64,000 nucleotides of DNA from Casimicrobium huifangae (GTDB lineage: Bacteria; Pseudomonadota; Gammaproteobacteria; Burkholderiales; Casimicrobiaceae), in NCBI RefSeq assembly GCF_009746125.1, contig NZ_CP041352.1:1844436-1908435 (forward strand), in the 5' to 3' direction. Numbering within the stretch: the first letter of the stretch is position 1; each line of letters begins with the position of its first letter. This document shows positions 1 through 64,000 of the stretch, in pieces. The notes under the pieces are model-generated. The model was not told the origin of the DNA and ran no database searches. It saw only the letters and a list, made by a program, of their open reading frames with translations. The position numbers were made by a program, and so were the translations under genes.

Positions 1-96
1 ATCGACGAGCACGTCCGCCAGTCCGGCCAAGTCGGCGGGGCTCGGTGCCATCGGACGGCGGATGGTGATGGTTGTTGGCGCGGCGGTGGCAGGCAT
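1..96 (-). CDS. GNAT-type N-acetyltransferase, N-terminal fragment
   Basis: Only the first 32 codons are present; the gene runs off the left edge of the window. The visible residues have the look of a GNAT beta1-alpha1 start: a TITIRRP strand, then a PADLAGLADVL helix. The ATG at 96 lies one base past the stop of the upstream XRE-cupin gene, so the two are very likely co-transcribed. XRE-cupin regulators are often paired with acetyltransferase genes. The acetyl-CoA site is not visible, so the family call rests on the N-terminus and the context only. Confidence 0.5.
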   Translation of the reverse strand, partial: MPATAAPTTITIRRPMAPSPADLAGLADVLVD

Positions 97-97
97 G

Positions 98-805
98 TCA
101 TCTCCGGGGAGGTGCAGGTAGCGTCGCGATCACGACGGCGTAGCGCGTCGTATCGGCGGTGGGATTGTGGAAGGCGACCGGCCGGTCGAGTGCGAAGGCC
201 AGGCAGTCGCCGCTGTCTAGCTGATGCGTCTCGTCGCCGACCGTGATCTGCATGGCGCCATCCAGCACCCACACCTGCTGATGCACAGCGACGTCGCGGG
301 CCGCCGTTTCATAGGCGACGCGCGCGCCGGCGGGGAAGGCAACATCGACGATCTGGATTGGCGACTGCATCAGTCCGCTTGAGGTGCTTGCCATTTCTGG
401 CGAGACGTTGCGTCGCAGGTAACCGGAATTGGGGTCGCGCCAGCGTGCCTGATCGGCGCGGCGGGCAAGCGTGGCGGTGTGATCCGCTTGACCGTTGACG
501 GTGGGTGCATCGAACAGCGCTGCCAGCACTACATTGAGCCCGGTGGCGATTTTTTCGAGAACGACTGCTGTCGGGCTCGCCTCGTTGCGCTCGATCAGCG
601 AAATCATCGAGCGGCTGACGCCGCTGCGCGTGGCGAGCGCCTCCAGCGACATGCGTTGTGCCGTGCGCAGGCCGTGTATGCGCTGGGCAATGCGGGCCGA
701 CAAGCCGCTGCTCTCGTCCTCTCTGGCGGGCCCGGCTGGTTCGTTGGCTCGGCGGATAGTGTCGTCTTGCATGATGGAATAAATATCCATCATGATGGAA
801 TTCAA
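98..805 (-). CDS. XRE-family transcriptional regulator with C-terminal cupin sensor
   Basis: A DNA-binding helix-turn-helix (about residues 38-95, RIAQRIHGLRTAQRMSLEAL followed by ATRSGVSRSMISLIERNEAS) is joined to a small cupin barrel (about 150-232). This is the architecture of one-component regulators such as SutR or PuuR, where the cupin may sense a small ligand. The start is uncertain. The longest frame begins with TTG at 805, but in-frame ATGs occur at 796, 793 and 772. The TTG and the two upstream ATGs fall in or beside a perfect palindrome (786-799), so the ATG at 772 (224 residues, MQDDTIRR) is attractive and would leave the palindrome as an autoregulatory operator. It is followed after one base by the GNAT gene, its likely target. 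Confidence 0.85.
   Translation of the reverse strand: MNSIMMDIYSIMQDDTIRRANEPAGPAREDESSGLSARIAQRIHGLRTAQRMSLEALATRSGVSRSMISLIERNEASPTAVVLEKIATGLNVVLAALFDAPTVNGQADHTATLARRADQARWRDPNSGYLRRNVSPEMASTSSGLMQSPIQIVDVAFPAGARVAYETAARDVAVHQQVWVLDGAMQITVGDETHQLDSGDCLAFALDRPVAFHNPTADTTRYAVVIATLPAPPRR
786..799. promoter_or_regulatory. perfect palindrome, candidate operator of the XRE-cupin regulator
   Basis: The sequence TCCATCATGATGGA is its own reverse complement. Its right part belongs to the 11-base motif CATGATGGAAT (791-801), which recurs in the same direction at 770-780, about two helical turns away. Both copies lie at the 5' end of the XRE-cupin gene. The position suggests an autoregulatory operator; binding is inferred. 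Confidence 0.5.
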
Positions 806-827
806 GTCAAGTGCGACAGGAGTGATT

Positions 828-948
828 CACTGACTTTTGCTGAAGATGACGTTTCAATGCGGCGCGCAGACAAGAAATGTATCAAGTCGACTATTTGCCT
901 AATCGCGTCTGAGCCCACATTGAACGATGGTTTCAAAGAAAAGCTATA
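828..948 (+). repeat. intergenic palindromic repeat, copy A
   Basis: This is one of seven related elements of about 121-129 bp. Read on the minus strand it starts TATAGCTTTTCTTTGAAACC, continues with an ATGTGGGCTCA block (ATATGGGCTCA in the best copies), and has AGTCGACTT near the centre. It fills most of the spacer between the methyltransferase gene (3' side) and the XRE-cupin gene (5' side). Boundaries are good to a few bases and come from eye alignment of the copies. The plus sign means that the GAGCCCA half is at the right end. Confidence 0.75.
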
Positions 949-963
949 GGCGGACCCGAGGGC

Positions 964-1620
964 TCAGCGCTGAAACAGGAATGAAATCAATCGCGGCAGC
1001 GCGGCAGATTCGTCTGGATGGCACCACTCGTCGAGCCGCCGCAGGTGCAAGCCGGCGCGGCCCGCAGCGGCGGTGAAATCGGACAGGTGATGGGTGAAGG
1101 CGTCCACCTTTACCGTGTCCCCGGAGGCGCCGGCAAAGCGCGCCTGGCTGCCAGCGTACTGCCTGTATGGGTGCAGCTCACACACCCACAGATGACCGCC
1201 GGGCGCCAGCACGCGGGCGGCTTCCTCAAAATAAGGTGACAGATCCTTGAGGTGCTCCAGTACCAGGCTGCACGACACCAGATCAATGCTGCTGTTGTCG
1301 GCCGGCCAGCGTTGCAGCAAGTCGCACTGCGCAAAGCGGACCTGCGGTGGCAGACCGCGTTGGGCCGCCTTGGCCAGCATGCCAGACGAGAAATCGACGG
1401 CGAGCACGGACTGGCTGATGCTGGCGAGAAAGGCCGTGTTCTTGCCGGTACCGCAGCCCGTCTCCAGCGTTGCGCGCGGGCGCAGCTCGCCGAGCACACG
1501 CGGCAGCACCTGTGCATCGAGATCGCGGGTCGGATTGCGGTCGTGGTCGTACTGCGCCGACCACGCGTCGTAAGCGGCGGCGATGGCGGGTGGCTTGGCA
1601 GGAGGCGTCGTCATCCGCAC
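964..1620 (-). CDS. class I SAM-dependent methyltransferase
   Basis: The 218-residue protein has a methyltransferase-11/25 type Rossmann fold. Motif I is LETGCGTGKNTAFL (about residues 53-66), the acidic residue ending strand 2 is in VLAVDFSSGML, and motif IV lies around IDLVSCSLVLEHLKDL. The family transfers a methyl group from S-adenosylmethionine to small molecules; the substrate cannot be read from the sequence. It is soluble and has no signal peptide. It stands alone, between the big secreted protein gene and repeat copy A. Confidence 0.85.
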   Translation of the reverse strand: MRMTTPPAKPPAIAAAYDAWSAQYDHDRNPTRDLDAQVLPRVLGELRPRATLETGCGTGKNTAFLASISQSVLAVDFSSGMLAKAAQRGLPPQVRFAQCDLLQRWPADNSSIDLVSCSLVLEHLKDLSPYFEEAARVLAPGGHLWVCELHPYRQYAGSQARFAGASGDTVKVDAFTHHLSDFTAAAGRAGLHLRRLDEWCHPDESAALPRLISFLFQR

Positions 1621-1683
1621 AGGATAGCCAAACCGGTGCCCGGTCGCCCAGCGCGGAGGCGCTTTGCTGGCGCTTGGAAGCGG

Positions 1684-4600
1684 TCAGGGCATGCGCGCGG
1701 CGATGGCGGCTTCGATGTCGGCTGCCAGCGTGCGTGTGGCGCCGCTACCCAATGCGCCATTGACCAGCGCATCACCGCGCAGGCCAGTGAGATAGCGCAG
1801 TAACAGCAGGCCATCGGTCAGCGCATCGACGCGACCATTGCCGTCGATGTCCAGCAGCGGCAGCAGGTCGGTCACGTAGCTGGCGATCTGGGCCGGATCG
1901 GTGCGCCCGGCGTTCGTCCCGGTCGCGTTGACGGTCAGCGCCAGGCCGCCGAAACCGAACAGACGACGCAGCATCAGCACGCCGTCAAACGCCGCTTCGT
2001 AGCTGTGGTTCAGGTCCACATCGATCGGGAAAGGCGCCAGTGCCGATGGCGCAAAGGTCGCCGACACGGTGGTATCGCTGTTGACCGTGATCTGGCAGGG
2101 GCCAGTGCCCGCGCAGTGGCCCAGCCAGCCGGTGAAGATCGCATCGGCGTCGGGCGCGGCGGTGAGCGTCACCGCACTGCCATTGGCATACAGGTGCGAG
2201 CAGGTTGATCCGCAGTTGATCTCGCTGTTAGCGCTGCTGACGTTTCCGCCGGCGCTGCCAGGCCGGGTGACGGTCAGCGTTGATTGCTGGTCGATTGCGA
2301 CGACTGTGTGCGCCACCGGCGTTGCCTGACTCGCGAAAAATACACCGTCTCCGCTGTAGCGGGCATTGAGTGTGATGGTGCCGGCGCTGGCCGGTGTGAC
2401 TGCGCAGGATGTCGCCGGAAGCACAATGCTGCAGGTTGCACTGCCGTCGCTCACGATGATGCTGCCGCTCGGTGTACCCGTCGCGGGCGTGGTCGCCGTG
2501 ACCGTTGCCTGCACAGTGATTGGCTGGCCGACCACGCTCGGGTTCGGCGTGTGCGCGTTGATGCTGGTCGATGTCGAGTTCTGTGGCAGACAGGCTGATC
2601 CGGTGCCCGCATAAAGCAGCGCCACTTCCGCCGTCGATAGCGCCCGGTTGAACACCGCCGCTTCGTCGATCTCGCCCTTCCAGCGGGTAGCGCCGGGGCC
2701 ATCTGGCGGCCTCAATCCGAGCGTCAGACCATCGGCCGACAGCGTGGTGTTGAGGGCGCCGACGACGGCCTCGGCGTCGATCTGGCCATTGAGATAGAGC
2801 CGCAGCTGGTTGCCGTCGTAAGTCACCGCGACGTGATACCAGGTGTCGGGCTGTAGTGTGGTGGCACCGACGACATCGTTGCTGTTGCCGTAAAAATAAA
2901 GCCGATGCGGCGCGTTACCCGAGGTGATCAGACCGAACATCTGCGAGCCGGCGGCGGTGCCGTACTGCATCATCGCCCATTCCGTGGTGCTGTAGAAGTT
3001 GGCGGGCGTCTTGACCCACAGCGCCATCGAGCGCGGCGCACTGCCTGTCGGCAGAGCATTCGGCTGCGCAACCCGCACGTACCCGCTGCTGCCATCAAGA
3101 TTGAATGCCTGACCCGATTTTCCAGGCGTGTAGGTGACACCGCCGACCGTCACGGCTGCGTTGTTACCCATTGTGTCGCGGCCACCGCCGTCACCCGTCC
3201 ACCAGCTAATGGTGCCGGCGAGCAGATTGGGGCAGGCCGAAGCGAGGCGCACGTAGCGGTTGCGCACCTCGGACGCCGCGAGCGCGGTGTCGAAAATGCT
3301 GACCTGGTCAATGGCGCCGTTTACATAACTTTCGCCGATGCTGTAGTGCCAGTAGCCCATTTGCAGGTCGCGCGACTGATAGGCGGTGGACGCGCCAGGC
3401 ACCACCTGCTGCGCACGTTGCTCGCCGTCGACGAACAGCGTGTAGGTGTCGCCGTTGCGTGTGGCGACCAGGTGATGCCACGCCGTCGAGGCGTACTTGC
3501 CACCGGAGGTCATCACCAACTGCCAGGCGCCGCTGCCACCGATGTCGAACAGGAACTCGCCCGCCGCCGAGTGACCCGGGCCGCCGTAACCGAGGAACAG
3601 ACCATCCTGATTGCCGGCGCTGCGCACCAGCATCGGGCAATGCCAGTTGTCGCTGCAGGTGTCGGGCCGGATCCAGCCTTCAATCGTCCAGTTGTTGCCC
3701 ATGTCGAACGCCGGCACCGTCACCTTGCCGGTGCTGCCGTTCAAGCGAAACGCCTGTCCGGCCACACCCGCCGTGTAAGTCACGCCGCCGCTGCTTGTAC
3801 CGTGATGGGCGCCGGAGCTGTCGAGCGCATTGCCTTCGGCTTCATACATCGCCAGCGGAACGAGTCCGGCATCCGCCGTCACGTGGTACGGATAGTTGAG
3901 GCCGGTCGCGGCACCGACGATGACGCGCTTCGGCGCGACGTCGCCGCTGTCGTTGCGGTTGAACACGCTGATCCGGTTGCCGTTCGCGTCCGCGATAAGC
4001 AGCTCGTCACCAATCGTCCACACCGCGACCGGAAAGGCAAACCCGGTCTGCGCGCCGCTGATCGAGCGCTTCGGCGCGACGTTGCCGTTATCGCCGAGGT
4101 TGAACACGCGCACTGCGCCACTGGTCATGGCGAACAGTTCGCCGTTGGACACATGCACGCCAACCAGACCGGCGAGCAGCGTGTTGCTGCCGGTGATGGT
4201 GCGCGACGGCGTTGCCGGGTTGCTGGCGGTTTTTGGGTAGATGTAAATGGTGTTGCCCGCAGTGACGTTGTAGTCCTGCGGCAGGATCAACTCGTCGCCG
4301 TAGACCGCCAGCCCGCGGGCCGGCAAATCCAGCACCCGCTTCGGGACGACTGCATTGCCGTTGTCGCTGCTGTTGTAGACCTGCACGCTGCCACCGTTGG
4401 CATTGGCCACGTAAAGCTCTCCGTTGTCGACCCAGCAGTGCGCAGGATTGCTCAGGTTGCCGCTGATGCTGCGCTTCGGCGGTGCATCGCCGGCGGCGTT
4501 GATGTCGTGCACGGTGATGGTGTTTGCATGATGATTGGCAACGAACAGTTCATCACCGGATACGAAGGCGCAGGCGGGGGTAGCGATGCCAGTATTGGCG

Positions 4601-5709
4601 CCGCCATAGGTTTTCAGCGGCGCAACGTCTCCGCTGGCTAGATTGGTGTGAACGGTGACGCTGCTGGCGAGGTGGCTGGCGGTGTAGACGAGCGGCGTCA
4701 CCACGGTGGCGATGCTGTCGACCACTGCCCCCTTGCGCACCAGCACCCAGTCAAAGTTCCAGACACTGGCGAGGGTGGAGATGTGCAAATGAGTAAGCGC
4801 GCTGAACGCCTGTCCCGGTGCGGATACCACTGTCTGGCGGTCGCGTTCGGACGTGAGCGTGTCGCCAGACCAGCGCAAACCACCAACGTACCATTGGTTC
4901 GCCACGCCGCTGTCGACGATCGACCACTCGCCGCTGCCGGCCGCACCGCCGGTGACCATGCGGATCAGACCCGACCGGCTGTTGCCGTGGCGAAACAGAT
5001 AGCCGATGTAGCCGTTGTCGGGCAGGTCGGAGTAGGACGCGTTGAGGCTGTTGTCGGTGAAGGCGACGAGGATCCCGTCAGAACCCGGTGTTGGCCGTTG
5101 CGCGCGGGTTTCGATCACATAGCCGGCGGTGCCGCTGGACGCGAACGGCCTGGTCAGCACGCTGCCGTTGGAGAGATCGGGCGAGGTTAGCTGCGCCACA
5201 CTTCGCCCGTCCACAGTCGCCTGCACGGCAGTGCCGGTGGCTTGCGTACGCAGCGTCCATGCGGCCAGCGAGGTGAAATCGTCGAACAGTTCGAAAGTAG
5301 CGGCGCCATCGCTCACCGCGGTGGCAGCAGCGTTGCCGAAGCAGAGGTGCAGGGACGCGGTATTGGCGGCAGCCACCTTGACCCACAAGGTTGATGTGTC
5401 GGCGCTATCCCAGGTTTCGATCCAGTACGGCAATTCCGTCGCGCCGGCATAGACGCGCAGATCGCTGCCATCGGGCTTCGCCTTGCTGTAGTCGAAGGTG
5501 GCGCGGTTGAGCGTCAGCTTGACCTGATAGTCCGCCATGGGGGTGGCTGGCTCGACGCGCAGCGTCGCCTTGTGTGCCCAGCCCGCCGGTTGCGCGGCGA
5601 CAGGAGGCGCAGCCAGCAGCATGCAGAGGCCGGCAGCGCATAGCGCCGCCACACGGCGCAGCAAGCCACGAACACGAACAGGTGAGTGATCAAGCCAGGA
5701 AGAAGTCAT
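1684..5709 (-). CDS. large secreted multidomain protein (DUF2341, propeller-like repeats, two LamG, Ig-like, dockerin-like)
   Basis: The 1341-residue exported protein has a signal peptide (1-39, cleavage after VAAQ or nearby). Next come a DUF2341-like region (about 80-170), a stretch of about 50-residue repeats with the recurring phrase VAPKRxISG and GELxVAN strands (about 343-612, probably a beta-propeller), two LamG/concanavalin-like domains (about 615-790 and 828-1035), an Ig-like domain (about 1043-1138), a divergent InlB-type repeat (about 1140-1225, GxCxITVNSDTTVSATF), and a C-terminal pair of dockerin-like calcium loops (DVDLNHSYEAAFDG and DIDGNGRVDALTDG). No catalytic domain is recognisable, so binding or adhesion to glycans or cells is likelier than hydrolysis. 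No PEP-CTERM, LPXTG or autotransporter tail is seen. The type II secretion genes nearby could export it, but that is inference. Confidence 0.8.
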   Translation of the reverse strand: MTSSWLDHSPVRVRGLLRRVAALCAAGLCMLLAAPPVAAQPAGWAHKATLRVEPATPMADYQVKLTLNRATFDYSKAKPDGSDLRVYAGATELPYWIETWDSADTSTLWVKVAAANTASLHLCFGNAAATAVSDGAATFELFDDFTSLAAWTLRTQATGTAVQATVDGRSVAQLTSPDLSNGSVLTRPFASSGTAGYVIETRAQRPTPGSDGILVAFTDNSLNASYSDLPDNGYIGYLFRHGNSRSGLIRMVTGGAAGSGEWSIVDSGVANQWYVGGLRWSGDTLTSERDRQTVVSAPGQAFSALTHLHISTLASVWNFDWVLVRKGAVVDSIATVVTPLVYTASHLASSVTVHTNLASGDVAPLKTYGGANTGIATPACAFVSGDELFVANHHANTITVHDINAAGDAPPKRSISGNLSNPAHCWVDNGELYVANANGGSVQVYNSSDNGNAVVPKRVLDLPARGLAVYGDELILPQDYNVTAGNTIYIYPKTASNPATPSRTITGSNTLLAGLVGVHVSNGELFAMTSGAVRVFNLGDNGNVAPKRSISGAQTGFAFPVAVWTIGDELLIADANGNRISVFNRNDSGDVAPKRVIVGAATGLNYPYHVTADAGLVPLAMYEAEGNALDSSGAHHGTSSGGVTYTAGVAGQAFRLNGSTGKVTVPAFDMGNNWTIEGWIRPDTCSDNWHCPMLVRSAGNQDGLFLGYGGPGHSAAGEFLFDIGGSGAWQLVMTSGGKYASTAWHHLVATRNGDTYTLFVDGEQRAQQVVPGASTAYQSRDLQMGYWHYSIGESYVNGAIDQVSIFDTALAASEVRNRYVRLASACPNLLAGTISWWTGDGGGRDTMGNNAAVTVGGVTYTPGKSGQAFNLDGSSGYVRVAQPNALPTGSAPRSMALWVKTPANFYSTTEWAMMQYGTAAGSQMFGLITSGNAPHRLYFYGNSNDVVGATTLQPDTWYHVAVTYDGNQLRLYLNGQIDAEAVVGALNTTLSADGLTLGLRPPDGPGATRWKGEIDEAAVFNRALSTAEVALLYAGTGSACLPQNSTSTSINAHTPNPSVVGQPITVQATVTATTPATGTPSGSIIVSDGSATCSIVLPATSCAVTPASAGTITLNARYSGDGVFFASQATPVAHTVVAIDQQSTLTVTRPGSAGGNVSSANSEINCGSTCSHLYANGSAVTLTAAPDADAIFTGWLGHCAGTGPCQITVNSDTTVSATFAPSALAPFPIDVDLNHSYEAAFDGVLMLRRLFGFGGLALTVNATGTNAGRTDPAQIASYVTDLLPLLDIDGNGRVDALTDGLLLLRYLTGLRGDALVNGALGSGATRTLAADIEAAIAARMP

Positions 5710-6014
5710 TGCTGCGGCGCCGCGAGAGTGGTTGACGTCTCTGCGGTACTAGCCACAAGAAACGCACATCAGACCATTCTGGGGGTGATCATTGCCTTCG
5801 TCATTGACGTCTGTCAATCGCCGCGCCGTCGCGAGGGGGAAGAGCGCCGCGTCGGGTGGCCAACTGGCGGTTGAAGGCAATTGTTGCGGCGGCCAAAGAG
5901 CTTCCTGCGAGTCTTGGCAGCGGATGGCGGTCGGTCGGTGCAATTCCGCAGCAGCCAGAGCGGGTGGCGAATGGATACCATTCTCTGCACGCTTGGCGCT
6001 TCGGGATTGGGTTG
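5710..6014. other. 305-base spacer, no gene seen
   Basis: I find no convincing coding frame here. The region separates the end of the sigma/cupin pair from the start of the large secreted protein and should hold the latter's promoter on the minus strand. The only structure I see is the inverted repeat TTGAC-N4-GTCAA at 5804-5817, about 95 bases upstream of the secreted protein start. Its minus-strand reading contains TTGACA, a possible -35 hexamer without a good -10 partner. Confidence 0.4.
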
Positions 6015-6530
6015 TCAGCGCAGCAGCGCTCGCAAGGTCTCACGCACAGCCGTGTCGCGCCAGCTCGGCTCCTGACCACGGATGAACAGCACGGCGCCAT
6101 GTTCCGAGCGGATCGGCTCGTGGATCATGCCGCGCGGCGCGAGGTGATAGGTGCCCGGGCCAACGCGCAAATCCCCGATGGTGACTTCACCTTCCAGCAC
6201 CACGCACTCTTCGTCGTGATGATGGTGATGCGGCACCAGAAAGGCACCCGGCTCCAGCTTGAGCAGGTAGCTCATGCTGCTGCCATCCGCCTCGCGCCGC
6301 AGCACTTTCATCTTGATGCGCGGACTGAATTTTTCCCATTCACCGTCGCCGGGGCGCACGGTACTGGTGTTGGCGCCACGCTCATGGTCGCGCACACGGG
6401 TGAGCAGGCGCGACTTCATGAAGCGTTCGGCCATGGCGTCGAGTGGCACGTCGCGTACGGCCTCGGCCATGCGCGCCGCCACCATCGGCGGGAAATTCAG
6501 ATCATCATCCATGCTTGAAGGGTTGTTCAT
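6015..6530 (-). CDS. ChrR-like cupin protein, putative anti-sigma factor
   Basis: This 171-residue protein is dominated by a ChrR-type cupin (about 55-155). The metal ligands are visible in PHHHHHDEECVVLEGEV (two or three His and a Glu) and a later His in RGMIHEPI. In the ChrR family the cupin sits behind a zinc anti-sigma domain with an HxxxCxxC motif. That motif is missing here, so sigma binding would have to rely on the short N-terminal helix region. The start codon overlaps the stop of the preceding ECF sigma gene (ATGA), showing translational coupling and a functional pair. Oxidative or photo-oxidative stress is the usual signal in such pairs; that role is inferred. Confidence 0.75.
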   Translation of the reverse strand: MNNPSSMDDDLNFPPMVAARMAEAVRDVPLDAMAERFMKSRLLTRVRDHERGANTSTVRPGDGEWEKFSPRIKMKVLRREADGSSMSYLLKLEPGAFLVPHHHHHDEECVVLEGEVTIGDLRVGPGTYHLAPRGMIHEPIRSEHGAVLFIRGQEPSWRDTAVRETLRALLR

Positions 6531-7210
6531 TGCTGCGCCTCCAGATGCGTGCGCAGTTGGGCGAAGGCCCGGTGCATCAGCGTCTTGACCGAGCCAAGCG
6601 GCATTTGCCAGTGCTCGGCGATCTCCTGATGCGTCAGCCCGCGGAAGAAAGCCAGGCTCACTGCCTGCCGCTCCCTGGCGGGCAATTGCAGCAGTGCATT
6701 GTGTACGGCACTGCCCGCTTCAAACTGGCCAATCAGTTGCTCCGGTTGGGCCATCAGGCTGGCCTCCTGGGCGCGGAATTCGTCGGGGTCTTCCACTGAT
6801 TCGGCAATGTCGGCACGGCGCAGGGCGTCCAGCGCGCGCGAGCGGCAAATGGTCAACAGCCAGGTAATGACTTTGCCGCGCCCGGCATCAAAGCGGTTGG
6901 CCTCGCGCCACGCCTGGAACAGGGCGTCCTCGGTGACTTCTTCAGCCAGACCCGTGTCGCGCACGATGCGCAGTGCGAACGCGTGCAAGCGGCGCACCGT
7001 CAAGTCGTAAAGCTCGCCGAGGGCAGCCTCATCCTTGTTGGCCATGCGTGCGACCAACGCGGCCAGCGAGCGGTCACGCTCGGCCAGTGGATCGCTGCCG
7101 GAGTCATCACGAAGCGAGACGGATGCCGAGCCGCCGCCGGAAAAGCCAGGAACTACCATCGAAGCATGGTATCCGTTTAGCGACTGCGGAGGCGGGGAAA
7201 GGTAGTGCAT
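6527..7210 (-). CDS. ECF sigma-70 factor (RpoE/SigK-like)
   Basis: This RNA polymerase sigma factor has region 2 (about 50-115: ELYDLTVRRLHAFALRIV, then EEVTEDALFQAWREANRFD and KVITWLLTICRSRALDALRR) and region 4 (about 170-222, LPARERQAVSLAFFRGLTHQ then a helix-turn-helix ending VKTLMHRAFAQL). Length is typical for ECF factors, and region 3 is absent. The start may be the ATG at 7210 or the internal ATG at 7159 (MVVPGFSG, 210 residues). It is coupled to the ChrR-like cupin gene, which probably holds it inactive until a signal arrives. Its own target promoters cannot be named from this window. Confidence 0.9.
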   Translation of the reverse strand: MHYLSPPPQSLNGYHASMVVPGFSGGGSASVSLRDDSGSDPLAERDRSLAALVARMANKDEAALGELYDLTVRRLHAFALRIVRDTGLAEEVTEDALFQAWREANRFDAGRGKVITWLLTICRSRALDALRRADIAESVEDPDEFRAQEASLMAQPEQLIGQFEAGSAVHNALLQLPARERQAVSLAFFRGLTHQEIAEHWQMPLGSVKTLMHRAFAQLRTHLEAQQ

Positions 7211-7290
7211 ACCGGCTGGGAAACGAGTTCACCAGTCAGTACGCAAGGGCAGCAAAAGCGGTTTTTAGCCGTGGGTACCAAGACGTTTTT

Positions 7291-7956
7291 CTAGAAACCG
7301 AACCGCTGGGTCACGCCCCCGGCCGGCGTCAGCTCCACGCTGCCCGTCACGGCCCGAGGTGCCAACTGCAGGCGTCCATCGATGCGGGCGCTGCCACCGC
7401 GATTGGCAAGAGTGCAAACGCTGCCATCCGCCGCAGTTGTCGAAGGCGCGCAATCCAGGCTGACTTCGCCCAGGGCGATGTCGGTGTTGCCGAGGCGGTA
7501 GGCGGCATCTTGCCCACGCAGATTGCCTTTCACGACAAGGCGGTCACGGGCCAGTGTTGCCGCAACTACGTCTGCCACTACGCGAGGTGATTGGGCAACG
7601 ACCTGTGCGCCCGCAGCGACGCGCAGCGGCAGGGTCGTGCTCAGTCGTTCGGCCACCACCTCGGAGGTGACGGCGTTCAGCACGACGCTTCCGGCCACGG
7701 CATCGCCAAGCTCACACCGGACGCCGAGCGGCCACCACTGCGGCCGACAGGACCAGGTAACGGGCAGCGAGGGTGGCACCCCCGTCAGGCTCAACAGCGC
7801 GCTGCCACGCCACACCGTGCCGTCGATGCGGTGCAATTGCACCACCCGTGCCGCGTCCGGCGGCATGAACAGACGCAGCACCGAGGCAGGCATCCGCCAG
7901 ACCAGCACCGAGAGGGCGATCAGCACCGATGCAAGGATCGTCAGCAATCGTTTCAT
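7291..7956 (-). CDS. gspN: type II secretion system protein N
   Basis: The 221-residue protein has one N-terminal membrane segment (MKRLLTILASVLIALSVLVW) and a beta-rich periplasmic domain. The GspN signature region is recognisable in GTVWRGSALLSL (about 50-61), followed by CRPQWWPLG and a repeated VVADVV..LRG pattern. I chose the ATG at 7956 because it overlaps the gspM stop (ATGA) and is followed directly by the membrane anchor. The same frame stays open far upstream across gspM and gspL, but that extension is out-of-frame noise. GspN is an accessory inner-membrane part of the secretion machine and is the last gene of this operon. Its two cysteine residues could form a disulphide. Confidence 0.8.
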   Translation of the reverse strand: MKRLLTILASVLIALSVLVWRMPASVLRLFMPPDAARVVQLHRIDGTVWRGSALLSLTGVPPSLPVTWSCRPQWWPLGVRCELGDAVAGSVVLNAVTSEVVAERLSTTLPLRVAAGAQVVAQSPRVVADVVAATLARDRLVVKGNLRGQDAAYRLGNTDIALGEVSLDCAPSTTAADGSVCTLANRGGSARIDGRLQLAPRAVTGSVELTPAGGVTQRFGF

Positions 7957-8357
7957 GGTGATCGCTCCGCCACTACCGAGAATCCGGCGCTGCCGTTGCG
8001 CGTGACTTTTATTTGTACCAACCTGAGGTCGGTGCCGTCGAGCGCTCTCAGGCTCGCCAGCAACTCGCCCGCGTTGCCAGCTTGCCACGCCAGGTCGTTG
8101 CCGGCTGCATTTGTACCGCTGGAGCGAATCGCAAATCGCGCGCTGACCGAAGCTAGCGGCAGCATTGTGCTGGGCGGTGGGCTGGTCTGCCACGCACTCC
8201 GTACGGCGGCATCGTGGGCGAGGGCGAGACGACGATCTGCAGCGTGCTGCAGCCATAGCGCGGCAACGATGGCAAGCACTGTCAACGCCACCCACACGAT
8301 GCGGCGAACGGTGCCCGGTGCAAGATCCATGGTCAATTTGCCCGCTGTTGCTTTCAT
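7953..8357 (-). CDS. gspM: type II secretion system protein M
   Basis: This 134-residue bitopic inner-membrane protein has a short cytoplasmic N-terminus, one membrane helix (about 19-36, RIVWVALTVLAIVAALWLQ), and a small ferredoxin-like periplasmic domain ending in LVQIKVTRNGSAGFSVVAE. GspM partners GspL to anchor the secretion ATPase to the pseudopilus base. Position between gspL and gspN, with ATGA overlaps on both sides, supports the call more than sequence similarity, which is always low in this family. It is somewhat shorter than the usual 150-180 residues. Confidence 0.75.
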   Translation of the reverse strand: MKATAGKLTMDLAPGTVRRIVWVALTVLAIVAALWLQHAADRRLALAHDAAVRSAWQTSPPPSTMLPLASVSARFAIRSSGTNAAGNDLAWQAGNAGELLASLRALDGTDLRLVQIKVTRNGSAGFSVVAERSP

Positions 8358-9301
8358 TGCGGCTTCGACTCGACAGGCAATGAGACACGCAGCCGCGGAC
8401 CCGGCGAGCGGGCTGACTGCACCACCAGCCCGTTGCCTTCCAGCATCCGAGTTGCACGTTGCATGGCAGCGGCGTCGTACGCTTCAGCCAGAACGAGTAC
8501 CCAAGCACCGCCGGCATAGGTGGCGCTCTGCAAGTGTGGCAGCAGGTCGGGCGCGGAGATGCTGATGCGGTCCAGCAGTGCTCCGGGCGCTGGCGCTGTC
8601 GAGGCAGCGGCCGGCAGCGGCGCTGGCGCTGGCAGCGACGCATAGCGCCATGCGCTGAGACCGGCACAAACCAGTGCCGCCGCGAGCGCCCAGCGCAACG
8701 TGCGGTCGAGTGCCGTGGTGACCGGCCGGACGCGGGCGCGAGGGGGCGCCACCAGTGGTACGGACGTTGTGACGGGCCAATTGCCATCACGCAATGAAAC
8801 GCCGCTGGCGGCCGACCACAAGGCCAGCCGGTCATCGGGCAGCGCGTCGCTGTCGCGATCAATCAGTACGATGTCTGTCACCACTTGGCAGCCACGCGCG
8901 GCGAGCATGGCTGCCACTTCGGTTGGCAGCGCTTGTCCCGCGTCATTGGGTTCGACCACCACCGCCCCCATTTCGCCGACCAGATAGCCAGCGGGCGCCC
9001 CGACCCAGTACAACCGACCGGGCTGCACGGCACCTGGTAAATCGGTGGCGAGCGGTTTGTTGTTTGTGTCGCTACCACTGCTGCACCACGCCACCATCGC
9101 ATGGCCCGATGAGGTGGTCGGCCCAGGCGCTGGCGTCGCGGCAATCCGCAGATCAGCGCCACTGACACTCAGGTCCCGGCGCAGGGCGAGTGCCGCGGCT
9201 TGCAGGCGCTCGCTGGCACTGAGTCCGGCAAAGCCGGGGATCGCCAGGCGTGCCAGACCAAGCTGCGGCGGGACGATCACGACGGCGGCGGGGTCAGGCA
9301 T
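8354..9301 (-). CDS. gspL: type II secretion system protein L
   Basis: The 315-residue protein has a cytoplasmic actin-like domain (about 1-205), one membrane helix near 215-233 (TLRWALAAALVCAGLSAWRY), and a periplasmic ferredoxin-like domain (about 255-315, LLPHLQSATYAGGAWVLVLA). GspL recruits the secretion ATPase GspE to the inner membrane and pairs with GspM. The ATG at 9301 is preferred over the in-frame TTG at 9307; either overlaps the end of gspK by a few bases. The cytoplasmic half is short and poor in recognisable motifs, as is usual, so the call leans on gene order. Confidence 0.8.
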   Translation of the reverse strand: MPDPAAVVIVPPQLGLARLAIPGFAGLSASERLQAAALALRRDLSVSGADLRIAATPAPGPTTSSGHAMVAWCSSGSDTNNKPLATDLPGAVQPGRLYWVGAPAGYLVGEMGAVVVEPNDAGQALPTEVAAMLAARGCQVVTDIVLIDRDSDALPDDRLALWSAASGVSLRDGNWPVTTSVPLVAPPRARVRPVTTALDRTLRWALAAALVCAGLSAWRYASLPAPAPLPAAASTAPAPGALLDRISISAPDLLPHLQSATYAGGAWVLVLAEAYDAAAMQRATRMLEGNGLVVQSARSPGPRLRVSLPVESKPQ

Positions 9302-10205
9302 TGGCAATCAGACGTGAAATCACGATCGGGCGAGCGTTGGGCGGACGGGCAATCTGCAACTGTACGCGATGCGCCGCGCGCTCGAACCGGATCGTCGCGT
9401 CCACGGCAAAGTATTGGGTGTTGGCACTGAACATACTGTCCGGCAGCGGCTGCCCGATGGCGGCGGCCAGATCGCCAGCGCTGGCAAACGGCTGCTGTGC
9501 GCGTCGGGCGATGGCGCGATCAAGCGTTTCGCGCGTGGCGCCAGGAAACGCGGCGGCGATCAGGGCAGGCGCCGCCGTGTTGGCGTTGATGGGGGTTGCC
9601 TCGGGCAATACGGTGACCGCGGCCATCAGCGCGCTGACGTGTGCCTCAGTGATACCCGGCACGTCGAGCAGGTCGGCAAAGCGCCGGAGCGGGGCATTGC
9701 GCAGATTGCGGCCGTAGCGCTGGCGCTCGCTTTGGCCGTCGTCGCTGATCTCATCGCGATCAATGCTGTCAGCCAGCACATCAACCAGCCCGACTGGCAC
9801 TCCTGCCTGCGCAAACAGGGTCCGCGCGAGTGCAATGTTGGGCGCACTGCGGACCCCGCGCGGCGCCACGCTGTTGAGATTGAATCGGGCCTGCAGGTCA
9901 GTGATGCGGCCCTCGATGCTGCCGCCCTCCACCGGTGTTGCCGGCAGTGGGGTGGCCCACAGTTCGCCGTAGTGATCGACCGGACCGAGGCGGGCGTCGG
10001 CCGCGAGCACTGTCAGTGCCCACGCCGCTGACGCATCGGCCAGCGTGTAACTCGCCTGAGTGTCGCGCGCACGGTACTCGCGCTCCAGCCAGCCGGAGAG
10101 CGGCACGATCATTTGTACGGCAACCGCTGCGCCGAGTGCTGTGAGCAGCATGGCCACGACGAGCGCCGCGCCACGCGTAGATCGGTGGGTTCTGGTGACG
10201 ATCAT
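9294..10205 (-). CDS. gspK: type II secretion minor pseudopilin K
   Basis: This 303-residue protein has a prepilin-like start (STRGAALVVAMLLTALGAAV, residues 9-28) and the large helical insertion domain typical of GspK, which contains a helix-hairpin-helix like stretch (LLDVPGITEAHVSALMAAV and ASAGDLAAAIGQPL). GspK sits at the tip of the pseudopilus with GspI and GspJ and is thought to control its length. The usual pseudopilin Glu at +5 is absent, which is a known feature of GspK. It overlaps gspJ and gspL by a few bases, so translation is coupled. Confidence 0.9.
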   Translation of the reverse strand: MIVTRTHRSTRGAALVVAMLLTALGAAVAVQMIVPLSGWLEREYRARDTQASYTLADASAAWALTVLAADARLGPVDHYGELWATPLPATPVEGGSIEGRITDLQARFNLNSVAPRGVRSAPNIALARTLFAQAGVPVGLVDVLADSIDRDEISDDGQSERQRYGRNLRNAPLRRFADLLDVPGITEAHVSALMAAVTVLPEATPINANTAAPALIAAAFPGATRETLDRAIARRAQQPFASAGDLAAAIGQPLPDSMFSANTQYFAVDATIRFERAAHRVQLQIARPPNARPIVISRLIANA

Positions 10206-10768
10206 CGCAATGCCAGCAACCGTTCCACGGTCGCACCGGTACCGGGCACGGCCAGCACAACGCGCAGCGCACGCGGGTACTCGCCGGAGGTGGCGTCGAA
10301 CCGTATGCCGTCCGCGCTATAGGCGAAGCTGACGGTGAGGGCGTCGGCCATCGGCGTGCGATTGGTCACGGCGCCGGTCGCTTCGCGCCAGACGCGGGTG
10401 CTGACACCTGGAAGACCCCCGTTGGCGCTGTCAACGCCAGTGACGCGATAGCGCACCGTTGTCATTGCCGGGCCGCCATCGGCGGCGGGTTGCAGCAACG
10501 ACATGCCGCTCTCGCTGCCGCTGAATTCGCTGAGCGATGCCCGCCGCAGGTCGGCCTCAAGGGTCACAAAAAAGTCGTCGAATTGTTGCCATTGCGTGGC
10601 GTCGGCCTGCACCTGGTCGCGCGAGGATTGCAGCGCGTCAATCGCCCGCCAGCCAGTCAGCGTCATCAGCGACGCGATCGCCAGCGCGATGAGGATTTCG
10701 ACCAGCGTCATGCCGCGCGAGGCGAGGCGAAAGGTAACTGATGGTGTCGCCAGGGGAGCAGCCATCAT
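10202..10768 (-). CDS. gspJ: type II secretion minor pseudopilin J
   Basis: The 188-residue prepilin has a type III signal: a leader ending in SRG, then MTLVEILIALAIASLMTLTG (Glu at +5), the peptidase cleavage site lying between Gly and Met. The C-terminal globular part includes FFVTLEADLRRA, a GspJ hallmark, and VRYRVTG strands. It forms the pseudopilus tip complex with GspI and GspK. Two ATGs (10768 and 10765) are possible starts. The stop overlaps the gspK start. Confidence 0.9.
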   Translation of the reverse strand: MMAAPLATPSVTFRLASRGMTLVEILIALAIASLMTLTGWRAIDALQSSRDQVQADATQWQQFDDFFVTLEADLRRASLSEFSGSESGMSLLQPAADGGPAMTTVRYRVTGVDSANGGLPGVSTRVWREATGAVTNRTPMADALTVSFAYSADGIRFDATSGEYPRALRVVLAVPGTGATVERLLALR

Positions 10769-10771
10769 GCG

Positions 10772-11167
10772 CTACTGCCGCGATGAAAAACCAACTGCCT
10801 GGGCCAGCACTTGCATGCCACCCTGCGCATCGCTCTGTGCGCGTGCTACCGACACCTCGACGCGGGAGAACAGTGGGCTTGGCGTCGCTGACACTTTGGC
10901 CACCGCGACGAAAACGACGCCGCCCTGTTGCACTTGCCGGGTCAGGGTACTACCCGCCGCAGCCTGCTGCGACTGCAGGCGAATCTCTGCCAGCGTGTTG
11001 TGCGCCACCCAGCGGGCCAGCGTGCGGTCGCGCAGGATGCCCTGATCAGTGGTCGCCACCAGCGCGGCGCGGGAAGCGGCAATCAGTCCGGTGGCGAGAA
11101 TGGTTGTTGCAACGAGAACCTCAATCAGGCTGAAACCGGACCTGGCGCCTGATCGGCCTGCGCTCAC
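10772..11167 (-). CDS. gspI: type II secretion minor pseudopilin I
   Basis: The 131-residue prepilin has a short leader (MSAGRSGARSG) cleaved before FSLIEVLVATTILATGLIAA, with Glu at +5. The WVAHNTLAEIRLQ stretch (about 62-74) is characteristic of GspI. It starts with GTG at 11167, overlapping the gspG stop by four bases. The gene directly follows gspG; the gspH that normally lies between them is not here. GspI nucleates the pseudopilus tip complex. Confidence 0.9.
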   Translation of the reverse strand: MSAGRSGARSGFSLIEVLVATTILATGLIAASRAALVATTDQGILRDRTLARWVAHNTLAEIRLQSQQAAAGSTLTRQVQQGGVVFVAVAKVSATPSPLFSRVEVSVARAQSDAQGGMQVLAQAVGFSSRQ

Positions 11168-11622
11168 AGATTCCAGGAGCCGATGTCGGCGTTCTCGCCA
11201 TCGCCGCCCGCCTTGCCGTCGGCGCCGTAGCTGAAGACGTCAATTTCGCCGTGCAGGCCAGGATTGGAGAGCTGGTAGGGGTTGCCCCAGGGATCGTTAG
11301 GCAGGCGGGCAATATAGCCACCGCTGCGCCAGTTGTTGGGCTGGGGGGCGGCGAGCGGCTTCTCGACCAGCGCCTTCAGGCCCTGTTCGCTAGTTGGAAA
11401 GCGGCCGTTGTCGAGCTTGTACATCGTGAGCGACTGCACCAGCGTGGCCACGTCCTGCTTCGCCGCTGATGCCTTGGCGTCATGCAGGCGCCCGATCACA
11501 TTGGGTGCGATGATCGCGGCCAGGATGCCGATGATCACCACGGCGATCATCAACTCAATCAGCGTGAAACCGGTCGCCAGATGGCGGCGAACGGCGAGGG
11601 GATGCGTGCGGTGCTCAAACAT
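11164..11622 (-). CDS. gspG: type II secretion major pseudopilin G
   Basis: This is the major subunit of the pseudopilus. The prepilin site is TG/FTLIELMIAVVIIGILAAII, followed by the conserved helix and the C-terminal calcium-binding loop region (NDPWGNPYQL, then FSYGADGKAGGDGENADIG). With the ATG at 11622 the protein is 152 residues with an 18-residue leader. An upstream in-frame GTG (11652) would add ten residues. A TATAAT hexamer ends seven bases before this ATG, so the transcript may be almost leaderless. It is the first gene of the gspG-I-J-K-L-M-N operon in this window. Confidence 0.92.
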   Translation of the reverse strand: MFEHRTHPLAVRRHLATGFTLIELMIAVVIIGILAAIIAPNVIGRLHDAKASAAKQDVATLVQSLTMYKLDNGRFPTSEQGLKALVEKPLAAPQPNNWRSGGYIARLPNDPWGNPYQLSNPGLHGEIDVFSYGADGKAGGDGENADIGSWNL

Positions 11623-11629
11623 GGGCAGA

Positions 11630-11635
11630 ATTATA
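11630..11635 (-). promoter_or_regulatory. TATAAT hexamer upstream of gspG
   Basis: On the minus strand a perfect TATAAT lies seven bases before the preferred gspG ATG. No good -35 hexamer is seen at the normal distance. If it is used, transcription starts at or next to the start codon. If translation starts at the GTG at 11652, the hexamer is inside the coding region and means nothing. Confidence 0.3.
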
Positions 11636-11741
11636 GGTTTGGCCTTGTCCACGGACCGGGCGTCCCTCGGGTTCGTTCCGGCCTTTCCGCCGCGCCTTAC
11701 GATTTTCTTTGCATCATCGCTTTTCTGTCACGCCAACTCCA

Positions 11742-12773
11742 ATGAAGAAAATACTAGCCTTGCTGCTGTTGGCGGCGTTGTGCGCGGGCACTGCCTGGTA
11801 CGCGCTGCCGCTATGGCCGGCAACCATTCCGGCTGGCGGACTCAATCTGAGCGTGCGGCAAGGCAGCAGTTTGGCCCGGCTTGCCAACGACCTGCAGCGG
11901 CAGGAGGTGGCGCCGGCGTTCGTCGTACAGGCGGTCGCGCGCATTCGCGGTAGCGCACGCAAGTTGCGCGCCGGCGAATATCTGTTTGAATCGCCGCAGA
12001 CGGTTGCAGATATCCTGTCGGCCATCGAGGCTGGCAACGCGAAACAACTCGCGGTGACCGTGGTGGAAGGCTCGCGACTGAGCGACGTTTACGCGCTGCT
12101 TGCTGGTGCGCCAGCGCAACCGGGCGTCGCTACCTTTGCGGCGGGTACGCTGCCGGCCCGGAGTGCGCTGCGGGAGGCGCTGGCCAGCGACGCGATAAGT
12201 GCTGGGGCATCCGCGACTGCGCCCTTCGATTCGCTGCTGGAAGGATACTTCTTCCCTGACACCTATTTCGTCGCACCGGGCAGCTCGGCAACGGCACTGC
12301 TCCGATTGATGCACAAACGCATGCGCGAGGAGTTGGCGCGCGCATGGGAGCAGCGTTCGCCCGATACGCCGTTGAAGACGCCATACGAAGCGCTGATCCT
12401 GGCGTCGATCATCGAGAAGGAAACCGGCCGTGAGGCAGACCGTCCGCTGGTCGGCTCGGTGTTTGTTAACCGCCTGCGCATTGGCATGCGGTTGCAGACC
12501 GACCCGACGGTGATCTATGGCCTGGGGGACAAGTTTGACGGCAACCTGCGCAAAGTAGATTTGCAGACGGATACGCCGTACAACACCTACACTCGTAACG
12601 GCCTGCCACCGACCCCGATTTCACTGCCGGGGCGGGCGTCGTTGCGGGCGGCCGTGGCGCCGCCGGCCAGCGAGTTTCTTTACTTTGTTGCGCGTGGCGA
12701 CGGCAGCAGCGAGTTTTCGCGTAACCTCGCAGAACATAATCGTGCGGTAGCGAAATACCAGTTGAGTCGCTGA
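11742..12773 (+). CDS. mltG: endolytic murein transglycosylase MltG
   Basis: The enzyme cleaves nascent peptidoglycan glycan strands at the inner membrane and is proposed to terminate chain growth. The 343-residue protein has one N-terminal membrane anchor (residues 1-21), a LysM-like region (about 25-90) and a YceG catalytic domain. The catalytic Glu lies in LILASIIEKETGREADRPLV (about residue 219), followed by VNRLRIGMRLQTDPTVIYG. I chose the ATG at 11742 because the anchor begins there; a frame extension to 11709 adds nothing. It leads the mltG-tmk-holB-pilZ-tatD run, an order common in Betaproteobacteria. Confidence 0.93.
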   Translation: MKKILALLLLAALCAGTAWYALPLWPATIPAGGLNLSVRQGSSLARLANDLQRQEVAPAFVVQAVARIRGSARKLRAGEYLFESPQTVADILSAIEAGNAKQLAVTVVEGSRLSDVYALLAGAPAQPGVATFAAGTLPARSALREALASDAISAGASATAPFDSLLEGYFFPDTYFVAPGSSATALLRLMHKRMREELARAWEQRSPDTPLKTPYEALILASIIEKETGREADRPLVGSVFVNRLRIGMRLQTDPTVIYGLGDKFDGNLRKVDLQTDTPYNTYTRNGLPPTPISLPGRASLRAAVAPPASEFLYFVARGDGSSEFSRNLAEHNRAVAKYQLSR

Positions 12774-12787
12774 GCTTCTGGAAGAAC

Positions 12788-13408
12788 ATGCGCGGCAAAT
12801 TCATCACTTTTGAGGGCATCGACGGGGCAGGCAAAAGCACCCATATCGAATCGGTGCGCGCATTTCTCGCGGCTCGTGGCAAGACGGTTGTGATGACCCG
12901 TGAGCCCGGAGGCACCGAGTTGGGCGAAGCGATACGGGGGCTATTTCTGGACCGCAGCATGAGCCCGGCGAGTGAGGCGCTGCTGGTGTTCGCCGCCCGT
13001 CGCGAGCATCTGGAGCGGGTGGTGTGGCCGGCCCTGGAGCGCGGCGACTGGGTGCTGTGCGACCGCTTCACCGATGCCACCTTTGCTTACCAGGGCGGCG
13101 GCCGCGAAATGGGCTTTGATCGCATCCAGGTGCTGGCCGACTGGGTGCACCCGGGTTTCGCGCCGGATCTGACCTTGCTCTTCGACCTGCCCCCCGACGC
13201 CGCTCATGATCGAGTTGCTCATCGCGGCGAGCTGGACCGTATCGAGTCCGAAGTCAGTGACTTTCACGTCCGGGTGCGTGACGCCTATTTGCGGCGGGCC
13301 GCGGCCGAGCCAGATCGCATCAAGGTGCTGTCGAGTGACCAGTCGAAGGAGACCGTGCGCTCCCGAGTGCTGGCCTGCGCGATGCAGTTGCTGGGCAGCG
13401 CGGAGTAA
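12788..13408 (+). CDS. tmk: thymidylate kinase
   Basis: This enzyme phosphorylates dTMP to dTDP for DNA synthesis. The 206-residue sequence shows the P-loop FEGIDGAGKST (about 9-19), the DR(F/Y) motif in LCDRFTDATFAYQGGGR (about 93-109), and the TREPGGTELGE segment that contacts the nucleotide. A LID region is around AHRGELDRIESE. Length is normal. It lies 14 bases after mltG and two bases before holB. Confidence 0.95.
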   Translation: MRGKFITFEGIDGAGKSTHIESVRAFLAARGKTVVMTREPGGTELGEAIRGLFLDRSMSPASEALLVFAARREHLERVVWPALERGDWVLCDRFTDATFAYQGGGREMGFDRIQVLADWVHPGFAPDLTLLFDLPPDAAHDRVAHRGELDRIESEVSDFHVRVRDAYLRRAAAEPDRIKVLSSDQSKETVRSRVLACAMQLLGSAE

Positions 13409-13410
13409 CG

Positions 13411-14415
13411 GTGCAGTTTTCCGCCTTGCCCTGGCAACGCACCTGGCTGCAGCACGCGCGAGCGCTTGCAGCCGGGCATCACCACGCCTGGCTGATCGTC
13501 GGACGTAGTGGTGACGGCGTCAGCGAAGCTGCAGCGGCGCTTGCCGCGACGCTGTTGTGCCGGGCACCACGTGAAGGTGAGGCCTGTGGCGAGTGCCCAA
13601 GTTGCCGCTGGCTGGCTGGCGACGTGCATCCCGACTTCAAGCGGCTGGTGCCGGACCTTGGTGATGGCGAAACGGTGAAATTGCCGACCATCAAGGTGGA
13701 TGCGGTTCGCGATGCGCTCGACTTCATGCAGCTTTCGGCCAGCGCCGAGCAGGGTCGTGTGTTGCTGGTGGATCCGGCGACCGCGCTGGCGCGCGAGAGT
13801 GCGAACGCATTGCTGAAAGCGCTGGAAGAGCCGCCGCCCAACACCCGCTGGCTGCTGGTGACAGCGCAGCCCGAGCGATTGCTGCCGACCATCCGCAGTC
13901 GGGCGCTGAAGATTGCGCTGCCACGACCTGGCCGGGAGGCGGCGAGCACCTGGCTGCGTGCGCAGGGCGTTGCTGCCGGTGACATTGATGCACTGCTGGC
14001 GCGGACCCGCGGCGCCCCTCTCGACGCACTGTCGTTCTCGCGCTCGGAAAGTGGCGCCGCGATGGCGGACTTCGTGCACGACCTGCTGCGTCCGGGTCAA
14101 CTGCCCACGCTCAAGTGGGGGGCATGGGTGGAGAGCGGCGCCAAGGCCGACCGGCGCGAACGCTTCACGACGATGCTTCGCCTGCTGCTGGACTGGACAT
14201 CCGACTGGTCACGTACGCGCGCGTCGCTGCCGCCGTTGGTGTACCTTGGCCAAGGCCCGGCACTGGCGCGACTGGCGCCGGGATTGCCGGCGGCAGAGGC
14301 ACTCCGTTATCATCGGGCGCTGCTGCGCAAGCTCAATCTGCCTGACACCACCTTGTCGGCGCGCTTGCAACTGGAATCGATACTGCTCGACTACCGGGCA
14401 CTTTTTTCGCGATAG
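13411..14415 (+). CDS. holB: DNA polymerase III subunit delta prime
   Basis: This clamp-loader subunit (334 residues) has an AAA+ fold without a working P-loop, as expected for delta prime. The zinc module cysteines are visible in LLCRAPREGEACGECPSCRW (about 50-69), and the SRC-like motif region is represented by LEEPPPNTRWLLVTAQPERL then IRSRALKI. It starts with GTG at 13411, two bases after tmk. The tmk-holB pair is conserved across proteobacteria. Confidence 0.92.
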   Translation: MQFSALPWQRTWLQHARALAAGHHHAWLIVGRSGDGVSEAAAALAATLLCRAPREGEACGECPSCRWLAGDVHPDFKRLVPDLGDGETVKLPTIKVDAVRDALDFMQLSASAEQGRVLLVDPATALARESANALLKALEEPPPNTRWLLVTAQPERLLPTIRSRALKIALPRPGREAASTWLRAQGVAAGDIDALLARTRGAPLDALSFSRSESGAAMADFVHDLLRPGQLPTLKWGAWVESGAKADRRERFTTMLRLLLDWTSDWSRTRASLPPLVYLGQGPALARLAPGLPAAEALRYHRALLRKLNLPDTTLSARLQLESILLDYRALFSR

Positions 14416-14427
14416 GACGTTGTTGGC

Positions 14428-14844
14428 ATGAGCGACTCTGGCGGACTGGATACCCCAACCGGCATGGGCATGACCGGCACCCAGCGCGGCGCGGCGGCGG
14501 CAGCAATGCGCTCAGGCGTGCTGTCGCTGAACATCCGTGAACGCACGGCGCTCTACGCGGCCTACATCCCGTGGGTGGAGGGCGGAGGCATTTTCATTCC
14601 GACCACGCGTCCCTACAAGCTTGCCGACGAAGTATTCATGTTGCTGACACTGATGGACGATCCGAACCGCATCGCGGTGCAGGGCAAGGTGGTCTGGATT
14701 ACGCCGCCGGGCATTCAGGGCGCGCGCGCGCAGGGCATCGGCGTGCAGTTCACCAAGGACGACACCGGTCGCGCGGCGAAAGGCCGCATCGAGGGCATTC
14801 TTGGCGCGCTGCTGGCCTCGTCGCGGCCCACCCACACGATGTAA
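14428..14844 (+). CDS. pilZ: PilZ-domain protein (type IV pilus PilZ type)
   Basis: The 138-residue protein has a PilZ domain: NIRERTALYAAYIPWVEGGG, then FIPTTRPYKLADEVFMLLTL, and GKVVWITPPG near the end. The RxxxR and DxSxxG motifs that bind cyclic-di-GMP are not present, which matches the founding PilZ of type IV pilus biogenesis rather than the receptor class. That PilZ acts through FimX and PilB to allow pilus assembly and twitching. The holB-pilZ-tatD order is the usual one in Betaproteobacteria. Confidence 0.88.
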   Translation: MSDSGGLDTPTGMGMTGTQRGAAAAAMRSGVLSLNIRERTALYAAYIPWVEGGGIFIPTTRPYKLADEVFMLLTLMDDPNRIAVQGKVVWITPPGIQGARAQGIGVQFTKDDTGRAAKGRIEGILGALLASSRPTHTM

Positions 14845-14912
14845 CGCCTGCCGCCGATAATCTGGTCACTGCGTCGCCCCCGGCGACGACTTTCATACGC
14901 TGCTGTCTGTCC

Positions 14913-15680
14913 GTGTTTGTCGATTCCCACTGCCACATCAATTTCTCCGACTTTGACGGCGAGTCCGACGCGCTTGTTGCGCGCATGGCCGCCGCCAATG
15001 TGACGCACGCAATGTGCATCAGCGTGACCTATCCGGAGTGGCCCTCAGTGGTGGCATTGGCAGAGCGATATGCCAATATTTACGCAACGGCGGGCGTGCA
15101 CCCGGACTATGAAGACATCGAAGAGCCTACCGTTGCCAGCTTGCTTGAACGCGCGCGGCATCCGAAAGTGCAGGCAATCGGTGAAACCGGCCTCGACTAT
15201 TACCGGCTGCAGGGCGATCTCGAATGGCAGCGCGAGCGCTTTCGCACGCACATCCGTGCCGCCCGGGAATGTGGCAAACCGCTGGTCATTCATACCCGCA
15301 GCGCGTCTGACGATACCCTGCGTCTGATGCGTGAAGAAAGGGCGGCAGAGGTTGGTGGCGTGATGCACTGCTTCACTGAAACCTGGGAGGTGGCCAGCGC
15401 TGCGCTCGACCTCGGGTTTCACATCTCGTTTTCCGGTATCGTCAGCTTCAAGAGTGCGGCAGACCTGCGTGACGTGGCGAAGCGGGTGCCGCTGGAGCGC
15501 ATGCTGATCGAGACCGACGCCCCCTATCTGGCGCCTGTGCCTTTCCGCGGCAAACGCAACGAGCCCTCCTATGTGCCGCATGTAGCGGCCGCCATTGCTG
15601 CGGTCCGCGAAACCGATGCAGAAACCATCGGCCGTGCGACCAGTCAAAATTTCTTTTCCTTGTTTCGGGTAGACCCATGA
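14913..15680 (+). CDS. TatD-family metal-dependent hydrolase
   Basis: This amidohydrolase-fold deoxyribonuclease or related metallohydrolase has 255 residues. Metal-binding motifs are DSHCHINF (residues 4-11), GVHPDY, IGETGLDYY (Glu ligand), a VIHTRSA His, MHCFTE, and a terminal ETDAPYLAPVP Asp. I start at the GTG at 14913, which puts the DSHCH motif at the very N-terminus as in all TatD proteins; the frame is open upstream into pilZ but that part has no homology. The stop overlaps the start of the ankyrin gene. Confidence 0.9.
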   Translation: MFVDSHCHINFSDFDGESDALVARMAAANVTHAMCISVTYPEWPSVVALAERYANIYATAGVHPDYEDIEEPTVASLLERARHPKVQAIGETGLDYYRLQGDLEWQRERFRTHIRAARECGKPLVIHTRSASDDTLRLMREERAAEVGGVMHCFTETWEVASAALDLGFHISFSGIVSFKSAADLRDVAKRVPLERMLIETDAPYLAPVPFRGKRNEPSYVPHVAAAIAAVRETDAETIGRATSQNFFSLFRVDP

Positions 15681-16306
15681 AACGATCCATCGCTGCTTCG
15701 CTTGTTGCCGCGCTTCTGCCAATGCCGACGCTATTGGCACAAACCGCTGCCGACCTGTTTCAGATGATCGAACTGGATCGACCAGCGGCTGTGCGCACGG
15801 CACTGCTGCGTGGCTCCAAGGTGGATGCGGTCGATGAACGGGGCGATCACGCGCTGCTGGTAGCGGCACGCACTGGCCAGCAGGAAGTCGTACAGGTACT
15901 GGTGGATGCCGGTGCCAAAGTCAACCAGCGCAACAAGTGGGGCGATTCGGCGCTGATGGTCGCAGCGCTGAACGGTCACGAGAAGACGGTTCGCTATCTT
16001 CGGCAAAAGGGTGGCGACATCAACAACACGGGCTGGTCAGCCCTTCACTATGCCGCTGTGAATGGCCATGCCAATGTCGTTCGCTACCTGCTCGATCAGG
16101 GTGCAAATCCGCTGGCGACATCGCCCAATGGCGTGACGCCGCTGATGATGGCAGCCCGGGAGAACAAGACTGAAGTGCTGAAGGTGCTGCTTGAGTACGG
16201 CGCTGATCCAGCACAAAAGAATGACAAGGGAGAAACCGCCTATGACTGGGCGGTGCGCGAAGAGCACAAATCAGCCATTGAGATGCTGAAGAAACTTCGC
16301 CAGTGA
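15677..16306 (+). CDS. exported ankyrin-repeat protein
   Basis: The 209-residue protein has a signal peptide (1-21, cleavage after TLLAQ) and five or so ankyrin repeats (about 35-200). Clear units are GDHALLVAARTGQQEVVQVL, GDSALMVAALNGHEKTVRYL and GWSALHYAAVNGHANVVRYL. Ankyrin proteins of this kind are probably periplasmic and bind other proteins; no enzymatic motif is present. Its start overlaps the tatD stop (ATGA), so it belongs to the same transcript. Function unknown. Confidence 0.85.
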   Translation: MKRSIAASLVAALLPMPTLLAQTAADLFQMIELDRPAAVRTALLRGSKVDAVDERGDHALLVAARTGQQEVVQVLVDAGAKVNQRNKWGDSALMVAALNGHEKTVRYLRQKGGDINNTGWSALHYAAVNGHANVVRYLLDQGANPLATSPNGVTPLMMAARENKTEVLKVLLEYGADPAQKNDKGETAYDWAVREEHKSAIEMLKKLRQ

Positions 16307-16332
16307 CAAGCCGTTGATGCGGCCCTTGGCAG

Positions 16333-17040
16333 TTAAAAATCGGTAGCGGCTTTACCAACGACCCGCGTCTTCGGCGCATCGGCGACAGACGTGGCAATAG
16401 AAGCGGTAGTCGCCGACGGCGCGGCAGCCTCCGCAGACGGCACCACGAGGCTCAAGTCCGGAAGGCCACCGACGATGCGGCGGGCGCCGTTGAAGGCTTT
16501 TTGCCAGTATTTCTGATCGAGGCTGACCACTTCAACCGCACCGCCACGGCTCGGCGCGTGAATGAAGCGGTTGTCGCCAAGATACAGGCCCACGTGCGAA
16601 AACTGGAAGCGACGGGTGTTGAAGAACACCAGGTCGCCGGGCTGCAATTTGTCGATGGCCACCGTCTCGCCGACGCGTGCCTGCTCGCGTGCAGTACGCG
16701 GCAGTGCGATACCGGTCGCCTGCTGGAATACGTAGCGAATCAGACCGCTGCAGTCGAGCCCCTGCTCGGGCGTGTTACCGCCAAATTTGTAGTTGACCCC
16801 AATCAGCGACAGCGCATAGCTGGTGATGTCGGAGGCGGCGTCGCGCGCCTTGCCGCCGAAGTCGCGCAGCGTCTTTTCTGCACGCACCAGCGCGGTGTCA
16901 ACTTTGGCAGACGCATCATCGGCATGGCTGGCAACGACTGGCAGCGCCAGCAATGCGATCAGTGCTGTGCGAACGACAATTTTCCGCGCGTCAGGCTTGG
17001 GATTGACCGCTGCGCGGTGACATTGAGGCGTAACAGGCAT
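16333..17040 (-). CDS. NlpC/P60 (C40) cell-wall hydrolase
   Basis: The 235-residue exported peptidase probably cuts between D-Glu and diaminopimelate in peptidoglycan stem peptides. The signal region is residues 12-41. The catalytic Cys is in GLDCSGLIRYVFQQATG (about 99-115), the His in FSHVGLYLGDNRFIHAP, and the third polar residue is the second His in the latter. The domain starts with GVNYKFGGNTPEQ. A low-complexity Ala/Thr tail follows the catalytic domain. It stands alone, convergent with the ankyrin gene and divergent from dapA. Confidence 0.88.
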   Translation of the reverse strand: MPVTPQCHRAAVNPKPDARKIVVRTALIALLALPVVASHADDASAKVDTALVRAEKTLRDFGGKARDAASDITSYALSLIGVNYKFGGNTPEQGLDCSGLIRYVFQQATGIALPRTAREQARVGETVAIDKLQPGDLVFFNTRRFQFSHVGLYLGDNRFIHAPSRGGAVEVVSLDQKYWQKAFNGARRIVGGLPDLSLVVPSAEAAAPSATTASIATSVADAPKTRVVGKAATDF

Positions 17041-17103
17041 GAGGGGATTTTAGCCCAGTCTGCCTGCAGGGAAAATGGCCCCCAAAGGCGGTGGCTGGCA
17101 CTG

Positions 17104-17124
17104 AGCTAACATTCAGGGTTAGCT
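17104..17124. promoter_or_regulatory. inverted repeat upstream of dapA
   Basis: AGCTAAC and GTTAGCT form perfect 7-base arms around a 7-base loop, 28 bases before the dapA start. It could be an operator or a leader hairpin. I see no regulator nearby to assign. Confidence 0.3.
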
Positions 17125-17152
17125 TACGCATTCAAATTCACCGATTCCACAC

Positions 17153-18070
17153 ATGCCCACCGAGATTTCTAGCCCCATTCAAGGCAGTCTGGTCGCGATT
17201 GTGACCCCCATGCACGCCGACGGCGCGCTGGACCTTGAGGCGCTGAAAAAACTGATTGATTGGCATGTTGTCTCGGGTACCGCGGCGATTGTGATCGTCG
17301 GCACCACCGGCGAGTCGCCGACGGTTGATGTCGACGAGCATGCGCTACTGATCAAGACGACTGTCGAGCATGCGGCTGGCCGCATCAAGGTGATCGCCGG
17401 TACCGGTGCCAATTCAACGAAAGAGGCCATCAGTCTCGCCGCCTACGCAAAAAGTGTCGGCGCGGACGCGTCGTTGTCGGTGGTGCCCTACTACAACAAG
17501 CCGACCCAGGAAGGCCTGTATCAGCACTTCCGCGCCATTGCCGAAGCGGTTGACCTGCCGGTAATTCTCTACAACGTACCGGGCCGTACGGTTGCCGATA
17601 TGGCAACGGCGACCACGTTGCGTCTTGCCGAGGTGCCTGGCATCGTGGGTATCAAGGATGCGACTGGCGACGTCGCGCGTGGTAGCGATCTGATTCGCCG
17701 ACTGCGACTGCTCGAAAAAGGCAGTGGCAAACGTTTTGGTATCTACAGCGGCAACGACGATTCCGCGCTGGCTCTGATGGCGATGGGCAGCGACGGTGTC
17801 ATCTCGGTTACCGCCAACGTGGCGCCGAAGTTGATGGCTGACATGTGCCGTCTGGCGCTGGCCGGAGATTTTGCGGGAGCTCGCGCCGTCAACGACACGT
17901 TGATGCCGCTGCACTTTGATCTGTTTGTCGAGGCTAACCCGATTCCAGCCAAGTGGGTGTTGGCGCGCATGGGCCGCTGCAATGCAAAGACCCGGCTGCC
18001 GATGACGCCGCTGTCCGCCCGCTTTGAGCCAGTGCTCGAAGCAGCGATGCGCCACGCAGCGCTGCTATAA
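17153..18070 (+). CDS. dapA: 4-hydroxy-tetrahydrodipicolinate synthase
   Basis: The enzyme condenses pyruvate with aspartate semialdehyde, the first committed step to diaminopimelate and lysine. The 305-residue TIM barrel shows [10 protein letters not shown] (about 44-53), the active-site Tyr in LYNVPGRTV, and the Schiff-base Lys in [11 protein letters not shown] (about residue 168). Length is normal for class I lyases. bamC follows 52 bases later, an arrangement shared with many proteobacteria (dapA-bamC). Confidence 0.96.
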
Positions 18071-18122
18071 CTGTTCACCGATTTCCCACCGATCACCGTC
18101 TCCCGAGGATCAGTTTCACGCC

Positions 18123-19262
18123 ATGATGCCCGTATCCAAATGTGCGCTTGCTGCGCTTGCTACCGCTGCCGTTTCACTCGCCGGTTGCAGCACCGTCAGT
18201 GAGCTGAATCCGTTCGAGACCAAACGCGTCGAATATCGCTCGGCGCAGTCCGGCCCTTCGCTGGAAGTGCCGCCGGATCTCAATCCGCCGAAGTACGATG
18301 ATCGCTATCGCGCTGGCACCGCGACGCTGTCGGGCGTCAATGCCCAGAGCCGTGCGGCGGCACTGTCGGGGGCAGGCGGCGTGTTGCCGGCGGTCACTGG
18401 CATGCGTGTCGAACGCGCTGGCACCGAACGCTGGCTGGTGATGCCGGGCACGCCGGAAGTGAACTTCCCGCGCATCCGCGAGTTCTGGGGCAGCATGAAC
18501 ATGACCCTGGTGCTGGACGACGCGCGTATCGGTCTGCTGGAAACCGACTGGGCCGAGAACCGGGCGCGTATCGTTGATGACCCTGTTCGCCGCGTGATTG
18601 GCACAGTCTTTGACAATCTTTATTCCAGCGGCACGCGTGACAAATACCGCACCCGCGTTGAGCGCGGCGCCAATGGTACGACCGACATCTTCATCAGCCA
18701 CCGCGGCATGGAAGAGAAGAACGTCGGCGGCACGTCGACGCCGGTTTTCCGCTGGGAGCCGCGCAAATCGGAGCCAGAGTACGAAGCCGAGATGCTTTAT
18801 CGGATGATGACTTACCTCGGGGCACCGAAGGATCAGGCTGCACAAATCGCCCAGTCCACGATCTCGCCGGCGGCCGCTGCGGCGCGCGTCGATCAGGCCC
18901 AGATCGCCAGGGACGGCGCGGTTTCCTACCTGACCGTCAGCGACAATTTCGAGCGCGCCTGGCGCCGCGTCGGCCTCGCACTGGATCGCGTCGGCTTTAC
19001 GGTTGTTGATCGCGACCGCACCGCCGGCACCTACTTTGTCCGCTACGCCGACCCGGAAGTCATTGCCAGGAACGAACCGGGCATCCTCGACAAACTGAAG
19101 TTCTGGCAGTCCGACAACAAGGACGTAGTGGAGCAGTACCGCATCACCGTCAAGGAAAACGCTGGCAAGAGCGAAGTGCGAGTGCTCGACAAGGGCGGCA
19201 AACCTGACGGCACTACCATCGGTACCCGCATCGTGACGCTTCTGCACGAGCAGTTGCGCTAG
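18123..19262 (+). CDS. bamC: outer membrane assembly lipoprotein BamC
   Basis: This subunit of the BAM complex folds beta-barrel proteins into the outer membrane. The 379-residue lipoprotein has a lipobox VSLAGC (Cys about 21), an unstructured lasso region (PPDLNPPKYDDRY), and two helix-grip domains (about 95-205 and 260-375). I start at the ATG at 18123 (or 18126), because the lipoprotein signal begins there. It lies downstream of dapA, as in E. coli. Confidence 0.9.
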   Translation: MMPVSKCALAALATAAVSLAGCSTVSELNPFETKRVEYRSAQSGPSLEVPPDLNPPKYDDRYRAGTATLSGVNAQSRAAALSGAGGVLPAVTGMRVERAGTERWLVMPGTPEVNFPRIREFWGSMNMTLVLDDARIGLLETDWAENRARIVDDPVRRVIGTVFDNLYSSGTRDKYRTRVERGANGTTDIFISHRGMEEKNVGGTSTPVFRWEPRKSEPEYEAEMLYRMMTYLGAPKDQAAQIAQSTISPAAAAARVDQAQIARDGAVSYLTVSDNFERAWRRVGLALDRVGFTVVDRDRTAGTYFVRYADPEVIARNEPGILDKLKFWQSDNKDVVEQYRITVKENAGKSEVRVLDKGGKPDGTTIGTRIVTLLHEQLR

Positions 19263-19277
19263 ACACGCGGGCGTTTC

Positions 19278-20042
19278 GTGCGCTTCGCGAGTCTCGGAAG
19301 CGGCAGCGAAGGTAACGCCCTGCTGGTGCAGTCAGGGGCCACCACGGTCATGATCGACTGTGGTTTTGCCGTCCGCCAGGTGGTCGAGCGTTGTGCCCGG
19401 CTTGGCTTCGACGCGGCGTCCATCAACGCCATCGTCGTAACTCACGAACACAGCGATCACGTCGGCGGCGTGCCGCGACTGGCGCGTCGCTTTGATATCC
19501 CCGTCTGGCTGACCTTTGGCACGCTGGCGGCGACCGAGTCGCGCTGGGAGGGCTGCACGCTGCGCGGATTCGATTCGCACGACCCGTTTGCTGTGGGTGA
19601 CCTCGAAGTGCAGCCGTTTCCAGTACCGCACGATGCCCGTGAACCGGCACAGATGGTGCTGTCCGATGGCGACTTGCGGCTGGGGGTGCTCACCGATGTC
19701 GGCGAGACCACCGGCTTCATCGAGTCCTCGCTGCGCGGCTGTGACGCGCTATTTCTTGAGGCGAATCACTGCGAAGACATGCTGGCCAACTCGCGCTATC
19801 CGGCGAGCTTGAAGGCGCGTATTGCCGGACGCTACGGGCACTTGTCCAACCGGGTCGCCGCGCTGCTGCTGGCAAGGCTGGCGCACGGCGGTCTGCATCG
19901 CGTCGTTGCGGCCCACCTCAGCCGCGAGAACAATCGGCCAGACCTTGCCCGGGAAGCGTTTGCCAATGCCCTGGGCGGTGACGCGCAGGACATCCATGTG
20001 GCGTCGCAGGATGATGGGCTCGATTGGGTGGTGGTTGCTTGA
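19278..20042 (+). CDS. MBL-fold metallohydrolase (YycJ/WalJ-like)
   Basis: The 254-residue protein is a metallo-beta-lactamase fold hydrolase with the SLGSGSEGNALLV N-terminus of the YycJ group. Metal ligands are in VVTHEHSDHVGG (about 54-65), VPHDARE and LEANHCEDML. Members are nucleases or phosphodiesterases; the true substrate is unknown. It starts with GTG at 19278, 15 bases after bamC, and is probably part of the same transcript. Confidence 0.85.
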   Translation: MRFASLGSGSEGNALLVQSGATTVMIDCGFAVRQVVERCARLGFDAASINAIVVTHEHSDHVGGVPRLARRFDIPVWLTFGTLAATESRWEGCTLRGFDSHDPFAVGDLEVQPFPVPHDAREPAQMVLSDGDLRLGVLTDVGETTGFIESSLRGCDALFLEANHCEDMLANSRYPASLKARIAGRYGHLSNRVAALLLARLAHGGLHRVVAAHLSRENNRPDLAREAFANALGGDAQDIHVASQDDGLDWVVVA

Positions 20043-20072
20043 TCACCAATGGTCAAAAGTTGTACTGGGCGA

Positions 20073-20194
20073 TAACAGCTTTTCGTTGTGATGGCGTCAG
20101 TACTGGGCTTATCGGCATAAATGAGATGAAGTCGGGTTTTCATCTTTTAGAGCGTCAGGCCGCAGGCACGTGTCGTTTGAAGAAAAAGCTGATG
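20073..20194 (-). repeat. intergenic palindromic repeat, copy B
   Basis: This is a more diverged member of the seven-copy family. It runs AACAGCTTTTCG, then TACTGGGCTTATCGGCATAAATG (written here in parts: TACTGGGCTTA and TCGGCATAAATG), then GAAGTCGG, and ends GAAGAAAAAGCTGATG, the inverted match of the left end. It fills the spacer between the MBL hydrolase and the broken HAD gene. The minus sign means that the GAGCCCA-type half is at the left. Confidence 0.65.
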
Positions 20195-20219
20195 CCAGAT
20201 TTGAGGCTGTGCTGACCCG

Positions 20220-20881
20220 ATGAAACGTGAGCTTCCCGCCGCAGTGCTGTTTGATATGGATGGCTTGCTGATCGACAGCGAACGGCTGGCGCTGACATCG
20301 GTCGAGCATGCTGCCTCTGTGATCGGCTGGCCCGTTCCCGATCCGGTGGCACACCGGCTGATTGGGCTGGGGCGCGATAACGGTAGCCGCGTGCTGCAAG
20401 CGGCACTGGGTCAGGAGTTTCCGGTCATCCGATTCTGGGACGCCTGGTACGACGACTATCGTCAGCGGGTCAGTGCTGGTGTTCCGGCCAAGGCCGGTGC
20501 AACGCACGCGCTGGCGGCGCTGCAGGCGCACGATGTGCGCTGTGCGCCACTTCGACCGAGACCGCGCTTGCGCGCCACAAACTCGAAAAGGCCGGTTTAC
20601 TGCCGTATTTCAACGTCGTCGTCGGGCGCGACAAGGTGGCACACGGTAAACCGGCACCGGACTTGTACCTGCACGCCGCCGATCAACTGGGCAAGCTCGC
20701 CACTCACTGCTGGGCGTTTGAGGATTCGTTGCCGGGATTGACCGCGGCAGTAGCGGCCGGAGCGCGCACGCACTGGGTACCGGACATCGCGCAGATTCAT
20801 GCTGATGATCTGCCGCATGGCGTTGAGACCATTGACTCACTGCATGAGATCTGTCGCTGGCTGGGCGTTGCTGACGTTTGA
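20220..20881 (+). pseudogene. HAD-family phosphatase (beta-phosphoglucomutase-like), frameshifted
   Basis: The first frame (from ATG 20220) gives a HAD start with the nucleophile motif VLFDMDGLLIDSE and a helical cap up to AALQAHDVRCA. The matching second half lies in another frame and continues ATSTETALARHKLEKAGLL, VVGRDKVAHGKPAPDLYLHA and WAFEDSLPGL (motifs II-IV) to the stop at 20881. The switch falls at 20541-20550, where one missing base (for example GCGGCC read as GCGCC) would restore a normal protein of about 220 residues. Either the gene is recently inactivated or the base is a sequencing error. Both halves are well conserved, which fits a recent event or an error. Confidence 0.85.
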
Positions 20882-20910
20882 AATCCTGATCGCTACTGCG
20901 CAGGAATAAA

Positions 20911-20937
20911 AAAAGCCGGTCACAAGGACCGGCTTTT
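20911..20937. terminator. bidirectional intrinsic terminator
   Basis: AAAAGCCGGTC and GACCGGCTTTT form an 11-base perfect stem around the loop ACAAG. An A-run precedes and a T-run ends it, so it can stop transcription from both sides: the HAD gene on the plus strand and the Ala/Lys-repeat lipoprotein on the minus strand. Confidence 0.9.
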
Positions 20938-20961
20938 AGATGGTGCGTTAACGGAAACCGA

Positions 20962-21312
20962 TTACGGCTTCTTCACGGCATCCTTGGCTGCATCTTTGGC
21001 GGCTTCAACAGCCTTGCCAGCGGCATCCTTGGCAGCGTCTGCCGTCTTGGCAGCTGCGTCCTTGGTTGCATCAACAGCCTTGCCAGCAGCGTCCTTGGCG
21101 GCATCAGCGGTTTTCGCTGCTGCGTCTTTGGTTGCATCAACGGCCTTGGCGGCAGCGTCTTTGGCGGCGTCTACCGGGGTAGGCGCAGCAGCGGCAGGAG
21201 CCGGAGCGGGAGCAGCAGCAGGAGCCGGTGCAGCAGCTTTCGGTTCTTCTTTCTTGCCGCAAGCGACGAGGCCAAGCGCGAGGAGCGCGGCGACCAGGAG
21301 GGATTTTTTCAT
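20962..21312 (-). CDS. Ala/Lys-rich repeat lipoprotein
   Basis: The 116-residue protein has a lipoprotein signal (MKKSLLVAALLALGLVAC, Cys 18), an Ala/Pro linker (25-47), and a C-terminal half built only from an 11-residue heptad-like unit of the form KDAAAKAVDAT. Units alternate to make a 22-residue period. Such apolar/charged 11-mers form amphipathic helices as in LEA and apolipoprotein-like proteins, and they also resemble the Lys-rich tails of histone H1-like proteins. Membrane-surface or peptidoglycan contact is plausible. Function is unknown. It has its own terminator and no operon partner. Confidence 0.8.
   Translation of the reverse strand: MKKSLLVAALLALGLVACGKKEEPKAAAPAPAAAPAPAPAAAAPTPVDAAKDAAAKAVDATKDAAAKTADAAKDAAGKAVDATKDAAAKTADAAKDAAGKAVEAAKDAAKDAVKKP
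20970..21185. repeat. in-gene tandem repeat, 66-base period
   Basis: The DNA behind the Ala/Lys helix repeats in tandem with a period of 33 or 66 bases, seen as the recurring phrases ttggcagcgtctgc and ttggttgcatcaac. About three 66-base periods are present. Copy number could vary between strains. Confidence 0.75.
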
Positions 21313-21462
21313 TTTGTTTCCTTACAACGTGAATCGTTAACGAATGTGTGTGCCTTAAGGAGAATCTCCCTCAGCGGAGACCACCCCAGTGAGCGAAACC
21401 GGGATAGAAACTGAGTGAGGCGGAAAGTATATCCAAATCCCCGGCACCGGAAACGGGCAGGG

Positions 21463-21978
21463 TCAGAGCCCCAGCGCTTCCGGGAATACCCGCTGCCCGC
21501 CTTGCTCCCAAAGCACCTGAAAAGTATCTGCGTAAGGTGCTGATTTTGCTGGGTTTTCAAAATCCACTAGACCGGCAGAATGCACCGAATTGGGGCGAAA
21601 AAGAAAATGTTGCCGGTCTGCAACAACGAAGGAATTGGCCGGAAACTCGTGGGCATCGCTGACCACGATCTCGACGCGATGACCGAGCGTTTTCAGCAGA
21701 TTGGTCAGGCGCGGCGCCTGCGTGCTCACATAGTGTCCGTCTTCGACGAGGATACGTATATGAACGTGCCGCTCGAAGGCGGCCTTCTGCAGTGCTTCGC
21801 AGCGAGCGCGACTGCCCCAGTCCTGCAAGGTCAGCGAGTGATCAAGCACATCAAGTGTGCGCGTACTGCGCACCACCAGTTCATCGAGCGCCTTCGAGAC
21901 GTCGTCCCACGTCAGCAGGGTGCGCGCGCTGCTGTTGTTCGGGATGGTTGTGCCGGGGGCGGATTCTGCGTCTGACAT
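21463..21978 (-). CDS. conserved protein of unknown function (phospholipase D-like fold suggested)
   Basis: The 171-residue protein has the outline of a phospholipase D-like half: a helix with LVVRSTRTLDVLDHSLTLQD (about 33-52), then HVHIRILVEDGHYV, VEIVVSDAHEF and FVVADRQHFLFRP. The HxK catalytic motif is absent, so catalysis is unlikely. It lies directly downstream of the RoxA-type oxygenase, 51 bases away on the same strand. As far as I recall this pairing is common in Burkholderiales, so a functional link is possible. No signal peptide or membrane segment is seen. Confidence 0.6.
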   Translation of the reverse strand: MSDAESAPGTTIPNNSSARTLLTWDDVSKALDELVVRSTRTLDVLDHSLTLQDWGSRARCEALQKAAFERHVHIRILVEDGHYVSTQAPRLTNLLKTLGHRVEIVVSDAHEFPANSFVVADRQHFLFRPNSVHSAGLVDFENPAKSAPYADTFQVLWEQGGQRVFPEALGL

Positions 21979-22029
21979 TGCGGTAGGCAGAAAGGTTGCA
22001 GGTAATTGGGTGAAGTCCGTCGCGAAACG

Positions 22030-23202
22030 TCAGCGCTTGTCGCTGGTACCGACCATGAGCCAGCCGTCGCAGTACCAGGCATACAGTGCGTCGATGGTTT
22101 CCTTTGCCGCTGTGGTCGGCACGACCGTGCTGCGCGCGTCGGCAAACTGGCGCCAGAAAGTCGCGTCGCCCTGAATCACGAATGCATCACCGTTGATGAA
22201 GAGATACTTTTCATCGTATAGACAGAGCGCGCCGGCTGCAAGTGCAACGCCGCCTTTGTTTGCGTCAGTGCAAAGCTTGCCGAAGGCGCTGCGCGACATC
22301 GGGGCGTCCGGTGGCGTGAATGTCACCTGAGGCTTTGGGTCGGACGCAAAGCAGCCGGCGAACTGCGCAATCGCATCGCGGTCAATCTGCAGCGCGGCAA
22401 TGGCGTCAGCAATCTGGCGCTGATACTGCTTCGGCACGCGTGCCGGGTTGGCGGTGGCTGGCAGATCGGGGTCGGATAGCCGCCCCTCGATTTCGCTGGT
22501 TGCGCCCAGCCAGTCGAGAAAGCCGTCGGCAATTTCCTGATGCGTCGGTGCCCGGAAGCCGACAGAGTAGGTGGTGCAGAAGCCTTCTTCCTGCATCGCG
22601 ACGCCATCGTGCGCCACGTGCGGCGGCAGGTATAGCAAATCGCCGGCGGTGACATCGACGGTCTGCTCCGTGCTCATCTTCTTCAGGATCTTGAGCGGTG
22701 CTTCGGGGTCGAGCGATAAGTCCGACTGGGTTGACAGTTTCCAGCGCCGCTTGCCGATGCCCTGCAGCAGAAACACGTCATAGGAATCAAAGTGCGGCCC
22801 GACGCCTCCACCGGGCGCCGCCAACGACACCATTACGTCATCCAGCCGTGCATATGGCAAGAAAGAAAACTGTCGCAGCAAGCTGTCGGCTGCGGGCACG
22901 TGAAGATTCAGTCCCTGCACCAGCAGCGTCCAGTCGCGTGCGGGCAGGCTGGCGAAGCGGGTCTTCTTGAACGGACCGTGCTCGAGGATCCAGCGCTTGC
23001 CGTCGCGAATCACCAATCGGGACTCGACGTCCTGCGAGGTGGCGAGCGCGAACATGGCCTTAGTGTCCAGCAGATCGGCGAAGCCGGGCACCGCGCCGGG
23101 CATCAGCCGCAGCGCCTTTTGCCAGTGCTGCTGCATGAAGTCGCGTGGCGACAGACCGCCAAGCAATGGCAGCGGTTGGGTGAGTTTGGGGGTAAGGCTC
23201 AT
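22030..23202 (-). CDS. JmjC/cupin ribosomal protein oxygenase (RoxA/YcfD-like)
   Basis: This 2-oxoglutarate and Fe(II)-dependent hydroxylase belongs to the YcfD family, whose E. coli member hydroxylates an Arg of ribosomal protein L16. The 390-residue protein has the JmjC core at about 95-215 with the iron ligands HxD in GVGPHFDSYDVFLLQG and a distal His in LYLPPHVAHDG. The C-terminal winged-helix dimer region follows. The family shapes 50S assembly and translation. The small unknown gene at 21463 follows it. Confidence 0.9.
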   Translation of the reverse strand: MSLTPKLTQPLPLLGGLSPRDFMQQHWQKALRLMPGAVPGFADLLDTKAMFALATSQDVESRLVIRDGKRWILEHGPFKKTRFASLPARDWTLLVQGLNLHVPAADSLLRQFSFLPYARLDDVMVSLAAPGGGVGPHFDSYDVFLLQGIGKRRWKLSTQSDLSLDPEAPLKILKKMSTEQTVDVTAGDLLYLPPHVAHDGVAMQEEGFCTTYSVGFRAPTHQEIADGFLDWLGATSEIEGRLSDPDLPATANPARVPKQYQRQIADAIAALQIDRDAIAQFAGCFASDPKPQVTFTPPDAPMSRSAFGKLCTDANKGGVALAAGALCLYDEKYLFINGDAFVIQGDATFWRQFADARSTVVPTTAAKETIDALYAWYCDGWLMVGTSDKR

Positions 23203-23238
23203 TTGATTGTTGTGTGTTGGTAGACGCGCGGGGGCACC

Positions 23239-24873
23239 TTAGTCGTCGCGTCGTGACGGCTTTGAGGACTGGGCGCGGGCAAGCAGCGCAACTGCGGGCA
23301 GGCTGGCCAGCACGATCAGCAGTGACGGAAATGCCGCCTCACCGAGTCGCTCGTCCTTGACGAGGTTATAGGTTTGCGTAGCCAGGGTGTCGAAGTTGAA
23401 CGGGCGCAGCGTCATCGTCGCAGGCAGTTCTTTCAGCGTGTCGATGAACACCAGCAGCATGCCGGCGAACGCACTGCGACGGATGGCTGGCCAATGCACG
23501 CGGAGGAAAGCTGCGCGGCCGACCACGCCGAGCACGCGGGCGCTGTCATCCAGGCTTAGCGGCAACCGGGCATAGGCCGCCGACACCGCGCTTGCGGCGA
23601 CACCGTAAAAGCGGATGCTTGATGCGTAGACCAGCGCCAGCACGCTGCCGGTGAGAATCAAACCGGGATTGACGCCCAACCACTGTTTGCTCCAGTCAAT
23701 CAGCCGCCCGTCCAGCCAGGTCAGCGGCAGCAGCACGCCGATCGCCAGCACCGCGCCTGGCACCGCGTAACCAAACGACAGCAGGCGCTCCACGCGCAGC
23801 GCCCACACTTCCCGGGCGAGCCGCGCGCGCGCGTTGAGCATGAGTGTCAGCGTCACCACCACCAGCGCCGCGAGGCAGCCGACCCACAGCGAATTCCTCG
23901 TCCAGGTGGCCACGGCGGTCGCCGATACGCTGGACCAATCGCGCGCCAGCAGGCGCAGCAGCAGCAACGCTGGCAACACAAAGCCAAACAGCAGTGGCAC
24001 GGCGCATATCGCTGTGCGCAGCCAGCCGCCAATGCCCCGCACGCGCGGTCGCATGCGCTCGCCGCGCGCACGCACATTGGCGTAGCGCGAGCGATCGCGG
24101 CCACGACGCTCCAGCCACACCAGCAGCATCACCGCCGCCAGCAGCAGCGCCGCCAGTTGTGACGCAGCGACGAGATCGCCCATGTTCTGCCACGCGCGAT
24201 AGATACCGGTGGTGAGTGTCTCCACGCCGTAGTAGCTCACGGTGCCGAAGTCAGCAAGCGTCTCCATTGTTACCAGCAAGGCACCCCCGGCGATGGCGGG
24301 GCGTGCGACCGGCAAGGCGGCGCGCCACCATGCCTGACGGCGATTGAGTCCGAGCGTGCGGGCGGCTTCGAAGAGTTCCGCGCCGCGTTCGGCAAACGCC
24401 GTGCGCGCCAGCAGATAAACGTAGGGGTACAGCGTCAGGCTGAACGCAGCGATCGCGCCGGGCATCGATACAAACTCGGGGAACCAGTAGTCGCCCTTGC
24501 TCCAGCCAAAAGTTGCGCGCAGCCAGCTTTGCACCGGCCCGCTGAACTGAAAGTAGTCGGTCAGCGCATAGGCGGCCACATAGGCCGGCATCGCCATCGG
24601 CAGCAGCAGCGCCCAGGCGAGAAAGCCACGCAGCGGAAAGTCATGCCGCTCCACTTGCCACGCACACGCCACCCCCATCACGCTGGCGCACAGTGCCACG
24701 CTGACGCCAAGCACAACCGCATTGATGACATAGCCGGGGAGCACGGTGGAGGCGTAGTGCAGCCATACGCCGGTGGCGTCGGCGGCGAACATTTCGCGCA
24801 ACAAAGTGGCGAACGGCAGCGCGACAGCGACCAGCAGCAGGGAATACGCGACGGCGCCGGGCGCTCGATGCAA
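23239..24873 (-). CDS. iron(III)-type ABC transporter permease (FbpB-like)
   Basis: The 544-residue permease carries two fused BPD_transp_1 units with about 12 membrane helices. EAA-loop signatures are visible in both halves (EAARTLGLNRRQAWWRAALP around residue 170 and DSARVLGVVGRAAFLRVHWP around 440). Fusion of two units and overall similarity point to the FbpB/AfuB/ThiP group for ferric iron or thiamine. No ATPase or binding protein gene is in the neighbourhood, so its partners are elsewhere. The apparent start is TTG at 24873; an ATG start would cut into the first helix. It is divergent from surE with only 25 bases between. Confidence 0.85.
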   Translation of the reverse strand: MHRAPGAVAYSLLLVAVALPFATLLREMFAADATGVWLHYASTVLPGYVINAVVLGVSVALCASVMGVACAWQVERHDFPLRGFLAWALLLPMAMPAYVAAYALTDYFQFSGPVQSWLRATFGWSKGDYWFPEFVSMPGAIAAFSLTLYPYVYLLARTAFAERGAELFEAARTLGLNRRQAWWRAALPVARPAIAGGALLVTMETLADFGTVSYYGVETLTTGIYRAWQNMGDLVAASQLAALLLAAVMLLVWLERRGRDRSRYANVRARGERMRPRVRGIGGWLRTAICAVPLLFGFVLPALLLLRLLARDWSSVSATAVATWTRNSLWVGCLAALVVVTLTLMLNARARLAREVWALRVERLLSFGYAVPGAVLAIGVLLPLTWLDGRLIDWSKQWLGVNPGLILTGSVLALVYASSIRFYGVAASAVSAAYARLPLSLDDSARVLGVVGRAAFLRVHWPAIRRSAFAGMLLVFIDTLKELPATMTLRPFNFDTLATQTYNLVKDERLGEAAFPSLLIVLASLPAVALLARAQSSKPSRRDD

Positions 24874-24884
24874 GAGGTGCTCTC

Positions 24885-24890
24885 TATAAT
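24885..24890 (+). promoter_or_regulatory. TATAAT hexamer upstream of surE
   Basis: A perfect TATAAT ends eight bases before the surE GTG. The start codon is fixed by homology (the family begins [10 protein letters not shown]), and no Shine-Dalgarno sequence precedes it. A transcript initiated here would begin at or within two bases of the GTG. No strong -35 is visible. Confidence 0.4.
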
Positions 24891-24898
24891 TTGAGTCC

Positions 24899-25645
24899 GT
24901 GAAGATTCTAGTTTCTAACGACGACGGGTATCAGGCGCCCGGCATTCTGGCGCTGGTCAAAGCGCTGTCGACGATTGCCGAGGTTGCCGTCGTGGCGCCC
25001 GCCGACGATCGCAGTGCGGCGTCAAGCTCGCTGACGGTCGGCAAACCGGTACGCATCCATGAGGCGGGCGAACGGCGCTACTACGTCGAGGGTACGCCCG
25101 CCGACTGTGTGCACATCGCCGTCAATGGGCTGCTCGACTTCCGGCCCGATCTGGTCGTGACCGGCGTCAACAACGGCTCCAACCTTGGTGACGACACCAT
25201 TTACTCCGGCACGGTGGCCGCGGCGATGGAAGGCTATCTGCTCGGTATCCCCGGCATTGCGATGTCGCTCACCCACAAGCCAGGCAAGCATTTCGACACC
25301 GCGGCACATGTGGCGGCGGGACTGGTGCGTCGGGTCATGACCAAGCCGCTGCCAATGCCGTGGCTGCTCAACGTCAACGTGCCGGACGTGCCCGAAGACG
25401 ATCTCGCCGGCATGCGCGTGGTGCGGCTCGGGCGTCGCCATCAGGCGGAGCCGGTGGAGCGCACCCATCATCACCATGAGCCCGGCGTGCAGGTCTGGCG
25501 TATCGGCCCGGCGGGCAAGGCGGCAGACGCCGGACCCGACACCGACTTTGGCACGATTGCCGAGAACTGTGTGTCGGTGACACCGCTATTGATTGACCTC
25601 ACCCGTTACGACAACCTGCGCCACGTGGCGAACTGGCTGGCATGA
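24899..25645 (+). CDS. surE: 5'-nucleotidase SurE
   Basis: This metal-dependent nucleoside monophosphate phosphatase supports survival in stationary phase. The 248-residue protein has the SurE metal site [10 protein letters not shown] (residues 6-15), Asn/Ser ligands in [20 protein letters not shown], and the GTPADCV motif. It starts with GTG at 24899. The stop overlaps the start of pcm (ATGA), the classic surE-pcm pair. Confidence 0.95.
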
Positions 25646-26313
25646 GCGCATCGCTCTCGCGCTCGGCAGCCGGCCTTGGCATGGCGTCCGAGCGCACACG
25701 GCTGCGTATGGTGACACGCCTGCGCGAGCAGGGCATTCGCGATGAGGTGGTGCTGGCGGCGATGGCCCAGGTGCCGCGCCACCTGTTCGTCGAAGAAGCG
25801 TTCGCCAGCCGTGCCTACGAGGATACGGCGCTGCCGATCGGGTTCGGTCAGACCATTTCACAGCCCTACGTCGTTGCCCGCTCCTGCGAGCTGGCGCGTT
25901 CCGGTCGCGCGCTCGACATGGTGCTCGAGATTGGTGGTGGTTGCGGCTATCAGGCCGCTGTGCTCGGGCGCCTGGCGCGCGAGGTGTACACCATCGAGCG
26001 TATCGGTGCGTTGGCTGCCAAGGCACGGCAAACGCTGTCGGCAGCCGGCGTGAACAACGTGAAGGTGCGCAATGCCGACGGTCGCGAAGCGAGCTCGAAC
26101 GTCGTACAGTTCGATGCCATCGTGGTGGCGGCCGGCGGGGCGTCGATTCCGCCGAATCTGCCGGGGCTGTTGGCCGATGGCGGGCGTCTGGTGATCCCGC
26201 TCGGTTCGCCCGATCATCAGAAGCTGACGCTGGTCACCCGCAACGGTGAAAGTTTTCAGCAACAGGCCTTCGACGACGTGGTATTCGTGCCGCTCAAATC
26301 TGGACAGGAATAG
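25642..26313 (+). CDS. pcm: protein-L-isoaspartate O-methyltransferase
   Basis: The enzyme methylates isoaspartyl residues so that damaged proteins can be repaired. The 223-residue protein shows the family motif [13 protein letters not shown] (about 73-85), the SAM motif [15 protein letters not shown] (the usual GTGSGYQ is GGGCGYQ here), and [13 protein letters not shown]. It is translationally coupled to surE and followed by nlpD after 11 bases. Confidence 0.94.
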
Positions 26314-26324
26314 ACAGGATCGTG

Positions 26325-27449
26325 ATGCAACGTACTCCCGCCCTGACGCTGCTCGGCAGCGCAATCGCCGTGCTGCTTGCGGCCTGTACCACCAGCACAC
26401 CGGCGCCGGTGGTTGACCGCACGGCGCGTCCGGTCGCCAGTGCGCCGACACCGCCGCGGCCGGCCCCGGTCTCCGCACCGGCGCCCGTGCAACCGGGCAT
26501 GACCGTCGGGTCGCAGTTCTATGTGGTGCAGAAGGGTGACACGCTGTACGGCGTCGCGCGCGCCAATAATCTCGATCCCAATACGCTCGCGACATGGAAC
26601 AGTTTGCCGCCAGGCAGCGGTCTGCGCGACGGCCAGGTGCTGCGACTGACGCCGCCGCTCGGCTCGGCACCGGCGGTCACCGCGCCGGGCACCACGGTGA
26701 CGGCGGCGCCGACGGCGGGCGCGATTCAGGGCCAGCCGCTGCCTGCTGCCGCCAGCACGGCGCCGGCCCCGGCGGCAGGTGCCGCACCGCCACTGACGGT
26801 GACGCCAGTGGAAGCTCCGCTGAAGCGTGATCCCAAAGCGCAGCGCGCGCCGTACAGCGATGCTGCATTGGCCGCCATGCAGCGCGGCGAAGGGACGACG
26901 CCATCCGCCGTCGTCCCGAACGGCACGCCGTCCCCCGCCACGCCGGCCAGTGCGCCTGCGCCGGTTGCCACCGGCGGTCCGACCCCGGCGCCGGGCGTTC
27001 CCACCGCAGCGGCGCCCGCCAATGCGCCTGCGGTCGCAGCGCCGACGGTCGATCTTGACGTGAAGACGGGCGGTGGCGCCGAGCGCGACGGCATTACCTG
27101 GAGTTGGCCCGTCACTGGCCGCGTCACCAGCAAGTTCAACGACAAGGCGCCGATGAAAGGCATCGATATTGTGGCGAGTGCCAGCGCTCCGGTGCTGGCA
27201 GCGGCCACCGGGAAGGTTATCTACGTGGGCAAGGAGCCGCGCGGCTACGGCCAGATGATCGTGGTCAGCCACGCCAAGGAGACGGTCAGCGTCTATTTCC
27301 ACGCTGACAAGGTGCAGGTGAAAGAGCAGCAGCGCGTGCTGCTCGGTCAGAAGCTCGCTGAAGTGGCCGGTGGCGGCGACAACAAGATGCACTTCGAGGT
27401 GCGTCGCCAGGGGCGGCCGATTGATCCGGTAACCCTGATGCCCAAGTAA
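26325..27449 (+). CDS. nlpD: NlpD-like LysM/M23 lipoprotein, amidase activator
   Basis: The 374-residue outer-membrane lipoprotein (lipobox VLLAAC, Cys about 22) has a LysM peptidoglycan-binding domain (about 62-112, YVVQKGDTLYGVARAN), a long Pro/Ala linker, and a C-terminal M23 domain (about 255-374). The domain is degenerate: the first metal His is replaced in APMKGIDIV, and only scattered His remain (YFHADK, MHFEVRR). NlpD and EnvC share this loss and act by switching on AmiC-type amidases during daughter-cell separation. In many proteobacteria rpoS follows; here it does not. Confidence 0.9.
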   Translation: MQRTPALTLLGSAIAVLLAACTTSTPAPVVDRTARPVASAPTPPRPAPVSAPAPVQPGMTVGSQFYVVQKGDTLYGVARANNLDPNTLATWNSLPPGSGLRDGQVLRLTPPLGSAPAVTAPGTTVTAAPTAGAIQGQPLPAAASTAPAPAAGAAPPLTVTPVEAPLKRDPKAQRAPYSDAALAAMQRGEGTTPSAVVPNGTPSPATPASAPAPVATGGPTPAPGVPTAAAPANAPAVAAPTVDLDVKTGGGAERDGITWSWPVTGRVTSKFNDKAPMKGIDIVASASAPVLAAATGKVIYVGKEPRGYGQMIVVSHAKETVSVYFHADKVQVKEQQRVLLGQKLAEVAGGGDNKMHFEVRRQGRPIDPVTLMPK

Positions 27450-27467
27450 GTCTCCAGTCCATCGGAC

Positions 27468-27590
27468 CAACAGCTTTTGACGGAAACGCCCGGTAACCAA
27501 GGGCTCACGCTGATAAATCGCCTAAAGCCGACTTCCTGGGTTTTTGGCGTCCAAGCCCAAAAGAAATGGGCCTTGCAGCCATAAGCTGTA
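27468..27590 (-). repeat. intergenic palindromic repeat, copy C
   Basis: This copy reads CAACAGCTTTTGACGGAAAC, then a GCCC..GGGCTCA block, TGATAAATCG and AAAGCCGACTT, and ends in the inverted CATAAGCTG. It sits between nlpD and a convergent membrane-protein gene, and its right end overlaps the terminator hairpin at 27566-27598. The GAGCCCA-type half is at the left. Confidence 0.7.
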
Positions 27591-27598
27591 AGGCCCAT
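27566..27598 (-). terminator. intrinsic terminator for the minus-strand membrane protein gene
   Basis: ATGGGCCTT and AAGGCCCAT, continued by CAGC and GCTG, make a stem with a short loop. On the minus strand it is followed by TTTCTTTT, as an intrinsic terminator needs. On the plus strand the tail is not T-rich. It overlaps the right arm of repeat copy C, so the repeat may supply the terminator. Confidence 0.65.
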
Positions 27599-27667
27599 CG
27601 AGGAGGAGGGCGCCGCCGTCTTTGCGGTGGCTTGTCCCTTTTTGCTACAGCTGTCGCTGCAGACGAC

Positions 27668-28174
27668 CTAGTAGTAGCGGGTCGCCTGCGGCCACGGCGC
27701 CAGTGCGGCGAGGCCATCGTCACGCACGCTCATGCTGGTGCGCATCGCCGGCACGGCTTCGTCGCGCAGCGCGTCGGCGCGGCCCTGGGCGACGAGGATG
27801 TCGTTCATCACTCGCGGGTCGCGTAGCGCCGTGTTCCACAGCGTGCGGTCGGCTCGCTCGGCGCGTGCCGCGGCGGCGCGAGTTGCCAGCCAGCCTTGAC
27901 TTGCCTTGGTGCCGCGCAGGATGACGCCGGCGAGCAGGCCGAAGGTGAGCAGCGCAACCGCGCTCAGGATCGCCCATTCCAGGGCAAAACCGGTGCTCAC
28001 GGCATCCAGCGCACGCTCGGTGGCAGTGACCACGGCCATGATGGTGACGCCGAGCACGTAAGTCGGCAGCCGTTTGGCCGAGAAGATTTCAGAGAGGACG
28101 CTCCTTGTGGCGCTGGCGCTCTCAATGACGCGCTCGACTCCGCCGTGGGTAGTGGGGTGGGATGGGATAACCAT
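27668..28174 (-). CDS. small inner-membrane protein of unknown function
   Basis: The 168-residue protein has two membrane helices (about 40-58, LPTYVLGVTIMAVVTATE, and 70-92, LEWAILSAVALLTFGLLAGV) and an Arg/Ala-rich C-terminal helix (KASQGWLATRAAAARAERAD). I start at the ATG at 28174, which has a good AAAGGACA ribosome site; the open frame continues upstream but is unsupported. It is divergent from the LysR gene, so it may be that regulator's target. I do not recognise a family. Confidence 0.65.
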   Translation of the reverse strand: MVIPSHPTTHGGVERVIESASATRSVLSEIFSAKRLPTYVLGVTIMAVVTATERALDAVSTGFALEWAILSAVALLTFGLLAGVILRGTKASQGWLATRAAAARAERADRTLWNTALRDPRVMNDILVAQGRADALRDEAVPAMRTSMSVRDDGLAALAPWPQATRYY

Positions 28175-28293
28175 GTGAATGTCCTTTCGAAGAATCGCTT
28201 GTGGCGACATCAGCAATCTAGGGTATCCCCTGATATATTGCAAATTGATGTTTATGATGTTTGTCATTCGATTGGTGAATGGAAGGGGCGAGG

Positions 28294-29292
28294 ATGGCCG
28301 CCAGTGACGTCAATTTCCGCACGCTCGATCTCAATCTTTTGCGCGTGTTTGACGAGGTGATGGCCGCCCGCAATCTCACGCGGGCTGCGGCCTCGCTGGC
28401 GATGACCCAGCCGGCAGTGAGCAATGCGCTGCGCCGTCTGCGCGACGCGCTGGGCGACGAGCTGGTGGTGCGTGCGGGCTACGGCGTCACGCCGACGCCG
28501 CGAGCAATCGCTCTATGGCCTGTGGTGCGCGAGGCACTCGCCAGCCTGCAGGCAAGTGTGGCGCCGGCGGTATTTGACCCGGCGACCTCGCGGCAGAACT
28601 TCGTATTGGCGATGGCCGATGCCACCGCCGCCATCCTGGTGCCACCACTGGTGCGTCACATTGAAGCGACCGCGCCTGGCGTCAGCCTGCGCGTGCTGCC
28701 GCTCACCACGCGCGATCCGCGGGCGCTGCTGGAGGCGGGCGAGGTGGACATGGCGGTGGGCTATTTCCCGGCCGTGGTCGCGGCGATTGGCTTGCAGACC
28801 ATGCAGAGCGGCACGCCCGACAATTTTTCGCATGCCCTGCTCTACAGCGGTGAGTACGTTTGTGTGATGCGGCGCGGGCATCCACTGGTGCGCGATCTCA
28901 ACGCCTCGCCGTTGACGCTGGATGCCTATTGCGAAGCGCATCATCTGCTGGTCAGTTTTTCAGGGCGCCCGTTTGGCTTTATCGACGAGGCGCTGGCAGC
29001 GATTAATCGGACGCGGCGGGTGGTGATCACCGTCAACCAGTTCTTCACGGCCGGTCGTGTCGTGGCTGGCTCCGATCTGCTGACAGTGCTGCCACGGCAC
29101 TTCTTGCCGTCAACCGGCATGCAGGACGAACTGCTGGTGGTGGAGCTGCCGTTCGAGGTGCCGCCGGTGCGGGTGGACATGGTCTGGCACCGGCGTGCAC
29201 AGGCGCTGGCCGCGCAACGCTGGCTGCGTGAGGCGATTAGCGAAGTCGCCCGCTCGTGGTCGCCGATCACCGCTGCAGCTGTCGGTCAGTAG
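28294..29292 (+). CDS. LysR-family transcriptional regulator
   Basis: The 332-residue regulator has an N-terminal winged helix-turn-helix (about 14-70, AARNLTRAAASLAMTQPAVS then NALRRLRDALGDELVVRAG) and a periplasmic-binding-like effector domain (about 95-315). The N-terminal RTLDLNLLRVFDEVMAARN resembles NodD/SyrM-like and aromatic-pathway regulators. I choose the ATG at 28294, preceded by GGAAGGGGCGAGG; an ATG at 28279 lies inside that ribosome site. It is divergent from the membrane protein gene and overlaps the 3' end of the convergent TonB receptor by seven bases. Confidence 0.9.
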   Translation: MAASDVNFRTLDLNLLRVFDEVMAARNLTRAAASLAMTQPAVSNALRRLRDALGDELVVRAGYGVTPTPRAIALWPVVREALASLQASVAPAVFDPATSRQNFVLAMADATAAILVPPLVRHIEATAPGVSLRVLPLTTRDPRALLEAGEVDMAVGYFPAVVAAIGLQTMQSGTPDNFSHALLYSGEYVCVMRRGHPLVRDLNASPLTLDAYCEAHHLLVSFSGRPFGFIDEALAAINRTRRVVITVNQFFTAGRVVAGSDLLTVLPRHFLPSTGMQDELLVVELPFEVPPVRVDMVWHRRAQALAAQRWLREAISEVARSWSPITAAAVGQ

Positions 29293-31394
29293 TACGCGGT
29301 GACGCCGAGGAAGAAGCTGCGCCCCGGCATCGGCGCGACGTCTTTCAGGAACGAGGTATGTACGCGGATGTCGCGGTTGCCCAGATTTCTGCCGAGCAGA
29401 TAGAGATCGGCGTGCCGATTGGCCGCGAAGCGCATGCGATAGCGGAGGGACGCATCAAGGCGCGTGTAGCCCGATGTTTCGCTTTCGAAGGCAGCAACGC
29501 GATTCTGCGTGAACACATGAGTCGCGCCAAGGTCGGCATACCACGCGCTGTCGCTGCCACCCCGCCAGGTCAATTTGGCACCGATGCGGGTCGGGCTGAC
29601 ACGGGGCAGGTTGTTGTTGCTGCCACCTGAACTGGTAGTCCCGGCAACAACGCCGCGCACGGTGTCGGCCATCGCGCTGAAGCCGAATCCCTGCGCTGGC
29701 GCGTAGGCGGCGGACAGCTCCGCACCGGTGAAGCGCACGTTGACGTTGCGGAACTCGCGCTTCAGCAGTTCGGCGCCCGTCACCAGTTCGCCTTCGGCGT
29801 TCACACGGTCGGCGACGCCGTCACCGTTGTGATCGACGCTGGCGCCGTAGATGAAGTCCCTCACATCATTGCGGAAGGCTGACGCGCGCAGGCTCCAGGC
29901 ATCACGCTGCAGTTTGTAGGACAGGTCGAAATTCTGCGAATGCTCTTTGGCAAGCGCCGGGTTGCCGAGGTCGTAGGTCAGCGTGGCGATGTGGGCACCC
30001 TTTGAGTACAGCTCTTCGATGCCCGGCGCTCGTTCGGCATGGGTGAACGACGCCGTCAGCGCGCTGGCCTCGTCGAGTTGAAACTGGTAGGCAATCGCCG
30101 AGCTCATCAGCGAAAAGCGGCGCGATGGCAACGCCTGTCCGGCATCCGGCGAATGCGCGACACGCTCAATGCGGCCGCCAAGTTCAAGACGGCCACTAAA
30201 GGCGCCCACATTGACTTGCCGCTCAGTGACGGCGAACAGCGCCAGATTGCGCGTCGTGGTGGGTGGGACGATGGTTTCCTCACCAACGGCAGAAAATCGG
30301 GCGCGTTCAACGTCAAGACCAACGACTGTTCGAAAGCCTGCGAGCGGCTGTGTTTGCATGTCAAAGCGCACGCTGTTGCCGTTGTTGCGGAACACGGTGC
30401 CAACATCACCGCTGGCCTCGATCTCGGCGTGGCGATAGTGGTTACTGGCTGCGGCAAAGCGAAGCCGTTCCAGACCAGCGATGCCGCTGAACTCGCCATT
30501 GACTTCGACGCGATTGCGGGCGAGATCAATGCGCGGCCGGTCACTCGATGGAATGCCGTATTCGCTCTCAAAGCGGTTGCCGCCAATGCCGACGTAGCCG
30601 TTGTCAAAAATCCATGAGGCGCCGATGCTGCCGTTGCGTGCTGCCGTGTCGGAATTGGCGAGACGACCTGCGTGCGCCGTGGCGTAGTCATCGCTGCGGC
30701 GATCAGAGAATTCACCGGTGAATGCCAGCGGTCCGGCGCTGCTACGCAACTGCGCGCCGACGTCGCGGGCGCGCTCGGCGGTGGAGCCGCGCAAGTCCGC
30801 AAGCAGGCGGGTGCCATCGCTATGCACCTGCGGGATGCGGTCGGTCACGACATTCACCAGACCACCGATGGCGCCAGAGCCGTAGAGCAAGGTTGCCGGG
30901 CCACGCAGGATCTCAATTTGCCGCGCGCCAAGCACTTCTGACGACACCGCGTGGTCGGGGCTGATGCTGGCGACATCGAGCGAGCCAACGCCGTTCTCTG
31001 CGGTCTTGATGCGCGGACCATCGAGGCCGCGAATAATCGGCCGCGAGGCACCTGGGCCAAACGCCGTGGACTGCACGCCGGGCTGGGTGGCGAGGGTGTC
31101 GCCGAGGCTTGCGGCACGATCCCGCGTCAGCGCTTCACGCCCAACGACGGCGCTTGGCTGAGTCGCTTGCAAATCGTCCTGGCCAGCGAAGGGTGAGGCG
31201 CTCAGAATGAGCCGCTGCACCTTGTCGGCGGGCGGCGCGGCTGTTGAGGGTGCTGGGCTTTCGGGGACACTTTGCGCCACGCAGATGCCGCCGCCGAGAG
31301 TCGCCAGGATTGCTGCGCCCGACAGCATGCGACGGCGACGATGGAATGATCCGCCGGATTGGCAGGTGACAAGTGGGATTCGCTCAGACTTCAT
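29286..31394 (-). CDS. TonB-dependent outer membrane receptor, ZnuD-like
   Basis: The 702-residue receptor has a signal region (about 20-40), a plug domain (about 70-185, with AVVGREALTRDRAASLGDTL and RPIIRGLDGPRIKTAENG) and a 22-strand barrel ending in aromatic Tyr-Tyr. The C-terminal stretch VHTSFLKDVAPMPGRSFFLG is typical of ZnuD-type zinc receptors. Zinc import is therefore the best guess; other metals are possible. The upstream inverted repeat at 31447 may be a Zur-type operator. The start could also be an internal ATG 22 codons in (MLSGAAILA). Confidence 0.85.
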   Translation of the reverse strand: MKSERIPLVTCQSGGSFHRRRRMLSGAAILATLGGGICVAQSVPESPAPSTAAPPADKVQRLILSASPFAGQDDLQATQPSAVVGREALTRDRAASLGDTLATQPGVQSTAFGPGASRPIIRGLDGPRIKTAENGVGSLDVASISPDHAVSSEVLGARQIEILRGPATLLYGSGAIGGLVNVVTDRIPQVHSDGTRLLADLRGSTAERARDVGAQLRSSAGPLAFTGEFSDRRSDDYATAHAGRLANSDTAARNGSIGASWIFDNGYVGIGGNRFESEYGIPSSDRPRIDLARNRVEVNGEFSGIAGLERLRFAAASNHYRHAEIEASGDVGTVFRNNGNSVRFDMQTQPLAGFRTVVGLDVERARFSAVGEETIVPPTTTRNLALFAVTERQVNVGAFSGRLELGGRIERVAHSPDAGQALPSRRFSLMSSAIAYQFQLDEASALTASFTHAERAPGIEELYSKGAHIATLTYDLGNPALAKEHSQNFDLSYKLQRDAWSLRASAFRNDVRDFIYGASVDHNGDGVADRVNAEGELVTGAELLKREFRNVNVRFTGAELSAAYAPAQGFGFSAMADTVRGVVAGTTSSGGSNNNLPRVSPTRIGAKLTWRGGSDSAWYADLGATHVFTQNRVAAFESETSGYTRLDASLRYRMRFAANRHADLYLLGRNLGNRDIRVHTSFLKDVAPMPGRSFFLGVTAYY

Positions 31395-31446
31395 TTGTTG
31401 TTGCCCGCAGAGCGCACACGAAGCTTGGTATTCACTGCGAGTATTT

Positions 31447-31467
31447 ATTGCAACTGGATTGCATTAT
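31447..31467. promoter_or_regulatory. inverted repeat upstream of the TonB receptor, candidate metal-regulator operator
   Basis: TATTGCAA and TTGCATTA form 8-base arms with one mismatch around five bases, 53 bases upstream of the receptor start. A further TTGCAT lies near 31500. AT-rich dyads with TGCAA-type arms suit a Fur/Zur-family site, but I cannot match a published consensus. Confidence 0.4.
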
Positions 31468-31566
31468 ACGGGTTGACCGGCGTCAAATGCATCTAGGTTG
31501 CATAAATAAAGCGGTATCGCCGCGAGGATGACGGCGCGAGGCCAGTCAAATTGTCGGATCGTCATA

Positions 31567-31689
31567 GCAGCATCTTTTCCGGGAAATGACCTTTTTATCG
31601 GGCCTGGAAGCCTGAATTGTCAAAAACCGACTTATGCCGATTCGACCATTGAGCCCATATGCAATGGGGCTTTCACGCCAAAGCCATAC
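31567..31689 (+). repeat. intergenic palindromic repeat, copy D
   Basis: The right half is well preserved: TTGAGCCCATATGCAATGGG, then GCTTTCACGCCAAAGCCATA. The left half (AGCATCTTTTCCGGGAAATG) is the diverged inverted match. The copy lies between the divergent TonB receptor and porin genes. The GAGCCCA half is at the right. Confidence 0.7.
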
Positions 31690-31989
31690 GTAGGTACAGA
31701 CCTGTCACCGGACATTTCGGCCGCCCCGGATGAGCTTCGACGCCTGCACGGTTTTCGCTTCACGGCGATTGAAACGCATCGCGGTTGCGAGGTCGCAACA
31801 GCAGGCGGGCGATGGCTTGCCGGAGCGACACAGAAATTCCCCGGCCAACGAGGTTTCAGTACACAATTGCTGGCAATCAGGCCACCGCCGAGCCGCAGTC
31901 GAAATTCGCTCCCGCCATCGAGGCGCGAGTGACAACCGGCTGGCAAGCGACCGCGCGAGTGGCCCCCCGCCATGCAACAAGGAGGATTC
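31690..31989. other. spacer upstream of the porin gene, no gene seen
   Basis: These 300 bases between repeat copy D and the porin start hold no convincing reading frame; short frames exist on both strands but none has recognisable content. The porin ribosome site GGAGG is at 31981-31985. I could not place a clear -35/-10 pair. Confidence 0.4.
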
Positions 31990-33240
31990 ATGAATCGCAA
32001 CGCTCAATTCGTCAGCACGTCGCGCGCGCTCGCCGCTTTCGCGGTTTTGCCGCTTTCGCTCGCGGTGTCGCAGGCGCTTGCACAGACTGCCAACGTCACG
32101 CTCTACGGCATCGTGGATGTCGGCGTGCAGCATGTCACCGGCGTCAAGGGCGGCGATCACACCAGCCTCGCCAGCGGCATCATGGAAGGCTCACGCTGGG
32201 GCCTGCGTGGCACTGAGGACATCGGTAACGGCTACAAGGCGATGTTTGTGCTTGAGAGCCGGTTTGAGGCTGATACCGGCGGTCTCAGCAATCGTCCGAT
32301 GTCCGGCACGCAGCTGCCCGACCGGCTGACCGCAGGTCTGCCGCCCGCAGTGCAGGCCGCGCTCAATTCCGCCGTCGGCAGCCAGCTTGGCGTCAATCTG
32401 CCTGGCCGTCTGTTTGACCGGCAGGCGTTCGTTGGCATGGTCACGCCGTTCGGCGCCATCCTCGCCGGGCGCCAGTACACGCCGGCGTTCGAAATCAGCA
32501 ATCGCTATGACGCATTCGCCAACGCGTCGGCTGCGTCGCCTGGCCAATTGATCTCCATTCCGGCTGGCGTTGATATCCGCGAGAGCAATTCGGTGATGTA
32601 TCGCATCGAGTTGAACAACTTTTATGGTTCGGCCTACTACGCCTTTGGCGAGCTGAGTTCCGGCACCAAGAACGGTCGTCTGGTCGGCATCAACGGCGGC
32701 TATCAGACGAGCAAGTGGGGCGCTGGTATTGGCTACAACGAGCGCACCAACAGCGCCGGGCAAAAGTCACTGAACACGCTGGTCGCCGGCGCCAACTACG
32801 ACTTCGGCCTCGCCAACCTGTTTGCGATGTATGGCTTGATCAAGGAACCCAACGGCTCGTCGGCGCCTGAACTGCGCGCTGGCTTGATTGCTGGTGGCGT
32901 GCCTTCGGTGCTGGTGGACACTGGCATCCTGCCGCGCTTCATGCAGGATGTGCGGCTTTACCACGTTGGTGCCCGCATTCCGCTCGGCGTTGGTACGCTG
33001 ACGGCCGGTTACTCGCAGGTTGACGACCGCCGCGCCACCAATGCTGACGTGACCTCGTACGGCGTCGCCTACACCTACCCGCTGTCCAAGCGCACCGACC
33101 TTAACGCCGTTGTCACACAGGTGAACAACAATGCCAATGCGCAGGTGCTGCCCGGCGGCAATGGTTACCTCGGCGGCGTGACGGCGTACGGCGGCAAGGA
33201 CGCAACCTCGTTCCAGTTCTCGCTGCGTCACAAGTTCTGA
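31990..33240 (+). CDS. trimeric porin (Burkholderiales OmpC-like)
   Basis: The 416-residue outer membrane porin has a signal peptide (about 1-31, cleavage after QALA), the N-terminal strand NVTLYGIVDVGVQHV, the EGSRWGLRGTEDIGNGYKAM segment universal in this family, and a C-terminal Phe in SFQFSLRHKF for BAM recognition. It forms a water-filled 16-stranded channel for small solutes. The start is fixed by the GGAGG site five bases before the ATG at 31990. A strong terminator follows. Confidence 0.93.
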   Translation: MNRNAQFVSTSRALAAFAVLPLSLAVSQALAQTANVTLYGIVDVGVQHVTGVKGGDHTSLASGIMEGSRWGLRGTEDIGNGYKAMFVLESRFEADTGGLSNRPMSGTQLPDRLTAGLPPAVQAALNSAVGSQLGVNLPGRLFDRQAFVGMVTPFGAILAGRQYTPAFEISNRYDAFANASAASPGQLISIPAGVDIRESNSVMYRIELNNFYGSAYYAFGELSSGTKNGRLVGINGGYQTSKWGAGIGYNERTNSAGQKSLNTLVAGANYDFGLANLFAMYGLIKEPNGSSAPELRAGLIAGGVPSVLVDTGILPRFMQDVRLYHVGARIPLGVGTLTAGYSQVDDRRATNADVTSYGVAYTYPLSKRTDLNAVVTQVNNNANAQVLPGGNGYLGGVTAYGGKDATSFQFSLRHKF

Positions 33241-33281
33241 TTTCGGTCTGGTTGATTTCTCCCTGTTAGGCACACACCTTG

Positions 33282-33315
33282 AAAGCCGCAGTCGCGAAAG
33301 CGACGCGGCTTTTTC
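33282..33315 (+). terminator. intrinsic terminator after the porin gene
   Basis: AAAGCCGC-A-GTCGC and GCGAC-GCGGCTTT pair around a GAAA tetraloop, with one bulged A, followed by a T-rich tail (TTTTTC). It lies about 45 bases after the porin stop. Confidence 0.9.
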
Positions 33316-33438
33316 TTTGTGACGAAGGCGGCCGATTTGATGCTGCTGCGGATGATCGCAGAGGTGTAGAGTCGTCGCGGCTCGGCGGTATTTGCGGTAT
33401 CGGCGGCATCGTTGCTCGAGCCCCGTAAAATCGGATCA

Positions 33439-34059
33439 ATGGACAACATCATCTACGTGCTCGCAGTCAATGCGATCCCGCTACTGCTTGCGATCACGCT
33501 GCACGAGGCTGCGCATGGCTACGCCGCACGCATGTTCGGTGACCGCACCGCCGAAATGCTCGGGCGCATTTCGCTGAACCCGATTCGGCACATCGACCCG
33601 ATGGGCACGTTGCTGGTGCCGGCATTGACGCTGGCGATTGGCGGCTTTTTCTTTGGTTGGGCCAAGCCGGTGCCGGTGAACTTCAATAATCTGCGCAATC
33701 CGAAGACCGACATGATCTGGGTATCCGCCGCTGGCCCGCTCGCCAACTTCGTCATGGCGATCGGCTGGGCGATTGTGCTTAAGGTGTCGGATGCATCAGC
33801 CATCAACGCCATCGCCAAGGCAGGTGTCGCCTGGAACGTCGGGCTGATGGTGCTCAATTTGTTGCCAATCCTGCCGCTGGATGGTGGGCGCATCGTGGCT
33901 GGGCTGCTGCCAGGGCCGCTGTCATACAAGTACTCACGCCTTGAACCGTACGGCTTGTTCATTGTGCTCGGGCTCGCCGTCGTCGGCGTGCTGGGCACGA
34001 TCATGTATCCGCTTTATCGAATCGTCTACCAAACGCTCGGCGCGTTGGTCGGACTCTAG
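33439..34059 (+). CDS. site-2 protease family (M50) membrane metalloprotease
   Basis: The 206-residue polytopic protein is a small M50 peptidase without a PDZ domain. The zinc motif is HEAAH in ITLHEAAHGYAA (about residues 20-31), and the third ligand Asp is in LPILPLDGGRIVAG. A second NPIRHIDPMGT segment and about five membrane helices are present. Members cut within the membrane, but substrates of this short class are unknown. It starts at the ATG at 33439 and precedes trpS by eight bases, the common order in Betaproteobacteria. Confidence 0.88.
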   Translation: MDNIIYVLAVNAIPLLLAITLHEAAHGYAARMFGDRTAEMLGRISLNPIRHIDPMGTLLVPALTLAIGGFFFGWAKPVPVNFNNLRNPKTDMIWVSAAGPLANFVMAIGWAIVLKVSDASAINAIAKAGVAWNVGLMVLNLLPILPLDGGRIVAGLLPGPLSYKYSRLEPYGLFIVLGLAVVGVLGTIMYPLYRIVYQTLGALVGL

Positions 34060-34067
34060 TCAATCCC

Positions 34068-35270
<1,203 letters not shown>

Positions 35271-35468
35271 GTCGAAGGTCCGATGTCGGTGTGCGTGGGC
35301 CTGGTCTCATGAACGCGGCTGATGGCAAAGTTGCCGATCGCGGCGAAGCGCAACGAGTACTGTCGCCGCCTGTTTTTCAGGCAGACAACCCGAGCGCTCG
35401 CACGGGTGTCCGTCAACCTCATGCGTATCGTCACACCGTTCCGAAGTCTGCATCAATAGGAGGTCCCG

Positions 35469-35993
35469 ATGAAGTCATTTGTAGACTACCTGAGCCAGTA
35501 TGCCGCGTACCATCGCGACAAGCGCAACATCGCGACGCACTTCGTTGGCATCCCGATGATCGTTGCGGCAGTGGCGATTCTGCTTTCGCGGCCGGTGTTG
35601 ATGCATCTCGACGGTGTGGCAATCTCGCCAGCGCTGTTTGCGGTTGCACTCACGGCGCTGTTCTACCTGCGGCTTGATTTGCGTTTTGGCGTAGCGATGA
35701 CGGTTTTCCTGCTTGCCTGCCTCTGGCTTGGGCAACTCATTGCAGGGGCAAGCACGCCAGCATGGCTCGGCTGGGGCATCGGGATGTTCGTGGTCGGCTG
35801 GGTCTTCCAGTTTGTTGGCCACTATTACGAAGGCCGCAAGCCTGCGTTTGTCGATGATTTGAGCGGTTTGATTATTGGCCCGCTGTTTGTTGCCGCCGAG
35901 TTCGCGTTTGCGATGGGGTTGCGCAAGGAAGTGCAGGATGCCGTCGAAGCCAAAGTCGGCCCCACGCTGATCCGGCAGATGAAGGCCGCCTAG
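35469..35993 (+). CDS. Mpo1-like (DUF962) membrane protein
   Basis: The 174-residue protein belongs to the family of yeast Mpo1, an Fe(II)-dependent dioxygenase acting on 2-hydroxy fatty acids. Conserved His-rich motifs are present: YAAYHRDKRNIATHFVGIP (about 12-30) and FQFVGHYYEGRKPAFVDDL (about 114-132). Four membrane helices are likely. The strong AGGAGG site at 35459-35464 fixes the ATG at 35469. Its bacterial role is not established. Confidence 0.85.
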   Translation: MKSFVDYLSQYAAYHRDKRNIATHFVGIPMIVAAVAILLSRPVLMHLDGVAISPALFAVALTALFYLRLDLRFGVAMTVFLLACLWLGQLIAGASTPAWLGWGIGMFVVGWVFQFVGHYYEGRKPAFVDDLSGLIIGPLFVAAEFAFAMGLRKEVQDAVEAKVGPTLIRQMKAA

Positions 35994-36043
35994 CCCACGG
36001 TGCCACCAAGACCTGATTTGAGTTTGCAACAAGAAAAGTTCCG

Positions 36044-36943
36044 ATGGATGTAGTCACCGAGTCCCCGTTGCCAGCGCCCGATACCGCCGCAGCCGCTGTC
36101 GCGGCCGATCACGCGCTGGCCCGCATCTATGGCCAGCCAATGGCCGAGATGCCGAAGGACCTCTACATCCCGCCGGAGGCGCTGGAGGTGTTCCTCGACG
36201 CCTTCGAAGGGCCGCTTGACTTGCTGCTCTACCTGATCCGCAAGCAGAACCTGAACATCCTCGACATCCCGATGGCGGCGCTGACGCACCAGTATCTGGA
36301 ATACGTCGAGAAGATGAAATCCTCGCAGCGCTTCGAGCTGGCAGCGGAATACCTGCTGATGGCGGCGATGCTGATCGAGATCAAGTCGCGCATGCTGTTG
36401 CCGCGGCCGCCACAGGCCGAGACAGAGGAGGCCGATCCGCGCGCAGAGCTGGTCCGTCGCCTGCTCGAGTACGAACAAATGAAGCTGGCAGCAGCCGGGC
36501 TGGATGAACTGCCGCAGGCGGAGCGCGACTACGCCATCGTGCAGGTCATGGTCGAAAAGACGGCGGCGTTACGCCTGCCAGACGTCGAGCCTGAAGATCT
36601 GCGGCGTGCCTGGGCGAGCATCCTGGCGCGTGCCAAGTTGAACAAGACCCATCTGATTTCGCGCGACGAGCTGTCGGTCCGGGCGCGCATGAGTCATCTG
36701 CTGCGCCACCTGAAACCCGGTCTGCATGTAGAATTCACACAACTGTTCGAGGAAACGGCCACCGTATCGCTGGTGGTAGTCACCTTCCTCGCGATCCTGG
36801 AGTTGGCGCGCGAACGACTGATCTCGGTCGCGCAAACTGAACCCTACAGCCCCATTTATGTGCAGCTCGCCAGCGATGGCGGGGTGATGGTTGCGGCCTC
36901 ACCCGAGCAGGGCACCGATGCGGCCAATGACGAAGTGCTGTAG
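36044..36943 (+). CDS. scpA: segregation and condensation protein A
   Basis: ScpA is the kleisin subunit of the SMC-ScpA-ScpB condensin that organises and separates chromosomes. The 299-residue protein has the kleisin N-terminus FEGPLDLLLYLIRKQNLNIL (about 50-69), the central ERDYAIVQ region and the C-terminal winged helix (VSLVVVTFLAILELARERL). scpB and rluB follow on the same strand. Confidence 0.95.
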   Translation: MDVVTESPLPAPDTAAAAVAADHALARIYGQPMAEMPKDLYIPPEALEVFLDAFEGPLDLLLYLIRKQNLNILDIPMAALTHQYLEYVEKMKSSQRFELAAEYLLMAAMLIEIKSRMLLPRPPQAETEEADPRAELVRRLLEYEQMKLAAAGLDELPQAERDYAIVQVMVEKTAALRLPDVEPEDLRRAWASILARAKLNKTHLISRDELSVRARMSHLLRHLKPGLHVEFTQLFEETATVSLVVVTFLAILELARERLISVAQTEPYSPIYVQLASDGGVMVAASPEQGTDAANDEVL

Positions 36944-36978
36944 CAACAAGGCTTTCGCGCTTTTTTGTTGATGGGGCC

Positions 36979-37776
36979 ATGACTGGCCTCAGTGGGGTCC
37001 GCAAGCAACGGCGGCAGAGCGTTGCGTTACTTTTCGATGAGCATTCATTGGACGAACTCACCCACGCCAAACGCGTACTCGAAGGTGTCTTGCTGGCCAG
37101 CCACGAGCCCGTACCTCTCGACGAAATCATCAAGGTTTTCGATCCGCCGGTTCCCACCGAGACCGTGCGTCTGCTGCTGGCCGACCTGACGGCCGAGTGG
37201 AAGGAGCGGGGCAGCATCGAACTGGTGCAGGTGGCGTCCGGTTACCGCTTTCAAACACGGACGGAGATGCAGATCCACATTGACCGTCTGACACCGGAAA
37301 AGCCGCCGAAGTATTCGCGTGCGGTGCTGGAAACGCTCGCCATCATCGCCTACCGGCAACCGGCTACGCGCGGCGAAATTGAGGCGATTCGCGGTGTCGC
37401 GGTATCCACCAATATCCTCAAGGCGCTGGAGGATCGTGGCTGGATCGAAGTGATCGGTCACAAGGATACGCCGGGGCGCCCGGCGCTGTATGCGACCACC
37501 AAATCTTTCCTCAACGATCTTTCGTTGCGATCGCTTTCCGAACTGCCACCGCTGGCGGAGCTCGATGCGCACCCGGCTCTCGAGTTGCCGGAGGTACCGC
37601 AGGAGCCGGTGTACCCCGAGCAGGGGCGCATCGATGACGTGAACGAAAGCGATGACCTGCTGGCACCGGCGGCGCCGGACACGCCGCCAGCTCTGCCGGA
37701 GAGCGCCGACGCGGCGCTGTTCGAAATTTCCGATGGAGATGCCATGACCCAGCCCGCTTCGCCGACGGTCCACTGA
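36979..37776 (+). CDS. scpB: segregation and condensation protein B
   Basis: ScpB is the winged-helix partner of ScpA in condensin. The 265-residue protein has two tandem winged helices (about 30-185): LTHAKRVLEGVLLASHEPVP, YRFQTRTEMQIHIDRLTPEK, and YSRAVLETLAIIAYRQPATR. A C-terminal acidic, Pro-rich tail of about 75 residues is extra. rluB starts two bases after the stop. Confidence 0.93.
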   Translation: MTGLSGVRKQRRQSVALLFDEHSLDELTHAKRVLEGVLLASHEPVPLDEIIKVFDPPVPTETVRLLLADLTAEWKERGSIELVQVASGYRFQTRTEMQIHIDRLTPEKPPKYSRAVLETLAIIAYRQPATRGEIEAIRGVAVSTNILKALEDRGWIEVIGHKDTPGRPALYATTKSFLNDLSLRSLSELPPLAELDAHPALELPEVPQEPVYPEQGRIDDVNESDDLLAPAAPDTPPALPESADAALFEISDGDAMTQPASPTVH

Positions 37777-37777
37777 T

Positions 37778-39757
37778 ATGAACGATATGCAAGACAGCGA
37801 CTACAACGATCACGAACCTGGTGATGTCAACGGCAACATTGATCCTGCCTTTGCGCGCAAGCAGAAGCAGCAGGAGCGCAATCAGATGCGTCGCGATGCT
37901 CGCCCGCAGCAGCGACGCCCCCGCACGCCCAAACAGGACGCAGGCCAGACCGCTGGGGCCGATGCAGCGCCGGCGCGGCCAGTCGCCAGCGGCGGCGGCG
38001 ATGATGTGACCGCCAATCCTGGCAGCGCTGGCGAGAGCCACGGAGCGCAGCGGCACGAGGGTGCGGAAGGCGCTGAAGGCACAGGCGATCAGCACGGCCA
38101 GCAACGCGCACGCGGACCACGCCGCAACCGTCGTGGTGGCCGTGGCCGCAACAACGGCCAGCGCGGCCCGCGACCGGAAGCATCGGCCGCCGCCGGCGAC
38201 CAGCCGGATGGCGCTACGGCTGGAGCTGCTTTCTCACCTGGCGTCGATGGCGAGGCGGCTGGCGAGGCAGACGGCGAAGGCGGCGATGCACGACCCGGTG
38301 GCCCCAATCCCGGCGCTTTCGGTGACCCGAACCGCCCGATGGATCGCTCGGCACGACGCAACCGCAACCGCCGCGATAAACGCAGCAATCCGCGGGATCG
38401 CAATGGGCAGCGCACGCCACAGTTCGCGGCTCCGCAGCTTGATGCCGACGGCAATCCGGTGTCGTTGCCGGAAGGCGCTTCAGTTGCAGCCCCGGTATCG
38501 GGCGTCAATGAACACGGCGAGCGCGACGGTGAGCGGCTGCACAAGGTGCTGGCCCAGCAAGGCCTCGGCTCCCGACGCAACATGGAGGCGCTGATCGAGG
38601 CCGGCGAGGTCGAGGTCAACGGTGTCAAGGCACACGTTGGTCAGGTGGTGAACGAGAAGGACCGCGTGCACGTCAAGCGCCGCAAGGTGGCGGTGAAGCT
38701 CGGTGACGACAAGCCCCGCATCCTGATTTATCACAAGCAGGCGGGCGAGATTGTCAGCCGGGACGATCCGGAGCAGCGCGACACCGTGTTTGATCGTCTG
38801 CCGAAGCCGGATCACGGCAAGTGGATCGCCATTGGCCGCCTCGACTTCAACTCGGAAGGCCTGCTGCTGTTCACGACCTACGGTGAACTGGCCAACCGTT
38901 TCATGCATCCTCGTTACGAGATCCTGCGTGAATACTCGGTGCGGGTGCTCGGTGAGCTCACCCCCGAGCAGGAAGACCAGCTGATGGATGGCATTGAGCT
39001 TGAAGACGGACCGGCGCGCTGCCTCTCGCTCGACCGCATCGATCGTGACAGCGACGCCGCCAACCATTGGTATCGCCTGACGCTCAACGAAGGCCGCAAC
39101 CGCGAGGTGCGCCGCATGTTTGAGCATCTGGGACTGACGGTGAGCCGCCTGATCCGTACCAGCTACGGCTGCGTGCAGATGCCGTCATGGCTCAAGCGCG
39201 GCCAGTTCAAGCTGCTCGACGAGGCCGAGACGTTCAACGTGCTCGAATCGGTCGGCCTGCGTTCCAAGAAAAAGCTCGAAAAGGCGGCCCGTTTTGGTGG
39301 CCGTAACAAGCTGCCGCAACAACCGCTGGGCCCGATGCGCTCTGCGACCGAGCACGAGGCGATCTGGACGGGGGCGCCGGTCGATGCCGGCATGGGGCAG
39401 GGGCGCCGCGGTCGCAATGCAGGCAGCGGCGGTGCTGGCCAGGGCGGTCGCAACAAGCGCGGCCGTGGCGGCGCGCCGGGCGCCGCAGCCTCGCTGACGC
39501 AGCAGCAATTCCCCGGCTTTGGCGGGGCGACCGAAATGCAGCCGGCCGGGCGCCGGCAACGAACGCCTGGCAACAAGGTCAAACGCGGTCGCAATGGCGA
39601 GGTGAACGGTAACGTGGCACCAGGCTATCAACCTCCGTCCGGTCAGGGGCAGGGCAATCGTGGCAATAACCGCAATCGCCGGCGCCGTGGCCGCAATGGT
39701 GGCGGCAAGGGCGGCGACGCCGGCGGCGGCGTTGCACCTGCGGCAGACATTGAGTAA
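37778..39757 (+). CDS. rluB: 23S rRNA pseudouridine synthase RluB with long disordered tails
   Basis: RluB makes pseudouridine 2605 in 23S rRNA. The conserved core has an S4 RNA-binding domain (about 247-300, ERLHKVLAQQGLGSRRNMEA) and the catalytic domain (about 310-490) with the active-site Asp in GRLDFNSEGLLLF. Around this core are a 245-residue Gly/Arg/Gln-rich N-terminal tail and a 165-residue Gly/Arg/Asn-rich C-terminal tail, so the 659-residue protein is more than twice the E. coli length (291). Similar RNA-binding tails occur in Burkholderiales RluB. The scpA-scpB-rluB order is widespread. Confidence 0.92.
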   Translation: MNDMQDSDYNDHEPGDVNGNIDPAFARKQKQQERNQMRRDARPQQRRPRTPKQDAGQTAGADAAPARPVASGGGDDVTANPGSAGESHGAQRHEGAEGAEGTGDQHGQQRARGPRRNRRGGRGRNNGQRGPRPEASAAAGDQPDGATAGAAFSPGVDGEAAGEADGEGGDARPGGPNPGAFGDPNRPMDRSARRNRNRRDKRSNPRDRNGQRTPQFAAPQLDADGNPVSLPEGASVAAPVSGVNEHGERDGERLHKVLAQQGLGSRRNMEALIEAGEVEVNGVKAHVGQVVNEKDRVHVKRRKVAVKLGDDKPRILIYHKQAGEIVSRDDPEQRDTVFDRLPKPDHGKWIAIGRLDFNSEGLLLFTTYGELANRFMHPRYEILREYSVRVLGELTPEQEDQLMDGIELEDGPARCLSLDRIDRDSDAANHWYRLTLNEGRNREVRRMFEHLGLTVSRLIRTSYGCVQMPSWLKRGQFKLLDEAETFNVLESVGLRSKKKLEKAARFGGRNKLPQQPLGPMRSATEHEAIWTGAPVDAGMGQGRRGRNAGSGGAGQGGRNKRGRGGAPGAAASLTQQQFPGFGGATEMQPAGRRQRTPGNKVKRGRNGEVNGNVAPGYQPPSGQGQGNRGNNRNRRRRGRNGGGKGGDAGGGVAPAADIE

Positions 39758-39763
39758 TTCCGT

Positions 39764-39819
39764 CTCCCGTGAATAATGCGGTGGTCTGATCGCGCGATCG
39801 GACCAACGCAATGCGGGAG
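39764..39819 (+). promoter_or_regulatory. leader hairpin that could hide the ribosome site of the XRE-cupin gene
   Basis: CTCCCG (39764-39769) can pair with CGGGAG (39814-39819), the Shine-Dalgarno region of the XRE-cupin gene. Inside it lies a 24-base near-perfect palindrome (39782-39805; TGGTCTGATCGC / GCGATCGGACCA, one mismatch). As DNA the palindrome is a good autoregulatory operator; as RNA the whole would be a long stem. Either role is inferred. Confidence 0.45.
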
Positions 39820-39826
39820 GGGTGGA

Positions 39827-40498
39827 ATGGCAACCAAATCAAAGTCGGGGTCGAGCTCAGCGCTAGGCACTGCGCTCGCGGTGATGCGTACTGCGACCGA
39901 TCTGGCAACCAACGCTAGTACTGCGCTGAAGGTAGCGCAAGGTATCGGCAGTACGATCAAAACGACGCGGGAGCTGCAGCAGCTCTCGTTGTCGGATCTG
40001 GCCAAGCGGGCAGGCGTTTCCAAATCAGTGGTCAGCCGCATTGAAGCCGGCCTGACGAGTCCGACTGCGGTGATGCTGGCCAAGCTCGCGGAGGGGATGA
40101 CGGTATCACTGTCGTCACTGCTGCGCGGGGACATGGGGCCACCGGTGCACATCCAGCAATTGGCCGAGCAGCCAATTTTCAAGGACCCGAAGAGCGGACT
40201 CACTCGCCGCACGCTGTCGCCCGTGAGCCCCGATGCACTGGTGGAAATCGTGCATAACAGCCTGCCACCACGCAAGACGACCGGGCACTTTCCGGCCCAC
40301 GCCACCGGTACCCAGGAGCACATCGTGGTGCTGGCCGGCAAGGTTGACGTCACGGTTGGCAAGCGCGAGTTCAAACTGGCGACCGGTGATGCAGCCCAGT
40401 TCAGCGCCGACGTCGAACACTCCATCCACAACCCCGGCCCCAAACGCGCTGAATGGTTGCTGGTGATTCACTCGCCACCGCGAGCCGCGAAACGGTAG
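39827..40498 (+). CDS. XRE-family regulator with C-terminal cupin
   Basis: The 223-residue one-component regulator has a helix-turn-helix (about 40-100, LSLSDLAKRAGVSKSVVSRI then EAGLTSPTAVMLAKLAEG) and a cupin sensor (about 145-215, with GTQEHIVVLAGKVDVTVG and DVEHSIHNPG). An extra Ser/Ala-rich N-terminal region precedes the helix-turn-helix. I choose the ATG at 39827 behind GGGAGGGG. The EamA exporter gene with a perfect palindrome in front follows 110 bases later and may be its target. Confidence 0.88.
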   Translation: MATKSKSGSSSALGTALAVMRTATDLATNASTALKVAQGIGSTIKTTRELQQLSLSDLAKRAGVSKSVVSRIEAGLTSPTAVMLAKLAEGMTVSLSSLLRGDMGPPVHIQQLAEQPIFKDPKSGLTRRTLSPVSPDALVEIVHNSLPPRKTTGHFPAHATGTQEHIVVLAGKVDVTVGKREFKLATGDAAQFSADVEHSIHNPGPKRAEWLLVIHSPPRAAKR

Positions 40499-40574
40499 TT
40501 TCTTTGGCCATTACCTTGCCAGTCACACGGTCTATGCCGTAGTTGAATGGCATGCGTGGATCTATTGACGTATA

Positions 40575-40596
40575 GTTGTTCGATATATCGAACAAC
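40575..40596. promoter_or_regulatory. perfect 22-base palindrome upstream of the EamA gene
   Basis: The halves GTTGTTCGATA and TATCGAACAAC are exact inverted copies. It lies 12 bases before the likely EamA start and 5 bases after a TTGACG hexamer, so a repressor bound here would block the promoter. The XRE-cupin regulator upstream is the nearest candidate binder; another repressor elsewhere is equally possible. Confidence 0.65.
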
Positions 40597-40608
40597 CAGA
40601 AAATCATC

Positions 40609-41475
40609 TTGACCCCCCAATCTTCCGGCCTGTTGCTCGGGCTGATCGGTGTACTGATCTTCAGTCTCACGATGCCGATGACACGCATTGCGATGACCGG
40701 CGATGTGCTGTCGCCCTGGTTCGTCTGGGCGGGTCGGGCGGTGCTGGCTGCATTGGCCGGCGTTGTCTATCTGCTCGTCACGCGCGCAAGGTGGCCGGAG
40801 CGGCGGGCCTGGATTCCGTTGCTTGGAGCCACCGTCGGTATCGTGTTTGGCTGGCCGTTGCTCAATACGATTGCCTTGCAAACGGTGCCGGCCAGCCACG
40901 CGGCGGTGGTCAATGGCATCCTTCCGCTTGCCACTGCCGTCATCGGAGCCTGGCTCAACCGCGAGTCGCTGTCGCGTGCGTTCTGGGCCTGTGCAGTGGC
41001 TGGCACCCTGCTGGTCTGCGGCTACGCCTGGCAGCGGGCGCACGGTAACCTGCATGCCGAAGACGCATTGATGCTGGTGAGTGTGCTGCTCGGTGGTCTC
41101 GGCTATGCCAGCGGTGCCATCGCGACCCGTTACCTGACCGGACCTCAGGCGATTTCCTGGGCTCTGATTCTCGGCTTGCCCGGCACGCTTGCTGTCGCCT
41201 GGTGGAGCGCACCAACGCAGCCCGCTGCTCCGGGTATCGCGGTATGGGGCGCCTTTGTTTACCTCGGGCTGATGAGTCAGTGGATTGGTTTCTTCTTCTG
41301 GTATCGCGGTCTTGCGCTCGGTGGCATCGCGCGGGTGAGCCAGGTGCAGTTGCTGCAACTGTTCTTCACGCTCGGCTTTGCAGCACTGTTGCTTGGCGAG
41401 GCGATCGAGCCGGCGATGACAGTTGTTGCATTGCTCACCGTTGCACTGATTGCGGTGGGGCGGCGGGCACGTTAA
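40609..41475 (+). CDS. EamA-family (DMT) exporter
   Basis: The 288-residue inner-membrane protein has ten membrane helices in two EamA repeats (about 1-130 and 145-285). EamA proteins export amino acids, metabolites or drugs; the substrate is not evident. The first helix SSGLLLGLIGVLIFSLTMPM lies directly after the start. The start seems to be TTG at 40609, because upstream in-frame codons fall in the palindrome and no ATG occurs before the second half of helix 1. It probably forms a regulon with the XRE-cupin gene. Confidence 0.85.
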   Translation: MTPQSSGLLLGLIGVLIFSLTMPMTRIAMTGDVLSPWFVWAGRAVLAALAGVVYLLVTRARWPERRAWIPLLGATVGIVFGWPLLNTIALQTVPASHAAVVNGILPLATAVIGAWLNRESLSRAFWACAVAGTLLVCGYAWQRAHGNLHAEDALMLVSVLLGGLGYASGAIATRYLTGPQAISWALILGLPGTLAVAWWSAPTQPAAPGIAVWGAFVYLGLMSQWIGFFFWYRGLALGGIARVSQVQLLQLFFTLGFAALLLGEAIEPAMTVVALLTVALIAVGRRAR

Positions 41476-41497
41476 ACGATCGGTTAAGCTCTGCCGC

Positions 41498-42109
41498 ATG
41501 TATCTGCCGAAACACTTTGAATCTCCTGATCGTGCGTTGACGCTTGAAGTCATGCGCGAGCACAGCTTTGCTACGTTGACCAGCGCCGACGCCGATGGCG
41601 TGCCATTCGCTACGCATCTGCCAGTGGTTGTCAGTGACACTGAAGGTACGGTTGCACTGCACTTTCACCTGGCCCGTGCCAATCCGCAGGTGGCGATGTT
41701 GCGTGATGGGCGGGCGTCGATGATGGCGTTTTTGGGGCCGCACGCGTACCTCTCCCCCAAGGTCTACCCAGATCTCAAACGAGTGCCGACCTGGAATTAC
41801 ATCGCGGTGCACGCGTATGGGCCAGTCGAGGAGATCACCGAGGCACATCGCAAGGACGCGTTACTGAAGTCGCTGATCGCATTGCATGAGCCGCATTACG
41901 CCCAGCAGTGGATGAATCTCGACGAAAAATTTCAGGAGACGATGCTTGGCGCCATTGCCGCGTTCCGCATGACGGTGGCGCGACTTGAGGGCAAATTCAA
42001 GTTGAACCAGCATCGCAAGGAGGCGCACGCGATGATGAAGGTGGGCTACGCCGCCGGTACGCCTGACGAGCAGGCGCTGGGGCACTGGATGGAGCGGCTG
42101 GGTCTGTGA
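41498..42109 (+). CDS. PaiB-like FMN-binding protein
   Basis: The 203-residue protein belongs to the PaiB family (FMN-binding split barrel), named for a negative regulator of sporulation and protease genes in Bacillus. Motifs include MYLPKHFESPD at the start, FATHLPVV, HFHLARANPQ and YLSPKVYPDLKRVPTWNYIA. In proteobacteria it is more likely a flavin-dependent enzyme or FMN-binding protein than a DNA-binding repressor. The stop overlaps the tadA start region. Confidence 0.85.
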   Translation: MYLPKHFESPDRALTLEVMREHSFATLTSADADGVPFATHLPVVVSDTEGTVALHFHLARANPQVAMLRDGRASMMAFLGPHAYLSPKVYPDLKRVPTWNYIAVHAYGPVEEITEAHRKDALLKSLIALHEPHYAQQWMNLDEKFQETMLGAIAAFRMTVARLEGKFKLNQHRKEAHAMMKVGYAAGTPDEQALGHWMERLGL

Positions 42110-43035
42110 CGTCGGCCATGTCGCCAGCAGCAGCGAGTGCTGAGGATCGGCGCTTCATGACTGAGGCGCTGGCGCTGGCCGACGAAGCCGCCGCTGCAGG
42201 AGAAGTGCCGATTGGTGCGGTGGTCGTGGTGGCTGGACAAATTGTCGGTCGCGGCATGAACCGCGTTATCCGCGATGGCGACACGACGGCGCACGCCGAA
42301 ATCGTCGCGCTGCGCGAAACCTTCCGCCAGATCAATAACTACCGCGTACCCGGTGCTACCGTGTACACCACCGTCGAGCCCTGCGCGATGTGTGCCGGCG
42401 CGCTGCTGCATGCGCGCGTTAGCCGCGTGGTGTGGGGCGCGCCGGACCCGAAGTTCGGCGCCGCTGGCAGCGTGACCGATCTGTTCGCCAATGATCGGCT
42501 CAACCATCATGCCCGACACGTCATCGGCGGCGTTTGTGCTGATGCGTCGGCAGCGCGGTTGAAAAAATTCTTTTCCGACAAACGAAATCTCGACCGTCAC
42601 ATGAAGTCCATGCCCGCCACTTTCAAAGTCAAAACGGCCACCTGGCCGGATGATGCTGCTACGCTGAAGACCATACGCTTCGAGGTGTTTGTCGAGGAGC
42701 AGGGCGTACCAGCAGAGTCTGAAATTGATGACAACGATCCGCTGTCGATTCACGCCATTGCGTGGTCAGACGGACAGGCCGCTGCCTGCGGGCGTTTGCT
42801 GCCGGACGGTCATATCGGGCGCATGGCCGTGCGCAAGCCGTGGCGCGGGCAGGGCGTTGGTGCGCTGGTGATGGAGCACTTGATGGAGCGGGCTCGTCAA
42901 CGCGGTGATCGCGAAGTCGTTCTGTCAGCGCAAACCCACGCCGTGGGTTTCTACGAAAAATTCGGATTTGTCGCAGAGGGCGATGAGTACCTGGACTGCG
43001 ATATTCCGCACCGGGATATGCGAAAGGTGCTTTAA
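42106..43035 (+). CDS. tadA: TadA tRNA adenosine deaminase fused to a GNAT acetyltransferase
   Basis: The 309-residue protein joins two enzymes. Residues 1-163 are TadA, which makes inosine at the wobble base of tRNA-Arg(ACG): zinc motif TAHAEIVALRE and PCAMCAGALLHARV. Residues 167-309 are a GNAT fold of the ElaA type: FEVFVEEQGVPAESEIDDND, then GRMAVRKPWRGQGVGALVME (acetyl-CoA loop) and AVGFYEKFGFVAEG. Each domain is complete. The linker is short (KSMPATFKVKTA). The start may be GTG 42106 or ATG 42118. It could be read as one fused gene; no stop or frame change separates them. Confidence 0.9.
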   Translation: MTSAMSPAAASAEDRRFMTEALALADEAAAAGEVPIGAVVVVAGQIVGRGMNRVIRDGDTTAHAEIVALRETFRQINNYRVPGATVYTTVEPCAMCAGALLHARVSRVVWGAPDPKFGAAGSVTDLFANDRLNHHARHVIGGVCADASAARLKKFFSDKRNLDRHMKSMPATFKVKTATWPDDAATLKTIRFEVFVEEQGVPAESEIDDNDPLSIHAIAWSDGQAAACGRLLPDGHIGRMAVRKPWRGQGVGALVMEHLMERARQRGDREVVLSAQTHAVGFYEKFGFVAEGDEYLDCDIPHRDMRKVL

Positions 43036-43038
43036 CAC

Positions 43039-43551
43039 ATGAATGTTGCTGTCAGAGCCTTCAACAGGGGGATTGCCGTGAGCCTTTTGTCCGGCCTGCT
43101 GCTGCTCGTTGCCTGTGATCGCGTCGCCACTGGCGAATTGCAGCCGGGCCAATCCACAGTTGCAGACATGAAGCAGAAGATGGGCGAGCCGGCCAGCGTC
43201 TACCGCGAGGGCGACCGCGAAGTCTGGGAGTATCCGCTTGGCCCGGAAGGCGTGCGCACCTACATGATGACGGTAAACGCGCAGGGTACGCTGGAAAGGA
43301 TCGACCAGGTGCTGACCGAGGCCAACTTCAAGCGCATCCAGCCGGGCATGACCATCACCGAAGTGCGCCGCATTCTCGGCCGCAACAGCAAGGAACAGCG
43401 CTTCGGCATGACGCCGAACGAGTTGACCCACAAGTACAAATTCAACAACGGCCGCGAGGATCTCTATTTCGACGTGACCTACGCCGCCGACGGGCGCGTG
43501 AAGGAAACTGGCTACGACCAGTTCAGCCTGCAGAAGGGGTCGGGGCAGTAA
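43039..43551 (+). CDS. BamE/SmpA-like outer membrane lipoprotein with two modules
   Basis: The 170-residue lipoprotein (lipobox LLLLVAC, Cys about 26) contains two SmpA/OmlA-like half domains: LQPGQSTVADMKQKMGEPAS (about 33-52) and IQPGMTITEVRRILGRNSKE (about 96-115). BamE itself has one such unit, so this is a two-module relative rather than the classic BAM subunit. It follows tadA by three bases and is likely in the same transcript. Confidence 0.82.
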   Translation: MNVAVRAFNRGIAVSLLSGLLLLVACDRVATGELQPGQSTVADMKQKMGEPASVYREGDREVWEYPLGPEGVRTYMMTVNAQGTLERIDQVLTEANFKRIQPGMTITEVRRILGRNSKEQRFGMTPNELTHKYKFNNGREDLYFDVTYAADGRVKETGYDQFSLQKGSGQ

Positions 43552-43568
43552 GTAGCGGCGGCAGACGG

Positions 43569-43690
43569 TTCAGCTTTTTACTGAAACCATTATCGAATAT
43601 GGGCTTACCACCAAAAATTGCCGAATGTCGATAATCGGGTAAATTGCTCGCTGAGCCCGGTTCGTATGGGACTTTCACCGAAAAGCTGTT
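43569..43690 (+). repeat. intergenic palindromic repeat, copy E
   Basis: This is the best symmetric copy. It starts CAGCTTTTTACTGAAACC and ends GGGACTTTCACCGAAAAGCTG (split: GGGACTTTCACC and GAAAAGCTG), with ATATGGGCTTA and TGAGCCCGG facing each other and AAATTGC / GCAATTT arms inside. It lies between the BamE-like gene and a convergent DUF2269 gene. The GAGCCC half is at the right. Confidence 0.8.
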
Positions 43691-43766
43691 TGCTTCAGTG
43701 CTGACGTGAGAGCTGGCAGCCGCTGGTCCTGGTTGGGGGCGCAATGGCTGCGAGCTGCAAACGCTG

Positions 43767-44249
43767 CTACAGCACGATGCCGGGCCGTTTCAGCATCAGC
43801 CAGAGGATGGTGAGCACCGCCGCAAACGCTGGCACGCCGCAGGCAAGCCAGATGCGGAACAGCCGCGTGTACTGGGCTGGTAGTGGTGTTGCCGTGCGCA
43901 CCGCCTCGCGGGCGAGATTGCGCAGGCGAATCTGGATCCGGACGACCGGAAGCCAGAATGCCCCGGTCACCAGGTAGAGCGCCAGCGAAAGCACGATCCA
44001 GCCGGTGCTGAGAGGCCAGCCGGTGACCTGTGCCAGCAGCGCGCCTGTGATCGGTTGCAGTACGACCGCTGTTGCCGTGAATACGGTGTCGGCGATTACC
44101 ACCGTCCCGGCGACGTGAGCGATCAGCCGGGCGTCGCCAGTGCGGTGCGCCATCCACATGAAAAACGCGATGCCGCTGCCAGTGCCAAGCAGCACGGTGG
44201 CGCCAATCACATGCAACCAGCGCAGCAGATCAATGGCCGTGACGTCCAT
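43767..44249 (-). CDS. DUF2269 family membrane protein
   Basis: The 160-residue protein has four membrane helices: LLRWLHVIGATVLLGTGSGI (about 7-26), a second at about 45-65, ILSLALYLVTGAFWLPVV and LACGVPAFAAVLTILWLML. This matches the DUF2269 family of unknown function. The ATG at 44249 follows the SDR-DoxX stop by one base, so the two are one transcript, a pairing often seen. It may work with the DoxX part of that protein, but this is inference. Confidence 0.82.
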   Translation of the reverse strand: MDVTAIDLLRWLHVIGATVLLGTGSGIAFFMWMAHRTGDARLIAHVAGTVVIADTVFTATAVVLQPITGALLAQVTGWPLSTGWIVLSLALYLVTGAFWLPVVRIQIRLRNLAREAVRTATPLPAQYTRLFRIWLACGVPAFAAVLTILWLMLKRPGIVL

Positions 44250-44250
44250 T

Positions 44251-45552
44251 TCAGCGGTCGTCCGCGATGGCCAGCAGCACCAGCGCCAGCACTGCGGCCG
44301 GGATGGGTTTAACCAGCGGCCCCAGTGGATCCAGCCAGAGTGACGGCAGCAGCAGCGTGCCGCCAACCAGATAGCCCACCGTCACCGCCACCATTGCAAG
44401 CGCGGCGGCACGCAGAGTGCGCCGATGCAGCACCGCCAGGCCCAACAGCGCATCGACAGCAGCGCCACCGAACACAACGGCTTGCGCTGCGATGCCTTCG
44501 ATGCCGGCAGCAGCGAGCAGTGAGAGTGCCGGCCGCGGATTCGCGACAGCGATCACGGCGGTGGTACACCAGAACGCCGCGAGCGTCAGCACCAGCAAGG
44601 GTTTGAGCAGAAACAACCGCGCAAACCAGCGCTCTTGCACGGTGGCAGGCATCCGTTGCAGCGTCTCGCGAAGAGTCAGCAGTCGCGTGCCAGTCGTCGC
44701 CTGCCACGCCGTGCTGTCGCCAAGCACGCCGTGTTTGATCTCCCGCATCGCCGTCGTCCGCAGCGGCGAACGCCAGCCCAGCCAGGTGAGACCATCAGCG
44801 ATCCGGGCCACCGGGCGCGCGAGGGCATCCGGCAGGCGCAGCATGGGCGCCGGCGGCAAGCCCAGCCAGGCGCGCAGTTGCATCACCACTTCAGCGAAGG
44901 TGTGGGTATCGGCCTCAACGAGATCAAAGCGACGCCCCGTCGGCACAACGCCATCGAGACATTGGCGAGCGGCCGACGCCACGTCGGTGACGGCCACCGT
45001 CTGTACTGTGCAGTCAGCGTGGACGATTGGCAACACCAGTGGCATTGCTGCCAGCGCTCGCAGCAGCGCGCTGCCGCCGTAGGCCTGCGGCGAAAGCACG
45101 AGACCCGGGCGCAGGATCCACCAATCGAGCGTGCTGGTCGCCAGCGCGGCGTCGGCAGCCGCCTTGCTGCGCATGAAGCCGGTATCGGCGTCGGCGGTGG
45201 CTCGCGTCGCAGAAATCTGGACAAAGCGGCGGATTGCCAACGTCTCGCACGCGGCAATCAGGGCGCGAACAGCATCGGACTGAATGACGAATACATCGTC
45301 GCGCGGCCCGTCCTGCAACACACCGGAACAGTTGACGATCGCGTCGGGTTTACAGCCTCGAAGCAGTGGTGTCCATGCATCAGCGGTGGTCAGGTCAGCA
45401 AGGTCGCCACGCAGCCACTGCACCGCTGGAAGTGCCTGCGATGCCTGAGCAATATTGCGGCCGAGGCCGATGACCTCATGGCCATGGGCAAGCGACTCGC
45501 GCACCACGGCGCTGCCGATCAGACCGTAGGCGCCGAGGACGACAACGCGCAT
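44251..45552 (-). CDS. SDR/NAD(P)-binding protein fused to a DoxX-like membrane domain
   Basis: The 433-residue protein has an extended SDR-type Rossmann fold (about 1-300, nucleotide motif VVLGAYGLIGSAVV at 4-17, ISATRAT, and a degenerate active site) followed by four membrane helices of DoxX-like type (about 310-430: LLVLTLAAFWCTTAVIAV, AVDALLGLAVL, ALAMVAVTVGYLVGG, PIPAAVLALVLLAI). The function of this fusion is unknown; a membrane-bound redox step is suggested by the parts. DUF2269 follows. Confidence 0.85.
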   Translation of the reverse strand: MRVVVLGAYGLIGSAVVRESLAHGHEVIGLGRNIAQASQALPAVQWLRGDLADLTTADAWTPLLRGCKPDAIVNCSGVLQDGPRDDVFVIQSDAVRALIAACETLAIRRFVQISATRATADADTGFMRSKAAADAALATSTLDWWILRPGLVLSPQAYGGSALLRALAAMPLVLPIVHADCTVQTVAVTDVASAARQCLDGVVPTGRRFDLVEADTHTFAEVVMQLRAWLGLPPAPMLRLPDALARPVARIADGLTWLGWRSPLRTTAMREIKHGVLGDSTAWQATTGTRLLTLRETLQRMPATVQERWFARLFLLKPLLVLTLAAFWCTTAVIAVANPRPALSLLAAAGIEGIAAQAVVFGGAAVDALLGLAVLHRRTLRAAALAMVAVTVGYLVGGTLLLPSLWLDPLGPLVKPIPAAVLALVLLAIADDR

Positions 45553-45599
45553 GGGGATTTGTCGATTAGCGCGCGTGGGCCGTGCAAGTCAGGCGCGGT

Positions 45600-46058
45600 T
45601 CAAGCCAGCGTCTTGACGAAGTCCAGCACCTCTTGCGCGTGACCGGCCACCTTGACGCCGCGCCACTCGTGCGCAAGCTTGCCATCGGCGCCAATGACGA
45701 AGGTGCTGCGGACGACGCCACGCACCTGTTTGCCGTACATGTTCTTCATGTGGATCACGTCGAACTGGGTGCAGAGTGTTTCTTCGCTGTCGGAGATCAG
45801 CGGGAACGGAAAACCCTGTTTGCTGCAAAAGTTGTCGTGCGACTTCACGCTGTCGCGCGACACGCCGGCGACGACCGCATTGGCTTTCAGGAATTGCTTG
45901 TGTAGCGCCGCGAAATCGAGCCCCTCGGTCGTGCAGCCGGGCGTGCTGTCCTTCGGGTAGAAGTAAAGCACCACGATTTTGCCCTTGTGCTCGGACAGTT
46001 TGAAGGTACCGCCCCCGTTGGTGGGCAGGCTGAAATCGGCGACTTTGGCATTGGCCAC
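45600..46058 (-). CDS. bcp: thioredoxin-dependent peroxiredoxin (Bcp/PrxQ type)
   Basis: This peroxiredoxin reduces hydrogen and organic peroxides. The 152-residue protein has the peroxidatic Cys in YFYPKDSTPGCTTEGLDF (about residue 44), a second Cys nearby in FCSKQGF, and FVIGADGKLAHEWRGVKV at the end. The start GTG at 46058 sits behind an AAGGAG ribosome site; the open frame continues upstream into arnD without meaning. It is 47 bases downstream of arnD. Confidence 0.92.
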   Translation of the reverse strand: MANAKVADFSLPTNGGGTFKLSEHKGKIVVLYFYPKDSTPGCTTEGLDFAALHKQFLKANAVVAGVSRDSVKSHDNFCSKQGFPFPLISDSEETLCTQFDVIHMKNMYGKQVRGVVRSTFVIGADGKLAHEWRGVKVAGHAQEVLDFVKTLA

Positions 46059-46105
46059 GAACTGCTCCTTGCATCGCGCCGCGCCAGTTGCGGGCGCGGC
46101 GAACG

Positions 46106-47065
46106 TTATCGACGCAGCGATTGTTCCAGATTCGCCAGATACGGCGTGCCCTGTTTGATCAAGGTGCCGGAGCGGCCGGCCAGCGTGCCCCATTCCACCT
46201 CGCAAAATGGCAGCGCATTGACATCGAGGCGGTCGAAATATTGACCGGTGCTGATCAGTTCGTAACCCTGTTCGCGCCAACCGGCGATCAGCCGCTCCAT
46301 CACCGGCAGCAGCGCCATGCCTTCGAGCTCGGCGTGCAGCGTGAAGACGTGATCGCGGCGATCCTGCGCCGTCATCGCGAGCAGGCGTTCGTGCACGTTG
46401 TCCGCCGTGCAGCCGGCCAGACCAATCATTTCGTCAAGGGTTGGCAGCGTCGTCGGTATCTGCACCACCGGCATCGGTTCCGCCTTCACCAGCGGCCAGA
46501 ACGGGCCGGAGGACGCGCTGTCAGCGCGGGCGTCGGACGCGTAGCGGTAGCCGAGTGTGCCCTGCGCGCGCAGCGCGTCGCGGCTCATCTGCCAGCCGGC
46601 GGCGCCGCAGGTCTGCGCAGCGGAGCCGAACACGTCAATGAAACGATCATGCGCGTGCTGCATCTGCGCACGCCCCCAGGCGTCGGGTTTGTGCATCACG
46701 CCGTCCTGCCAGGCAACATGATCCCAGCAGTGGATGCCGCACTCGAAGCCAGCGTCACGGGTGGCGCGCATCACCTCGGCGCCGCGCCGCCCGATGTCCG
46801 GCCCTGGCAACAACGTACCGTAGAGGAGCGTCTTCAGGCCGTAGTTGCTGCGCACCGACGTGCGGCGCACCTTCGCCAGAAACCCGGGCCGAAAGATGCG
46901 CTTTAGCGCGCGACCGGTGTGATCCGGCCCCATCGAGAACAGAAAAGTTGCGCCAACATTTTCGCGACGGAACAGCTCAACCAGTCGCGGCGTGCCTTCC
47001 AGCGTGCCGCGCAGGGTATCGACGTCAACCTTGAGGCAGAGTACCGGCATCTGGCTGCCGGACAT
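46106..47065 (-). CDS. arnD: 4-deoxy-4-formamido-L-arabinose-phosphoundecaprenol deformylase
   Basis: ArnD removes the formyl group from the undecaprenyl-phosphate-linked amino sugar in the Ara4N pathway. The 319-residue protein has a NodB/polysaccharide deacetylase fold: KVDVDTLRGT near the start (Asp ligand), GIHCWDHVAWQDGV (His/Asp), and a late LHAEL. The start at 47065 overlaps the last base of the decarboxylase stop. It is the last enzyme gene of the Ara4N operon; bcp follows. Confidence 0.93.
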   Translation of the reverse strand: MSGSQMPVLCLKVDVDTLRGTLEGTPRLVELFRRENVGATFLFSMGPDHTGRALKRIFRPGFLAKVRRTSVRSNYGLKTLLYGTLLPGPDIGRRGAEVMRATRDAGFECGIHCWDHVAWQDGVMHKPDAWGRAQMQHAHDRFIDVFGSAAQTCGAAGWQMSRDALRAQGTLGYRYASDARADSASSGPFWPLVKAEPMPVVQIPTTLPTLDEMIGLAGCTADNVHERLLAMTAQDRRDHVFTLHAELEGMALLPVMERLIAGWREQGYELISTGQYFDRLDVNALPFCEVEWGTLAGRSGTLIKQGTPYLANLEQSLRR

Positions 47066-48111
47066 CAGGCCTTGTTGCCGGCAGTCATCGCGGCAGCTTC
47101 TTCACGGTAGGCTTCGAGAATCTTGCGTAGCGAGCGCGCCATGGTCACGCGCGGCAACCAGTCGAGTTCGTCAACTGTATTGGTGATGCGCGGCGTGCGG
47201 TCCTGCACGTCCTGATAGCCAACGCCGTAGTAGGCTTCGGCGGTGGTATCGACCAGTTTCGACTTTGCTGCTCCGGACTGATATTCCGGATATTCCGGCG
47301 CCAGTTTCAGCAGCATTTCGGCGAGTTCACGAACCGAGTGATTGTTGGCCGGATTGCCGATGTTGTAGATCTTGCTGGTAGCGACGCCGCGCGGGTTTTC
47401 GATGATGGTCATCAGCGCGGCGATGGCATCCTCAACATCAGTGAAGCTACGGCGGGCAGAGCCGCCATCCACGAGCTGGATCGGTTCGCCGCGAATGATG
47501 TGGCCGATGAACTGGGTGATCACACGGGCACCACCGGGGTTGCTGGCAGTCAGCGAGTCAAGTCCGGCGCCGATCCAGTTGAACGGGCGGAACAGGGTGT
47601 AATCGAGCTCGCCTTTCAGGCCATAGGCGTGAATCACGCGATCCAGCAGTTGCTTCGATATCGAATAGATCCAGCGCGGCTTGTTGATCGGGCCGACCAC
47701 CAGATCGGATTGCTCGGGATCAAACTCCTTGTCCTTGCACATGCCGTAGACCTCGGAGGTCGACGGGAAGATCAGCCGTTTCTTGTGCTTGACGCACATG
47801 CGCACGATCGGCAGATTGGCCTCGAAATCGAGCTCGAAGACGCGCAGCGGGTCACGAACATAGGTCGCCGGCGTGGCAATGGCCACCAGCGGCAGGACAA
47901 CGTCGCAGGCCGCGACCTGCTGGTCAATCCAGTCGGTGCTGGTGAGCATGTCGCGCTCGTGGAAGTCGAAACGCGGATGCTCAAGCAGCGGCTTCAGGCG
48001 ATGGCTGCCCAAGTCCATGCCGACGATCTGCCAGTCGGTGTTGGCGAGGATGGCGCGGCTCAGGTGGTGGCCGATGAAGCCGTTGGCGCCGAGGATGAGG
48101 ATTTTTTTCAT
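47065..48111 (-). CDS. arnA: UDP-glucuronate decarboxylase (ArnA C-terminal half as a separate protein)
   Basis: This oxidative decarboxylase turns UDP-glucuronate into UDP-4-keto-pentose, the first step to Ara4N. The 348-residue extended SDR has the NAD motif LILGANGFIGHHLSR (4-18), the catalytic region FPSTSEVYGMCKDKEFDP (with the Ser/Glu pair of ArnA), the YSISK active-site motif, and FRPFNWIGAGLDSL. In E. coli it is fused to the formyltransferase; here it is free-standing. I choose the ATG at 48111 at the Rossmann strand; a GTG at 48132 is possible. Confidence 0.93.
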   Translation of the reverse strand: MKKILILGANGFIGHHLSRAILANTDWQIVGMDLGSHRLKPLLEHPRFDFHERDMLTSTDWIDQQVAACDVVLPLVAIATPATYVRDPLRVFELDFEANLPIVRMCVKHKKRLIFPSTSEVYGMCKDKEFDPEQSDLVVGPINKPRWIYSISKQLLDRVIHAYGLKGELDYTLFRPFNWIGAGLDSLTASNPGGARVITQFIGHIIRGEPIQLVDGGSARRSFTDVEDAIAALMTIIENPRGVATSKIYNIGNPANNHSVRELAEMLLKLAPEYPEYQSGAAKSKLVDTTAEAYYGVGYQDVQDRTPRITNTVDELDWLPRVTMARSLRKILEAYREEAAAMTAGNKA

Positions 48112-48166
48112 GATGTTCTTTTGCTCTCCCACATGGCAGGAGCGGCATCAGCGGGCGGGTAGATTG

Positions 48167-49090
48167 CTATTGTTTCACGGTAGCCAGCCACGTTTGGCTG
48201 GCGCTCGCGTCGAGAGTCTTGTCCTCTACGATCAGTCGCAGCGGGATCAGCAGCTTGCCGTCGCCACAGACGAACCCCGACGATCCGTTGCTCGTGCGGG
48301 CGATCTGGCCCGCGACGGGTACGCTGGACGTCGCTTCTGCTGCGGCGACGCGGGCCTTTGCCACGATGATGCGTTTCGAACCAACGTCTGCAAAGGCGCC
48401 GGGGTAGGGTGGTGCGACTGCACGCACGAGGTTGTTCACCTCGGCGGCCGTGCGTGTCCAGTCGATGCGGCCATCTTCCGACTTGCGGCCCGAGAAGTAC
48501 GAGCCTGCCTTGAGATTGAGTGGCACGCTCGGCGCAGTGCCGGCAATCAGTTGCGGCAGCGCACGCGCCAGTGTCAGTTCAGCGGCGACGGTGACCTTCT
48601 GGAAAACTTCGAACGCCGTATCGTCCCCCAGGATGGGCACGGCCGTCTGCGCGACCAGATTGCCGGCGTCCGGCTTGATCTCCATGTAGTGCAGCGAGGC
48701 GCCAGTTTCGCGCTCGCCGTGCAGCACTGCCCAGTTCACTGGCACCCGGCCGCGATACTTCGGCAGCAGCGAGCCGTGCATGTTCAGCGCGCCACGCGTC
48801 GGGATGCCGAGCAGATCGGCGCCCAGCATCTTGCGGTAGTAGAACGAGAAGAAGAATTCCGGCGCCAGCGCCCGGATGCGGGCCACCACATCCGGTGCGT
48901 TGGCGTCATCGGGCGTGATGAATGGAATACTGTGGTCGGCGCAGACCTGAGCCACGGAGTCGTACCAGATGGTCTCGGTGGGCGAATCCTCATGCGTCAG
49001 CACCAGCGCAACATCGACGCCCTGATCAAGCAGCACGCGCAGGCAGCGCACGCCGACGTTGTGATACGCAAAGACAACGGCGCGGGTCAT
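48167..49090 (-). CDS. arnA: UDP-Ara4N formyltransferase (ArnA N-terminal half as a separate protein)
   Basis: The enzyme transfers a formyl group from N10-formyl-tetrahydrofolate to UDP-4-amino-arabinose. The 307-residue protein has the formyltransferase fold: catalytic Asn/His in LNMHGSLLPKYRGRVPVNWA (about 100-119), the Asp in HYMEIKPDAGNLVAQ, and a C-terminal OB-like domain (about 205-305). It corresponds to E. coli ArnA residues 1-304. The start overlaps the arnC stop (ATGA). A 55-base gap separates it from the decarboxylase gene. Confidence 0.92.
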   Translation of the reverse strand: MTRAVVFAYHNVGVRCLRVLLDQGVDVALVLTHEDSPTETIWYDSVAQVCADHSIPFITPDDANAPDVVARIRALAPEFFFSFYYRKMLGADLLGIPTRGALNMHGSLLPKYRGRVPVNWAVLHGERETGASLHYMEIKPDAGNLVAQTAVPILGDDTAFEVFQKVTVAAELTLARALPQLIAGTAPSVPLNLKAGSYFSGRKSEDGRIDWTRTAAEVNNLVRAVAPPYPGAFADVGSKRIIVAKARVAAAEATSSVPVAGQIARTSNGSSGFVCGDGKLLIPLRLIVEDKTLDASASQTWLATVKQ

Positions 49091-50088
49091 GCCAGATCGC
49101 GTGCGGAAGCGATGTCACTGGCGCCAGCTGGGAAGGCCGGAGCCTGCTCGACCACGCGGTCGATCACATAGCGCGGTCGGTCACGCACCTGCAGATAGAT
49201 GCGCCCCACATATTCACCCACCAGCCCGAGACCAAACAGCACCATGCCGATCAGAAAGAACTCGAGAATGTCGCGATCCAGCATGGCGAGCAGCGCCTCG
49301 CGCATCGGCAGCGTGGTCATCCGGTACACCATCAGCGCCAGATAGGTCAGCGCCGAGCCGACGGCCACCAGCATGCCAAGCAGCGAAAACATCTGCAGCG
49401 GTACCAGTGAGAAGCCGGTCATCAGGTCAAAGTTGAGCCGCAGCAACTGGTAGAACGAATACTTCGATTCGCCGGCCGCGCGCTCCGCGTGCGCCACCAC
49501 CACTTCGGTGGGGTTCATCGCGAAGGTGTAGGCGAGCGCCGGAATGAAGGTGCGCACCTCGCGGGTCTGGTTGATCAGCTCCACGATGCGGCGCGAATAG
49601 GCACGCAGCATGCAGCCCTGATCAGTCATCTTGATTCGCGTCGTCTTTTCGCGGATGCGGTTGAGCAGCTTCGAGGCGGCGCCGCGCCACCAGGCATCGC
49701 CACGCCGCATGTCGCGGATGGAGCCAACGTAGTCGTGGCCCTCACGATAGGCGGCGAGCAGCTTGTGAATCTCTTCCGGTGGATTCTGCAGATCGGCGTC
49801 GAGCGTGACGGCGATCTCCCCTCGCACATGCGCAAAGCCGGCAAGGATCGCGCTGTGCTGGCCAAAGTTGCCCGAGAACAGGATCACCCGTGTCACGTCA
49901 GGACGTTTGTTCTGCTGATCGAGCAGCAGCGCCGGCGAGCGGTCGCGGCTGCCATCGTTGATGAAGATGACTTCGTACGCCGTGTTCAGTGCATCGAGCG
50001 CCGGGTAGAGCCTGGCGAACAGTTCGGTGAGAACAGCCTCCTCGTTGTAGACGGGGATGACGACGGAGAGCGTTGGATGATGGCTCAC
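49087..50088 (-). CDS. arnC: undecaprenyl-phosphate 4-deoxy-4-formamido-L-arabinose transferase
   Basis: This GT2 glycosyltransferase moves the formylated sugar onto undecaprenyl phosphate at the cytoplasmic face. The 333-residue protein has the GT-A domain (about 8-235; VVIPVYNEEAVLTELFARLY, then VTLDADLQNPPEEIHKLL with the DxD-type Asp) and two C-terminal membrane helices (about 233-295). It is translationally coupled to arnB and to the formyltransferase gene. Confidence 0.92.
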   Translation of the reverse strand: MSHHPTLSVVIPVYNEEAVLTELFARLYPALDALNTAYEVIFINDGSRDRSPALLLDQQNKRPDVTRVILFSGNFGQHSAILAGFAHVRGEIAVTLDADLQNPPEEIHKLLAAYREGHDYVGSIRDMRRGDAWWRGAASKLLNRIREKTTRIKMTDQGCMLRAYSRRIVELINQTREVRTFIPALAYTFAMNPTEVVVAHAERAAGESKYSFYQLLRLNFDLMTGFSLVPLQMFSLLGMLVAVGSALTYLALMVYRMTTLPMREALLAMLDRDILEFFLIGMVLFGLGLVGEYVGRIYLQVRDRPRYVIDRVVEQAPAFPAGASDIASARDLA

Positions 50089-51263
50089 TGCAAGCCGCCT
50101 TCCTTGAGTACGTCCGTCAGCGCCGCGCAGACATAGTCGACATCGCTTTCGGTCAATCCGGCATGCAGCGGCAAGGTCAGCGTCGTATCGGCAATCAGTT
50201 CGGTATTGGGCAGATCGCCCGCTTTCCAGCCCTGCTTGCGGAACAGGCTGGTCAGATGCGGCGACTCATAGGAGACGCTGGTGGCGACCTGACGCACCTT
50301 CATGGCATCCATCACCTGCGGGCGGGTGAAGGTCATGCGATCGAGCGGCAGGCGGATGGCGAACAGATTCCAGCTATGCCCGGCCTCGTCACCGGCGTGG
50401 CCCGCGTGCGGCAGCAGGTCGTCGGACAGTACCTCGCGCAGGTTCGACAGGTAACGATGTGCCAGTTTCCGGCGGTGAGCGCTGAAGTGGTCAAGCTTCT
50501 TCAGCTGCGCGCGGCCGATGGCGGCGTTGACATCCGGCAGGTTGAATTTGCCGCCGGGAAAATCGACATCACGCGTCTGGTCCGGCAGCCGTGAAATGCC
50601 GTGGAAGCGCAGCACTTCGACGCGTTTGGCGTCCGCCACATCGTTGCACACCAGTGCGCCGCCTTCAATGGTGGTGATGTTCTTGTTCGGATGAAAGGAG
50701 AACAGTGCAATGTCGCCGAAGCTGCCAATCGCCTTGCCGCGCCAGGACGAACCGACGGCGAGCGCGGCGTCTTCAATCACGCGCAGCTTGTGCTGCTTTG
50801 CGAACGCGTACAAGGCGTCCATGTCGCAGGCGAGGCCGGCGTAGTGGGTCGGGATGATCGCCTTCGTGCGCGGTGTCAGGCGACGGGTGGCGTCGGCGAG
50901 ATCAATATTGCGGCTCTTCAGGTCAACATCGACGAAGACGGCCCTGGCGCCGACCTTCTCGACCATGTTGCCGCTGGAAAAGAAAGTCTGTGCACCGATC
51001 AGCACTTCATCACCCGCACCGATGCCCAGCAACTGCAGGGCAACTTCAAGTGCCGCCGTTTCACTGGTCAGTACGCGTGTTGGGCGTCCGCCGAAGTAGG
51101 CCGAAAGCTCATTTTCAAGCGCGATGACATTGGGGCCCGAGGCGATCCAGCCGGAGCGCAGGACGGCGTCGGAGGCGGCAAATTCTTCCTCGCCCAGCAG
51201 CGGCGCGGCGAAGGCGATGGGCCTGGCCGGCGGCTTCAGGGCAGAGGTTGATTCAGGGCTCAT
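50085..51263 (-). CDS. arnB: UDP-4-amino-4-deoxy-L-arabinose aminotransferase
   Basis: This PLP aminotransferase adds the amino group to UDP-4-keto-pentose. The 392-residue protein is a DegT/DnrJ/EryC1 sugar aminotransferase: GVGAGDEVLIGAQTFFSS-like loop (IGAGDEVLIGAQTFFSSGN), PTHYAGLACDMDAL, and the PLP Lys in FSFHPNKNITTIEGGALV. The ATG at 51263 overlaps the arnE stop (ATGA) and is preferred over an upstream GTG at 51278. Confidence 0.93.
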   Translation of the reverse strand: MSPESTSALKPPARPIAFAAPLLGEEEFAASDAVLRSGWIASGPNVIALENELSAYFGGRPTRVLTSETAALEVALQLLGIGAGDEVLIGAQTFFSSGNMVEKVGARAVFVDVDLKSRNIDLADATRRLTPRTKAIIPTHYAGLACDMDALYAFAKQHKLRVIEDAALAVGSSWRGKAIGSFGDIALFSFHPNKNITTIEGGALVCNDVADAKRVEVLRFHGISRLPDQTRDVDFPGGKFNLPDVNAAIGRAQLKKLDHFSAHRRKLAHRYLSNLREVLSDDLLPHAGHAGDEAGHSWNLFAIRLPLDRMTFTRPQVMDAMKVRQVATSVSYESPHLTSLFRKQGWKAGDLPNTELIADTTLTLPLHAGLTESDVDYVCAALTDVLKEGGLQ

Positions 51264-51640
51264 TTCGAAAAGTTCCACGAGAGCAACACGACCCCAATCA
51301 CAATGAAGCCGATGCCGACGATCTTTTGCACCGTCAGCGATTCACCAAACAGCCAGTACGCGATCAGCGCATTGACCACATAACCGATCGAGAGCAGCGG
51401 ATAGGCCACGCTCACCGGTGCCCTGGACAGCGTTGCGATCCAGGTGAAAAGACTGATGCCATAGCAGGTAAAACCAGCCCAGAACCACGGCACGCGCGCA
51501 ATTTGCATCAGCGTCTGCATCGTATCGGCACCGCCGAAACTGACGGTGCCGACGACATTGGTGCCGGCCTTCAGGAACAGTTGTGCCGCCGCGTTGAGCA
51601 GCACGCTGGTGATGGCAATGGCAAAAGCGGTGGCGGTCAT
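51260..51640 (-). CDS. arnE: EamA/SMR-type undecaprenyl-Ara4N flippase subunit
   Basis: The 126-residue protein has four membrane helices (about 4-22, 48-65, 75-95, 105-122) and the short EamA form (APVSVAYPLLSIGYVVNALI, then GESLTVQKIVGIGFIVIGVV). ArnE with ArnF is thought to flip undecaprenyl-phosphate-Ara4N to the periplasmic face. Only one such gene is present here, so it may act as a homodimer or its partner is elsewhere. It is coupled to arnB and lies 58 bases after arnT. Confidence 0.85.
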   Translation of the reverse strand: MTATAFAIAITSVLLNAAAQLFLKAGTNVVGTVSFGGADTMQTLMQIARVPWFWAGFTCYGISLFTWIATLSRAPVSVAYPLLSIGYVVNALIAYWLFGESLTVQKIVGIGFIVIGVVLLSWNFSK

Positions 51641-51698
51641 GCCAGTATTGTCCTATGAGCGCCGGATTGGCCTGACGACGGCAGTGGCAGCAGGCGCT

Positions 51699-53474
51699 TC
51701 AATGCGCTGCGTGACGCGCCAGGATGACCCGACGCAAGTCCGCTGCCACCACGTGGTACTCAAGACCGTGCAGGTCAAAGCGCGGCAGCTGATCGAAGTC
51801 GGTGATCGCATAGCCGCGTTCCAGCGCTTGCCATTCGTCGGCGAAATCCGCGAAATTGAAACGCACCTTGTGCGGTTCGGCGGCGGCACCGAGGCCCAGT
51901 TCGTCGAGGTAGTCGACCAGTATCGTCGTGCGTTCAAGGTAGGGCTGCAGCGTCTGCTCAAACAGTCCTACCGAGTAAAACGGATCGGCTTTCGAGTAGT
52001 TGGCATCAGCGGCAAGAAAATCCTGCACCAGTTGCTTGCTCGATGTGCTGGGCGACAGTGCCTCGTAACCGCTGGCCGTGATGCTGCCGCCAACGGTGGC
52101 GAGCACGGCGGCCATCAGCATGGCGTCAAAGCGGCGACCGCGGCGATTGAGCTGCCACGCGGCAAATACGGCCAGGGCAAAGAAACTTGCGCCGACGATC
52201 ACGTACAGCGAGAACGCATCGACCATGCCGGGTGTGTAGGCATCGTTGACGAAGCGTTCGCGCGCCAAAGGGATCAGGAACAACACCGCTGGCACGACTG
52301 CGATCAGCAGCAGCAGGCGGCGGAACGAGCGATCGGAACCGGCCAGCATGATCGGCGTCAGCAGTAGCGCGGCGGCCGGTGTAATGGGTAGCAGGTAGGA
52401 CGACAGCTTCGATTTCGATGCGCTGAAGAACAGGAAGATGAACACGCACCAGATGGTCAGAAATAGCGGCACGTTAAGCGTTGCACCCGCGTAGGTCTCG
52501 CGCAGCGTTTGCCAGCCGCTGCGGTGCAGCAGTTTGAGCAAGGCTGGCGTCCACGGCATCAGGCCTACGATCACCAGCGGCACGAAGTAAAACAGCGAAC
52601 CGATACGGTCGTGCTCTTCGTTGGCAAAGCGGCCGAAATGCTCGTAGATGAAGAAGAAATTGGCCCATTCCGGATTGCGTGACTGCACCAGCAGCGGCCA
52701 CGGCAGCGCGATCAGCAGGAATACCAGCGGTCCCCACAGCCATTCCAGTCGCGTCAGCAGACGCCATTGCCGGGTCATCAGCAGGTAGAGCACAAAGATG
52801 GCGCCCGGCAGCACGATGCCGATCAGCCCTTTGGAGAGGAAAGCCAGCGCGGCACCAGCCCATGCCGCCACCATCCAGCCGCGGGCAGCTGTCACCGATT
52901 GCCCCTGCACGCCAAAGCCGCGCAGCATGCCCACCAGCGTGAGCGTCATGAACGCGCTCAAACCCATGTCAAGCGTGTTGATGTGCGCGATCAGGAAGTA
53001 GTAGCACATGGCGCCGAGCACCGCGGTGGTGACCATCGCCACTTCGCGGCCAGCGAGCGCGCGGGCGGCGCACCAGGTGAACAGCAGCCCGAGCAGGCCG
53101 GTGAATGCCGGCCACCAGCGGCCGGTGAAGTTGTTCAGCCCGAAGGTGTCGATCGCCAGCGCCGTGGCCCAGTACTGCAGCGGCGGCTTCTCGAAGTACT
53201 TCAGGCCGTTGAGGGTTGGCGTCACGTAGTCGCCGGACACCGCCATTTCGCGGGCGATCTCGGCGTAGCGGCCTTCATCCGGGCGGACCAGGGTACGGTA
53301 GGCGGAGGGAATCAGCCAGGCGGCGAGGAATAGCGCAGCAAGCAGCGCCAGCAGAGGGGAGGACAGCTTCACGGCGGACGATGCTAGCAGAGGGGGCGCG
53401 GGCTGTGCGGGGGAGGATGCGGTGGTCGCCAGTCGGGCAGATTGCCTGTTTTCGGTAGTTTGATTCACTGACAA
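51699..53474 (-). CDS. arnT: lipid A 4-amino-4-deoxy-L-arabinose transferase
   Basis: This inner-membrane GT-C (PMT/GT83) enzyme transfers Ara4N from undecaprenyl phosphate to lipid A. The 591-residue protein has 11-13 helices and a soluble C-terminal domain (about 460-590). The catalytic acidic loop is in RTLVRPDEGRYAEIAREM (about 62-79), and YVTPTLNGLKYFEKPPLQYW follows. The start is uncertain: TTG at 53474 or GTG at 53468. Repeat copy F begins at the 5' edge of the gene, so its promoter lies in or beyond the repeat. Confidence 0.92.
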   Translation of the reverse strand: MSVNQTTENRQSARLATTASSPAQPAPPLLASSAVKLSSPLLALLAALFLAAWLIPSAYRTLVRPDEGRYAEIAREMAVSGDYVTPTLNGLKYFEKPPLQYWATALAIDTFGLNNFTGRWWPAFTGLLGLLFTWCAARALAGREVAMVTTAVLGAMCYYFLIAHINTLDMGLSAFMTLTLVGMLRGFGVQGQSVTAARGWMVAAWAGAALAFLSKGLIGIVLPGAIFVLYLLMTRQWRLLTRLEWLWGPLVFLLIALPWPLLVQSRNPEWANFFFIYEHFGRFANEEHDRIGSLFYFVPLVIVGLMPWTPALLKLLHRSGWQTLRETYAGATLNVPLFLTIWCVFIFLFFSASKSKLSSYLLPITPAAALLLTPIMLAGSDRSFRRLLLLIAVVPAVLFLIPLARERFVNDAYTPGMVDAFSLYVIVGASFFALAVFAAWQLNRRGRRFDAMLMAAVLATVGGSITASGYEALSPSTSSKQLVQDFLAADANYSKADPFYSVGLFEQTLQPYLERTTILVDYLDELGLGAAAEPHKVRFNFADFADEWQALERGYAITDFDQLPRFDLHGLEYHVVAADLRRVILARHAAH

Positions 53475-53592
53475 CTATTTCTTGAAATGCCCATTGGCAA
53501 AGGGACTGTGACGCATAAATGGCAAAACTCGACTCCGGCACTTTTCTCACCATAAGCCCATATTGAATAAGGCTTTGATGAAAAAGCTGATC
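53470..53592 (+). repeat. intergenic palindromic repeat, copy F
   Basis: The copy runs GACAACTATTTCTTGAAATG, then GCCCATTGGCAAAGGG, and ends AAGCCCATATTGAATAAGGC then TTTGATGAAAAAGCTGATCG. It fills the spacer between the divergent arnT and efflux-operon genes, touching the arnT start on one side and lying just before the TetR operators on the other. The GAGCCCA-type half (here AAGCCCA) is at the right. Confidence 0.7.
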
Positions 53593-53598
53593 GTCCAG

Positions 53599-53658
53599 TT
53601 TGGTTTTAATACCAAATGTCACGTCAACACTCGACTGACATTTGGTACGATTACCAAA
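53599..53658. promoter_or_regulatory. twin TetR-type operators upstream of the efflux operon
   Basis: TTTGGT-N6-ACCAAA occurs twice, at 53599-53616 and 53641-53658, exactly 42 bases apart (four helical turns). In addition ACCAAATGTCA (53611-53621) and TGACATTTGGT (53636-53646) form an 11-base inverted repeat. The pair lies immediately before the TetR gene that leads the efflux operon, so autoregulation and control of the pump genes are likely. Confidence 0.75.
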
Positions 53659-53660
53659 AA

Positions 53661-54344
53661 GTGAACATCAAGCTTTGCATTCCCGGCTTCGCGCAACTGA
53701 AGCCCACGGCCCCCAAGCGCGAGAAAATTCTCGCGGCGGCGGCTGAATTGCTGCTGACCGAGGGGTTTCACGCGCTGACGCAGCATGCCGTTGCGGCCCG
53801 GGCCGGAATCCGGCAAAGTCATCTCACCTATTACTTCCCAACGCGCAATGATTTGCTGCGTGCGACCGCGCAATACGGCGTCGAGACATTGCTCGCCCCG
53901 CTCGGCTCAATCGCTTCATCGGGCGCTGTTGCTACTGGCAATGCTGCGGGCGACGTGCCGAAGGCCGAGCAATTCCGGCAACTGCTGACACCCGAGAAGT
54001 CGGACCGCCAGTGGTTTCGCCTGCTGGTCGGTCTGCTGGTCGCGAGCGACGAGGACCCGGGTATCCGCCAGTGGCTGCAGGAGTTCGACGCCCGCGTCAT
54101 GGCAATTCTCGCCGCCGGGTTTGCTGCTGTTGGCACGCCACTCAAGGCGGAGCAACTGCACTTCCTGCGTTGTGCTTTCACCGGCGCGCTGCATCTTGAC
54201 ATGCAGGAGCAGAGCGAAGAATCCTTCGCGCGAGTGGTGCGTACGGTCGAGATGGCGCTTGATGCCATCCTGCCGCCACGCGCCGGCCCTTCCGCCGACA
54301 ACCTTTCCGAATTACCTTCCCACACCAGCGAGTTCACTCCATGA
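53661..54344 (+). CDS. TetR-family repressor of the RND efflux operon
   Basis: The 227-residue repressor has the TetR helix-turn-helix (about 16-62, KREKILAAAAELLLTEGFHA then LTQHAVAARAGIRQSHLTYY) and an all-helical ligand domain. The GTG at 53661 is preferred because an upstream ATG at 53616 would put the second operator inside the gene; neither has a good ribosome site. The stop overlaps the outer membrane channel gene start (ATGA), tying the repressor to the pump operon it probably controls. Confidence 0.88.
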   Translation: MNIKLCIPGFAQLKPTAPKREKILAAAAELLLTEGFHALTQHAVAARAGIRQSHLTYYFPTRNDLLRATAQYGVETLLAPLGSIASSGAVATGNAAGDVPKAEQFRQLLTPEKSDRQWFRLLVGLLVASDEDPGIRQWLQEFDARVMAILAAGFAAVGTPLKAEQLHFLRCAFTGALHLDMQEQSEESFARVVRTVEMALDAILPPRAGPSADNLSELPSHTSEFTP

Positions 54345-55822
54345 GAGCGATACATCCTTTGCAGGCTACCCGCCAGCAGCCTGGGGCCATGCCGTCGCGC
54401 CGGCGACGGCCCGCACGTCTGACAGCGATCACCGGTGCCGTGGCGATCAGCCTGCTGCTGAGCGCCTGCGCAGTCGGCCCGCAGTACGCGCCGCCGCCCA
54501 TCATCGCACCGGCCGCGTGGCAAGCCCCGCTACCCCACGATGGCGACGGACAGGCGTTGCAGCGTTGGTGGTCGCAGTGGAATGACGCCACCCTGAGCCG
54601 GTTGATCGCCAGCGCTCAGCAGAGCAGCCCGAGCGTCGCGCAGGCGGTTGCCCGCATTGACCAGGCGCGCGCCACGCAAACCATCGCCGGTGCTGCGGTG
54701 GCGCCCGCGGTAAGCGGCAGTGCGTCGGCCAATCGCGGCAACGCGGGCGACGGCCTTGGCGCCGTCAGCCGTGCGATCGCCTCGGCGCAGGCCGCGTGGG
54801 AACTCGATCTGTTCGGCGGCAATCGTCGCACCCGCGACGCAGCGGACGCGCGCCTCGGTGCGCGCAACGCAGACTGGCATCAGGCACGCGTGGCGCTCGC
54901 CGCCGAGGTCGCCACAGCCTATGTCAATCTGCGCATCAGCGAGGCCTTGATGACTGGCTACGAGCGTGACGCGGCAAGCCGTGCCGAGACGTCCCGCCTC
55001 ACGGCGCTGAAGACATCTGCTGGTTTCGAAGCGCCGGCCAATGCCGCACTGGCCAAGGCGAGTGCGTCCGAGGCTGCCGCCCGCTTGCTGGCGCAGCGTG
55101 CCGAGGTTGATCTGGGCGTCAAGGCGCTCGTCGCGCTGACCGCCTTGCCGGAGCCGGAGCTGCGCGCGCTGCTGGCGGGCAGTCGCGCCACGGTGCCGAG
55201 CGCGGCTGCACCGCAGGTGGCCTCGGTGCCAGCCAGCGTGCTTAGCCAGCGGCCGGATCTGGCTGCGGCGGAACGCGAACTGGCCGCCCTGACGGCCGAG
55301 ATTGGCGCGGTGGAGGCAGATCGCTACCCGAAACTGTCGCTCACCGGCAATATTGGCTACGGTGTTGCCCGCGTGGCGGGTGCCAATGTGAACGGCGCCA
55401 CCTGGGGTTTCGGCCCGTCGCTCAGCCTGCCACTGTTCGATGCCGGGCGGCGAACAGCCGCCGTATCGCTGGCGCAGGCGCGCTACGAGGAGGCGCTGGC
55501 CGGTTACCGTGCGACAGCGGTGCGCGCTGTGCGAGAGGTGGAAGAGGCGCTGACCCAGCTCGATGCCGCGCGCCATCGTGCGCCAGAGCTGCTGGCCGCG
55601 CTTGGCGGCTATCAGTCGTTCGAGAAGGCCGCGCAGGCGCGGCTCGCCGCCGGAGCTGGCAGCGTGCTTGAGCTGGAGGACGCTCGCCGTGCCGTGCTCG
55701 GCGCCCAGGTGGCCGTACTCGCGCTGGAGCGCGAGCGGCTGAACGCAGCCATTTCGCTCTACCGCGCCGTTGGCGGCGGTTGGGATCAGAAGCAAGTACA
55801 AGTTTCGGAGAATCGTCCATGA
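54341..55822 (+). CDS. outer membrane efflux channel lipoprotein (OprM/NodT family)
   Basis: The 493-residue TolC-like channel forms the outer part of a tripartite efflux pump. A lipobox LLLSAC (Cys about 46) follows a long n-region, and two OEP domains (about 85-270 and 290-480) carry the typical QRPDLAAAERELAALTAEIG (about 305-324) and SLPLFDAGRRTAAV motifs. The start ATG 54341 overlaps the tetR stop, and the stop overlaps the adaptor start. Confidence 0.92.
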   Translation: MRAIHPLQATRQQPGAMPSRRRRPARLTAITGAVAISLLLSACAVGPQYAPPPIIAPAAWQAPLPHDGDGQALQRWWSQWNDATLSRLIASAQQSSPSVAQAVARIDQARATQTIAGAAVAPAVSGSASANRGNAGDGLGAVSRAIASAQAAWELDLFGGNRRTRDAADARLGARNADWHQARVALAAEVATAYVNLRISEALMTGYERDAASRAETSRLTALKTSAGFEAPANAALAKASASEAAARLLAQRAEVDLGVKALVALTALPEPELRALLAGSRATVPSAAAPQVASVPASVLSQRPDLAAAERELAALTAEIGAVEADRYPKLSLTGNIGYGVARVAGANVNGATWGFGPSLSLPLFDAGRRTAAVSLAQARYEEALAGYRATAVRAVREVEEALTQLDAARHRAPELLAALGGYQSFEKAAQARLAAGAGSVLELEDARRAVLGAQVAVLALERERLNAAISLYRAVGGGWDQKQVQVSENRP

Positions 55823-56997
55823 GTTTCGCTACAGTTTTTCAGCAACGCAAGGCGTTGGTCATCGCGCTCGGCGCCGTGCTGGCAGTGGGCGTCATCGGCG
55901 TCACCACCGTTCGTGCCGCCGACGACAAGAAGCCGGCAGCGGCAGCCAAGCCGGCACTGACAGTCACCACCGCACGGGCAACGCAATCGGAGTGGCCGGT
56001 GAAGCTCGCCGCCAACGGCAATATCGCGCCGTGGCAGGAGGCGATCGTCGGGGCCGAATTGGCCGGGCTGCGCATCAGCGAAGTACGGGTGAACGTTGGC
56101 GACATGGTCAAGCGTGGTCAGGTGCTCGCCACCTTCGCGCCTGAGACGATTCGCGCCGATCTCGCGCAGCAGAATGCGGCCGTTGCCGAGGCCGAAGCGG
56201 CGTTGGCTGAAGCCGACGCCAATGCTGCGCGTGCCCGCACGCTGCAGGACAGCGGCGCGATGTCCGCGCAGCAGATCAATCAGTACGTGACGGCAGCCAA
56301 AACGGCAGCCGCGCGCCTGCAGGCAGCCAAGGCGGCGCGCGACAACGGCCAGCTACGCGTCGGCTACACCCGCGTCGTGTCCCCGGATGACGGCGTGATC
56401 TCGGCGCGGGCCGCGACGGTGGGCGCCGTGGTCGGCAGTGGCCAGGAATTGTTCCGCCTGATTCGTGGCAACCGTCTGGAGTGGCGCGCCGAGGTCACGG
56501 CCAGTGAGCTGGCCAAGGTGGCGCCCGGCCAGGCCGTCACCGTGACCATGCCCACTGGCGCCGCGGTGAACGGCAAGGTGCGGGTAGTGGCGCCGACGGT
56601 GGACACCACCTCTCGCAACGCCATCGTCTACGTTGATCTCGCAAAGCACGCTGAAGCCCGCGCTGGCATGTTTGCGCGCGGCGAGTTCGCGGTCGGTGCG
56701 ACCGGGGCGCTGTCGTTGCCGCAACAGGCGGTGGTGTTGCGCGATGGCTTCAGCTATGTGTTCAAACTCGAAGCGGGCAACAAGGTCACCCAGCTGAAAG
56801 TGCAGACGGGCCGCCGTGTCGGCGACCGGGTCGAAATCACTGCCGGCATCAAGGCGGGCGAGGAGGTGGTGGCCAGTGGAGCCGCCTTCCTGGCCGAAGG
56901 TGACGTCGTTCGGGTGGCGGCGGCAACAGGCAACGCATCCGCACCGTCGGCCACTGCGCCAGCCAAAACGCCGGCGACAGGCAAAGCAGGGGCCTGA
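55819..56997 (+). CDS. RND efflux periplasmic adaptor (membrane fusion protein)
   Basis: The 392-residue adaptor links the inner membrane pump to the outer membrane channel. A signal or anchor helix is at 10-32. The lipoyl halves (GAELAGLRISEVRVNVGDMV around 76 and TRVVSPDDGVISARAATVGA around 190) flank a helical hairpin rich in Ala (about 113-175), followed by a beta-barrel and membrane-proximal domain. The ATG at 55819 overlaps the channel gene stop. The Ala/Pro/Thr-rich tail after 370 has no domain. Confidence 0.92.
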   Translation: MSFATVFQQRKALVIALGAVLAVGVIGVTTVRAADDKKPAAAAKPALTVTTARATQSEWPVKLAANGNIAPWQEAIVGAELAGLRISEVRVNVGDMVKRGQVLATFAPETIRADLAQQNAAVAEAEAALAEADANAARARTLQDSGAMSAQQINQYVTAAKTAAARLQAAKAARDNGQLRVGYTRVVSPDDGVISARAATVGAVVGSGQELFRLIRGNRLEWRAEVTASELAKVAPGQAVTVTMPTGAAVNGKVRVVAPTVDTTSRNAIVYVDLAKHAEARAGMFARGEFAVGATGALSLPQQAVVLRDGFSYVFKLEAGNKVTQLKVQTGRRVGDRVEITAGIKAGEEVVASGAAFLAEGDVVRVAAATGNASAPSATAPAKTPATGKAGA

Positions 56998-56999
56998 GC

Positions 57000-59900
57000 A
57001 TGATGAATGTCTCCTCCTGGTCGATCAAAAATCCGATTCCATCGGTGATGATCTTCTTCCTGCTCACCCTGGCCGGATTGTTCTCGTTCTCGGCCATGAA
57101 GGTGCAGAACTTCCCCGACCTCGATCTGCCCACGGTGACGGTCAGCGCCTCGTTGCCGGGGGCTTCGCCGGGGCAGCTTGAGAACGAAGTGGCGCGCAAG
57201 ATCGAGAACTCGATTGCCACTCTGCAGGGGGTGAAGCACATCTACACCAAGGTGCAGGACGGTGGCGCCACCATTACCACCGAGTTCCGGCTGGAAAAGC
57301 CGGTGCAGGAGGCCGTGGACGATGTCCGTTCGGCCGTCTCGCGCGTGCGCGCTGAACTGCCCGGTGACCTGCGCGATCCGGTGATCAACAAGATTGATCT
57401 CGCTGGCAGCCCGGTACTCGCCTTCACCATCGCGTCGAAGCGGATGGATGACGAGGCGCTGTCGTGGTTCGTGGACAACACGCTCACCCGCAAGCTGCTG
57501 GCCGTGCGCGGCGTCGGCGCGGTGACCCGCGTCGGCGGCGTTGACCGGCAGGTGCAGGTGCAGCTCGATCCAGTGCGCATGCAGGCACTCAGGGTCAGCG
57601 CCGCCGACGTGTCGCGGCAGTTGAAGCAGGTGCAGGTGGAGGCGGCCGGTGGTCGCACTGATCTGGGCGGCGCCGAGCAATCGGTGCGTCTGCTCGCCAC
57701 CGTACGCTCGGCAGAGGAACTGGCCGCGTATGAAATCGCACTCAACGATGGCCGCCGTGTCCGCCTTGACCAGATTGCCAGCGTCGTCGACACCATCGCC
57801 GAGCAGCGCTCGGCGGCAATGCTCAACGGCAAACCGGTGGTGGGCTTCGAGGTGTCGCGTTCGAAGGGGGCCAGCGAGGTCGAGGTAGGTGCGGGCATCC
57901 ACAAGGCGCTCGACCAGTTGAAGCTCGAAAATCCCGATCTCGAACTGAGCGAGTCGTTCGACTTTGTGACGCCTGTGGCCGAGGAGTACGAAGCCTCGAT
58001 CAAGCTGCTGCTCGAAGGCGCGCTGCTGGCGGTGCTGGTGGTCTTTCTGTTTCTGCGCGAATGGCGGGCAACGCTGGTATCTGCCGTGGCGCTGCCGCTG
58101 TCGGCGATCCCGGCTTTCATCGGCATGTACTACCTCGGATTCTCGATCAACGTCGTCACGCTGCTGGCGCTGTCGCTGGTGATCGGCATTCTGGTCGATG
58201 ACGCCATCGTGGAGGTGGAGAACATCGTGCGCCACCTGCGCATGGGCAAGACGCCCTATCAGGCGGCGATGGAGGCGGCCAACGAGATCGGCCTTGCCGT
58301 GATCGCCACGACGTTTACGCTGATTGCGGTGTTCCTGCCGACTGCCTTCATGAGTGGCATCGCCGGCAAGTTCTTCAAGCAGTTCGGCTGGACAGCCGCG
58401 CTCGCAGTGTTCGCCTCGCTGGTGGTGGCGCGGATGCTGACGCCGATGATGGCCGCCTACATGATGAAGCCGATGGTCGCGGCGCATCGCGAACCGAAGT
58501 GGCTGGAGATCTACATGCGCTGGGCGGCGTGGTGCCTGCGGCACCGCTGGGTGACGCTGGTGGCAGCGGGCGCGTTCTTTGTCGGCTCGATCATGCTGAT
58601 CCCGCTGCTGCCGACCGGATTCATTCCGCCCGACGACAATTCGCAGACACAGGTCTACCTCGAACTGGCGCCGGGCTCGACACTCGCCGACACCAAGGCC
58701 GCAGCGGAGAAGGCGCGGCAACTGGTGATGGCAGTGCCGCATGTGAAGTCGGTCTACACGACCATCGGCGGCGGCTCCGCCGGCACCGATCCGTTTGCGC
58801 CGCAGGGGCTGGCGGAGGTGCGCAAGGCGACGCTGACGATCCTGCTCACCGAGCGTTTGCAGCGACCTGAGCGCAAGCAGCCGATTGAGGCCAACATCCG
58901 CAAAGCGCTGGAGCAGGTGCCTGGCGTGCGCAGCAAGGTCGGCCTGGGTGGCTCCGGCGAGAAGTACATCCTGGTGCTCACCGGCGACGATCCCAATGCC
59001 ATCGCCACGGCAGCGCGCGCTGTGGAGAAAGATCTGCGCACTATTCCGAATCTGGGCAGCATTACGTCGACGGCGAGCTTGGTGCGGCCCGAGATTGCGG
59101 TCAAACCGAACATCGCCACTGCTGCCGAGCTGGGTGTGACCAGCGCGGCGATTGCCGAAACCTTGCGCATCGGTACCGTGGGTGACTACGACCAGTTCCT
59201 GCCCAAGCTGAACCTGTCGCAGCGGCAGGTGCCGATCGTGGTCAAGCTCACGACCGATGCGCGGCAAGACCTGGACGCCCTTGGCCGGCTGACGGTGCCC
59301 GGCAACAAGGGGCCGGTGATGCTGGCCTCGGTGGCGGATCTCAATGTGGCGAGCGGCCCGGCCGTGATCGACCGCTACGATCGTTCGCGCAATATCAACT
59401 TCGAGATCGAATTGTCAGGCGCTCCGCTGGGTGACGTGGTGGAAGCCGTGAACAAGTTGCCGAGCATCAATAGCCTGCCGCCGGGGGTGAAGGTGGTCGA
59501 GGTGGGTGACGCCGAAGTGATGGGTGAGCTGTTCGCGAGTTTCGGCCTGGCGATGCTGACCGGGGTACTCTGCATCTACATCGTGCTGGTGCTGCTGTTC
59601 AAGGACTTCCTGCATCCGGTGACGATTCTCGCGGCGCTGCCGCTGTCGCTGGGCGGTGCCTTTGTGGGGCTGCTGATCGCGCAGAAGAGCTTCTCGATGC
59701 CGTCACTGATCGGGCTGATCATGCTGATGGGGGTGGCGACCAAGAATTCCATCCTGCTGGTGGAGTACGCCATCGTGGCGCGGCGCGATCACGGCATGAG
59801 CCGCTTCGATGCCTTGCTTGATGCCTGCCACAAACGGGCACGACCGATCATCATGACGACAATCGCGATGGGCGCCGGGATGCTGCCGATCGCCATTGGC

Positions 59901-60104
59901 AGTGGCACCGCCGACCCGAGCTTCCGTTCACCGATGGCGGTGGCGGTGATTGGCGGCCTGATCACGTCCACGGTGCTGTCGCTGCTGGTGATCCCCGCTG
60001 TGTTTACGTTCTTCGACGACTTCGAAGGCGCGTTCAAGCGAGGTCTCAGTCGTATCGGCAACCTGTTTCGGCGCCGACCGAAAGCCTCTGCTGCCGGTGA
60101 CTGA
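57000..60104 (+). CDS. RND multidrug efflux permease
   Basis: The 1034-residue inner-membrane proton/drug antiporter (HAE1-like) has 12 membrane helices and two large periplasmic loops. It begins MMNVSSWSIKNPIPSVMIFF. The proton relay Asp pair is in LVIGILVDDAIVEVENIVRH (about residues 400-419), and the second half shows the conserved GVATKNSILLVEYA. The third gene of the pump, it lies three bases after the adaptor stop. The sequence does not reveal its substrates. Confidence 0.93.
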   Translation: MMNVSSWSIKNPIPSVMIFFLLTLAGLFSFSAMKVQNFPDLDLPTVTVSASLPGASPGQLENEVARKIENSIATLQGVKHIYTKVQDGGATITTEFRLEKPVQEAVDDVRSAVSRVRAELPGDLRDPVINKIDLAGSPVLAFTIASKRMDDEALSWFVDNTLTRKLLAVRGVGAVTRVGGVDRQVQVQLDPVRMQALRVSAADVSRQLKQVQVEAAGGRTDLGGAEQSVRLLATVRSAEELAAYEIALNDGRRVRLDQIASVVDTIAEQRSAAMLNGKPVVGFEVSRSKGASEVEVGAGIHKALDQLKLENPDLELSESFDFVTPVAEEYEASIKLLLEGALLAVLVVFLFLREWRATLVSAVALPLSAIPAFIGMYYLGFSINVVTLLALSLVIGILVDDAIVEVENIVRHLRMGKTPYQAAMEAANEIGLAVIATTFTLIAVFLPTAFMSGIAGKFFKQFGWTAALAVFASLVVARMLTPMMAAYMMKPMVAAHREPKWLEIYMRWAAWCLRHRWVTLVAAGAFFVGSIMLIPLLPTGFIPPDDNSQTQVYLELAPGSTLADTKAAAEKARQLVMAVPHVKSVYTTIGGGSAGTDPFAPQGLAEVRKATLTILLTERLQRPERKQPIEANIRKALEQVPGVRSKVGLGGSGEKYILVLTGDDPNAIATAARAVEKDLRTIPNLGSITSTASLVRPEIAVKPNIATAAELGVTSAAIAETLRIGTVGDYDQFLPKLNLSQRQVPIVVKLTTDARQDLDALGRLTVPGNKGPVMLASVADLNVASGPAVIDRYDRSRNINFEIELSGAPLGDVVEAVNKLPSINSLPPGVKVVEVGDAEVMGELFASFGLAMLTGVLCIYIVLVLLFKDFLHPVTILAALPLSLGGAFVGLLIAQKSFSMPSLIGLIMLMGVATKNSILLVEYAIVARRDHGMSRFDALLDACHKRARPIIMTTIAMGAGMLPIAIGSGTADPSFRSPMAVAVIGGLITSTVLSLLVIPAVFTFFDDFEGAFKRGLSRIGNLFRRRPKASAAGD

Positions 60105-60127
60105 TCGACCGGAGGGACAGCTCGAAG

Positions 60128-60149
60128 CCGCCGGCAATCAGGCCGGCGG
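60128..60149. terminator. possible hairpin between convergent genes
   Basis: CCGCCGGC and GCCGGCGG form a perfect 8-base stem with a 6-base loop across the stop codon of the tandem-TetR gene, 24 bases after the permease stop. No T-run follows on either strand, so it is at best a weak or factor-assisted terminator. Confidence 0.35.
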
Positions 60150-61376
60150 GCAGAGCAGGCCGAGGAACATCGGCCGGGCGTAGAGGTCAACGGCGTTGTC
60201 ACGGGTGGCGCCGGGCACCCAGCGGCGCAGCTCGGCGGCAGCGTTGATCAGGCCAATGGCGATTTGGGCGGTGATTGAAGGATCGACGGGGCGGATCGAG
60301 CGATCCATCATGCCATCAACCAGCACGCAGACCATGCGCTCGGTCATCTGGATCATGGTTCGGCGTACCCGCTCACGATGCGCTTCATCAGGCAGCGCAC
60401 TGGTCGCCGATGAGCGCAGCAACGGCCCGTGCTCGGAGAGCTGGTAGCGCACCAGCACCCGTGCGGCGGCGCAGGCACGATCCCAGCCACTGCCGGTGGC
60501 CTCCTCGGCCAATACCAGCGCGCGGCGGACGACGCCGAAGGTACGGTCAAAGCAGGCGCTGATCAGATCCTGCTTGTTGTCATTGTGGTGATAGAACGAG
60601 CCCTTGGTCACGTTCAGCCGCGCCGAAATGCGATCCACCGAAGCACCGCGATAGCCCTGCTCGTTGACGAGGTCGGTGGCTGCGCGCAGAAAGGCGTCTG
60701 CCGTGTCGTTGCTGCCGGTGTCGAGCATCCATGACGCTTCTCCGGCAGTCTCCTGCCAGGCGACGTCAGCGGCCGGAATGCCGTTGAGCAGGATGTCAAC
60801 CACCCGGCTGGCGATGCGTGGATATTCGTCGGGCTCATAGCGCCACATCCAGGCGCGAACCCAGTTGATGACCGAGATGACGATGTGCGTACGAGCATTG
60901 AGTTCATCGCGAGTCAGGCCCGCGGTTTCGTTGCCCTTGAGCAGCGCACGGATGCGCCGGAACAAATCGGTGTAGGCGCCGAACACCGTCTCCAGATGGG
61001 GCTCCGGCAGTGCGCGAAGATCGTTGAACACCACCAGCGCTGATTTCTCGCCCGTCTCCACCTGCGCGAGTAGCGTCACATACTCAAGGAAGAAGCGCTG
61101 GATGCGCGCCCCAACCGTAGCCTCCTGCGCGGCAGTGGACACGATGGCATCGATCACATCAATCGAGCGCAGAAAGCAGGCAGTGGCCAGATCTTCTTTC
61201 TTGCGGTAGTAGTAGGTCACGCTGTTGGTGACCAGACCGACGCTCGCGGCAATGCCGGACAGTGTTGCCCCCTTCACGCCCAGTTCATTGAACAGACTGG
61301 CGGCTGCACCGAGGATCGCCTCACGCTTCTCCTGAAAGCGGGCTGTCTGCGAAGGGCTGGTGGGAGGCGTGGCCAT
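60138..61376 (-). CDS. tandem TetR-family regulator (two complete TetR units)
   Basis: The 412-residue protein holds two full TetR units. Unit 1 (about 10-205): REAILGAAASLFNELGVKGA, TLSGIAASVGLVTNSVTYYY and a ligand domain. Unit 2 (about 225-410): FLRAATDLVNEQGYRGASVD, RISARLNVTKGSFYHHNDNK and a second ligand domain. The two units are only moderately alike, so the fusion is old. Such a protein could bind two half-sites as a single chain. I start at the ATG at 61376. It faces the SDR-lactonase genes, likely targets, with 324 bases between. Confidence 0.88.
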   Translation of the reverse strand: MATPPTSPSQTARFQEKREAILGAAASLFNELGVKGATLSGIAASVGLVTNSVTYYYRKKEDLATACFLRSIDVIDAIVSTAAQEATVGARIQRFFLEYVTLLAQVETGEKSALVVFNDLRALPEPHLETVFGAYTDLFRRIRALLKGNETAGLTRDELNARTHIVISVINWVRAWMWRYEPDEYPRIASRVVDILLNGIPAADVAWQETAGEASWMLDTGSNDTADAFLRAATDLVNEQGYRGASVDRISARLNVTKGSFYHHNDNKQDLISACFDRTFGVVRRALVLAEEATGSGWDRACAAARVLVRYQLSEHGPLLRSSATSALPDEAHRERVRRTMIQMTERMVCVLVDGMMDRSIRPVDPSITAQIAIGLINAAAELRRWVPGATRDNAVDLYARPMFLGLLCPPA

Positions 61377-61700
61377 GGCGGGAAGAGTCAAGGTGGAGCG
61401 TCGCCACGAGGGCGCAGCTTTGGGCAAAAGCATTATGCCGTTGCTGCGTCGCAATCGCCCGCGCGCTGGTCGGCTGGGGCATCCGGCCAGGTCATGCAAA
61501 TGTCATTGACGCCGCACATCGGCAGGCAAAAATCAGGCTCGAAAGTCGGACGCAAGACTCTAGGCCAAACAGGCGCCGCTGGATACACTGAGTTGCCTGG
61601 TTTGGAAAAATCGGTTTGTCCGGCGAAGTGCATCGTCACGCGCGTGCCAGCGGCGCTGCGGTGCCGCGGCACATCGCGCAAAAGCAACAAGGAGCACACG
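61377..61700. other. 324-base divergent spacer, no gene seen
   Basis: The spacer separates the tandem-TetR gene from the SDR gene and should hold promoters for both. A long open frame runs through it into the SDR gene but has no recognisable content and is probably chance. A TTGACG hexamer lies at 61506-61511 on the plus strand without a convincing -10. I see no clear dyad. The SDR ribosome site is AAGGAG near 61689-61694. Confidence 0.4.
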
Positions 61701-62471
61701 ATGTCACTGTTTTCTTTGCACGGCAAGGTTGCTGTCATCACCGGTTCATCCAAAGGGATCGGCCGCGCCATCGCCGAACGCATGGCAGAGCAGGGCGCAA
61801 AGGTGGTGATTTCATCGCGCAAGGCGGACGCCTGCGCGGAGGTTGCAGCGGCGATCAATGCACGCTTCGGCGACGGCACTGCCATCTCGCTGCCGGCCAA
61901 TATTTCGTCGAAGCAGGAGCTGCATGCATTGGTCGATGGTGCCAACGCCCGCTTCGGGAAAATCGACATCCTGGTATGCAATGCCGCGAGCAATCCGTAC
62001 TACGGGCCGATGGCTGGCATCGAGGACGAGCAGTTCCGCAAGATCCTCGACAACAACATCATTTCCAATCACTGGCTGATCGGCATGGTGGCGCCGCAGA
62101 TGGTCGAGCGCAGGGACGGCGCCGTCATCATCGTGTCGTCAATCGGCGGCCTGCGCGGCTCGCCAGTGATCGGCGCCTACAACGTGTCGAAGGCGGCGGA
62201 CTTTCAGCTTGCCCGCAACTATGCCGTGGAGCTTGGGCCACACAACGTGCGGGTCAACTGCATCGCGCCAGGGTTGATCAAAACCGACTTTGCGCGGGCA
62301 CTGTGGGAGGATGCCGAGCTGCTCAAGCGACGGACGGCAACCACGCCACTGCGCCGCATCGGCGAACCCGACGAGATTGCGGGGACGGCGGTGTACCTCG
62401 CCTCGCAGGCGGGCTCGTTCGTGACCGGGCAAGCGATTGTCGTTGATGGTGGCGTGACGATTGGTTCGTAA
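61701..62471 (+). CDS. SDR-family oxidoreductase
   Basis: The 256-residue classical SDR has the cofactor motif TGSSKGIGRAIA (about 14-25), LVCNAASNPYYGPM, the catalytic Ser in VSSIGGLRGSPVI, the YxxxK in AYNVSKAADFQL, and the C-terminal ITGQ-like GSFVTGQAIVVDGG. It likely reduces or oxidises a keto/hydroxy substrate with NAD(P). The start is fixed by AAGGAG six or so bases before ATG 61701. The SMP-30 gene follows 44 bases later; the two probably form a catabolic pair. Confidence 0.9.
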   Translation: MSLFSLHGKVAVITGSSKGIGRAIAERMAEQGAKVVISSRKADACAEVAAAINARFGDGTAISLPANISSKQELHALVDGANARFGKIDILVCNAASNPYYGPMAGIEDEQFRKILDNNIISNHWLIGMVAPQMVERRDGAVIIVSSIGGLRGSPVIGAYNVSKAADFQLARNYAVELGPHNVRVNCIAPGLIKTDFARALWEDAELLKRRTATTPLRRIGEPDEIAGTAVYLASQAGSFVTGQAIVVDGGVTIGS

Positions 62472-62515
62472 CTGCGGCGCGTGCGCCAATTGACACGGAC
62501 ACGGAGGAGACACCC

Positions 62516-63394
62516 ATGACTACTCACGTCACGCCGATCATCACGGGGCTCGCCTTTGCCGAAGCACCACGCTGGCGTGCTGACCCGACGGCGCCAGGTG
62601 GCGGTGAGCTCTGGTTCTCGGATTTCTTTACCCGTTGCGTGATGCGCATCGATAGCGAGGGCCGCGCCCACAAAGTGGTAGAGGTGCCCAACCAGCCGTC
62701 CGGATTGGGCTGGCTGCCGGATGGTCGCCTGCTGGTGGTGTCGATGCTGGATCGCAAGCTGATGCGGCTGGACGCGACCGGATTGGCAGTGGCGGCGGAT
62801 CTGTCCGGCCTCGCCGCGTTTCCGTGCAACGACATGGTGGTGGATGCCAGCGGTCGTGCCTATATCGGCAATTTCGGCTTCGACATCTTTGTGCGTCCAG
62901 TGGAGCCCAGACCAACCGTGCTGGCAATGGTTGCGCCCGACGGCAAGGTGTCCGTCGCTGCGGACGATGTGCTGTTCCCCAATGGCGCCGTGATCACGCC
63001 GGATGGGTGCACCATGATTCTGGCCGAGACCTTTGGTCGCCGTTTGACGGCGTTCGACATCGCGAGTGACGGTACGCTGGCCAACCGTCGGTTGTGGGCT
63101 GACCTCGACAACATCGCACCCGATGGCATCTGCCTCGATGCCGAAGGCGCGATGTGGGTGGCCTCGCCGCGCAGCAACGAGTTCGTGCGCGTGCTGCAGG
63201 GCGGGCGCATCGCGCAACGAATTGCCAGTTCGCAGCAGGGCATTGCCTGTGCATTGGGCGGTGCCGACGGCTGCACGCTATTCATGGTGTCCGGTCGCGT
63301 GCGGCCGCATGCCGAGAGTCTCGCTGAGCGCACGGGCCGGATTGACGCCGTGCGTGTGGACGTTCCTGCGGCGGGGCCGCCACGTTGCCTGTGA
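62516..63394 (+). CDS. SMP-30/gluconolactonase-family protein
   Basis: The 292-residue six-bladed propeller of the SMP-30/LRE family is a calcium-dependent lactonase. Family motifs include EAPRWRADP (metal Glu), GELWFSDFFTRCVMRID, LPDGRLLVVSMLDRKLMRLD, FPCNDMVVDASGRAYIGNFG (Asn/Asp ligands) and NIAPDGICLDAEGAMWVA. It may open a lactone made by the SDR next to it, but the substrate is unknown. A GGAGGAGA ribosome site precedes the ATG. Confidence 0.9.
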   Translation: MTTHVTPIITGLAFAEAPRWRADPTAPGGGELWFSDFFTRCVMRIDSEGRAHKVVEVPNQPSGLGWLPDGRLLVVSMLDRKLMRLDATGLAVAADLSGLAAFPCNDMVVDASGRAYIGNFGFDIFVRPVEPRPTVLAMVAPDGKVSVAADDVLFPNGAVITPDGCTMILAETFGRRLTAFDIASDGTLANRRLWADLDNIAPDGICLDAEGAMWVASPRSNEFVRVLQGGRIAQRIASSQQGIACALGGADGCTLFMVSGRVRPHAESLAERTGRIDAVRVDVPAAGPPRCL

Positions 63395-63402
63395 CGGGTT
63401 TC

Positions 63403-63531
63403 CGATCAACATCTTTTTGACAGAAGCCATGTCCTAAAAGGGCGTCGGGTGCAATTCGGCAGTTAGTCGACTTTTCGATTAAATTGCCAGTGAGCCCATA
63501 TCAGATGGGCGTTTCATGAAAAAGTTGATCG
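63403..63531 (+). repeat. intergenic palindromic repeat, copy G
   Basis: This is the longest copy (about 129 bases) and has near-perfect ends: CGATCAACATCTTTTTGACA on the left and GAAAAAGTTGATCG on the right. Inside are CCATATCAGATGGG (a short hairpin), GCAATT..AATTGC arms and the central AGTCGACT. It lies between the lactonase gene and prpE; a different 18-base palindrome follows 13 bases later. The GAGCCCA half is at the right. Confidence 0.8.
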
Positions 63532-63543
63532 AACTCTTCACAC

Positions 63544-63561
63544 AGGTCTTATATAAGACCT
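63544..63561. promoter_or_regulatory. perfect 18-base palindrome upstream of prpE
   Basis: AGGTCTTATATAAGACCT is its own reverse complement and lies 110 bases upstream of the prpE ATG. The form suits a dimeric repressor, for example of the GntR or TetR type. The regulator gene is not in the window. Confidence 0.6.
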
Positions 63562-63670
63562 AAGCTTCGTGTAAGGCACCCGGTGGCACAATGCAATCAA
63601 TGTCGCCGGCCGCCGCCCGTACCAACGTGGCGCTGCGGGTGATCTGCCTGATCAAACGTGGAGGAATTGC

Positions 63671-64000
63671 ATGGGTGCCTATCTCGACCACTACAACCGC
63701 TCGATCAAGGAACGCGATGCGTTCTGGGCTGACGAGGCCAGGCTGATCGACTGGAAGACGCCACCCACCGAGATCTGCGATTTCTCGAAGCCCCCGTTCG
63801 CCAAATGGTTCGGCGGCGGTACCACCAACATCTGCCACAACGCGGTTGACCGCCACGTCGAACGCCGTGGCGAGCAGACGGCACTTCACTTCATCTCGAC
63901 CGAGACTGACGTCGAGACCAAGTATTCGTTCAAGCAGCTCTACGCCGAAGTCAACCGTGTCGCGGCCATGCTGCAAAGCCTTGGCGTCGGCAAGGGTGAC
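63671..64000 (+). CDS. prpE: propionate-CoA ligase, N-terminal part
   Basis: Only the first 110 codons are present; the gene continues past the right edge. The sequence AKWFGGGTTNICHNAVDRHV (about 44-63) and the STETDVETKYSFKQLYAEV stretch are typical of acyl-CoA synthetases of the PrpE/Acs group, which activate propionate (or acetate) with ATP and CoA. The AMP-binding motifs lie outside the window, so propionate over acetate is a judgement from the N-terminal form. An upstream palindrome (63544) may control it. The ATG follows a GGAGG ribosome site. Confidence 0.85.
   Translation, partial: MGAYLDHYNRSIKERDAFWADEARLIDWKTPPTEICDFSKPPFAKWFGGGTTNICHNAVDRHVERRGEQTALHFISTETDVETKYSFKQLYAEVNRVAAMLQSLGVGKGD

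Follow-up and report, generated by a model that had tools for sequence, protein, structure and literature searches.

A family of 122-bp two-fold-symmetric intergenic sites in Casimicrobium huifangae with a putative architectural role

Background

A palindromic sequence recurs seven times in the gene spacers of a 64,000-nt stretch of the Casimicrobium huifangae chromosome (NZ_CP041352.1, 1,844,436-1,908,435, forward strand; hereafter the window), and this raises the question of what such a sequence is for. The original prediction described copies of 121-129 bp, each nearly its own inverted complement with a small hairpin in each half, and offered three roles: a mobile element recalling ERIC or MITE elements, an RNA processing or stability signal, or a protein-binding site. 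The family was characterised here in its own genome ('own' below) and among relatives, including a sister species (G065), in order to weigh these roles.

Detection and copy number

All seven copies were present at the places predicted (Table 1). Profile R1 was built from these seven and 12 further copies, the window copies thus being part of its training. At E ≤ 10 it returned 14 rows in the window, corresponding to seven places matched on both strands and to no other place; the weakest row had E = 5.8e-11.

Table 1. Copies of the 122-bp dyad-symmetric element in the window, with gene context and counterparts in the sister species G065
Copy	Coordinates	Strand	Detection	Gene context	Counterpart in G065	Other genus genomes with a copy in the same 3' spacer
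1	828..949	.	R1 hit 830-949, 58.3 bits; centred by symmetric PWM, half scores 31/39 bits		no anchored comparison	
2	20073..20194	.	R1	3' spacer of metallo-hydrolase gene (19278-20042)	C12:16932-17054	10/15
3	27469..27590	.	R1	downstream of nlpD (26325-27449)	two, C16:599-718 and C16:16649-16768, 16 kb apart	9/15
4	31568..31689	.	R1		partial (71 bp, 24 bits)	
5	43569..43690	.	R1	between convergent genes; 3' spacer of BamE-domain gene (43078-43551)	C16:34055-34175	5/16
6	53470..53591	.	R1		C16:46026-46131	
7	63408..63529 (earlier 63403-63531)	.	R1		C16:52855-52977, one-side anchor	

A profile for which the 28 copies in the central 304 kb served as the training set was applied to 1.104 Mb of the chromosome (C1:1404436-2508435), window included, and identified 86 places at E < 1e-3; 79 of these lay outside the window and 58 outside the training stretch. 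At looser cut-offs there were 87 places (E ≤ 1) and 92 places (E ≤ 10). The reversed sequence returned none at E ≤ 0.1, one at E ≤ 1 and four at E ≤ 10. With 86 places against none in the reversed control at E < 1e-3, the search favoured a genuine family over chance resemblance. Extrapolation to the 4.466-Mb chromosome gave approximately 350 copies, so that the expectation of hundreds per genome was right on this basis. The total is an extrapolation because, in a search of both strands of the whole genome, 150 of 995 first-look candidates were scored; at least 104 distinct places, spread across the whole chromosome, were found among the matches listed. The hit span was 120 bp or more for 69 of the 86 copies, 110-119 bp for eight, 100-109 bp for four and less than 90 bp for five; most copies are therefore full length and there is almost no tail of decaying copies. 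No match was found in a plasmid collection (blastn, one copy as query), nor among viral contigs to one exact degenerate pattern, and no description of the family was found in the open PMC subset among the matches listed, as judged by title and the start of the abstract.

Anatomy of the element

A symmetric profile centred on the axis was made from 80 of the 86 copies, the six with a hit span of 106 bp or less being left out. This showed that the element is 122 bp long and dyad-symmetric, with information confined to ±61 bp from the centre and at background level beyond. The supposed 129-bp copy was accordingly redrawn at 122 bp (copy 7, Table 1). The half profile held 37.6 bits, giving about 75 bits for the whole element, and several single bases were more than 90% fixed in the 80-copy profile. 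The centre reads TC/GA (GTC/GAC, the stroke marking the axis), with A/T runs at 4-6 bp from the axis. Proceeding outward there are AWWT at 12-16, GGGC at 26-29, a weaker CC-TT at 36-41, AAA at 43-46, TTTT at 51-55 and the edge at 61. A weak second dyad lies inside each half, centred at ±34; this is what was left of the small hairpins that had been predicted, but a conserved stem was not found.

Near self-complementarity, which had been claimed for every copy, held for the consensus but not for the copies individually. The left and right halves of one copy were 46.6% identical in the own genome, compared with 44.6% for halves of different copies. This excess gave a permutation p = 0.01 in the own genome, was absent from another genome, G006 (p = 0.73), and was not clear in G065 (p = 0.20). 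The two halves vary almost independently of each other, so that palindromy belongs chiefly to the consensus and each half is read as linear sequence. Independence of this kind is taken here to point to a protein complex of two-fold symmetry bound to duplex DNA.

Analysis of A/T periodicity identified a component of 9.7-10.1 bp over the whole element, which ranked first or second among the peaks in all five genomes and would suit DNA held on one face. Within the wings (17-61 bp), the strongest period was 7.35-7.45 bp in all five genomes, which is not helical, with a secondary peak at 9.95-10.45 bp. When the wing was restricted to 20-58 bp, the peak was at 7.3-7.35 bp in four genomes and at 10.8 bp in G006, where the power was 0.14 at 10.8 bp against 0.13 at 7.3 bp.

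Genomic placement and spacing

By midpoint, all 86 copies were intergenic, with 46 in tandem, 20 in convergent and 20 in divergent spacers, as anticipated from the seven copies of the window. Three copies overlapped a called gene end by 17-38 bp, the gene calls being those of a quick, unvalidated custom gene finder. A copy was present in 86 of 911 spacers. The density was approximately one per 13 kb in the own genome and one per 4-10 kb in other copy-rich genomes. These copies were over-dispersed. Only three gaps were shorter than 4 kb, where 21.1 ± 3.4 were expected, and the coefficient of variation of the gaps was 0.63 against an expected 0.95; in 20,000 draws of spacers with matching orientation and length, no result was as extreme. 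Compared with uniform placement, the effect was significant in G065, G010 and G002 (p ≤ 0.008) and weak in G006 (p = 0.06-0.08). Copies avoid each other, clearly so in the own genome and in G065, G010 and G002, and weakly in G006.

Distribution and sequence dialects

The own-genome model matched 16 of the 17 genomes of the genus, its own included, and, under strict filters, none of 43 genomes outside it (19 of the same family and 24 of the same order); at the sensitivity of this own-dialect model with those filters, the element is genus-specific. Re-scanning with three seeds recovered no copies in 80 kb of G016, of the same genus, or in 160 kb of G017, of a sister genus. The relatives that carry names were uncultured Burkholderiales or Betaproteobacteria MAGs.

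Five genomes showed the same 122-bp frame, and in three of these the consensus was shifted. The version in G006 has AGCT at approximately 57, GCCCAATTTAATTGGGC-like dyads at 34 and a TTT.TC centre; there were 23 copies in 200 kb (cut-off 22, best reversed score 1.4), a count that depends on the cut-off, being 23 or 33, the latter with at least one overlapping pair. G010 has its own version with 17 copies in 160 kb, as does G002 with 25 copies in 111 kb, a set that rests on an iterated weak profile. The re-scan of the own genome alongside these dialect searches produced one overlapping pair. The frame is shared and the consensus differs from lineage to lineage, giving dialects: one in the own genome and G065, one in G010 and G009, and one each in G006 and G002.

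Position conservation and turnover

Aligned stretches of the own genome and G065 were 66-93% identical, many near 80-86%. Of 28 own copies in 304 kb, 11 could be anchored in G065 and 17 had no anchor. All eight copies anchored on both sides had a copy there, two of these pairs including a partial copy (43 bp in the own genome, 71 bp in G065), as did two of the three anchored on one side, the exception being local 156022. In the reverse direction, 11 of 15 anchored G065 copies had an own counterpart; the other four did not, and three of these were weak or partial.

Wider comparison concerned the 3' spacers of the nlpD, BamE-domain and metallo-hydrolase genes, where a copy was found at 24 of 46 loci in other genomes, across dialects. 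Elsewhere around the same loci there were no hits in 19.3 kb of near 5' flank, none inside the genes and three in 43 kb of farther 3' flank. Conservation of position was nevertheless partial, since 22 of the 46 spacers had no copy, including 11 of 16 for the BamE-domain gene. These counts exclude the own genome, take best protein matches as orthologues and concern related genomes that are not independent and spacers, which are favoured places in any case; a p-value computed from the per-base rate outside the 3' window therefore overstates the strength of the result. G007 had no nlpD orthologue and G016 no hydrolase orthologue, while G003 (nlpD) and G014 (hydrolase), each with less than 450 bp of 3' flank, were counted as misses, as was a half copy in G015; two G002 hits passed narrowly (8 and 14 bits). 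Where gene neighbours were shared with G006 or G002, three of four own copies had a counterpart, and eight copies occurred in the other genome alone. Shared adjacent gene pairs with no copy on either side numbered 39 for G010, seven for G008 and 14 for G016. Comparison of orthologous spacers therefore showed copies mostly in the same places, but some in one genome only.

Persistence in place was not accompanied by persistence of the sequence outside the motif. Nine orthologous pairs were 77.4% identical at conserved positions and 33.3% at free positions, compared with 75.9% and 31.9% for non-orthologous pairs; of the 11 own-G065 alignments, nine were used, omitting the one that involves the 43-bp partial copy of the own genome and the additional G065 match of an own copy that has two. 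Orthologous copies resemble each other scarcely more than unrelated copies do: the motif is kept and the free positions are replaced. Sites mostly persist in place with their consensus drifting in concert, and with some gain and loss.

Proposed function and alternative explanations

The repeat is a genuine, selected chromosomal DNA site with a probable architectural role and a putative reader. In its fuller form, which is put forward with middling confidence, this reading makes the repeat a selected, long cis-acting site for a symmetric protein complex that would organise the chromosome and whose role is probably related to supercoiling. Selection would maintain the site in a few hundred gene spacers, where the complex would assemble, wrapping or spanning approximately 120 bp with its two-fold axis at the central TC/GA. 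The task is likely to be chromosomal rather than gene-specific, because copies are frequent, keep a distance of a few kb from one another and occupy tandem, convergent and divergent spacers alike; each could serve its segment as a docking point or an insulator in the control of supercoils or loops. An orientation-blind function of a symmetric complex is also what remains once the mobility, RNA or terminator and operator readings are removed; of the roles first offered, the protein-binding site alone held, as a class of explanation with a putative protein. Candidates for the complex are a dedicated architectural protein and DNA gyrase itself, which seems to be the sole type II topoisomerase of the genus. 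An expansion of HU/IHF was not seen (2-4 matches in each of the 17 genus genomes against 3-7 in each of 19 others). Several observations stand against the favoured reading: the non-helical period that dominates the wings, an information content far in excess of what marking a few hundred places would need, the weak spacing effect in G006, the partial conservation of position and the lack of copies in G016 and in 160 kb of G017. As no ParC-type match was seen in these two genomes either, the site is dispensable and not tied to the loss of ParC.

A stricter version, in which the repeats are DNA gyrase sites with GyrA C-terminal domains wrapping both 60-bp arms and the central TCGA as the four-base staggered cleavage site, seems rather unlikely. 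The E. coli gyrase motif is described (PMC6379681) as symmetric, 130 bp long and composed of a centre and two wings, and the length, symmetry and ±61 edges of the present element resemble it. The 10.75-bp G+C periodicity in the wings of the E. coli motif did not dominate here, where the 17-61 bp wing peaked at 7.35-7.45 bp in every one of the five genomes; for this reason the element was not filed as a gyrase site. One of the five, G006, does favour gyrase with its 10.8-bp peak in the narrower wing. Size and symmetry thus fit a strict gyrase motif and periodicity does not. The strong fixation of several bases here also departs from the E. coli motif, which the same account describes as degenerate (PMC6379681), and the GyrA match spans the usual 3-798 of 800 positions both inside and outside the genus. 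In favour of gyrase, it may be the sole type II topoisomerase: a GyrA-model search identified no ParC-type match in the 17 genus genomes or in G017, and a second, ParC-like match was present in nine of 12 other genomes of the order. GyrA itself was represented by one full-length match in 13 of the 17 genus genomes and by fragments in four (G003, G005, G013 and G014). G016 and G017, however, showed neither a ParC-type match nor copies. Gyrase is further favoured by precedent, since BIMEs are reported to be cut by it (PMC6379681) and to be able to impede supercoil diffusion (PMC6907758).

A drive-maintained watermark, in the manner of DNA uptake sequences, would also account for several features: a biased receptor for uptake or recombination would accumulate sites, spread them evenly and set their dialect. 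Even spacing, intergenic placement, dialects and turnover with retention of the motif all resemble uptake sequences, and those of the Neisseriaceae are reported to have dialects (PMC3630211). This explanation is nonetheless distinctly improbable. Known uptake sequences are far shorter and denser than the 122-bp element, and an element of about 75 bits would be hard to reach by drive. ComEC did not separate carriers from non-carriers, with a match of this type in all 17 genus genomes, including the site-less G016, and in 17 of 19 others; as a discriminator it was uninformative.

A MITE- or ERIC-like element moved in trans, with target immunity producing the even spacing, is very unlikely. It would explain hundreds of dispersed, palindromic, intergenic copies, and the two G065 matches of copy 3, flanking 16 kb, agree with it, as do the four anchored G065 copies that have no own counterpart and the gain and loss seen in more distant genomes. 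Position polymorphism between related genomes was not, however, the pattern observed, places being mostly constant across species and dialects, and orthologous copies hardly exceeded unrelated ones at free positions. Target-site duplications, which had been proposed as a check, did not appear. Direct repeats of 2, 3, 4, 5, 7, 8 and 9 bp were sought around 80 copies at nine offsets; at the ends, five of 80 shared a 2-mer and none a 3-, 4- or 5-mer, while the sole flagged cell had two matches against 0.28 expected. There was no linked Y1 transposase to be seen either: the own genome had four Y1_Tnp matches, three of them over the cut-off, of which the one in the fully scanned stretch lay at least 4 kb from the nearest copies and the other three showed no link to copies among the matches listed, while G008 has copies but no Y1_Tnp match. 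A RAYT/REPIN origin was rejected for want of a Y1 link and of a conserved hairpin. Mobility was set aside because the sites are mostly stationary, evenly spread and motif-selected, have no target duplications and include very few decayed copies.

A transcribed RNA element or bidirectional terminator is scarcely credible. Tandem copies were somewhat nearer to the upstream stop (median 46 versus 88 bp, n = 43; Wilcoxon p = 0.009, sign test p = 0.13) and convergent copies were close to both stops, these distances covering 43 of 46 tandem and 18 of 20 convergent copies. In single-copy folding, four of the seven window copies were more stable than shuffled sequences (z = -2.4 to -3.6), one was borderline (z = -1.95) and two were no better; this is taken as a trivial effect of a palindromic consensus. 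Complementarity across the inner dyad slightly exceeded expectation, with 3.04 versus 2.84 of seven pairs in the own genome, 3.61 versus 3.15 in G065 and 4.28 versus 4.02 in G006 (p = 0.003-0.02), an excess that could come from a dimer binding site. Against an RNA role, RNAalifold on 19 copies returned no consensus pairs, covariation was almost absent, pairing was 45.4% compared with 44.9% expected by composition, and the window had no Rfam match at gathering thresholds. The proposed processing or stability signal also leaves the 20 divergent copies unexplained, and 20 further copies are convergent. Operators fail to explain the convergent spacers.

Implications

Taking the favoured reading, of a selected site for a symmetric complex, one step further, it is tentatively suggested that these repeats may represent a new class of chromosome-organising site. 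Each genome would have some 350 or more of these 122-bp sites, two-fold symmetric and rich in information, largely stationary and set at roughly even intervals by selection, and their consensus would drift in concert as a putative DNA-wrapping reader, possibly a gyrase doing all type II topoisomerase work, changes its specificity. The barriers between supercoil domains in E. coli are described in a review (PMC6907758) as randomly placed and without established identities. Here is a lineage with a long symmetric site every 4-13 kb, self-avoiding and mostly stationary while the sequence outside its motif turns over. Should the site serve to delimit topological segments or to load a topoisomerase, the question of what determines the size of a domain could be put to the test through sequence. 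The dialects would then be a natural experiment in the co-evolution of one reader with hundreds of sites, and G016, the sole member of the genus in which no site was found, offers a route to the reader through gene loss.

Comparison with known systems

The E. coli gyrase motif and the strong gyrase site of phage Mu share with the element a length of approximately 120-130 bp, two-fold symmetry and a centre with wings, on the description given in PMC6379681. The element differs from the E. coli motif in that a 10.75-bp wing period is not dominant and base conservation is stronger; the Mu site was compared by description only.

ERIC/IRU repeats are presumably unrelated to the 122-bp element in sequence. 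The 127-bp RU-1 form is alike in length, intergenic location and membership of a repeat family, but ERIC/IRU are described in PMC2759123 as small mobile sequences, whereas the present element is mostly stable in position and under long-term motif constraint. DUS and USS are similar in having dialects, intergenic enrichment and turnover with motif retention. They are, however, some 10-30 bp long and far denser, compared with 122 bp and one per 4-13 kb here. HIP1 of cyanobacteria is likewise an iterated, genome-wide palindrome common in its clade (PMC4390886); unlike the 122-bp element, it is an octamer linked to methyltransferases.

REP and BIME sequences of enterobacteria, among which BIME-2 are described as gyrase sites and topological insulators, also number in the hundreds and are likewise palindromic and intergenic. 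BIMEs are built up from short REP hairpins and in many cases are associated with RAYT transposases. The element differs in occurring as single 122-bp sites without conserved hairpins, over-dispersed and with no Y1 link seen. The RAYT/REP background is treated in PMC2817692. Points in common are the gyrase cuts reported in BIME-2 (PMC6379681) and a proposed limit on supercoil diffusion; by analogy, BIMEs, which are reported to impede that diffusion in E. coli (PMC6907758), would be the closest functional analogue of the sites described here.

Element copy at a putative rearrangement breakpoint

The copy at 27469–27590 of the window corresponded to two copies in the sister species (G065, contig C16, 599–718 and 16649–16768), which are separated by approximately 16 kb. 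Part of this intervening segment was found elsewhere in the C. huifangae chromosome, at about C1:1983891–1989618. Since the two copies flank a segment that is partly placed elsewhere, the sequence comparison indicates that an element copy occupies a rearrangement breakpoint. The surroundings of the window copy (26325–29292) resembled an nlpD-rpoS neighbourhood, in which nlpD is separated from the next plus-strand gene by an opposite-strand gene (27668–28174); rpoS is a putative assignment here, based on synteny.

Type II topoisomerases

In both C. huifangae and the sister species, an element copy was situated approximately 95 bp beyond the 3' end of gyrA. The handles G011 and G065 denote one genome, as their coordinates are identical.

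Element copies adjacent to gyrA in two species
Feature	Genome	Coordinates	Strand
Element copy	C. huifangae	G000:C1:2478235-2478355	
gyrA	C. huifangae	G000:C1:2478453-2480951	minus
Element copy	Sister species	G065:C15:13776-13898	
gyrA	Sister species	G011:C15:11185-13683 (G011 = G065)	plus

A search for the GyrA family, using the GyrA model only, identified no ParC-type match in any of 17 genus genomes, nor in the sister-genus genome G017. One full-length GyrA was present in 13 of the 17 and GyrA was in fragments in the other four. By contrast, of 12 genomes from elsewhere in the order, nine had a second, ParC-like match to the family. Topoisomerase IV, as far as these sequence matches indicate, seems to be missing from the lineage.

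Copy density among genomes

An iterated weak profile found 25 copies in 111 kb of G002, another genome of the genus (C21, 1–110910). This density is two to three times that of C. huifangae, the sister species and a further congener, G010, and the spacing was regular, with 19 of 24 gaps being 2.5–6 kb. Copies were scarce or absent in the two genus genomes of 2.5–2.6 Mb: G008 had two in 80 kb, and none were found in 80 kb of G016, re-scanned with three seeds. This scarcity in both smaller genomes suggests that element loss accompanied genome reduction, and the pattern offers a possible route, through gene loss, to the putative reader of the element.
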